Assembly: GCA_030248065.1 (NCBI GenBank)
Contig: JASAMV010001103.1
Coordinates: 1-64,000 of the forward strand
From: Rhynchonema sp. JSB1_4
Taxonomy: Eukaryota > Nematoda > Chromadorea > Monhysterida > Xyalidae
Length of the DNA stretch: 64,000 bases
Direction of reading: 5' to 3'
Numbering within the stretch: position 1 is the stretch's first letter; every line of letters starts with the position of its first letter. The translations under genes were made by a program, and so were the position numbers. Of this stretch, positions 1 through 64,000 are shown one piece after another. The notes under the pieces were generated by a model that saw only the letters and a program-made list of their open reading frames with translations, ran no database searches and was not told the DNA's origin.

Positions 1-2600
1 AATGATGCCGTGGTTATGTGTGAGCAGACCTAAGTTGCTTACCGTGCGTCTGACAGCTTCACTGTCATTTCACGACGTTTTTGAGTGCACAAACACACAG
101 ACTGAAAGCTTACGTTGACTCTGCATTCGAAACATGGTAAATGATGCCGTGGTTATGTGTGAGCAGACCTAAGTTGCTTACCGTGCGTCTGACAGCTTCA
201 CTGTCATTTCACGACGTTTTTGAGTGCACAAACACACAGACTGAAAGCTTACGTTGACTCTGCATTCGAAACATGGTAAATGATGCCGTGGTTATGTGTG
301 AGCAGACCTAAGTTGCTTACCGTGCGTCTGACAGCTTCACTGTCATTTCACGACGTTTTTGAGTGCACAAACACACAGACTGAAAGCTTACGTTGACTCT
401 GCATTCGAAACATGGTAAATGATGCCGTGGTTATGTGTGAGCAGACCTAAGTTGCTTACCGTGCGTCTGACAGCTTCACTGTCATTTCACGACGTTTTTG
501 AGTGCACAAACACACAGACTGAAAGCTTACGTTGACTCTGCATTCGAAACATGGTAAATGATGCCGTGGTTATGTGTGAGCAGACCTAAGTTGCTTACCG
601 TGCGTCTGACAGCTTCACTGTCATTTCACGACGTTTTTGAGTGCACAAACACACAGACTGAAAGCTTACGTTGACTCTGCATTCGAAACATGGTAAATGA
701 TGCCGTGGTTATGTGTGAGCAGACCTAAGTTGCTTACCGTGCGTCTGACAGCTTCACTGTCATTTCACGACGTTTTTGAGTGCACAAACACACAGACTGA
801 AAGCTTACGTTGACTCTGCATTCGAAACATGGTAAATGATGCCGTGGTTATGTGTGAGCAGACCTAAGTTGCTTACCGTGCGTCTGACAGCTTCACTGTC
901 ATTTCACGACGTTTTTGAGTGCACAAACACACAGACTGAAAGCTTACGTTGACTCTGCATTCGAAACATGGTAAATGATGCCGTGGTTATGTGTGAGCAG
1001 ACCTAAGTTGCTTACCGTGCGTCTGACAGCTTCACTGCCATTTCACGACGTTTTTGTGTGCACAAACACACAAACTGAAAGTTTAAGTTGGCCCTGCCTT
1101 CGTAACATGGTAAATGATGCCGTGGTTATGTGTGAGCAGACCTAAGTTGCTTACCGTGCGTCTGACAGCTTCACTGTCATTTCACGACGTTTTTGAGTGC
1201 ACAAACACACAGACTGAAAGCTTACGTTGACTCTGCATTCGTAGCATGGTAAATGATGCCGTGGTCATGTGTGAGCAGACCTAAGTTGCTTACCGTGCGT
1301 CTGACAGCTTCACTGCCATTTCACGACGTTTTTGTGTGCACAAACACACAAACTGAAAGTTTAAGTTGGCCCTGCCTTCGTAACATGGTAAATGATGCCG
1401 TGGTCATGTGTGAGCAGACCTAAGTTGCTTACCGTGCGTCTGACAGCTTCACTGCCATTTCACGACGTTTTTGTGTGCACAAACACACAAACTGAAAGTT
1501 TAAGTTGGCCCTGCCTTCGTAACATGGTAAATGATGTCATGGGTGTCTGTGAGCAGAACTAAGCTGCTGACCGTACGCCTGTGTAGCTTCACTGCCATTT
1601 CACGACGTTTTTGTGTGCACGAGCACGCAAACTAAAAGCTTCCGTTAGCTCTGCCTTCGTAAATGATGCCGTGGTTACGTGTGAGCAGACCTAAGTTGCT
1701 TGCCGTGCGTCTGACAGCTTCACTGCCATTTCACGACGTTTTTATGTGCACAAACACACAAACTGAAAGTTTAAGTTGGCCCTGCCTTCGTAACATGGTA
1801 AATGATGTCATGGGTATCTGTGAGCAGAGCTAAGTTGCTGACCGTACGCCTGATAGCTTCACTGCCATTTCACGACGTTTTTGTGTGCACAAGCACACAA
1901 ACTAAAAGCTTCCGTTAGCTCTGCCTTCGTAAATGATGCCGTGGTTACGTGTGAGCAGACCTAAGTTGCTTGCCGTGCGTCTGACAGCTTCAGTGCCATT
2001 TCACGACGTTTTTGTGTGCACAAGCACACAAACTAAAAGCTTCCGTTAGCTCTGCCTTCGTAAATGATGCCGTGGTTACGTGTGAGCAGACCTAAGTTGC
2101 TTGCCGTGCGTCTGACAGCTTCAGTGCCATTTCACGACGTTTTTGTGTGCACAAACACACAAATTAAAGGCTTCCGTTGACTTTGCCTTTGAAAAAATGG
2201 TAAATGATGTCATGGTTATGTGTGAGCAGACCTAAGTTGCTTACCGTGCGTCTGACGGCTTCACTGCCATTTCACGACGTTTTTGTGTGCATAAACGCAG
2301 AGACTGCAAGCTTACGTTGGCTCTGCCTTCGTAAAATGGTAAATGATGCCGTGGTTTGTGTGAGGAGACCTAAGTTGCTCAGCGCTTGTCCGACAGCTTT
2401 ACTGCCGTTTCACGACGTTTTTGTGTGCATAAACACACAAACTGAAAGCTTAAGTTGTCTCTGCCTTCGAAAATTTGTAAATGATGCCGTGGGTATACAG
2501 CATGTGATTAGACCAAAGTTGCTCACCGTATGTCTGTCAGCTTCACTACCATGTCACGACGTTTTTGTGTGCATAAAAAGTCAGTCGCTCACTCGTGTAT
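1..2600. repeat. 139-bp satellite array, block 1
   Basis: Tandem array with a 139-bp period, measured from the recurring string ATGATGCCGTGGTTATGTGT at 2, 141 and onward. About the first seven units (1-1,010) are almost letter-identical. Later units pick up substitutions and some are shortened. The array touches the window edge and probably continues beyond it. No unit has a long conserved open frame; the short open frames across the array are by-products of periodicity. Confidence 0.95.
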
Positions 2601-2605
2601 GATAG

Positions 2606-3129
2606 TCATATCACCATCTGGAGCAATTCCGCCCCATATTACATTTGTGCTCCCAGATCCCCGCACATAGTTGGGATATTCAGTCGCTCGCACATGTATT
2701 GAGGTTATCCTGCCACCTGGGGCAATTCCGTCCCATGTTACATTTGTACTCCTAGATCCCCGCACATAGTTGGGATATTCAGTCTCCCGCACATGCATGG
2801 AGTTTATCCTGCCACCTGGGGCAATTCCGTCCCATATTGCATTTGTACTCCCCGATCCCCGCTCATGGTTGGGATATTCAGTCGCTCGCACATGTATAGC
2901 GGTCATCTTGCCACTTTGGGCAATTCCGTCCCATATTACATTGGTACCCCCAGTTCACCACACATAGTTGGGATGTTCAGTCTCCCGCACATGCATGGAG
3001 GTTATCCTGCCACCTGTTGCAATTCCGTCCCATATTGCATTTGTACTCCCAGATCCCCGCTTATAGTTGGGATATTCAGTCGCTCGCACATGTATAGAGG
3101 TCATCTTGCCACTTTGGGCAATTCCGTCC
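2606..3129. repeat. 99-bp satellite array, block 1
   Basis: A second, unrelated tandem family with a 99-bp period (TTGGGATATTCAGT recurs at 2,671 and 2,770). About five units interrupt the 139-bp array. Both junctions are abrupt. Because 99 is a multiple of three, frames stay open on both strands, which is not evidence of coding. Confidence 0.93.
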
Positions 3130-5005
3130 CGCCTGACAGCTTCACTGCCATTTCACGACGTTTTTGTGTGCACAAACACACAAACTGAAAGTTTAAGTTG
3201 GCCCTGCCTTCGTGAGATCGTAAATGATGCCGCGGTTATGTGTGAGCAGACCTAAGTTGCTTAGCCTGTATCTGACAGCTTCACCGTCATTTCACGACGT
3301 TTTTGTGTGCACAAACACACAAATTAAAGGCTTCCGTTGACTTTGCCTTTGAAAAATGGTAAATGATGTCATGGTTATGTGTGAGCAGACCTAAGTTGCT
3401 TACCGTGCGTCTGACGGCTTCACTGCCATTTCACGACGCTTTTGTGTGCATAAACGCACAGACTGCAAGCTTCCGTTGGCTCTGCCCTCGGAACATGGTA
3501 AATAATGTCACGGTTATGTGTGAGCAGACCTAAGTTGATTGCCGCGTGTCTAACAACTTCATTGCCATTTCACGACGTTTTTGTGTGCATAAACACACAA
3601 ACTGACAGCTTACGTCGGCTGTGCCTTCGCGACATGGTAAATGACGCCGTGGTCATGTGTGAGCAGACCTAAGTTGCTTACCGTGCGTCTGACAGCTTCA
3701 CTGCCATTTCACGACGTTTTTGTGTGCACAAACACACAAACTAAAAGCTTCCGTTAGCCCTGCCTTCGTAAAATCGTAAATGATGCTGTGGTTACGTGTG
3801 AGCAGACCTAAGTTGCTTGCCATGCGTCTGACAACTTCATTGCCATTTCACGACGTTTTTGTGTGCACAAACACATAAACTGAAAGTTTAAGTTGGCCCT
3901 GCCTTCGTAACATGGTAAATGATGCCGCGGTTATGTGTGAGCAGACATAAGTTGCTTACCGTGCGTCTGACAGCTTCACTGCCATTTCACGACATTTTTG
4001 TGTGCATAAACACACAAAATTAAAGGCTTCCGTTGACTTTGCCTTTGAAAAATGGTAACTGATGCCGTAGTTACGCGTGAGGAGACCTAAGTTGCATGCC
4101 GTGCGTCTGACAGCTTCACTGCCATTTCACGACGTTTTTGTGTGCATAAACACACAAATAAAAACCTTCCGTTGGCTCTGCCCTCGTAACATGGTAAATA
4201 ATGTCACGGTTATGTGTGAGCAGACCTAAGTTGATTGCCGCGTGTCTGACAGCTTCACTGCCATTTCACGACGTTTTTGTGTGCACAAACAGACAAACTG
4301 AAAGTTTAAGTTGGCCCTGCCTTCGTGAGATCGTAAATGATGCCGCGGTTATGTGTGAGCAGACCTAAGTTGCTTAGCCTGTATCTGACAGCTTCACTGT
4401 CATTTCACGACGTTTTTGTGTGCATAAACATACAAATTAAAGGCTTCCGTTGACTTTGCCTTTGAAAAATGGTAAATGATGCCGTAGTTACGCGTGAGGA
4501 GACCTAAGTTGCTTACCGTGCGTCTGACAGCTTCACTGCCATTTCACGACGTTTTTGTGTGCACAAACACACAAATTAAAGGCTTCCGTTGACTTTGCCT
4601 TTGAAAAATGGTAAATGATGTCATGGTTATGTGTGAGCAGACCTAAGTTGCTTACCGTGCGTCTGACGGCTTCACTGCCATTTCACGACGTTTTTGTGTG
4701 CATAAACGCACAGACTGCAAGCTTACGTTGGCTCTGCCTTCGTAAAATGGTAAATGATGTCGTGGGTTTGTGTGAGGAGACCTAAGTTGCTCAGCGCTTG
4801 TCCGACAGCTTTACTGCCGTTTCACGACGTTTTTGTGTGCATAAACACACAAACTGAAAGCTTAAGTTGGCTCTGCCTTCGAAAATTTGTAAATGATGCC
4901 GTGGGTATACAGCATGTGAGGAGACCAAAGTTGCTCACCGTGTGTCTGTCAGCTTCACTACCATGTCACGACGTTTTTGTGTGCATAAAAAGTCAGTCGC
5001 TCACT
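3130..5005. repeat. 139-bp satellite array, block 2 (diverged)
   Basis: Return of the 139-bp family, about 13 units, more diverged than block 1. Its end (about 4,617-5,014) is nearly identical to 2,205-2,602 at an offset of 2,412 bp, so blocks 1 and 2 with their 99-bp arrays were copied together. Confidence 0.92.
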
Positions 5006-5868
5006 CGTGTATGATAGTCATATCACCATCTGGAGCAATTCCGCCCCATATTACATTTGTGCTCCCAGATCCCCGCACATAGTTGGGATATTCAGTCGCT
5101 CGCACATGTATTGAGGTTATCCTGCCACCTGGGGCAATTCCGTCCCATGTTACATTTGTACTCCTAGATCCCCGCACATAGTTTGGATATTCAGTCTCCC
5201 GCACATGCATGGAGTTTATCCTGCCACCAGGGGCAATTCCGTCCCATATTGCATTTGTACTCCCCGATCCCCGCTCATGGTTGGGATATTCAGTCGCTCG
5301 CACATGTATAGCGGTCATCTTGCCACTTTGGGCAATTCCGTCCCATATTACATTGGTACCCCCAGTTTACCACACATAGTTGGGATATTCAGTCTCCCGC
5401 ACATGCATGGAAGTTATCCTGCCACCTGGGGCAATTCCGTCCCATATTGCATTTGTACTCCCAGATCCCCGCTTATAGTTGGGATATTCAGTCGCTCGCA
5501 CATGTATAGAGGTCATCTTGCCACTTTGGGCAATTCCGTCCCATATTACATTGGTACCCCCAGTTCACCACACATAGTTGGGATATTCAGTCTCCCGCAC
5601 ATGCATGGAGGTTATCCTGACACCTGGGGCAATTCCGCCCCATATTACATTTGTACTCCCAGATCCCCGCACATAGCTGGGATATTCAGTCTCTCGCACG
5701 TGCATGGAGGTTATCCTGCCACCTGGGGCAATTCCGTCCCATGTTACATTGGTACCCCCAGTTCACCACACATCGTTGGGATATTCAGTCGCTCGCACAT
5801 GTATGGAGGTCACTTCAACCTGTGGGCAATTTTGTCCTATATTACGATTATGGTTCCACCTGACCAGT
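5006..5868. repeat. 99-bp satellite array, block 2
   Basis: About 8.5 units of the 99-bp family following the second 139-bp block. The first part repeats 2,594-3,129 almost exactly at the 2,412-bp offset, then extends by further units. It ends at a degenerate unit near 5,868. Confidence 0.92.
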
Positions 5869-5884
5869 GCATTTCGGATAAAAA

Positions 5885-6015
5885 GGATAAACAGGAACAA
5901 ACTGGAACAAACTGGAACAAACGGGAACAAACACATTCTGTTGTTCCAGTTTGTTTCCGTTTGTTCCAGTTTGTTCCTTTTTATATTTTTCGCTTGTTCC
6001 AGTTTGTTCCTGTTT
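5885..6015. repeat. GGAACAAACT microsatellite in foldback orientation
   Basis: Several copies of a ten-base GGAACAAACT-like unit (5,893-5,935) are followed at once by the same unit in reverse complement (TTGTTCCAGTTTG, 5,940-6,015). The stretch could form a hairpin. It separates the satellites from the left palindrome arm. Confidence 0.85.
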
Positions 6016-6178
6016 AACTTTTTTATTTTTCCTGTGTTATTTTTTTTTGAAAATGGGAAAACGTTGACGGCGCATGAAGTTTTACTTGTCTCTTTGTTTT
6101 GAAAATACAACGTGAATGTTTTTTCTCCAATTCGTTTTTATATTATAAACTGCAAAACCTCAACCGGCCTGTTAGCAG

Positions 6179-6436
6179 CGCTTTTTGGAGGTCAATTGGC
6201 CAGAGATCTTCGCACCGACGAGTCCTGGCACATCGCCCGTCCGTGAACACAGGCCGAAACGAGCGACGGGCGAAACTCATAAAAAATATGCTGTCATATC
6301 TCAGATTCGACCAGATAACGCGCATCATGCATCGCCAGGGGTCCAAGGGGACCCCGATTCGTCTCGAATTCAGCGGCAAAACATTGACCAAAATGATGAT
6401 GCAGCGGCAAATAGATCACGATGCACTGTTTTGTGA
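6179..6436 (+). pseudogene. Orphan copy of the SKP1-like terminal exon
   Basis: This is the left-arm copy of the exon at 45,845-46,102, which in the right arm follows SKP1 exon 4. It starts after TTAGCAG and reads in phase 0 from RFLEVNWPE to a TGA at 6,434. The spacing of E, W and E resembles the SKP1 C-terminal helix. Here the upstream SKP1 exons are missing, because the palindrome edge at 6,041 lies between this exon and where exon 4 would be, and satellite DNA takes their place. It is therefore probably a dead fragment. A second frame (open through 6,536) also spans it, so the frame choice is an inference. Confidence 0.45.
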
Positions 6437-6558
6437 TCAAATAATAACTACGCAGTCATGTGCTTTTGTGTCCCAGACGAAACAGCGGGTGACAAAACAG
6501 CGGTTTTCGAAAGGCAGCAGCCAACTACATAAATAGATATTTGCTGACGGCAGTGTAC

Positions 6559-6579
6559 GCCTAAGCCCAAGCCTAAGCC
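6559..6579. repeat. Interstitial telomere-like GCCTAA run
   Basis: GCCTAAGCCCAAGCCTAAGC is three near-copies of GCCTAA, the complement of the TTAGGC telomere repeat known from nematodes. The mirror copy lies at about 45,705-45,728. It is too short to be a telomere and may be an internal relic or a piece of a transposon. Confidence 0.5.
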
Positions 6580-6739
6580 GAATGACAAGGATAGTTTGCT
6601 TCCGTACCCAGTGTTTTGACACCCGGCTATTTTGTTCGTACCCCAGCGTTTCATACTATACAATACAGTAATTGGTATGTACTAGACGGGACCCGTGCCT
6701 ACGGCCCGGCTACAGCGCCGCGCCCGTGCCGTGCCTGGC

Positions 6740-7392
6740 CTGAGAAGGACGGAAGAAAAAAAGAGGAGGGGAGGTCAAGAAGTTGAAAATAATCTCAGTT
6801 CATTGAAATCAAATCAGTGAGAAAATGAAAAGCGAAATGGATGGAAAGGAAAAACGATGGAAGGAAAAAGAGGGTTAAAAGAAGAAGAGGAGTAAAGGAA
6901 AGAAAAGAGTGAAGCGTGGTGGAAAAGAAACGGAAGATAACAAAGGGGAAACGGAGTTAAAAATAGGAGGGGGAGAGTGGAAAATGGGCTTGAGAAAGGT
7001 GGGAGGGAAGGGAAAGAGGAGGGGAGGTCAAGAAGGGGGAAAGGGAATTGGAAAAAAGAAGGAAAGAGAAGAGAAAAGGGAAGGAAGGGGGAAACGGAGT
7101 TAAAAATAGGAGGGGGAGAGTGGAAAATGGGCTTGAGAAAGGTGGGAGGGAAGGGAAAGAGGAGGGGAGGTCAAGAAGGGGGAAAAGGGGAATTGGAAAA
7201 AAGAAGGAAAGAGAAGAGAAAAGGGAAGGAAGGGGAAAGGAAAGAAAAAAAGAGGGAGAGAAGGGAAAGAGAGGAGAGTGAAAATTGGAAAAAAGAAGGA
7301 AAGAGAAGAGAAAAGGGAAGGAAGGGGAAAGGAAAGAAAAAAGGAGGGAGGGAAGGGAAAGGGAGGAGAGTGAAAAGAGAGGGAGGGGGCCA
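6740..7392. repeat. Polypurine tract with about 140-bp tandem units
   Basis: About 650 bp almost entirely A and G on the plus strand. Inside it a unit containing GAAACGGAGTTAAAAATAGG recurs at about 6,949 and 7,091. The mirror polypyrimidine tract is at 44,890-45,540. Long frames on both strands here are low-complexity artefacts. Such tracts can form triplex DNA; that is general knowledge, not shown here. Confidence 0.9.
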
Positions 7393-8068
7393 CAGACAGA
7401 CATACATACGCCTTCCTGTTTTAGTAGTATAGATGTATACACTGTTTATGGATCAAGAAATGTGCTTGCTTTCAACTTCGGCCTTTTAATTATTGAACAT
7501 CATAACTGGTGTTCGAACAGGATTCCGGTCCCGACTTTGGCATCTCGATCCCGAGAGGCTTGTTGATCCGAATCCCGATCCTTTGAAAATAAAATCACGA
7601 GTCCCGAGAGCTCAGTTCCGTTCGACCCCTAAAAAACCATAGTCGGTGTACAACGGTTGGTTAGGTTAACCGTTATTGGAGAAAATGCATAATGTACCGA
7701 CGGTTTACGGATGGAATCAGATCGTCGCTCGTAAACCACAACGAACGTGATACATTTGTGATACCGTACTTTATTATGAAATAACAGAATGAAATTGGTT
7801 TTGGTTGGCAATACAAAATCGGGGCGATATTGCTGACACTAGGGATGTAAATTGTGAAATTATTTTCGCCAGTAGTGAACCATTGGCAGTTTCACTGATC
7901 ACGGTAGTTCGCACTGCAAACCTTTTGAGGTTTTACAGATTTTGCTTTTTCGCAACATTCAACCGTCATCATGTATCATCCCTTACACACCCTATCGGTT
8001 AGCTGGCCGGTGTTTTGTCGCATTTTGCTATTCAAATATTCCAAGTACGCATTTTTTAATTTTTTTAG
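7393..8068. other. Non-coding stretch between polypurine tract and membrane-protein exons
   Basis: No exon or named repeat was recognised. The segment is single-copy within each arm and mirrors 44,216-44,889. Earlier exons of the membrane-protein gene would be expected here or further out, but none could be supported. Confidence 0.4.
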
Positions 8069-9162
8069 ATTCTATTGACCTTGGTGCCCCTGCCTTCGCC
8101 CATCTGTGGGGATACACTGAGCGGGGACAGCGGATGCTTGACAGAGTTTGAGTGCAGCAAAACGTGTGAGAGCAGATGTTGGCATGTCGGTTAGCTGATG
8201 TTTCACTATCTTTGGTAGTGGCCATACCGATGCCACATTACGTACAGAAGGGCATGATAACAAGTGTTCACGCTATTTTGCACTCGTTGTCGTAGTGTGA
8301 CACTCATGATTACGGAGGCCAGGCAATGGTCTAACAAATATTTACAATATGCACGAACAGAAAATGCCTGCGGCGCAAGGCAAAAATTAAGGGCATCGTT
8401 TCATGACCTGAGCATATCATAGAAAAGCAGGTGAATGCTCCCCGGTCCCCGATATAGAGTAATGTGTCCTGAATTCCATCTTTATCTAGATGGTAACCAC
8501 AAAGGGGCCGACTGTATTTACATGTACATGCACTTACACTACAACAGACTTTGAAACACCACTGTTCCTTTGTCTGTCAGGCGAGGGCTGTTTCGAGTGT
8601 CATGGCACGCCAATCAGCAGTCTAACTTTGATCATCATTTGCGTCATCGGATTCGGATCACTTTTCTTCACGCTCTTTCTCATGTGCGCTCTTGAGGTTG
8701 GTGTACAATGACTGGCTGATGTTTCACTATCATATTACCAGTTTGTTCATTTTCACTTGATGGTTCATTTTCAAAAGCAGACTCAGAAGCTGGTGAGTGA
8801 GAATAAGCTTTTGTTATGCAACTGTACATATGTGATGCTCCTGGAGCATACTGTATTTCTCAGTTTAAGCCATCATAGTGGCTAAAGACCGGGACATTCT
8901 CATTGGCCATGTGAATGCATCCAGATGGTCACATCGTAAAAAAAATAGGAAATAATAATGCCTAACGAGCAAAAATATTTTGTGCCATGTCAAGGTGGTC
9001 AACCCCCGACCACGCCCGACCCCCCCAGGTGGGTGCCAGCAAAGTTCATACCCAGGCACATAATATGGCGTCTCACTGTAACATTCACCCTTTCAGGATT
9101 ACTGGCGTGAGCGGCAGCTGCGAAGGAAACGACTGGCCGATCAGAACAGAACAAAGGCGTGA
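8069..9162 (+). CDS. Cysteine-rich single-pass membrane protein, 3' exons (left copy)
   Basis: Three exons join in phase: 8,069-8,189, 8,581-8,696 and 9,097-9,162, with AG/GT borders. Together they encode about 99 residues and a TGA stop. The first gives a hydrophobic start and a cysteine-rich ectodomain (CGDTLSGDSGC...CSKTCESRCWHV). The second gives a short GEGCFECHG segment and then one transmembrane helix (TLIIICVIGFGSLFFTLFLM). The third gives a 21-residue highly basic cytoplasmic tail starting DYWRERQ. The right-arm copy (43,134-44,215) differs in the tail exon only at synonymous positions and has V to L in the first exon, which supports real coding. The family was not recognised. An N-terminal signal or earlier exons were not found, so the model is partial. 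Confidence 0.62.
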
Positions 9163-9687
9163 AACGGATTGTTATGAAAACGAAGAAAAAATAAGAAATT
9201 ATGAATAATTGTTATGGAATGTGCGCTCTTTTCAAGACGATCCATCATAGTCTACCACCCTCATCATTGTGGCTTTCTTCATAGTGATTGTGGATATGCT
9301 CCACAGGGACAGAAAATGTCATTTCCCGATCATTGAGAGAAGACTGTATATCTCAAGCTCACACAGCATTTTGACCGTCTTCCATGCATGTCAAAACTGA
9401 GTGACCATAGCCCAACGTGCCACTTTCAGTGTTCAGCAGAAAAAACTTATTTTAACGGGAGCGAATAAAGTTACTGAAAAGCAAAACTCAACGAAAAAAA
9501 GAGAGAAAATGAAGAGTACATAAACTCACTGAAAACGGATGAAAACGAAGTGCAGCAGTATAAATAGTGAGCGTCGTTTGGCGAGTACAGTACTCCGGCC
9601 ACATACATTCGCGAACCATCCTTGTATAAATACCTGAAGAATAAAATAAATAAATAATAAAAATCTGAAAATGGGAAAAAAAGTAAC
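9163..9687. other. Intergenic, no gene seen (left arm)
   Basis: The stretch separates the membrane-protein stop from the tRNA-Tyr terminator. It holds no recognised element and mirrors 42,610-43,133. Confidence 0.4.
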
Positions 9688-9773
9688 TCCTTCGAGCCGG
9701 ATTCGAACCAGCGACCTATGGATAACTGCGTCACCACTACAGTCCACCGCTCTACCAACTGAGCTATCGAAGG
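9688..9773 (-). tRNA. tRNA-Tyr (GTA) with 13-nt intron, left arm
   Basis: On the minus strand an 86-nt gene begins CCTTCGATAGCTCAGTTGG and ends GGCTCGAAGGA. The acceptor, D, anticodon and T stems all pair, with a GGTTCGAATCC B box. The anticodon loop reads CTGTAG, then the 13-nt intron TGGTGACGCAGTT, then A, placing the intron at the canonical site one base 3' of anticodon GTA. A T-run following the gene serves as the Pol III terminator. A TATAA-like motif (AATTATAAGAGCAC) lies about 30 bp upstream and is shared by all three copies. Confidence 0.95.
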
Positions 9774-10798
9774 GACACTCATGTTGCTAACGGAACGTGC
9801 TCTTATAATTGAGAAATGCTGCTTTTTCATAATGGAAAGTTTTGCGTTCGCTCTACTTTTTCCAGTTTTCACGAACGTTTTTGGGTACAGAAATACAGCA
9901 GCACCCCTGAGCAGCAAGTGAAAACACAGACACGCATTTGTACTCACTAAGCTGTTCACTGCGCGTTGCTTTGTGTTTGCATCACACAGGCGCTGCATGC
10001 AACAGTGGAAAAATTACCTGAAACCTGTTGTGCGCCCCTGAATTTCCAAGGCAGCGTCTCAAAGAGAGCATAAGGACATCAGAAGTACTGTACCTATACA
10101 TACATATAGCTATAGCATGTCGAAAAATGAGTAGGTTACCAGACCAATATACGAATTTTCATTGGGAGACATCGAAATTTTCTATTAGAGCTTTTATTAG
10201 AAGGGGACTTCAACGTTTTCAGGCGGTTTTTGACGCAAAAACAACCTTGTTCATTACAGTGGCAAGCGGGCTCCAAGATCAAAAAATCGCGGACACAGTC
10301 AAGAAATCAGTGCAGTTATACCCGAATCCCAACATAAAACCAACCAATCGTCTGATTCTCTACACGACATCAACCAATGACAATTGTGAGCGCACCCTGA
10401 ATCTTCAAGGGGATCGCAATGTGACATCAGCGTGAAATTCGGCGTCTCACCATACTGCACCTGCGCGGACACGAAAGCGTGTTGATACAATCTACCACCT
10501 TGCATACTGATATGAAACATTACTTGTTCGTCACCACATCACCACAGCGAAAATCAGTTAGGGTCAAGCCGCTAATTCTCCCGCTTCGACTATACCAAAG
10601 AAAATGCCATGTTCACTCGCGCTGCCACTTTTTGACCAGCATGAAAAAGTTGTTTCTTCTACAAGCTATACACCTGTCTAATAGCATTTTTTCATCGGCC
10701 CGACATCAGGCAATTCAAGTGCGCCGAGTCACGTGACAAAAGTGCGGCCTAGTTTGACGTCGCTTATGGTGACAATTACATATCGCAATGAATATGCA

Positions 10799-10914
10799 GG
10801 CTAATGCTGCAGTCGTGCACTCAAGTGGTCAACTGAAGCCAACTCAAGCAGGCCTATAAATGCGACCGCGACATATTTTATCGTACCTGGGAGTTGACCA
10901 CAGCACTGTAAGCC
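10799..10914. mobile_element. Core-family foldback MITE, divergent copy
   Basis: Ends GGCTAATGCTGC and GCACTGTAAGCC flank inverted arms around GTGGTCAACTGAAGCC / GGGAGTTGACCACAGC, with a diverged version of the family's GAGCGCGAGAAATAATACAT core. The mirror copy is at 41,345-41,468, so insertion preceded the arm duplication. Confidence 0.65.
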
Positions 10915-12141
10915 GAACTTAAGACCGTCTTCCGCCTTTACACCAGGCACCGAAAACAACGAGCTGGATACACCCATCATATGTCAAGTCACCAAAATTT
11001 TTAGATGGCCAACCTTTGATGTTGATTGCAGTTTCTGGCCCTTGGCACAGGTTCTTGCAACTTTATCAGCGGCGCGCACCTGCGCTGTCCAAAGCACACA
11101 AGGTAGAAATAATCGGTAGATAATGTCCAGCCACATTTTCTCTCCTAATTTTCGTTGATTGCCTGGTATCTTGTTGTTTTCTTGACAGCCGAATAAATCA
11201 CGAAATTTTGAATTGATTTATTTGTTCTTCCTAATGGCGCATGCCATTCAAAGGTCGAGAAATTGGTAGTTTACGCGCTGGCTATGGTGGTATTCCATTA
11301 TTTGCTTTTTTGCACATGCGAAATGTCACACACGTTGCGTGCTCGGGTCGTGTTAAAATGACAGCGTCATTTTTGGTCGTTTATTTGGGTGCGTATTGAA
11401 TAAATACTATTTTAATTCAAATAGTAGCAAACCACCAACGTTACGACATGTGTCTGAAATAATGAAATGGGTTAAAAAGGTTAGCGCGCGCCTTGTCTTT
11501 TCGCTTTTCTTTGCCCGTTTATGCCGGAGTTTTCCATTTTGAGCCGCTCCGCCAGAAATGGGCATTCCGGGGGCCGTTTCCCAAAAATCGTTTTCTCCAC
11601 ATGGGTTTTTTTCATTTTTTCTCAGCAAAAATAAATCTAAAATAGAACTACAATGCACGCATGGGTTTTAAATGTCATCAAGTGTCAAGAACGTTCGCTC
11701 AAAAATCCTTCCCAATAGAGCCCCTGGGGCTTCATATTGAAAACTCCGGTACGTCGCTGAAACAAACTGCAATCCAAAACCGACGTCAGGGTTACACAGG
11801 GAGGCAAACTGTCATGCCAGACAAGTGTGAAAACTCTTTCGAGTGTCGCTACACCTATGTATATATGATAAATGAGCACCGTTCACCATGACAGAAACGA
11901 CTACGACATGTAATTAGCAACAGTGCCAAACAAAATTTTACACGTATAGTTCAACCGATTGCTCATGAGACGACTTTTTTAAGTTGATTTGCTCAGATTT
12001 TGCTGCTCCTCCGCTGATCAATTCCCAGATAAAAAGACACGTGCAAAACCGTGTCGGAGCCAGTGAACAGTAACGAAAAAGCGTCTCATGAGCAATTAGG
12101 CGAACTATACAATGTGTATGCTTTGGGCGAAGTTCAGGCTT

Positions 12142-12335
12142 AGATACCTTTCTGATGGTAACCGTGCTGGTTGAACTTCGGCTAATAGCAGTGTCATCAA
12201 ATCATATGTATCATTTCTCGCGCGCATTTGGAGCTCACGCATTATGGCTTGATTTGATGACAAGTTATGACTACTTGATTTGACGGCAGTACTGTCAGCC
12301 GAAGTTCAACCAAGACGGTTACCATCAGTAAGGTA
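12142..12335. mobile_element. Foldback element containing a core-family MITE
   Basis: Outer inverted repeats ACCTTTCTGATGGTAACCG and CGGTTACCATCAGTAAGGT enclose a core-family MITE (12,180-12,300). The inner core reads ATCATTTCTCGCGCGCATTT. Both inner and outer inverted repeats are seen again at about 39,160-39,367 in the right arm. Confidence 0.7.
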
Positions 12336-13534
12336 GAAAGCCAAAAAATGAAAATATATGAACATGTATGTACCCCATTACACAAAACCTTGCTTGGAGT
12401 GCGCGTGAGCTAACGTGGGAACGAAAGGCGAGCCCAGAACACGCAAACGAATTGCAATAAACTTGTTTTTACGCAGTTGTGTGACCTGAGGTACCGTAAC
12501 GCAAGGTATAGGTGACCTAGCTGCGTTTGCGATCGTGTCACGCACTGACTGCTGATGTTTCACCAAATATATACAAATGCGATTGCATTGCAGGCATATT
12601 GGTGTTTGATACTGTTGGTTGAAGCAATAAATTAAAATATTGCAACATTCTAAGTTCACAACAAAGAAAGCAAAACTTTTCTCACTTCCCAGTTTATATG
12701 CGTAAACAACGCACAACTGACATTGTGTTCAAAAATGTATTTAAAACCATACCGTGAGTAATTGCGCTATTTTGATGTTCTATCGTTGCTATCGAAAATG
12801 CAAAGTGCCGGGTCAGAAAACTACAGACGGGTTGTGTTGTGGTTGTATTTTTTGTAAAAATTCAGTTTTTATCACCCATACGTGCATGCGGCACTATCAT
12901 TAAATAAAAAACGCGGTAGGAGTTACATGCCGAATAACAAGTAATTTCGTGAAGAAACGAAATAAGAATGCTCTTTTGGAAGAAACCTGCTTCTAAGTAC
13001 GGGTGTTATAGTGGTGTGAGAAATATAGGAGGAACTAACAAGCTTATTGTCATTACACACCACATTACAGCTCTAAATGTCTAGCGCTGCAGTCTGGTTT
13101 TCTGGTTTGCGCGCCTTTTTGAAGGTCAACTTACTCATACACGTTTAAGTGTGTATTGATAATCAAAAGCGTCTGAAGGCGAAAAAACATCTTTGAGAAT
13201 GTGCTCCTACTAGTGTGACCACAACTATGTATGCACTTCATTTTTTTCAGCAGAAATATAAATATATATAATAAATAACAATAATAAATAAATTTACGCT
13301 TGTCGATCCCATTTAAATATATTTTAAATGTGTACTACATTGCACAATTCATCAATTCTTCATACTTAATCGCATTTTAAACCTGGAATGTCTAATGCCA
13401 AAATGATAACCCCCAAAATCAAGCAGAAAACGCTTGAAAGCCCGACTAGTTGACCACAAGATACCAGAAATACAGAGGAACAAAAATAGAGAAAACAGTA
13501 AAACGGAAACACAGAAAAGCACAACAAACAAGTA

Positions 13535-13658
13535 TGGTCTTATAGTGCGGTGGACAAATAAAGTCGTCAAATGACATGTATTATTTCCCGGGCCCGTTCA
13601 GGGCTCATGTATTATTGCTTAATTTGGCGACAAGATTTGACTGTATTTGACGACAGCC
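13535..13658. mobile_element. Core-family foldback MITE
   Basis: Ends GGTCTTATAGTGCGG and GACGACAGCC with core CATGTATTATTTCCCGGGCC. The mirror copy is at 37,829-37,950, where the core is closer to the family form. Confidence 0.7.
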
Positions 13659-14703
13659 CAAATGTGCACGACAGGCAAGCACAAAAAAATAAAATATTCC
13701 GCATCTACAGGGATGAAAAGTCGAAAATAGCAGGAGCTCAGCTGCTAATGTATAATACCACAGAAGTCCCACCCACATCCTCCTGTGTGTGCCTGAAGCA
13801 GCCTCGGGTGAAACAGCAGTCAGAAATTTCAGTGCGCCAGCCTGAACTTTTTCACATCAATAAGATCATGTGGACGTGGTTCCGCCAAACGCCTACAAGT
13901 TCTGTTCTCTGTTTTCAAAAAAAAATCCGTTTTTCCTCTCGCTGTTTCACCCACGCACCACAGGAGTCTAAGCAGATGCAAAATAAAACAATGTGCGCTC
14001 ACAAAATGCACACAACAAAGGCATTATTACAGTTATCCGACATGGTTCATGCATAAATCATTCAAACAACACCACAGCTATGCAAGCCAATCGACTCACA
14101 TGTAAGCACAACAAACAAACAAAAAACTAAGCATTCCTGTCACGTCAAAACTGCTTACAATTTGCCCAAAACAACAACAACAATTACTGCATAATCTCAT
14201 GGCTTGTGGCCGGTTGTCATGCTGCTCTGAGTTAAAACACAGAGTATAGCAGCTGGGGAAAGAAACGTTTTGGCACAAACACCGAAAAAATCACATGAGA
14301 AAATCAAGTTTGAAGAAAACAATAAATACTGCGTGAAAATGTAGTGAACAACATAAGCAGTAAAGGAGAAGTTTAATGACACCTATATTTCGGACAAGCA
14401 CACACACACACACACACCAAAATATTACAATATCACCAAAGACCTGAAAGACAATACCATTCAATCTAAAGTCAGTCGAATTCTGACATTGAACAAATTA
14501 GAATGTATCATGCTTGCTGACTCAGGGTCGTTCTAATTCACAAACCAGCTCCGCAAGGCAATCGGATATTGCAAACATTTTCTAACTCATTCTGAACCGG
14601 TTTCAAACCAGTACCCTGCGATGAGTCGCCATTCCAACATACTGTAGCTCAATACAAAAATCCGACTAAACAAGTGCACACATTCATCCAGCTGGTCGAT
14701 GTT

Positions 14704-24329
<9,626 letters not shown>

Positions 24330-26200
24330 CTGCAATAGAGAGTCGATATTTTGAAAAATTTTATTGTGGACACATAACACATGTTGTATTATACGTATTT
24401 GTTGTGCGTGGTAAAGGATATGTAGACAGACACTAAATTACACTGGCGGACGGTTTTTTATATTTCTGAAAAAACCCGGAAAAAAACCGAACAAAACAAC
24501 GAAAAAAACCGATAAATAACCGCAGTGTATAAGGATAGGGGAAGCCCAAATAAGGTATTTTTGACACATAGTAATGTTAGCACAGCACTCAGTGGTCCTA
24601 TGGGTGTTTTTGATGCTTGTTGTAACTAAAACTTGCAAGCCACATACATGCCCCGCTTGGCTAAAGTTGTTCTGAACAAAAATATTTCCCAACTTCAGTC
24701 AAAAATTGGAAAATTTCGTGAAAAAAGACCTGTTTCCCGGAGGCTGAGGTTTTTTCGCCTTTTTTTCGTCCCAGATGGCACGGTTTTTTCGTGAAAAAAA
24801 ACAGTTTTTTTCCATCCGCCAGCATAACTATATATTTGGAAAAGAAAAGAAACCTTTTCACCGGGCTCCCACAATACCTCCGACTGGAGTAGTTCTGATT
24901 TCCCCGGGATCTCACACACCCAAAGCAATAGAACATTATATAGTTGCGAACAACCGGTTGTTTATATTTTGTGGAAAAAACCCGAAAAAATTCCAGAGTA
25001 TAAATTTCCAGTCAGGGTATCAAATAACAGGTGGTGAAACTACAGGTACAGGGTATTTTACCCTAAAACTGATGTGAACCTGGTGCAAACACTATGTTAC
25101 TTCCCGGAAAAAACGTTTTTTTTTCGAAAAATTTTTTTTTACCGAAGCCCGGAAAAATACGTTTTTAGTTTTCCAAGTGGCAACTTTTGGAAAAAACCGG
25201 TTTTTTCCAAAAATTTCCGAGATACTTTCAAAGCTTGCGAAAGGATGTTGTCAAAACTAATGTAAATCGGTGCTAAACAGTTCAAAATGACCTTCGGAAA
25301 AAAACCGTTTTTTTCCACGAAAAATAAAAAACGGTTCTTTATGACAGTATAGGTACAGTAGGTTGCCGCCCCGCCTGGGTAGCTACACCACTGCATGCTG
25401 GTACAGTAGGTAGGTCACCGCCGGGCGGCTGGTACAGTAAGTTGTGATTTTTGGCTCAAAATGGTATAAAATCGGTAGTTTTCAATCAAAATAGGCGAAA
25501 ATAGCGCGCATCGCGCGAAATTAGTGTTTTAGAGAACATTTTCATCAATATTTAGACCTAAAAATTTTTGTTCCCCCCTAGCTCGGCCGGTACAGTAGGT
25601 AGGTTGCCGCCCCACATTTTTGGTGGTACAGTAGGTTGCCGCCCTGCCTGGGCAGCTACTACACCACTGTAGTGGCTGGGGGGATGGGGGGTGGATAAGG
25701 GGTATCTATCTCGAGTCAACCCTTAGGGGGGAGGATGGGGGGAAGGGTATCTATCTCGAGCCGACCCCAAAGGGTATCTCGAGTAAGTAGATTTATGGTT
25801 TTCAAAGGCAAAAATAGGTGTTTTTCGAACTCGGGACCCCCCAAAAATCGCGCGAAACACCCAAAAATGGTCATTTAAGGCCAATTTTCGGCAAAAATGT
25901 CAAAAAATTGCATGCGAAAAACGGCCTTTTTTCGCCTTTTGACGGACCATAGGGGTATCTTGGGTAGCCTCTGGGGGTATCTCGAGTAAGTGCGAAACCT
26001 TCCCCCCCTAGGGTATCTTGGGTCGATTGGCCTGCCACCACACTGTAGACTGTACCAGTGCTGTGGCTGGGGGGGGGGGGGGGGGCGCCCCCCAATGGTA
26101 CCTACCCGCCCCGGCTTGGTACGCTACCCCCCTACCCGCCCCTCTGACCCTACCCCCCTCCCGCCCCGCCCTGTACCCTACCCGCCCCATTTTTTACCCC
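24330..26200. other. 5' flank of left mannosidase, GC-skewed low-complexity repeats
   Basis: No gene is seen. The outer half is rich in short hairpins of the form GGAAAAAACCGGTTTTTTCC. The inner half is GC-rich with repeated GGTACAGTAGGTAGGTTGCC motifs, GGGTATCTCGAG repeats, and CAGTGGTGTAGC-type ends typical of the local hAT elements. It mirrors 27,240-29,191 with many small indels. Confidence 0.6.
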
Positions 26201-27239
26201 AAAACAATGGTGTAGCTGGGGAGGGGTGGGGGGTCCCCCAAGCAGTAGGTAGGTTGCCGCCCCTCGCCTGGTACAGTAGGTAGGTTCCGCCCCTCCCCTG
26301 GTGCAGTAGGAGTTCCGCCCCACCTAACTTTTCACCAAAACATTCATTTTTGGCTTAAAATTGCATAAAATTAGCATATTTGTCTGTAAATAGGCGAAAT
26401 CGCGCGCTGCGCGCGAAATTAGTGTTTTAGGCCACATTTTCTTCAGTATTTAGACATAAAAAATTTCGGTTTCCAGATGACCCCCCAAGTGGACGACCCC
26501 CCCAGCTCGCTGGTACAGTAGGTAGGTTCCGCCCCGCATTTTGGGTGGACAGTAGGTTGCCGCCCCACCTGGTAGCTACACCATGCCCAAATGCCCATTT
26601 TTCGGTCAAAAATGCCCAATTTCGACTAAACCCTAAAGGCAAAAAATCTCGCGCCGCGCGCGATATATGCACTTTTTAGACATAAAAACACACCGAAAAA
26701 CTTTGTTGTACCCTACCCGCCCCGAAAAATCTTCCCCCCTCCCCCCCCAAACCGCATTTCCCCTCCCCCCAAAATCCCAGGTACACTACCCCCCTACCCG
26801 CCCCGATTTTTTCCACGTACGTACCCTACCCCCCCGCAAGAGCCACACACTCACTGTACTACACTCTGGTTCGTTAGAGATCAATTATAAGATTGGAATC
26901 AGCATTGGCGCGGCCGGGCCCACCTCGGCAGCGGCCGGCACCCTTTGGCTCTGCGGTCGATCGAAATTAAACCCTAAACAAATTGAGCCGTGTTCTGTGA
27001 ACAGGTTTCTTGAGATCATGCAGTGTCGTTGGCAATATCGGCCCCGACTGTCGGTCATGCGGCCAGAGAACCATTTTGGTGAAGTAAGGCGATTGGTCAA
27101 ATGCAAATCAATGGAGATTCAGAAGAGCGGAAATAAAATTTGCCAGGGGAAGGGGAAGATCATCGGTCGTCGACCTTGTTTTCTGAGTTTCAAGTTTCAA
27201 GTTCGATTGAATCAAAGTCGAAAAAGGGCAAAAGTTTTG
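26201..27239. other. Palindrome spacer (axis), about 1 kb
   Basis: This is the only part of the 40-kb structure without an inverted partner. Its ends are GC-rich with TACCCGCCCC and GTAGGTAGGTTCCGCCCC repeats. The middle (about 26,870-27,230) is ordinary single-copy DNA with no recognisable exon. The two mannosidase copies read away from it, so promoter elements may lie here or in the inner arms, but none is identifiable. Confidence 0.7.
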
Positions 27240-29191
27240 GGGGTAAAAATCGGGGCGGGTAGGGTACCAGGGCGGGGCGGGTGTGGGGGGGTAGGGTACC
27301 AGAGCGGGGCGGGTAGGGGGGTAGCGTACCAGGCCGGGGCGGGTACGGTACCATTGGGGGGGGGGGACCCCCACCCCCCCAGCCACAGCACTGGTACCGC
27401 CAGTGTGGTGGCAGGCCAATCGACCCAAGATACCCTAGGGGGGAAGGTTTCGGACTTACTCGAGATACCCCCAGAGGCTACCCAAGATACCCCTATGGTC
27501 CGTCAAAAGGCGAAAAAAGGCCGTTTTTCGCATGCAATTTTACTGCAAAATTGGCCTAAAAACGGGTATTTTTTGACATTTTTGCCGAAAATTGGCCTTA
27601 AATGACCATTTTTGGGTGTTTCGCGCGATTTTTGGGGGGTCCCGAGGTCGAAAAACACCTATTTTTGCCTTTGAAAACCATAAATCTACTTACTCGAGAT
27701 ACCCTTTGGGGTCGGCTCGAGATAGATACCCTTCCCCCATCCTCCCCCCTAAGGGTTGACTGGAGATAGATACCCCTTATCCACCCCCCATCCCCCCAGC
27801 CACTACAGTGGTGTAGTAGCTGCCCAGGCAGGGCGCCAACCTACTGTACCACCAAAAATGTGGGGCGGCAACCTACCTACTGTACCGGCCGAGCTAGGGG
27901 GGAACAAAAATTTTTAGGTCTAAATATTGATGAAAATGTTCTCTAAAACACTAATTTCGCGCGATGCGCGCTATTTTTCGACTATTTGGATTGAAAACTA
28001 CCGATTTTATACCATTTTGAGCCAAAAATCACAACTTACTGTACCAGCCGCCCGGCGGTGACCTACCTACTGTACCAGCATGCAGTGGTGTAGCTACCCA
28101 GGCGGGGCGGCAACCTACTGTACCTATACTGTCATAAAGAACCGTTTTTTATTTTTCGTGAAAAAAAACGGTTTTTTTCCGAAGGTCATTTTGAACTGTT
28201 TAGCACCGATTTACATTAATTTTGACAACATCCTTTCGCAAGCTTTGAAAGTATCTCGGAAATTTTTGGAAAAAACCGGTTTTTTTCCAAAAGTTGCCAC
28301 TTGGAAAACTAAAAACGTATTTTTCCGGGCTTCGGTAAAAAAATTTTTTTCGAAAAAAAAAACGTTTGTTCCGGCCCGCAAGTACACATAGTGTCTTTGC
28401 ACCAGGCTTCACGTCAGTTTTTAGGGTCAAAATACCCAGTACCTGTTAGTTTCACCACCTGTTATTTGATACCCTGTACTGGAAATTTATACTCTGGAAT
28501 TTTTTCGGGTTTTTTTCCACAAAATATAAACAACCGGTTGTTTCGCAACTATATAATGTTCTATTGCTTTGGGTGTGTGAGATCCCGGGCGAAATTACAG
28601 AACATTACATTCCAGTCCGGCAGGTCATTGTGTCAGGGCCAGCCCGGTTGACAAAGGTTTCTTTTCTTTTCCAAATATATAGTGTATGCTGGCGGATGGA
28701 AAAAAACTGTTTTTTTTCACGAAAAAACCGGGTCCATCTGGGACGTGAAAAAAAGGCGAAAAAACCTCAGCCTCCGGGAAACATCGGTCTTTTTTCACGA
28801 AATTTTCCAATTTTTGACTGAAGTTGGGAAATATTTTTGTTCAGAACAACTTTAGCCAAGCGCGGGCAATGTCAATGTGGCTTGTTTCAAGTATTTTAGT
28901 TACAACAAGCATCAAAAACACCCATAGGCACCACTGTAGTGTCTGTGCTAACATTATTATGTGTCAAAAAATACCTTATTTGGGCTTCCCCTATCCTTAT
29001 ACACTGCGGTTATTTATCGGTTTTTTTTCGTTGTTTTGTTCGGTTTTTTTCCGGGTTTTTTCACGAAATATAAAAAACCGGTTTTCCGCCAGTGTAATTT
29101 AGTGTCTGTCTACATATCCTTTGCCACGCACAACTGTTACGTGTTATGTGTCCACAATAAAATTTTTCAAAATATCGACTCTCTATTGCAG
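27240..29191. other. 5' flank of right mannosidase
   Basis: Mirror of 24,330-26,200: GC-rich repeats near the axis and GGAAAAAACCGG-type hairpins nearer the gene. A first exon supplying the mannosidase start codon should lie in this stretch or be fused to exon 1, whose frame stays open upstream of 29,192. No start could be chosen with confidence. Confidence 0.5.
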
Positions 29192-36574
<7,383 letters not shown>

Positions 36575-36641
36575 AACATCGACCAGCTGGATGAATGTGT
36601 GCACTGGTTTGGTCGAATTTTTGTATTGAGCTACAGTATGT

Positions 36642-36831
36642 AAAGGCAAACTACGCCAACACGAGCCCGATTTCGGAGGTGGTAGATTAGTGAAACATTC
36701 ACACGTGGCTGCTGATTTGGGAAACGTTACACGTTGTGGAATACAACGTGGTGCATGAGGATTTCTCTTTCTTTGCGTTTCGCTAGTGCACCAACTCCGA
36801 AATCGGGCTCGTGTTTGCGTAGTTTGCCTTT
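36642..36831. mobile_element. CCGATTTCGGA foldback element, right-only copy with ATGT duplication
   Basis: Ends AAAGGCAAACTACGCCAACA and GCGTAGTTTGCCTTT are flanked by ATGT on both sides. The left arm keeps the empty site (CAGTATGTTGG read on the minus strand near 14,637). It lies about 70 bp beyond the mannosidase stop codon. Confidence 0.85.
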
Positions 36832-37828
36832 ATGTTGGAATGGCGACTCAGCACAGGGTACTGGTTTGAAACCGGTTCAGAATGGGTTAGAGCGGGAAAT
36901 GTTTGCAACATCCGATTGCCTTGCGGACGTGGTTTGTGAATTAGAACGACCCTGAGTCAGCAAGCACGACGCATTCTAATTTGTTCAATGTCAGAATTCG
37001 ACTGACTTTAGATTGAATGGTATTGTCTTTCAGGTCTTTTTGGTGATATTTTAATATTTTGATGTGTGTGTGTGTTTGTCCGAAATATAGGTGTCATTAA
37101 TAAACTTCTCCTTTACTGCTTATGTTGTTCACTACATTTTCACGCAGTATTTATTGTTTTCTTCGAACTTGAATTTTTTCTCGTGTGATTTTTTCGGTGT
37201 TTGTGCCAAAACGTTTCTTTCCCCCAGCTGCTATACTCTGTGTTTTAACTCAGAGCAGCATGACAAAACCGGCCGCAAGCCATGAGATTATGCAGTAATT
37301 GTTGTTGTTGTTTTGGGCAAATTGTAAGCAGTTTTGACGTGACAGGAATGCTTAGTTTTTTGTTTGTTTGTTGTGCTTACATGTGAGTCGATTGGCTTGC
37401 ATAGCTGTGGTGTTGTTTGAATGATTTATGTATGAACCATGTCGGATAACTGTAATAATGCCTTTGTTGTGTGCATTTTGTGAGCGCACATTGTTTTATT
37501 TTGCACCTGCTTTGACTCCTGTGGTGCGTGGGTGAAACAGCGAGAGGAAAAACGGATTTTTTTGAAAACAGAGAACAGAACTTGTAGGCGTTTGGCGGAA
37601 CCACGTCCACATGATCTTATTGATGTGAAAAAGTTCAGGCTGGCGCACTGAAATTTCTGACTGCTGTTTCACCCGAGGCTGCTTCAGGCACACACAGGAG
37701 GATGTGGGTGGGACTTCTGTTGTATTATATATTAGCAGCTGAGCTCCTGCTATTTTCGACTTTTCATCCCTGTAGATAAGATGCGGAAATATTTTATTTT
37801 TTTTGTGCTTGCCTGTCGTGCATATTTG

Positions 37829-37950
37829 GGCTGTCGTCAAATACAGTCAAATCTTTTCCCAAATTAAGCAATAATACATGAGCCCTGAACGAGCGCGAGA
37901 AATACTACATGTGATTTGACGACTTGATTTGTCCACCGCACTATAAGACC
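37829..37950. mobile_element. Core-family foldback MITE
   Basis: GGCTGTCGTCAAATACAG begins and GTCCACCGCACTATAAGACC ends the element; the core reads AACGAGCGCGAGAAATACTA. Mirror of 13,535-13,658. Confidence 0.7.
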
Positions 37951-39159
37951 ATACTTGTTTGTTGTGCTTTTCTGTGTTTCCGTTTCCTGTTTTCTCTATT
38001 TTTGTTCCTCTGTATTTCTGGTATCTTGTGGTCAACTAGTCGGGCTTTCAAGCGTTTTCTGCTTGATTTTGGGGTTTATCATTTTGGCATTAGACATTCC
38101 AGGTTTAAAATGCGATTAAGTATGAAGAATTGTTGAATTGTGCAATGTAGTACACATTTAAAATATATGTAAATGGGATCAACAAGCGTAAATATATTTA
38201 TTATTATTATTTATTATATATATTTATATTTCTGCTGAAAAAATGAAGTGCATACATAGTTGTGGTCACACTAGTAGGAGCACATTCTCAAAGATGTGTT
38301 TTTCGCCTTCAGACGCTTTTGATTATCAATACACACTTAAACGTGTATGAGTAACTTGACCTTCAAAAAGGCGCGCAAACCAGAAAGCCAGACTGCAGCG
38401 CCAGACATTTAGAGCTGTAATGTGGTGTGTAATGACAATAAACTTGTTAGTTCCTCCTATATTTCTCACACCACTATAACACCCGTACTTAGAAGCAGGT
38501 TTCTTCCAAAAGAGCATTCTTATTTCGTTTCTTCACAAAATTACTTGTTATTCGGCGTGTAATTCCTACCGCGTTTTTTATTTAATGACAGTGCCGCATG
38601 CACGTATGGGTGATAAAAACTGAATTTTTGCAAAAAATACGACCACAACACAACCCGTCTGTAGTTTTCTGACCCGGCACTTTGCATTTTCGATAGCAAC
38701 GATAGAACATCGAAATAGCGCAATTACTCACGGTATGGTTTTAAATACATTTTTAAACACGATGTCAGTTGTGCGTTGCTTACGCATTTTAACTGGGAAG
38801 TGAGAAAAGTTTTGCTTTCTTTGTTGTGAACTTAGAATGTTGCAATATTTTAATTTATTGCTTCAACCAGTTTGAAATCAGTATCAAACACCAATATGCC
38901 TGCAATGCAATCGCATTTGTATATATTTGGTGAAACATCAGCAGTCAGTGCGTGACACGATACGCAAACGCAGCTAGGTCACCTATACCTTACGTTACGG
39001 TACCTCAGGTCACACAACTGCGTAAAAACAAGTTTATTGCTATTCGTTTGCGTGTTCTGGGCTCGCCTTTCGTTCCCACGTTAGCTCACGCGCACTCCAA
39101 GCAAGGTTTTGTTGTGTAATGGGGTACATACATGTACATATGTTTTCATTTTTTGGCTT

Positions 39160-39367
39160 TCTACCTTACTGATGGTAACCGTGCTGGTTGAACTTCGGCT
39201 GACAGTACTGCCGTCAAATCAAGTAGTCGTAACTTTGTCATCAAATCAAGCCATAATGCGTGAGCTCCAAATGCGCACGAGAAATAATACATGTGACTTG
39301 AATACTTGATTTAACGACCGGGCTATTAGCCGAAGTTCAACCAGCACGGTTACCATCAGAAAGGTAT
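39160..39367. mobile_element. Foldback element containing a core-family MITE (right)
   Basis: Outer arms ACCTTACTGATGGTAACCG and CGGTTACCATCAGAAAGGT enclose the MITE 39,197-39,331, whose core AATGCGCACGAGAAATAATA precedes CATG. Mirror of 12,142-12,335. Confidence 0.7.
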
Positions 39368-39559
39368 CTAAGCCTGAACTTCGCCCAAAGCATACACATT
39401 GTATAGTTCGCCTAATTGCTCATGAGACGCTTTTTCGTTACTGTTCACTGGCTCCGACATGGTTTTGCACGTGTCTTTTTATCTGGGAATTGATCAGCGG
39501 AGGAGCAGCAAAATCTGAGCAAATCAACTTAAAAAAGTCTCATGAGCAATCGGTTGAAC

Positions 39560-40265
39560 CAGTGGTTTTTAAAAAAAAATTTTTTTTTATTAAAAAAATT
39601 TTAAAAAAAATTCGTTTGAAAAGTTAAAAAAATTTTTTTTTTACTATTTCAAAAATCGAAAATTTCTCTATTTTTTGCTCTAAAAGTGCTATTTTTGCAT
39701 AAAAATTGCTACTGTTGACATCACCTAACCCTACCATGGGTGTATTGGGTGCCATAATCGTTGTTTTGTGGCATCTAGACATAGTGCGCACACTCACAGG
39801 GCCTCTCATATGACCACACACGTACATGTGACTGGGTGGGCATTTATTTATCCATGCCCCAGACCCGCAAGGAGTGATTTTATTTTGTATTCACTGTAAT
39901 TTCACACTATGTGCAGCTTATTTGCATTGGTCGTGTTACCTAGACGTCATAATTTCACCCAAAATTCCCATCCCGAATATCAGAAAGCCATACCATCACA
40001 CCCGCACCACCTGGGGTAGGGTACGGGTGTGTACCTGACTATGGTTGGTACTTATCGACCATTGGATAGCATGGTTTTCGTATCACCTGTGCTTTGTATG
40101 CACTTAGAACACATTATGTAACAAAAGTACCCGTATTTTGTACTTGAGCGCTCATTTTTTATCGTGTTGGGCAGATTTTGGCTGGAATAAAAAAAAAATT
40201 TTAATTAAAAAAATTTTTTTTTTAAAAATGGGGTTCGAATAAAAAAATTTTCTTATTAACCACTG
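39560..40265. mobile_element. hAT-like non-autonomous element, right arm only, 8-bp TSD
   Basis: A 706-bp insertion flanked by GGTTGAAC on both sides (39,552-39,559 and 40,266-40,273). The ends are CAGTGGTTTTTAAAAA and TTATTAACCACTG, followed inward by A/T blocks. The left arm keeps the empty site (one GGTTGAAC on the minus strand near 11,955). An 8-bp duplication with CAGTGG ends is typical of hAT transposons. No transposase frame. Confidence 0.9.
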
Positions 40266-41344
40266 GGTTGAACTATACGTGTAAAATTTTGTTTGGCACT
40301 GTTGCTAATTACATGTCGTAGTCGTTTCTGTCATGGTGAACGGTGCTCATTTACCATAGGTGTAGCGACACTCGAAAGAGTTTTCACACTTGTCTGGCAT
40401 GACAGTTTGCCTCCCTGTGTAACCCTGACGTCGGTTTTGGATTGCAGTTTGTTTCAGCGACGTACCGGAGTTTTCAATATGAAGCCCCAGGGGCTCTATT
40501 GGGAAGGATTTTTGAGCGAACGTTCTTGACACTTGATGACATTTAAAACCCATGCGTGCATTGTAGTTCTATTTTAGATTTATTTTTGCTGAGAAAAAAT
40601 GAAAAAAAACCCATGTGGAGAAAACGATTTTTGGGAAACGGCCCCCGGAATGCCCATTTCTGGCGAAGCGGCTCAAAATGGAAAACTCCGGCATAAACGG
40701 GCAAAGAAAAGCGAAAAGACAAGGCGCGCGCTAACCTTTTTAACCCATTTCATTATTTCAGACACATGTCGTAACGTTGGTGGTTTGCTACTATTTGAAT
40801 TAAAATAGTATTTATTCAATACGCACCCAAATAAACGACCAAAAATGACGCTGTCATTTTAACACGACCCGAGCACGCAACGTGTGTGACATTTCGCATG
40901 TGCAAAAAAGCAAATAATGGAATACCACCATAGCCAGCGCGTAAACTACAAATTTCTCGACCTTTGAATGGCATGCGCCATTAGGAAGAACAAATAAATC
41001 AATTCAAAATTTCGTGATTTATTCGGCTGTCAAGAAAACAACAAGATACCAGGCAATCAACGAAAATTAGGAGAGAAAATGTGGCTGGACAATATCTACC
41101 GATTATTTCTACCTTGTGTGCTTTGGACAGCGCAGGTGCGCGCCGCTGATAAAGTTGCAAGAACCTGTGCCAAGGGCCAGAAACTGCAATCAACATCAAA
41201 GGTTGGCCATCTAAAAATTTTGGTGACTTGACATACATATGATGGGTGTATCCAGCTCGTTGTTTTCGGTGCCTGTTAGAGGCTTCATGAGTTCACATGA
41301 ACTCTGACTGGGTATGCGTAAAGGCGGAAGACGGTCTTAAGTTC

Positions 41345-41468
41345 GGCTTACAGTGCTGTGGTCAACTCCCGTCCCAGGTACGATAAAACATGTCGCGGCC
41401 GCATTTATAGGCATGCTTGAGTTGACGGCTTCAGTTGACCACTTGAGTGAACGACTGCAGCATTAGCC
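41345..41468. mobile_element. Core-family foldback MITE, divergent copy (right)
   Basis: Mirror of 10,799-10,914. Ends GGCTTACAGTGCTGTGGTCA and CAGCATTAGCC; the core is diverged (CGATAAAACATGTCGCGGCC). Confidence 0.65.
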
Positions 41469-42523
41469 TGTATATTCATTGCGATATGTATTTGTCACCA
41501 TAAGCGACGTCAAACTGGGCCATAATATTGTCACGTAACTCGGCACACTTGAATTGCCTGATGTCGGGCCGATGAAACAATGCTATTAGACAGGTGTATA
41601 CCTAGCTTGTAGAAGAAACAACTTTTTCGTGCTCGTCAAAAAATGGCAGCGCGAGTGAACGTCGTAGATTCACTTTGGTGTAATAGAAGCCGGAGAATTA
41701 GGCTTGACCCCAACTGAATTTTCGTTGTGGTGACGTGGTGACGAACAAGTGATGTTTCATACCAGTACGCAAGGTGGTAGATCAACAGTTCCGCTTGTAT
41801 CAAAACACTTTCGTGTCCGCGCAGGTGCAATATGGTGAGACGCCGAATTTCACGCTGATGTCACATTGCGATCCCCTTGAAGATTCAGGGTGCGCTCACA
41901 ATTGTCATTGGTTGATGTCGTGTAGAGAATCAGACGATTGGTTGGTTGTCTTATGTTGGGATTCGGGTATAACTGCACTGATTTCATGACTTTGTCCGCG
42001 ATTTTTTTATCTTGGACCGCGCTCGTTAGTGTAACGAACGCGGTTATTTTTCGTCAAACACAACCTGAAAACGTAGAGGTCCCCTTCTAATAGAAGCTCT
42101 GATAGAAAATTTCACTGTCTCCCAGTGAAAATTCGGCAGGTGCACATGTACGTACATTTGTATGGTAACCAACTCATTTTTCGACATGCTATAGCTGTGT
42201 ATGTATAGGTACTTCTGATGTCCTGAATGCTCTCTTTGAGACGCTGCCTTGGAAATTCAGGGGCGCACAATAGGTTTCAGGTAATATTTACACTGTTGCA
42301 TGCAGCGCTTGTGTAATGCAAAGGCAAAGCAACATGAAGTAAACAGCTTAGTGAGTACAGAAATGCGTGTCTGTGTTTTCATCTGCTCAGGGGTGCTGCT
42401 GTATTTCTGTACCCAAAAGCGTTCATGAAAACAGGAAAAAGTAGAGCGAACGCAAAACTTCCCATTATGAAAAAACAGCATTTCTCAATTATAAGAGCAC
42501 GTTCTGTTAGCAACGTGAGTGTC

Positions 42524-42609
42524 CCTTCGATAGCTCAGTTGGTAGAGCGGTGGACTGTAGTGGTGACGCAGTTATCCATAGGTCGCTGGTTCGAATCCGG
42601 CTCGAAGGA
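42524..42609 (+). tRNA. tRNA-Tyr (GTA) with 13-nt intron, right arm
   Basis: Identical in structure to the copy at 9,688-9,773. CCTTCGATAGCTCAGTTGG begins and GGCTCGAAGGA ends the gene. The intron TGGTGACGCAGTT follows CTGTAG, and a T7 run beginning at about 42,613 terminates it. The upstream box AATTATAAGAGCACGTTC is at 42,487-42,504. Confidence 0.95.
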
Positions 42610-43133
42610 TTACTTTTTTTCGCATTTTCAGATTTTTATTATTAATTTCTTTTTATTCTTCAGGTATTTATACAAGGATGGTTCGCGAATGTATGTGGCC
42701 GGAGTACTGTACTCGCCAAACGACGCTCACTATTTATACTGCTGCACTTCGTTTTCATCAGTTTTCAGTGAGTTTATGTACTCTTCATTTTCTCTTTTTT
42801 TTCGTTGAATTTTGCTTTTCAGTAACTTTATTCGCTCACGTTAAAATAAGTTTTTTCTGCTGAACACTGAAGTGGCACGTTGGGCTATGGTCACTCAGTT
42901 TTGACATGCATGGGAGAGGGTCAAAATGCTGTGTGAGCTTGAGATATACAGTCTTCTCTCAATGATCGGGAAATGGCATTTTCTGTCCCTGTGGAGCATA
43001 TCCACAATCACTATGAAGAAAGCCACAATGATGAGGGTGGTAGACTATGATGGATCGTCTTGAAAAAAGCGCACATTCCATAACAATTATTCACAATTTC
43101 TCATTTTTTCTTCGTGTTTCATAACAATTCGTG

Positions 43134-44215
43134 TCACGCCTTTGTTCTATTCTGATCAGCCAGTCGTTTCCTTCGCAGTTGCCGCTCACGCCAGTAATCC
43201 TGAAAGGGTGAATGTTACAGTGAGACGCTATTATGCGGCTGAGTATGAACTTTGCTGGCACCCACCCACCTGGGGGTCGGGTGTGGTCGTGGGTTGACCA
43301 CTTGACATGGCACAAAATATTTTTGCTCGTTAGGCATTATTATTTCTTATTTTTTTAAGATGTGACCATCTGGATGCATTCATATGGTCAATGAGAATGT
43401 CCCGGTCTTTAGCCACTATGATGGCCTAAACTGAGAAATACAGTACGCTCCAGGAGCATCACACAGTTGCATCACAAAAGCTTATTCTCACTCGCCAGCT
43501 TCTGAGTCAGCTTTTGAAAATGAACCATCAAGTGAAAATGAACAAACTGGTAATGTGATAGTCTAACATCAGCCAGTCATCATCGTACACCAACCTCAAG
43601 AGCGCACATGAGAAAGAGCGTGAAGAAAAGTGATCCGAATCCGATGACGCAAATGATGATCAAAGTTAGACTGCTGATTGGCGTCCCATGACACTCGAAA
43701 CAGCCCTCGCCTGACAGACAAAGGAACAGTGATGTTTCAAAGTCTGTTGCAATGTAAGCGCATGTACATGTAAATACAGTCGGCCCCTTTGTGGTCACCA
43801 TCTAGATAAAGATGGAATTCAGAACACATTACTCTATATCGGGGAGCATTCACCTGCTTTTCTATGATATGCTCAGGTCATGAAACGATGCCCTTAATTT
43901 TTGCCTTGCGCCGCAGGCGTTTTCTGTTCGTGCATATTGTAAATATTTGTTAGACCACTGCCTGGCCTCCATAATCATGAGTGTCACACTGCTACAACGA
44001 GTGCAAAATAGCGTGAACACTTGTTATCATGCCCTTCTGTACGTAATGTGGCATCGGTATGGCCACTACCAAAGATAGTGAAACATCAGCTAACCGACAT
44101 GCCAACATCTGCTCTCACACGTTTTGCTGCACTCAAACTCTGTCAAGCATCCACTGTCCCCGCTCAGTGTATCCCCACAGATGGGCGAAGGCAGGGGCAG
44201 CAAGGTCAATAGAAT
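43134..44215 (-). CDS. Cysteine-rich single-pass membrane protein, 3' exons (right copy)
   Basis: Mirror copy of the left-arm gene. Minus-strand exons: 44,095-44,215, 43,595-43,710 and 43,134-43,199 (TGA). Phases and lengths are identical. Against the left copy the tail exon differs only synonymously (Q, A and N codons) and exon 1 has a conservative Leu for Val. The protein has a cysteine-rich outer part, a helix (TLIIICVIGFGSLFFTLFLM) and a basic tail DYWRERQLRRKRLADQ. It lies tail-to-tail with the mannosidase, with tRNA-Tyr between them. Function unknown. The SKP1-like terminal exon upstream (45,854-46,102) ends at a phase-0 GT that could join exon 1 of this gene, so read-through splicing between the two cannot be excluded. 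Confidence 0.62.
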
Positions 44216-45844
44216 CTAAAAAAAATTAAAAAATGCGTACTTGGAATATTTGAATAGCAAAATGCGACGAAACACCGGCCAGCTAACCGATAGGGTGTGT
44301 AAGGGATGATACATGATGACGGTTGAATGTTGCGAAAAAGCAAAATCTGTAAAACCTCAAAGGTTTGCAGTGTGAACTACCGTGATCAGTGAAACTGCCA
44401 ATGGTTCACCACTGGCGAAAATAATTACACAATTTACATCCCTAGTGTCAGCCATATCGCCCCGATTTTGTATTGCCAACCAAAACCAATTTCATTCTGT
44501 TATTTCATAATAAAGTACGGTATCACAAATGTACCACGTTCGTTGTGGTTTACGAGCGACGATCTGATTCCATATCCGTAAACCGTCGGTACATTATGCA
44601 TTTTCTCCAATAACGGTTAACCTAACCAACCGTTGTACACCGAATATGGTTTTTTAGGGGTCGAACGGAACTGAGCTCTCGGGACTCGTGATTTTATTTT
44701 TAAAGGATCGGGATTCGGATCAACAAGCCTCTCGGGATCGAGATGCCAAAGTCGGGACCGGAATCCTGTTCGAACACCAGTTATGATGTTCAATAATTAA
44801 AAGGCCGAAGTTGAAAGCAAGCACATTTCTTGATCCATAAACAGTGTATACATCTATACTACTAAAACAGGAAGGCGTATGTATGTCTGTCTGTGGCCCC
44901 CTCCCTCTCTTTTCACTCTCCTCTCTTTCCCTTCCCTCCCTCCTTTTTTCTTTCCTTTCCCCTTCCTTCCCTTTTCTCTTCTCTTTCCTTCTTTTTTCCA
45001 ATTTTCACTCTCCTCTCTTTCCCTTCTCTCCCTCCTTTTTTCTTTCCTTTCCCCTTCCTTCCCTTTTCTCTTCTCTTTCCTTCTTTTTTTCCAATTCCCC
45101 TTTTCCCCTTCTTGACCTCCCCTCCTCTTTCCCTTCCCTGCCACCTTTCTCAAGCCCATTTTCCACTCTCCCCCTCCTATTTTTAACTCCGTTTCCCCCT
45201 TCCTTCCCTTTTCTCTTCTCTTTCCTTCTTTTTTCCAATTCCCTTTCCCCCCTTCTTGACCTCCCCTCCTCTTTCCCTTCCCTCCCACCTTTCTCAAGCC
45301 CATTTTCCACTCTCCCCCTCCTATTTTTAACTCCGTTTCCCCTTTGTTATCTTCCGTTTCTTTTCCACCACGCTTCACTCTTTTCTTTCCTTTACTCCTC
45401 TTCTTCTTTTAACCCTCTTTTTCCTTCCATCGTTTTTCCTTTCCATCCATTTCGCTTTTCATTTTCTCACTGATTTGATTTCAAGAACTGAGATTATTTC
45501 AACTTCTTGACCTCCCCTCCTCTTTTTTTCTTCCGTCCTTCTCAGGCCAGGCACGGCACGGGCGCGGCGCTGTAGCCGGGCCGTAGGCACGGGTCCCGTC
45601 TAGTACATACCAATTACTGTATTGTATAGTATGAAACGCTGGGGTACGAACAAAATAGCCGGGTGTCAAAACACTGGGTACGGAAGCAAACTATCCTTGT
45701 CATTCGGCTTAGGCTTGGGCTTAGGCGTACACTGCCGTCAGCAAATATCTATTTAGTTGGCTGCTGCCTTTCGAAAACCGCTGTTTTGTCACCCGCTGTT
45801 TCGTCTGGGACACAAAAGCACATGACTGCGTAGTTATTATTTGA
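44216..45844. other. Gene-free stretch with mirror polypyrimidine tract
   Basis: Contains the polypyrimidine counterpart (44,890-45,540) of the left polypurine tract and the mirrored TTAGGC-like run (about 45,705-45,728). Nothing else is recognised. Confidence 0.7.
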
Positions 45845-47878
45845 TCACAAAACAGTGCATCGTGATCTATTTGCCGCTGCATCATCATTCTGGTCAATGT
45901 TTTGCCGCTGAATTCGAGACGAATCGGGGTCCCCTTGGACCCCTGGCGATGCATGATGCGCGTTATCTGGTCGAATCTGAGATATGACAGGATATTTTTT
46001 ATGAGTTTCGCCCGTCGCTCGTTTCGGCCTGTGTTCACGGACGGGCGATGTGCCAGGACTCGTCGGTGCGAAGATCTCTGGCCAATTGACCTCCAAAAAG
46101 CGCTGCTAACAGGCCGGTTGAGGTTTTGCAGTTTATAATATAAAAACGAATTGGAGAAAAAACATTCACGTTGTATTTTCAAAACAAAGAGACAAGTAAA
46201 ACTTCATGCGCCGTCAACGTTTTCCCATTTTCAAAAAAAAAATTAAGGGGTTTCGTTTTCAGCAACAACGTTGATGATAACAAACTACAGTACCTGTTCC
46301 TGTTCTTCTGGTGAAATTGGGTGTCGATGTTGAACATCCGCCTGATTTCACCCGGTGTTTTGCCCTTGATTAAATCGGCGACCTTTTTGCAGGACACGTC
46401 CAGGAGACCCTTGATGTCCAGATAATTGGCTGCCTGTAACCAATGTGTAGAACGATGGCTAACGGTACATAAGTTGTCAACTCAAGCATCCCTAAATGAG
46501 CGCCAGAAACTTACACATGCGGCTGTTGACGGCAAGAGTTGACGATTTGAGTTGATGACAGTGCTATAAGCCAAATAGACTAGTACGGCTGGGCTCGGTC
46601 ACGGCAACCCTTTATGTTCTGGACACCGTTGAAGGCACAACACACACATACACGAAAGAAACGGTTCACAAGAATTGTTTCCATACCGAGCGGTGGGGCC
46701 ACACGGGCGTCATATGCGCTAACGCTTGAATTGGCCCGTCTGCCATCCCGTCAGCTCAAAAATGCAAAAGCTCGACTTCGAAATATAAAAAAAACGTAAA
46801 CGTGATCGAACCAGTATCAGATGGAACAATGTTTCCTTATCGACGTTGAGAAATTCCATGTCCCATGGGTCCACATGTTCCGCAGTTGATTTCTCTCTAT
46901 TGTCATCCACAGCGAGTGGCGGAGGATCGTTTCTGTGGTGTTCCCACCACTCAATCACCTAAAATGCACGCTAATTGTATTGTAGTCCACGGATATCCGC
47001 GCATATTTCCTGCTTACGCGCTGCTGTGCAACGGTGTTCTGTGCAGGCGACCACAAACAACCCGCTGACGCAACTATAACGAAATACGTACATATGCTAT
47101 ATATACATAGGCGTATGTTCACATTGTGTAGACTACATTAGAGTAAGCCAAAATTCAGCCGACGGACATTACTGATTTTCACACCCCCATTACCCTCGCT
47201 TTTGTGTTTTCTGAGTTTCCTTGGATCTCAGTTTTTAGTTTTACTGTTATTTATACTGACACCAGCATCAGTGCAACGTCACGACACCATTGCAAGCACC
47301 AGTTTGGTTCACAAAAAAATTAAGTTTAGGCAGGGGAATAAAAAATAATGCGCAAAAAGGTCTTGGATCAGCCTCTTTGTATCCGCAAGACTGGACAACT
47401 TTTATTATCATCACGCGCTGAGATTTCACTCACTTTGCCGCTGACATTACAGTGGCCAACTAAAGTGGTCAAATCACTTCGTCAACTAACAGCAGCTACG
47501 ACAAATAATATATGGCATTCTGGGGTGGTCGACGACTCTTACAAAGTAAGTTGACGAAGTGATTTGACCACTGTAGTATGTATAAGCCCACCTTGCGCAA
47601 AATTTTCCCCTCGACTTTCAGTAACGGAATGGGCTCAGTGATTCGCGGTAGATTGTCTGAAACTAAGAAATGTCACTTAGCATAGGTGGTTAAAACTGGT
47701 TACGTTGAGAAACAAGAATAACTAAAACCAAATAAGTTACACATGTCATCATTGCATGTGGGTGAATGTTGCATACGATAAAACGTACATAACAGCAACC
47801 TGGCTGAGGCAAAATCGCATTTGACATCTTGATCACATCGTAGTCAACTTCGAAGATTTCATTGTCGGAGCTCATGAG
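45845..47878 (-). CDS. SKP1: SKP1-like SCF ubiquitin-ligase adaptor, partial model
   Basis: SKP1 links cullin-1 to F-box proteins (family knowledge). Minus-strand exons: 47,800-47,878 ([12 protein letters not shown]...), 47,592-47,656 ([19 protein letters not shown]), 46,812-46,958 ([14 protein letters not shown]...WDMEFLNVD), 46,294-46,433 ([36 protein letters not shown]). Phases join. The probable last exon, 45,845-46,102, starts RFLEVNWPE and runs to TGA with an unusual polar tail of about 75 residues. Two oddities: the expected ...SPEEQEQ end of exon 4 is reached only by assuming one missing T near 46,315, and the first few N-terminal residues need a further exon not found. As written, the shifted frame also enters an open frame in the last exon. 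A degraded copy or a sequencing indel are both possible. MITEs sit in introns 2 and 3. Confidence 0.8.
46457..46572. mobile_element. Core-family foldback MITE in SKP1-like intron 3
   Basis: GGCTAACGGTACATAAGTTG begins and GACAGTGCTATAAGCC ends the element, with inverted GTCAACTCAAGC / GTTGACGATTTGAGTTG arms and core AATGAGCGCCAGAAACTTAC. It starts about 23 bp upstream of the exon 4 acceptor. Confidence 0.75.
47441..47588. mobile_element. Core-family foldback MITE at SKP1-like intron 2 donor
   Basis: Arms TACAGTGGCCAACTAAAGTG and GATTTGACCACTGTAGTATG flank a diverged core. The end TATAAGCC overlaps the intron start: it lies within a few bases of the exon 2 donor GTGGGC (read on the minus strand). 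Confidence 0.75.
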
Positions 47879-48233
47879 CTAAAAAGTGAAATTCAGTAAA
47901 TTTAGACTTTTTTTAATCGAAACTGAAATTATTTACCTACAATAGATTGCGATAAAGACTTGTCCAAAAGTTAAATCTAGCGCATAAAGGTCGAACAACT
48001 CCTACAATAACCGTAACAACTCGTTTGGTTTCCATTTTGCCAGCAGTATGCTTGAGGTCGCTCCCACTTTGGCGTCAAAATTTGAAAAATATTATTATAA
48101 ACTCGCCTAACGCAGTCTGAAAGCGAGAAAGCGTTGTGCGAGTCAACCCTAAAAAAAGCTGCTAAATATACTGGGTATGTTGAACATCCAACGTCCGTTT
48201 TAAAAATATATAAGCGGATGTCGCCCACCATTA
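47879..48233. other. 5' side of the SKP1-like gene
   Basis: The missing first exon and promoter should lie here or further upstream. No start exon was identified. The segment is AT-rich and otherwise plain. Confidence 0.4.
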
Positions 48234-48241
48234 CATTAGTG

Positions 48242-48860
48242 CAGGGTTGGGCAAAAAAAATTTTTTTTTTAATTTAGAAAAAACATTTTTTTAAAATTTT
48301 TCGGGGGAACAAAATGTTCTAAAACGTCCAAAAATGGCCTTTTTGGGGGTTATTTTTGTCATTTTTTCTCAAGGGTCGAAAAATTTTCTTCACAAAATCA
48401 CTTTTGGGGCATGTATTTGGTATCTAAGATGCCCCAAATGATGTTATTATACCTTCCCGTGATACATGAGACACAGTATGCATGTACTTACATGGTACCT
48501 TGATGTCATACCCCATCGGGTCGATCATATACGACTGATTCAGCCACCCGACAAGTATTTCTGCAGCATATATTCTCAATTCTGTATGGTTTATGAATGA
48601 CCACAAACCGTTGTGTCTGATACCACAGAGCAGCAATCATAGGTCCATAACAAGCACAGACTGTTGGATCGCATCGAAATGGCGTAAACACCTTTCATAA
48701 GTGATGCAAACCAAGTCACAAAAGTGACTTGTCCATTAAAGTTGCATTTTTTCGCGATTTTGCGCGTTTTTTAGGCAAATTTGGTAAAATTTCCCCGAAT
48801 CTGAGACTTTTTAAAAAAAATTTAAAAAAACTTGTTTAAAAAAATTTTTTTCCAACCCTG
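48242..48860. mobile_element. hAT-like non-autonomous element, 8-bp TSD
   Basis: Ends CAGGGTTGGGCAAAAAAAA and TTTTTTTCCAACCCTG, flanked by CATTAGTG and CATTAGCG (one mismatch in eight). The interior (GGGGAACAAAATGTTCTAAA onward) is closely related to the element at 54,374-55,087. No coding potential. Confidence 0.88.
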
Positions 48861-49038
48861 CATTAGCGTCACAAACAACACAGACGGACAACAAAATCGA
48901 AAACAGGGTGGCTGATACGTATTTCGTAATGCAAGAAGAGTGCGAGCACGTCGGTTTATCAACATTTGCAGTTTCGACCTTATCTCACAAAATTTCATAA
49001 CATTGCTCTCACTGGAGCAGGAGAAAACTTTCCTTGCG

Positions 49039-49545
49039 CAGTGGTTAATGAAAAAACCTTTATTCGAACCCCATTTTGTTTTTAAAATTTTTTTATTCCG
49101 GCCAAAATCTGCCCAACACGATAAAAAATGAGCGCTCAAATACAAAATAGGGGCATTTTTGCTACATAATGTGGCTAAGTGTATATAAAGTACATTCGAT
49201 ACGAAAACAATACTATCCAATGGTGATAAAGTGCCAACCGTAGTTCGGTACACACCCGTACCCTTCCCCAGGTGGTAGGGGTGTGCTGGTATGGCTTTCT
49301 GATGTTCGGGATAGGAATTGTGGGTGAAATTATTGCGTCCAATGCAAATAAGCTGTACATAGTGTGAAATTAGAGTGAATATTACATCGAATCACCACTT
49401 TCGGGTCTGGGGCGTGGATAAGTAAATGCCCACCCAAGTCACATGTACGTGTGTAGTCATATGAGAGGTCCTGTGTGTACTATGTCTAGATGCCACAAAA
49501 CAACGATTATCACACCCAATACACCCATGGTAGGCCCATACAAAC
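49039..49545. mobile_element. Truncated hAT-like element related to 39,560-40,265
   Basis: Starts CAGTGGTTAATGAAAAAACC and shares interior blocks with the right-arm element in reverse order and strand (GAACCCCATTTT, GCCCAACACGATAAAAAATG, CATGTACGTGTGTAGTCATA, ACACCCATGGTAGG). The other end is lost near 49,545. Confidence 0.7.
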
Positions 49546-49898
49546 TCTCTCCGCCAACCCTACTGGGGGCCAGTTTGGAACGTTTCAGAGGCTTTGGGAT
49601 TTAAAAAAATCTATCGACCCTCCGCACCGAGAGAAAAGTTGCAACATTTTGTTCTTTTTCGCGCTGTGCAGCTTGGTCTAAGAATGACAAACATTTGTGG
49701 GCAAACAGCGCTGTAAATTACATATATGAATGGTTTATAATCATCAGATTCCATTATTAAATTGGCTTATATTTCCATCATGGCATCGCAAATCCATGTA
49801 CTTACAAACATTATTTCATTGGCAACAAAGGCCAAAGAGATAACTTTCACATTTTCAACCTTATAAACTTCATTTTAATGTTTCACACACGCACACAG

Positions 49899-51500
49899 GT
49901 TCATGTCAATGGACGACGGCCGCTCAGCCGTTCGACAATTCCAATCTGATCAACGTCACCCAGATTCGGTCGAATTTGAATTTTGGCGCCGACGACCAGT
50001 TGGTGATGCGAGATCTGTTGACTGATCCGTTCATGAGACGATCGCAGAAGCGGAGGATTAATGGACGACCGTACAGAATAGAAGTGTGCAAGGTGCGCGG
50101 GATATATAAATACAGTCGCGCCTCTTTGTAGTTGTATGATATGTCAATGTCCAAAAGCTTTTTACACAATTAAATTTGATCGAATTAATTCTTTTTTCGA
50201 CGCACTCTATCATTTTTTAAATTTTTTTGCAAAGTCGGTCACTCAATTTCTCTTTCATAAGAAGGTGGAGGAAGGGAAGAAGCCAGCCAGCAGCAAGACA
50301 AAAAGTGCCATGAGCTGATGGAGAGACTACATACAGATACAGTGCAGCCCTGATCGTTCAAGGGACCATGGGCGAGCTCGTAGAAATCAGGGTAGCAAAC
50401 TGCCTGATTCTTCAAGGTGAATCAAGAGCGCGACCATTGCACCATGAAGAACATGTCCGGTTTGCCTGAACGTTCAAGTTTGGCGGCGTTGTTGCTTCGC
50501 GCGCAGCGATCGGGTCTGATGCGCGATCGGACACAAATTCAAAAACTGTCCGCGATTCGACGTCAAAGAGCGATCTTGTTCGCTGAAGAGCATCCGGTTA
50601 GCTGATGTTTCATTCAGCTTGCATAACACCCGTTTTTTTGAGATAAAAGAAAACTTTTCGTGACAAGTCGACAGAAATCGACGGCCAATAACAAATACTG
50701 TATTACAGTCTGCCCAATCACGTCACTATGGAGAGGGTAGACTGTGGGTGGAATTTTCGAAACTGTGTAAAGGTCAGTTGGGCGTAAAGGTCGGTGTAAA
50801 GTTCGGTCGAAAGCTCGGTCGGCGTAGCTCGGTGTAAACGTGAAACATTGCCTGTTATTAACGTCGAATGTTTCAAGTTTACACTGAGCTGTCGACCGAG
50901 CTTTCCACCGACCTTTACACCCAACTGACCTTTACACCGTTTCGAAAATATCACCCTATGTGTATACCGTATACTGTATCTACATATGTATATATCCGGA
51001 TGCTGTTGAAGTCTTAATTTTACGAAAAGTCTCATTAATTTTGGCTTCCAAGTCCAAAGTCAATAGGAAAAGAAAGTCGAAACTTGTTGCAGTATGACTT
51101 ACACAGCAAAGAGACAAGCTTCAAGTCCGGATTTAGTAACCATGGAGCAGTCTGTAGAAATCAACCTAGAGCAGACAGTACAGCAGCTCCGGACGTGGCT
51201 CATTGTGTGATTGAGAGGGGAGTGTATGAACATGTATAGGAAGTGGACGTACTGTTATATGTGGACGGCGAAAGTGAAGCCAGCGATCAGCCGCCGACGC
51301 GCGAAAAAGGACGCAACGCAAATGATGATGTGAGGATAACCACGCAGCGACGTCGGGTGCTCACCCGGCTATTGACCACGCAGAAATCCTCCACCGCAAG
51401 GACCACAAGAAAACCGACACCGACCACAACAACGTTAGTTCCGTGTGTTATTGTTGTATTTATACAACTTGTTATTGTTACATTTATACAATTTTACTAG
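49899..51500 (+). CDS. Unidentified gene, three candidate exons
   Basis: Three plus-strand exons can be proposed. 49,899-50,092 (64 codons, ends AAG before GTGCG) includes DQLVMRDLLTDPFMRRSQKR. About 50,417-50,596 is rich in Arg and Leu and ends before GTTAGC. 51,240 onward is acidic then basic and Thr-rich, ending either by splicing at 51,433 (GTTAGT) into the Thr-rich exons downstream or by reading on through a hydrophobic stretch (VPCVIVVFIQLVIVTFIQFY) to a TAG at 51,498. Phases 0/0 match between the second and third. The 5' exons are not found. The family is not recognised. The gene may be separate from, or an alternative 5' part of, the DB-module gene. Confidence 0.4.
50745..50957. mobile_element. 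TTTACACCGAGCT foldback element, copy 2
   Basis: TGGGTGGAATTTTCGAAACT begins and TTTCGAAAATATCACCCT ends a hairpin with GTGTAAAGGTC arms and centre GTGAAACATTGCCTG. Same family as 20,519-20,745, here in an intron of the candidate gene at 49.9-51.5 kb. Confidence 0.8.
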
Positions 51501-52101
51501 TAACACTACGCCGGCACGAAACCGATTTCGGAGGCAAACGTTCGATAAACGTTCGGTAAACGTTTCTATAGTAAACGTTCTTTACAATGACCGAACGTCC
51601 GAGCCTTTCCAGTTTACTACGATAGTGTAAAATTACGGATTACCGAAATCACTCGCGACCTCAAATAATTAGATTGATAATGTTTCTGGAATGACTTAAC
51701 CACACAGGTCGCTGAAAATGATGAACGTTCCTAAAAAATTTGGAAACCTGCATAAAAAATTGTAAAAACAAGATTGAGCGACCGTACCTATGTAGTATTC
51801 ACGTCCACCATTCTACAGTAACCCAGTCGATAGGCTGCTGTCACGATTCGCCATGTTTGTGGTCAAGGGACTGCGTCAGACTATGCTCAACTTTATAACC
51901 GTCATGCCATTGCTCAATCGGTATGCGTATACATACGTGTGCGTGTGCTGTGATTTGGGCTACATATTGTTCGATCGTCAACACGCAAACGGTCGGCGTT
52001 GGTGGTCAACACGCAGCGCAGCATGCGCGCGTGTGCTAAATGCATTACATAGGTGCTCCGACCACATTACCAACTGAAACAGCCCAAATGAGATCGAGGA
52101 T

Positions 52102-52115
52102 TCGGTATATATACG
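52102..52115 (+). promoter_or_regulatory. TATA-like box before the DB-module gene
   Basis: GGTATATATACGTG lies about 130 bp upstream of the ATG at 52,244. The position and composition are suggestive only. Confidence 0.25.
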
Positions 52116-52243
52116 TGACATTAGCGACAAATTGCGGTGACTGTGACACACCGGATAGCCTGACGATCATTGTCGAAGATGTGCTTTGACAACACGAACA
52201 TAAGCCGCGAACGTTGGGTGTTTTATGAAATGGATGTTCAGAG

Positions 52244-55200
52244 ATGTGTTTCGGTTCTGGGACACATTATACCACAGTGTTGTTGTTGTGTGCTGTGGTG
52301 GCATTGAAATGCAATGCAGTGAAACATCGACCCAAAACGCTACCAAGACGATGTTTCAGCACAACAACAACAACCACTACAACAACACCAACCACAACAA
52401 CACCGACTACTACGACAACCACCACAACACCAACAACAACAACGTTTGTTTTTTGTGTTGTTTTCCTTTCAATGGGTAAACCAAACATTAATATAATTCA
52501 AAAGCCGGGTAAGAATCGTTTCAGAACAACGACAACAAACACACCAACAACAACAACAACTACGTCAACGTTAGTTTCAGTGATGTTTCACAACCTACAG
52601 TACCTTTGGTACTTGAAAATCAAAAAAAAACTGAAAAACAAGAGGAGGCCCTAATATTTCAGAACAACAACAACAACAACCACGACGCCAACCACAACCA
52701 CGTCGTCAAGCACGAAAATGGCCAGAGCGGTATGCAGTGCTCGAACGGGATCCCGAAATCCCGATCCCGGAGAATTTTAATGCCGATACAATGCCGAAAT
52801 CCCGATTAAAAAGCCAGATCCCAATGCCGATCCGGGCATTCTTATCGGGATCCTTATTTTTTTAAAAAAAACATAAAAATGGAGTTATATATTTTTCTAT
52901 AATACAAAGAAATAAGCATGGACCAACAACCGGGACAAGGAGTACGGATAAATAAATCTTGTTCGACCGTTTTGCACATGTACACAAAGTGAAATATTAG
53001 CCAGTCTTACTGAATCAGTAACGGTGGCGCTGACAGGGAAAAACTGTAATCCCGATCCCGATAAGCAGCCCCCGTTCGAGCACCGGCGGCATTATTATTT
53101 TCATGTTGGTACAGATCATCCGCAAACTTAACCCCCTCCGGTTGAAAATTTTTCATAACGCGGGTCATTGCCAGTTTCATTTCGTCTCCCCCGGACTTTG
53201 AAAATGGAACGCTACACGCGGCAGATTGTATACTGCATGTTCCATGCCTCAACAAACCTAGTTCTTTACAGCTGGAATGCCCGCGTCGCGATTTCGGTTT
53301 CTGCATTCCGAAGCACGAAGCCGACCTGCGTGTTCGGGCGTGCTGCAATCGAAAGGCGGCACCCGGCTGCAAACCGTTGTGTCAGATTTATGAAACGCCA
53401 AAGGAAAAGGTTCGCACAGTCTGTCCGCCCTCTCTGTGGTTGCCTATCCATGCATATGTATGTTTTTATATGCAGATCCAGCCAACCTGCCTATAGGTCT
53501 ATGGCAAATCCTCCGTAATTGTGAACAATGTTTCGGTCCCCCATCTAACCCTCTACTAACTCTTCTTTGCAGTGAATATTCCATCATAATGAACTAAGAT
53601 GAGTGTTCTTTCGACAGGGAAGCCTGCGTAGGAATTCGATTTTCTGCATTTACTCTGTTTTCAGTTACCGGCAAAGATGCCCGGAGTGGCGATAATGTCA
53701 CTATAAAGCGGGATGACTGTAATATGAATGTTTCAGATCCTAAAGGCAGTGATCAGTTTCGAATGCACTGCATACGAGTTCACCAGCGTGATGGAATGCG
53801 CTGCCGGGCCGCATGATGCCCGACCGTGTTGTAAGGTGAGTGAGACATCAGCTGTTCCACCGCGTGTACAGATGGTTGTTCTTCTGCTTGGAAGGCCCGT
53901 AGTTTTCTACTGAACTGCTTTCTGCATTTATGAAAAGTATAGCCATCGGCTCATGAGACTACGCCGTGAACTGCACCTCGCTTTGCCAGTTCCATTAATG
54001 TTACGGTTCCGCGTGTTGCGAAATGTTTAATTTTTGAAAAGTCGTTTTTAGCCAGTGCCTGTCGGAAATAATTTGCGTTTTTACATGCACTATACAATAA
54101 TGACACAATTGCGAGTAGCGCGCGAATTTTTGTCATTTTTGCACGCGTATGGAAGGCATTGCCGAATTTCATCGGAAATGGATGTTCCTGATGCGCGAAG
54201 CGCTACTTGTGGGCTTTTGAATTCTAGAGTGAAATGCTGAAATTTAGTGGGTGTTTTACCTTTTTGGAAATAGTGCCCCTGGGGCCACTTTGACCAAAGG
54301 CCAGGGCATGGTCCCTGTGGGCTCCGCTGGTGCTTCGAGATCATGGGTCTATTCGCACAGACGATGGCCTGGTCAGGGTTGGGCAAAAAAAAAAAATTTT
54401 TTTTTTAAAAAAAAATTTTTTTTTTTAAAAAAAAAAAGGTTTTTGAAAAAATAATTTTTTTAATTCTTTTAAAATTCTTCGGGGAACAAAATGTTCTAAA
54501 ACGTCAAAAAATGGCCTTTTTGGGGGTTATTTTTTGTCATTTTTTCTCAAGGGTCGAAAAATTTTCTTCACAAAATCACCTTTGGGGCATGTATTTGGTA
54601 CCTAAGATACCCCAAATGATGTTATTATACCTTCCCTTGGTACATGGGACACAGTATGCATGTGCCTACATGGTACTTCGATGTCATACCCCATCAGGTC
54701 GGTCATATACGACTGATTCAGCTGCCCGACAAGTATTTCTGCAGCTTATATTCTCTATTCTGTGTGGTTTATGAGTGAATCTTGCTTATTCGGCCACAAA
54801 CTGTTGTGTTCGATACCACAGAGCAGCAATCATCGGTCCATATCAAGCACAGACTGTTGGATCGTACCGAAATGACGTAAACACCCTTGATAAGTGATGC
54901 AAACCAAGTCACAAAAGTGACTTGTCAATTAAAGTTGCATTTTTTCGCGATTTTGCGCGTTTTTTAGGCAAATTTGGTAAAATTTCCCCGAATCACAGAC
55001 TTTTTTAAAACAAAATTTTTTTTTTTTTAAAAAATTTTTTTTTAAAAAAAAAACTTGTTTAAAAAAAAATTTTTTTTTCCAACCCTGGGCCTGGTGCACC
55101 AGCCGTTTTTGAAAACCAAACACTCGCCGGACAATACACGCGATATATTCACATATTCACCTTCCCAATCTTCCACCCTGATGTTCAGGCAACGGGTCTG

Positions 55201-55341
55201 TTCCGAGGCAATCGTGCCATTTGCCTGCCGTTCTGCTACCCAGATGGAATCGACATTGCGTTCGACGACCTAAAATACTTGCCATGTTTGGACCTTTTGG
55301 AGAACATCTCAAAGTGCTTCAGAGCGTATTTGAATCCGTGA
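52244..55341 (+). CDS. Secreted mucin-like protein with C-terminal DB module
   Basis: The ATG at 52,244 opens a signal peptide (TTVLLLCAVVALKCNA), then a basic stretch and a Thr/Pro run to 52,443. Two small exons, 52,525-52,569 and 52,663-52,729, extend the Thr-rich linker; the first two junctions are phase 2. Then come 53,175-53,409 (CILHVPCLNKP...CCNRKAAPGCKPLCQIYETP), 53,737-53,835 (FECTAYEFTSVMECAAGPHD, RPCCK) and 55,189-55,341 (CLPFCYPDGIDIAFDDLKYL, PCLDLLENISKCFRAYLNP, stop TGA). The cysteine order, with ACC, LC, CAA.G.D...CC, CLPFC and CF, fits the nematode DB module (PF01682), a secreted or cuticle-associated domain of unknown function. The splice into 53,175 is uncertain in phase, so a small exon may be missed. 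A hAT-like element sits in the last intron. Confidence 0.78.
54374..55087. mobile_element. hAT-like element in DB-module intron, perfect 8-bp TSD
   Basis: A 714-bp element with ends CAGGGTTGGGCAAAAAAAAA and TTTTTTTCCAACCCTG, flanked by GGCCTGGT on both sides (54,366-54,373 and 55,088-55,095). Long A/T blocks lie next to each end. The interior matches 48,242-48,860. Confidence 0.93.
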
Positions 55342-55384
55342 TACACCCGATCGTCCCTCCTTCTTCTTCATGGGACTCTTTTAT

Positions 55385-55665
55385 GATTTATAGACATCGG
55401 GCCGTATCAACTTTGAAGGCAAGTCCAATGGCATGGACTTGGCTTGGACACGGGCAAATTCGATTTGAGCTGTATTTTATAATAAAAGTTGGCGCACTAT
55501 TTTCGACCACCGTAGACGTTGTTCTCCCGCACCAAATGGACAACTTTTACGCTGGTCGAACTTTTAGTGCGCCAACTCTATATCACTTCAGTACAACCCA
55601 ACCAAAATTTTCCTGTACCCATGTCAAATGGACTTGCCTTCAAAGTTGATACCGCCCGTCATGTT
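55385..55665. repeat. Nested inverted repeat 3' of the DB-module gene
   Basis: GTATCAACTTTGAAGGCAAG at about 55,406 recurs inverted near 55,650, enclosing an inner hairpin whose arms are AAGTTGGCGCACTA (55,490) and TAGTGCGCCAACTC (55,566). It resembles a foldback element but no target duplication is clear. Confidence 0.6.
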
Positions 55666-56044
55666 TATTGCTGTGCAGTCGACCAAATACCTGGGGTATC
55701 CATATAAATTTCCCAGGGGCTTTACCGGGAAACAAAATTTGTGTGCGTAGGTCTGTGACAATTTATTGTGGAAATCATGGGCAACGTTTTCGCATGCCAT
55801 ATAACAATCGTTTTGTGTGAATTTCAAAAAACGTGTGAATCTTTTTGATCTCAATCTGTGAACAGGTTCTGCAGAAACGTATCCGAACATGACGTGTTCA
55901 TGCCATCTTTTGCGAAGAAAATCTTTGTTTTTTTGCTGTTGGAGAAGGTTTTACTATAAGTATAGAGGGAACAACACGGGGGCCATGCATTACACGAGGT
56001 GGGTTCTACATGGAAATCCCGGTAATTAATTACACAACAGTAAA
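55666..56044. other. Intergenic, nothing recognised
   Basis: AT-rich DNA between the inverted repeat and the half MITE; no exon or repeat could be supported. Confidence 0.35.
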
Positions 56045-56170
56045 TTTCTAGTTTCTTTGCCTCATGCATTTTTACAGATGCTGGAAAACTCCCGTTCGAT
56101 GTCGAAGCAGGCAACAAGCTCAACACACAGTCACCGTGGTAATTTCGTGAGGCAACGAAATTAGAAATAC
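56045..56170. mobile_element. Half copy of the ACAGACGCAGGG foldback MITE
   Basis: Outer ends TTCTTTGCCTCATGCATTTT and GTGAGGCAACGAAATTAGAA are both present, but most of the right inner arm is deleted (the sequence jumps at CACACAGTCACCGTGG). Confidence 0.7.
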
Positions 56171-56324
56171 TATACGCTAAGCATGATCTAAGCCACAAGC
56201 CACTAGCAGAATTTATGGTCCGGACCCAAGCTTTCGATCACTGTTACAACTTTCTTGAATATATTGACACGACAGAGACGGCAGACGGCGCGCGGGTACA
56301 CTGTCATTTGATGAGTTTATGCTA

Positions 56325-56505
56325 CAGTACCAGCTGCAATTTTAGGCTGTTTGAGACCTGCGCCTGCAGGCTCCAATAATGCTCAGTGCATCAGAGTCCG
56401 TGGTGCGTCACTGACCTTGGATCTTTTGTGTGGAGCCTGCGCAGGCTCATCACCAGCCTGCAGGCGCAGGCCTCAGGCAGCCTAAAGTTGCAGCTGGCAC
56501 CGTAC
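56325..56505. mobile_element. Foldback element with GCCTGCAGGCG arms
   Basis: CAGTACCAGCTGCAATTTTA and the complement of AAAGTTGCAGCTGGCACCGT form the outer ends; inner arms carry GACCTGCGCCTGCAGGCTCC and its near-complement. Single copy in this window. Confidence 0.65.
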
Positions 56506-56617
56506 TTTGTTTGCACTTCCAATGCTTTGATGCTGTATTCTGTTTTCATTTATTTGTACATATAACCTTGACTGCAGCGCATAAAATGAAGAATCAGTGC
56601 GGTTCTTGTCTGTCAAT

Positions 56618-57424
56618 CAGGGTTGAATTAAAAAAGTAAAACTGCTTGTGGTTAACTCCCGTTAACCGAAAACTAAATGAATAATTCACATGCCAATGTG
56701 AACGATCACATCAGTGACATATATTAGCATCAGATGAATAGTAAAAAGTGAAAAAAAGGTTTTTAAAAAAGTAACCCACTTTTCGTTTTTTTTAAATTAG
56801 GAAAGCGAGTCAACTTTTTTATGTCACAAGCTTTTATTATTTTCGCCTTTTTTGGTGAAGAATGTACCTTTTGTGCATGTTTATGCTTGTTTTTATCAAG
56901 AAATCGCCTGCGGCACTTGTATTTTTGTTCGGCACTGTATCTTAATTGAACCTAAACAGCTGTCATGATGTGGAAATTCAATTCTTCCAGCAAGTCAAAT
57001 TTACTTTATGATATCGGGCCAAACGAGGGGCGTCACTAGGTTACGTAGCAGTTCTCAAGTAACTTTGCTGAAAAATTGTGCCAGTGATTTACTTTTTTCC
57101 TGTGACACACCTTTACTTTTCGTATCACAACTCCATGTACATGTGGTGAGGGAGGCCATCCCCACATACGAATTGTTGCGTTATCGGGCTCATCGCAATA
57201 ATATCACCTCGCTGCTGCTCGTTTGCAAACTTACAAATCAGTTCCCATATTCTCCAAAAATTTTATCGAATATATTTATCAAGTGGATATGAGCAGTTTT
57301 TCACATTGCTGACAACCGAAATTTTTGTGGACCGGGATAAAAAAGTTAATCTTGAAAAACTCTGAAACTTTAAAAAAAAGTTTAAAAAATGGTTCGATAG
57401 CAACTTTTTTTAAATCCAACACTG
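56618..57424. mobile_element. hAT-like non-autonomous element, perfect 8-bp TSD
   Basis: An 807-bp element between two copies of CTGTCAAT (56,610-56,617 and 57,425-57,432). Ends CAGGGTTGAATTAAAAAAG and TTTTTAAATCCAACACTG. The interior is unrelated to the 48,242 and 54,374 elements, so only the ends are shared. No transposase. Confidence 0.92.
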
Positions 57425-57451
57425 CTGTCAATATCCGGAAAGGCTCTCAAG

Positions 57452-57543
57452 CAGGGTTGGATTAAAAAAATTTTTATTGTCGAACTTTTTTGAAAAAAAA
57501 TTTTTTTTACAAAAAATTGTTTACTTTTTTTAATCCAACCCAG
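57452..57543. mobile_element. Minimal hAT-like MITE (92 bp)
   Basis: Ends CAGGGTTGGATTAAAAAAA and TTTTTTTAATCCAACCCAG, flanked by CTCTCAAG and CTCTCGAG (one mismatch in eight). It is almost only two inverted ends. Confidence 0.8.
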
Positions 57544-57551
57544 CTCTCGAG

Positions 57552-58084
57552 GCAATTAGATCAGATCCCAACCGTGGCTTCGGTCCGCTTATTCATGTGT
57601 TGACTGGTGGAAGTGTGGTTATATTTTTTCAGACGGCTTTGCTGGCAGGGTCGGGTGGGGCTTTTCTCCGGAGTGCAAAATGGGTTTTGCGCTTATCTTG
57701 CGTTAAAACGGAAGTTTTTCAGATAAAAATAGGTTGAATTCATAGTAACATTGTTTGCATGGCTAGGTTGCCTTTCAAATTCAGGGGCGAGCATATTTTT
57801 GCATGTGTGTCAAGCTGTGCGTTTTTCAACACACGTTACGTTGCTGTCGGTGTCGCAATACAATGCAAGAAGATATTGAGTATGAGAAATGTAGAGCAGA
57901 GCAGGTTCCCGTTTCGCGCTTGTTCAGTAACCGTGTGTTATAATGCATCCATGTATGACAGTTTTGGCTCGTGTGTGTACCCAAGAAGCAAATCTGAAAT
58001 TGCGAATCGAATCAGAGCGAATGCAAGGTAAAAAAACAGCATTTCTCAATTATAAGAGCACTTTCTGTCAGCAACGTGAGTGTC
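57552..58084. other. Intergenic, nothing recognised
   Basis: No element or exon border could be supported until the conserved tRNA upstream block at about 58,030. An open frame at 57,759-58,031 has no recognisable feature. Confidence 0.35.
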
Positions 58085-58170
58085 CCTTCGATAGCTCAGT
58101 TGGTAGAGCGGTGGACTGTAGTGGTGACGCAGTTATCCATAGGTCGCTGGTTCGAATCCGGCTCGAAGGA
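58085..58170 (+). tRNA. tRNA-Tyr (GTA) with 13-nt intron, third copy
   Basis: Same 86-nt sequence as the palindrome copies, including intron TGGTGACGCAGTT. It ends before TTGCTTTTTTATTTTTG (Pol III terminator). About 50 bp of upstream sequence (AAAAACAGCATTTCTCAATT, ATAAGAGCAC and GCAACGTGAGTGTC) is nearly identical to the arm copies, although the DNA beyond is unrelated. Confidence 0.95.
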
Positions 58171-59472
58171 GTTGCTTTTTTATTTTTGTTTGCATTCCAA
58201 CACAGCAAAATTCTTCTTCAAGTACTGAAACTTGACCGCATGATGTACCCAACAACGTGTAACCAGTGGTGTCGTTGGGGGGGGGGAAGGGGGGGTTACC
58301 CCCCCCCCTACTCACTCGTAAAAAATCTGTAGGTTTCTTACAGTTGTGAACTGTAAGTGCGAAAACATACAGAAAACTGAGGCAACTTACAGAAAAAACT
58401 ACAGTCACGAACTGTAAGAAAAGAAAAGTACAGTTGGGAGTTGTACATTCAGACCTAAAGTTACAGTTAATCTGTAAGATTAACCAAAAATTGCGCATTG
58501 TGCGAGAATCAGCGCGGGAATTTGAAAGTGTTGAGCTGTTTCCCTTGTTTCGTTGGCAATCATTTTTGTTTTTATGTGTTTTGCATGAAGTGCCTGTTTT
58601 GTTCTTTGTTCTGTTTTCAGACACGTTTTATCGCCAACACTCTGGTGTTTAATGTTGCACTGAAGAGTTCTCGACAGCCGTCCGACTGCAGGCACTGCAA
58701 ATAATGCAGAAGGTGCCTATGAGTCTGACGGGATAACTGCCGTCAACAGATTCCTCCTCCTTGGTGCCGATGTCGCAACAAGAAGCTGACTTTGTGAGGC
58801 CGTTCCGCTGCTGCCATCGACTTCGCTGGCTTGCCAGAAGGTGATTTTATGCCGCGACTACAATTTTTGAATTTATTGATTTGCGCTGAGATTAGGATCG
58901 AGCCGGGTAACTTCGGCCCGGCCCGACTGGCCAAAACTGCGGTACGGTCCGGCCCTGCCCGAGCCTGTGGTCAGCCCGGCCCGGCCCGATTTTGTGGTCA
59001 AAGTCAAAGGAAAAAATTGCCCAAAAAGCCAAAATTGCCAAAACAATTTGACAAAAAATGCGCATAACTCTGCGCGAAGCGGATTTGTTTGGAGATTTTA
59101 GTCAAGAATGGTGCGTTTGGCTTCAAATTTGAGCAATTTGGGGCGCATTTGCCGGCCCGATCTTAATATCTGGCTGTTGTGCACTTCTTTCCAACTTCTG
59201 TAGCAATGTTTACGCTTAGGGCTGACCGGATATTTGAGCAGAGACAGTTGAGTAACCAAACCACTTATTTGGGCAAAGAATAAAGAGCAGCACACCTTGC
59301 TTTTGTTCTAACGGGTTAGGTGGAGGCTTAATAGAGTTTAAGCATTGGCTCATATTCAGGCTAGTTTTGAGTCCGGCTTAATGTTTGGGCTTAAGCCTAA
59401 TTGCTCATGCTCAATTGTCTGTCCTCGGACGAAGGGAAAGTGAGCTTTCGTTATCATGTGTGAAGTGCACAA

Positions 59473-59691
59473 TGGGCGGAATTTACGAAGCGGTGGAAAC
59501 AAGGGTTGGGTGTGAAAGTCGATATGAAGCCCGGTCGGTGTAACTTCGGTGTAAACATGAAAAATTGCTTGTTGTCAACGTGGAATGTTTCAAATTTACA
59601 CCGAACTTTCTTGCACTAAGCTTTCAACCGAGCTTTATACATCGACCTTACACCCAACTCTTGTTTACACCGTTTCGAAAATTTCACCCAA
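59473..59691. mobile_element. TTTACACCGAGCT foldback element, copy 3
   Basis: TGGGCGGAATTTACGAAGCG begins and GTTTCGAAAATTTCACCCA ends the hairpin; arms and centre match the family but are the most diverged of the three. It lies inside the TA-flanked element. Confidence 0.75.
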
Positions 59692-60324
59692 TAGCCTCTA
59701 CAATACCAAAGGACATAAAATATCTCCTGATAATTGCACGAAACATATATTTTCGTTTCAGACAGTGTGACCGCCGGTGGCAACCCCTACCAAACGCGTT
59801 TCTGACAGTTTCCAACGCGTGACCTTGCAAGCCACACTGTGAGTGCTGTTTTCGGGCCTCAATTTTCTGGATGTCACAAGAACAATCGACCAGCAACGGA
59901 CGGAACATGCCAGCAAAGTGTATACACCATACCGGCCATGTAAAATGTACATATGTACATATTTTGTTCAAAATTCTTGTAATTTTGATGTTGTCTGGCA
60001 TTTCTTTTTGCTGCGTTTTGTGTTGCGTGTGGCTGTGATTTCGTTTTTAAAGCTCTAGGACTTGTGTTCGATGTTGTCTACGCAACTCCCTGGGTTTTAT
60101 GCAACCGCAGCTAGATGTGTCGTCAGTGTGTACCGACAATCACTATCCAGTGTCGTGTATCATAAGGCTGCTTTATGTAGGTGTCAAGGTCGTCGCGCCA
60201 CTTTTTTGCCTAGGAGACGCACAGCTATGTAGCTGCGTTTGCACAAACATAGCTGCGCAGACAACAATGGTATTATCCAGATATGTATAGCTGTTCCCGC
60301 TTGTCCTGTGTGTCTTGTTATACA

Positions 60325-60486
60325 GTCAACTCTTTATAGTGAATCGATCGGGACCAGTATTGTTCACTAGAATGTTCACTATACCGAGCAATACTTAGGA
60401 GGTAAGCGGTAGATTGGTGACCTAACATTCGTTCACTATGTAAGAATTCACTATAGGATGTTCACTATAGAGAGAGTCGACTATAT
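60325..60486. mobile_element. TATAGTGAA MITE
   Basis: Ends CAGTCAACTCTTTATAGTGA and the complement of TTCACTATAGAGAGAGTCGA, with TA at both borders. Related fragments CCGTTCACTATAGAGAGAA (20,500) and TCTCTATAGTGAACGACC (32,900) lie in the palindrome arms. Confidence 0.7.
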
Positions 60487-61152
60487 TTAATGTTTGTATT
60501 GCGCGACGGTGACTCTTGATTGAGTAAAAATTGATTGTAACCCAAGTGATATGGAGCGGAAAGAATGAAAGACACCCTGTACTAAAAGGTACAGTGAGCA
60601 ACTGTAAGAAAAAGTACAGTGCGCTGCTGTACAGCGCTCAGCACAAACATACAGATTATTACTGTAAATACATACAGTTTTTTTGATGGATCCAAAAATA
60701 CAGATCGGACTGTAAGAAATCATACAGAAAACTGTAAGAATCTACAGATTTTTTGCGAGTGAGTAGTATCCGGTATCTTGATTTTTTCACCCAGGGGTAT
60801 CCGGTATCCTGACTTTTTGTCCAAGGGTATCCTACCCTAAAAATTTTCCGAAAACCGTAAAAATCGCCCATTTGTACCTCCAAAATGCTCAAAATCGCTT
60901 GCTGGCGCAAGCATAACCCCAAAATTACCATTTTTTTGCGCTTTCAACACCGATTTTGCTCGATTTTCCTCTTAAAAAATTGACTTTTTTTGAACAACCC
61001 CCCCTGGGTATCCGAGATTTTTTATTTTAGGGAGTAACCCCCCCCTGGTATCCGAAATTCTTTATTTTGGGTATCCGGTATCCGAAAATTTTGGATTTTG
61101 GGTATCCGGTATCCTGACTTTTTTATTTCCCAACGACACCACTGCGTGTAAC

Positions 61153-63116
61153 CGTCAACATTTTACAATACCATATTTTTTATTTCGATTTTTCACAAAC
61201 TTTTCCAACAAAATATATAGCACGAGCAAACACAATAAAAGATCAGCGGACACGTAATATTAAAGACCATGATTAGACACTTTCAGTCCTGAAATATATT
61301 ACAACAAACTGCATCGTCATAGGGCTTTATATACGGGTCAAAATAATTGTAATCTTTCGTAAAACGAACTCAAAATAGCCAGTGTTTTGGATCAATAAGT
61401 AAAGAAACATGGGAAATATAGCCATCCATTAAATAATTTTTGCAACGATACTGGACAAATTACCTCGTTTTTGCTTTTTAAAAGGCAAAAAATCAACAAA
61501 AATAAGGATCATTAGAGAAAATTGTGCAACTCAGAAAAGGCAACCATATATGTACATTTGAAAGTGGACGATCATTCTTACTGGGAATGAATCTTTGAGC
61601 CATACTGCTTCACAAAAACAGTGAAAAAAACACTATTTTACAGAATAGGTAGCAGACAGTGAATGCAATGTACTGACAGAAATCCTAGTACAGTAACTGT
61701 ACCTAATTGACATAAAATGAAAAATGCAACGGGAAAATTGCAGAATAAAACGCAAAATATTATTTTCTTGTGAAATCTCGATAATATAAAGCCGACACAG
61801 TCAGCAATGTACACAAAAATAATAACTTGGCCTACCGGAGTACAATGATTAGGTAGATTTGGATCTTCTGAAGATATTTGAGTGTTAGATAAATCCGCAA
61901 TACAAAAAACGTGAACGCTCTAAAAAATAAAATGAGAACCTAGATCCTACTCGATCCATAATTATACATTCAGCAATCATAAAAAATTGTACCACAAAAA
62001 TCAGAAAATTACCACATGCTGTACAAAACCGTATTGTTTGTTTGAATTCGCTTACAGTAGATTGAATCTAAAAACCGGCTTACATCACAGTGTCAACACA
62101 AATGGTCGAATCCCTTCGTCAACTCAGCTTGTAGAGCATCAACTCACGCCGAATGCCATGTATTATTTCTCGCGCTCACTGATAGCTGCTGTGAGCTGAC
62201 GAAGTGATTTGACCACTTGAGTTGATTACTGTCATGTAAGCCACACACGTAGAAAAAATACAAGACAATGAAATCTAGCCACACACACAACTATATAAGT
62301 GGGTCACATGTATCACCGGGTCACCCAAAATGAACCAACACCAAACAAACACGAGTATTGTGCAAAACAACAGTACAGGGTTAACGAAAATGCCACGGTT
62401 TTTGAAAAGCATGCCGCAAAGAATGCATTCTGAACACCCTGTGCTTAACCATCACCCACAACGAGTAAGTAAGTGCTAGTTATACATATAAACACTACTT
62501 AGTACAGTGACTAACAAATTTACAGATGATATATTTTCTATGTAAACTACGCAACAGTTGCATATGAAGTTGTATTCAGCCCACACAATAAAGAGGAGTA
62601 ATATCACAAGGCGGATAAAGAAGAAAAAGGTGCCCACTAAAGAGACGAAACGAAACAATTCAATTCTAATGCGAAAGAACAAGGTGTAGGTATAATAAGA
62701 GATGACACATGCAAAATTTAAAAAACAGATTTTTGTGCAAAATAAAAGCAAAAAACACAAGGAGCGAAACAAAGTGAAAAAAAACAGACACACACAGCGC
62801 ACAAACAATCAACACAGTAAACATTTCTTCAATCATTTTTTCTGCGCTTGTTTGTCTTTCAAATTATTGATCAAACGGGATTACGCAGACTCGCAGAATT
62901 ATTTACAAAAAATAGTTTGAAGGTTAAGAATCTGCATGGCCGCTTCAAACAGTCTGAGAGGGCACGTGACACAGCCTGCTGTCTTGAGATAGCCAAATCG
63001 CCCGCAAATGCCGTGTCTACTGGCCAACACATCGTAAGAACGCGTCACCATAAACAGGGTAGACCGTGCAAACTACAAGTACATCAAAGGCCTGTCAAAA
63101 GCGCAACAACAAACAT
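61153..63116. other. AT-rich intergenic interval with one MITE
   Basis: Apart from the core-family MITE at 62,077-62,242, nothing is recognised. A hydrophobic open frame on the minus strand (62,476-62,808) lies in very AT-rich DNA and is not supported. The part nearest 63,116 is probably 3' untranslated sequence of the next gene. Confidence 0.5.
62077..62242. mobile_element. Core-family foldback MITE
   Basis: GGCTTACATCACAGTGTCAA begins and TTGATTACTGTCATGTAAGCC ends the element. The core reads ATGTATTATTTCTCGCGCTC, matching the consensus exactly. Confidence 0.8.
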
Positions 63117-63790
63117 TTAGTCCAATATAGCTTCATCCTTATTATTGCCATTATTGTCCGACGGCATGGACGCGTATCCTGATGTTTCACGGCGAGTCGG
63201 TACCTTGGCTGAACTGACGCTCGAATCTTTGCTTTCGAGGGCTGAAACAAAAGAAGGCGATATACACAGCCTGGTCGGCGGACAGGATTTACGCCGGTTG
63301 AATTCTGTGACGTCAGCAAAGCTGGAAATATGTATCCCAAACGTACAATGTCATAGGAGAGGGTCTCCTCTTAAGGTTAAGGTGCACTAGTTGACTCTCC
63401 AAAAAAGTAGGGAGCAGCACTAATTTCCGCGCCGGACCAGGAACTACGCTGGACCTACCGGACCGTTTTTCGCTCCGAAAATGTTTCGACATACGCATAA
63501 CGTGAGTAACGCGCGCATAACCATGAATATGAATGTTGATCGAAGAAAAAAAGGGGAACAAGAAAAATCATTGCATTGACAACAGCGACGAAACCCGTCC
63601 GTTCTTGGTTTTGTAGACTCAGCAATTTCCACGATTCCCTTGAAAAATCAGGCACCGACAGGATCAATTCCCACCCACCGATGCCTTCATCGCTGCCAGC
63701 AGGTGCCTGATTTGGTCCCGGTCGATTGACTGACTCGATATCGGCCGACTCAGCGCGCTTATCGAGCAGTGAGTGCGTCTTCGGACGTTT
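63117..63790 (-). CDS. 3' end of an unidentified minus-strand gene
   Basis: Two exons are proposed: 63,595-63,790 (phase 0 in, starts KRPKTHSLLDKRAE after ATTCCAG) and 63,117-63,241 (ends NNKDEAILD before TAA). They join through a phase-1 intron (G/CC giving Ala) with GT and TTTCAG borders. The predicted C-terminal 106 residues are polar, with a WELILSVPDFSRESW patch and a Ser-rich tail. The family is not recognised. An alternative frame of the first exon (SIDRDQIRHLLAAMKASVGG) is also plausible as a C-terminus. The upstream part runs out of the window. Confidence 0.4.
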
Positions 63791-64000
63791 CTGGAATTTT
63801 GAAAGTCTTCTGGTTGGTTTTTCTGTTATTTTGGCCGTAAATACGAAAGTTGCTCAGTAAACACAACACTTTTTGGGAGTTTCGCTCGCTCGTCCATGGT
63901 TAAAACGTCACCGCAAATGTTTCGCTGACACGGCATAGACGAGCGAGTCTAATGAGGCGACGATATTGCATTCATCGAAGACTGACGAAACATACATGAA

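Follow-up and report, generated by a model that had tools for sequence, protein, structure and literature searches.

A 40-kb palindrome in a nematode assembly most likely represents two haplotypes of one MAN1B1 locus joined head to head

Does the 40-kb palindrome on contig C694 of the Rhynchonema sp. JSB1_4 assembly belong to the genome of the animal, or did it arise while its DNA was being prepared or assembled? The window, by which we mean the whole stretch of DNA analysed, comprises the first 64,000 bases of this 79,282-bp contig, in an assembly of 203.9 Mb and 5,747 contigs. Comparison of the window with its own reverse complement by blastn, followed by alignment with MAFFT, gives an inverted collinear chain that runs from 6040/46241 to 26205/27234. 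This self-comparison confirms the 40-kb palindrome described in a sequence-only reading of the window, the coordinates of which were correct to within 6 bases. The left arm, the inverted copy (6040..26205, minus strand, 20,166 bp), carries exons E2-E14 of a MAN1B1 gene on the minus strand, and the right arm (27234..46241, plus strand, 19,008 bp) carries E2-E14 on the plus strand. Between them lies a spacer of 1,028 bp (26206..27233), the left part of which is GC-rich and repeat-like and the right part of which extends the right-arm gene. The palindrome is no chance match. Its arms are distinct molecules, as they differ by 380 substitutions in 17,590 aligned columns (2.2%) and by private insertions, and a single molecule or read folded on itself is thereby ruled out. 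Identity along the arms is patchy, with mismatch ranging from 0.2% to 10.2% per full 500-column window in a cruder MAFFT alignment; its highest values are partly an effect of gap placement.

Six stretches private to one arm were inspected, four of which have terminal inverted repeats and three of those four a flanking duplication, as judged by eye. Present in the left arm only are insertions at 15947..17083, with 42-bp terminal inverted repeats, and at 19405..20001, with terminal inverted repeats of about 100 bp and the flanking repeat CGCAAGCAAG. Likewise, the right arm alone carries an insertion at 36642..36830, with 56-bp terminal inverted repeats and flanking TATGT, and another at 39560..40265, with the 8-bp flanking duplication GGTTGAAC and CAGTGG/CCACTG termini, which we take to be hAT-like by class name. 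The earlier proposal of arm-specific transposons with empty sites therefore holds, for four insertions with terminal inverted repeats, two per arm.

The identity of the gene in the arms is clear from its product. The spliced right-arm protein aligns to human ER mannosidase 1x9d over residues 85-535, the catalytic domain, with 531.6 bits (E=2.4e-158), and scores 324.7 bits against Golgi IA (1nxc) and 94.4 against EDEM1 (8zpw). Judged by these matches, the right-arm gene is MAN1B1, an ER class I alpha-1,2-mannosidase (GH47) nearer to the ER enzyme than to Golgi IA or EDEM, and it shows nothing unusual for the MAN1B1/GH47 family. All named matches among the best 55 in a protein search are from nematodes, and a 31-row tree, which does not settle placement within nematodes, groups the window's MAN1B1 with 21 nematodes apart from nine other animals with support of 100/100; the assignment of the locus to nematodes follows from this search and this tree. 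The right copy (29192..36574, plus strand) consists of 12 coding pieces (E2-E14, no E4) with GT-AG introns and a frame open to the stop. In the left copy (14704..24329, minus strand), all ten exons from E5 to E14 have intact frames and splice sites, and E2 and E3 are damaged by a patch of deletions. A candidate exon 1 of 22 codons (27018..27083, plus strand), which is a gene model, has a GT donor and is in frame with right-arm E2. It sits in the spacer alone and reads into the right arm; the segment that contains it (26860-27240) has a single match in the 204-Mb assembly, and no second copy of the candidate exon was found elsewhere in that assembly. Consequently, the left copy of MAN1B1 is headless as assembled.

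A left copy whose inner end breaks off within the gene, beside a right copy that runs on into the spacer, is in keeping with a real inverted segmental duplication. Under that reading, the original locus gained an adjacent reversed copy of 20 kb, with one break in MAN1B1 intron 1 and the other beside a Skp1-like gene, and drift and private transposon insertions came later. Related repeats in inverted orientation also occur in the arms and in the left part of the spacer, and these could have primed a template switch in vivo. We nevertheless consider such a duplication unlikely, given that a headless left copy should have decayed and yet the frames of its E5-E14 are all intact. Across the 1,373 bp of coding sequence in these exons, 21 silent and 6 replacement changes separate the left copy from the right (dN/dS 0.083), whereas, by our own arithmetic at the observed silent divergence, a left copy headless since the duplication should show about 39 replacement changes. 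Silent sites are 6.9% different, replacement sites 0.6%, and noncoding sequence between the exons 2.7%. By these measures both MAN1B1 copies have evolved as working genes under purifying selection, as expected of alleles, and it is for this reason that their proteins are alike. Selection on both copies would also be compatible with two old alleles that were joined in vivo very recently.

Outside the left arm lies a satellite built from units of 139 bp and 99 bp (1..5845), in which the contig starts. Immediately outside the right arm are two exons of the Skp1-like gene (46304..46960, minus strand), with a one-base frame loss seen by eye; no last exon of this gene was recognised with a short motif list, the inside of the arm included. 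Arm segments 29705-32894 and 6040-6850 each have two full copies in the assembly, both on C694, and each of two pieces from the flanks (46242-48250 and 71450-74000) is present once, short dispersed repeats aside. A 17.8-kb right-flank query returned repeats alone from the assembly and missed even itself, and is thus uninformative on copy number. Two copies of the probed arm segments with one of each probed flank piece would also be seen if a real palindrome had been collapsed on assembly, which speaks for the segmental duplication, but the counts are not decisive.

Near the centre of the palindrome is a feature that the sequence-only reading does not mention. Compared with the right arm, the left arm lacks 125 bases within 24083..25197, in 80 short deletions; four deletions run in the opposite direction, grouped at 24385-24400. 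Elsewhere in the aligned arms, the counts of deletions no longer than 6 bases are 103 and 82 in the two directions. Pyrimidines on the gene's sense strand account for 95 of the 125 deleted bases (p=4e-8), and the damage to E2 and E3 falls on the left MAN1B1 copy alone. The patch apparently consists of uncorrected or unpolished single-read sequence near the junction. A biological burst of deletions in the left arm is unlikely, given that only one arm is affected, that one strand is favoured, and that a gene otherwise under selection is broken.

To learn whether the locus is exceptional, probes of 140-281 bp were taken from 36 further contigs and compared with the whole assembly; each probe samples one spot, so that the palindrome counts are minima, and the contigs, which were chosen by number or fetched by repeat search (C2212 for its Skp1 gene), are not strictly random. 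At least 3 of the 36 (C1000, C3523 and C4381) have an opposite-strand copy at 98-100% on the same contig, those of C3523 and C4381 being 98-99% identical, and at least four are palindromic, C1000 and C5500 by sequence and C3523 and C4381 by probe only. A copy at 92-100% on another contig was found for at least 10 of the 36, in one case over 98 bp only. In the first batch, nine segments from seven contigs, the best 40 of 339 candidates included an inverted copy for one contig (C1000), the C5500 probe having fallen within the C5500 spacer, and copies of at least 92% elsewhere for four of the seven (C4600, C1900, C2800 and C5500), where both C2800 probes also touch a dispersed repeat. The second batch (12 probes from 12 contigs, all 23 of 23 candidates scored) gave inverted copies for two contigs and a 97% copy on another contig for one, over 98 bp, the others being 84-91%. 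In the third (17 probes from 17 contigs), no inverted copy was present among the best 40 of 435 candidates, so that misses are possible; a repeat probe, C3562, took many of these 40 places and was not counted as a copy. The same 40 include copies of 98-100% elsewhere for five of the 17 contigs (C3633, C1730, C4813, C247 and C1116). C1116 has three copies on other contigs and is perhaps a repeat. When aligned, the pairs C1900/C2033, C4600/C2921 and C4600/C3762 are 97.9-99.6% identical.

Direct comparison of about 170 kb of stretches from other contigs found self-inverted matches of at least 400 bp in C1000 and C5500 only. The right arm of C1000 ends at the last base of the contig; the left arm of C5500 starts at base 1, and its spacer measures 860 bp. 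One comparison of the C5500 arms also shows a smaller cluster of short deletions, about 12 within 180 columns, located near its inner to outer end. Five further 6-kb contig starts include short inverted pairs in C1200 (508 bp, 94%) and C3900 (487 bp, 84%), and two C4218 loci have about 0.8 kb in common, inverted; these pairs may be repeats and were left out of the palindrome count. C5500, the only one of the other palindromic contigs in which gene anatomy was read, has in its spacer the mature-domain exon of a gene that we presume from its motifs to be BMP-like, extending the prodomain exons of the right arm. No last exon of this gene was recognised in C5500; it is present downstream in C119, a non-palindromic homolog, which is an imperfect control in that it aligns to C5500 in pieces at only 75-89% and may be a paralog. 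In both palindromes in which genes were read, C694 and C5500, a gene is interrupted by the turn-back, and the spacer is part of one arm. Given that other contigs are palindromic too, the C694 locus is not special, and the recurrence of palindromes in unrelated contigs counts further against a segmental duplication.

The palindrome is most likely not a real feature of the genome; on the sequence evidence, two haplotypes of one ordinary MAN1B1 locus would have been joined head to head. This judgement rests on a headless left copy that nonetheless has a dN/dS of 0.08, on the deletion patch, on the recurrence of palindromes, and on the near-copies found on other contigs. During whole-genome amplification or library preparation, a strand may fold back and yield an inverted chimeric molecule, composed of arm, loop and reverse arm, that links a locus to its own reverse complement. 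The assembler would next place the other haplotype alongside the reverse arm and so complete the second side. On this model the spacer adjoins one arm, being the sequence that truly lies upstream in the right haplotype, and the false junction would most likely lie at 26205/26206. We infer that the two arms are allelic, that the junction is false and that amplification was the cause.

Whole-genome amplification of small samples is a documented source of such chimeras. Amplified Arabidopsis sets are described as having a palindrome in 40-50% of reads, and an amplified gorilla Y assembly as having numerous inverted duplications; once the reads had been corrected, none was detected in the contigs compared (PMC6218980). 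Similarly, palindromic reads often make up more than one third of mitochondrial reads in amplified tardigrades (PMC13265396), and ligation-based nanopore libraries likewise yield inverted-repeat chimeras (PMC13141652). As in the amplification chimeras of PMC6218980, local inverted duplications recur across the present data set, some with several inversions, as appears to be so in C1000. In those chimeras, however, both halves map to one locus, whereas the arms of C694 differ by 2.2% and by transposon insertions; because of these differences, mixing of haplotypes by the assembler must be added to the chimera model.

Several points count against the misjoin. No second copies of exon 1 or of the two probed flank pieces were found, so that the other haplotype would have to be missing there, and the satellite that bounds the left arm at 6040 requires either that the haplotypes truly differ at this point or that another false join was made. 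Exon 1 is, moreover, a gene model, the C119 control is imperfect, and the third batch of probes gave 0 of 17 self-inverted among the best 40 of 435 candidates.

A quite improbable alternative is that the palindromes are real and widespread, many loci existing as head-to-head pairs of diverged, functional copies. Palindromes in at least 4 of the 36 other contigs and functional MAN1B1 copies in both arms are consistent with this. In sequence order at least, C694 is a single contig whose homologous blocks are reversed relative to each other. A similar arrangement was once reported for the 2013 assembly of Adineta vaga, in which blocks that are homologous but reversed on a single scaffold were read as evidence of ameiotic evolution (PMC5916493). 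C694 resembles that case in its arrangement and differs from it in that the Adineta blocks hold several genes and C694 has one complete gene recognised. Against the alternative stands the junction itself, which interrupts a gene in both palindromes with genes read. A. ricciae, moreover, is reported to have shown no palindromes of this type (PMC5916493), and misassemblies are among the entries in such lists, according to a warning in a survey of parthenogens (PMC7953838). In a tunicate chromosome assembly, palindromes were deemed real by the authors after depth checks (PMC12448946).

The sequence-only reading had offered two explanations, of which haplotypes joined head to head finds support in the headless gene under selection and in the recurrence, and arms kept alike by gene conversion finds very little. 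Primate Y palindromes combine large arms and a short unique spacer with very high arm identity maintained by gene conversion, and C694 is like them in its large arms and short spacer and unlike them in having arms 97.8% identical with private transposons. Arm-to-arm conversion of this kind is scarcely credible here: patchy identity would suit it but is also usual between haplotypes; the exons cannot owe their likeness to conversion, since their silent sites have diverged by 6.9%, more than the introns; each arm has kept its private insertions; and no homogenisation of the arms well above ordinary divergence was found.

A misjoin of haplotypes has implications for what is read from this genome. 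Gene and duplication counts taken from the assembly are probably inflated. Were the palindromes real, the genome would be remarkable, as head-to-head allelic pairs could not pair in ordinary meiosis. More broadly, the main value of the C694 case is one of caution, given that palindromes in small-animal assemblies have elsewhere been read as ameiotic evolution or gene conversion. Together with an inexpensive probing of 36 other contigs, it offers several marks of a likely artefact: a gene that is cut by the junction although selection has acted on both of its copies, a spacer that is part of one arm, sequence close to the junction that looks unpolished, and palindromes that recur in contigs unrelated to it.

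Compared over 30129-36574, the right copy of MAN1B1, the ER alpha-1,2-mannosidase gene carried once in each palindrome arm, shows a silent divergence of 6.9% from the left copy, whereas the noncoding sequence between the exons of the two copies differs by 2.7%, well below the value at silent sites. Just beyond the right arm, on the minus strand, lie two exons of a Skp1-like gene (46304-46960), the frame of which, judged by eye, loses one base; a short motif list picked out no further exon. A search of the assembly with PF01466 (Skp1) returned this locus and one other, C2212:136841 on another contig; the former matches at 34 of 48 positions and the latter at 41 of 48.

ARAGORN places three 86-nt tRNA genes in the window, one inside the left arm (9688-9773, minus strand), one inside the right arm (42524-42609, plus strand), and one outside the arms (58085-58170, plus strand) that has about 150 bp in common with the other two at 96-97% identity. 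The program assigned no isotype to any of them, printing the anticodon as gtag; we infer that they are possibly tRNA-Tyr genes with an intron.

Within the satellite at the contig start (1-5845), 139-bp arrays alternate with 99/198-bp arrays, twice over, and the segment 742-3130 recurs at 3130-5542 with 91% identity, a tandem duplication within the satellite. Elsewhere, a stretch of 2,458 bp (58308-60766) is 100% identical to C4984:15768-18225 on another contig and has relatives on two more, C5169 and C2574; it is either a repeat that was active recently or an artefact of copying. A further contig, C1000 (13,888 bp), holds tandem repeats surrounded by several nested inverted matches, resembling the multi-inversion structures reported from amplified DNA in PMC13265396.
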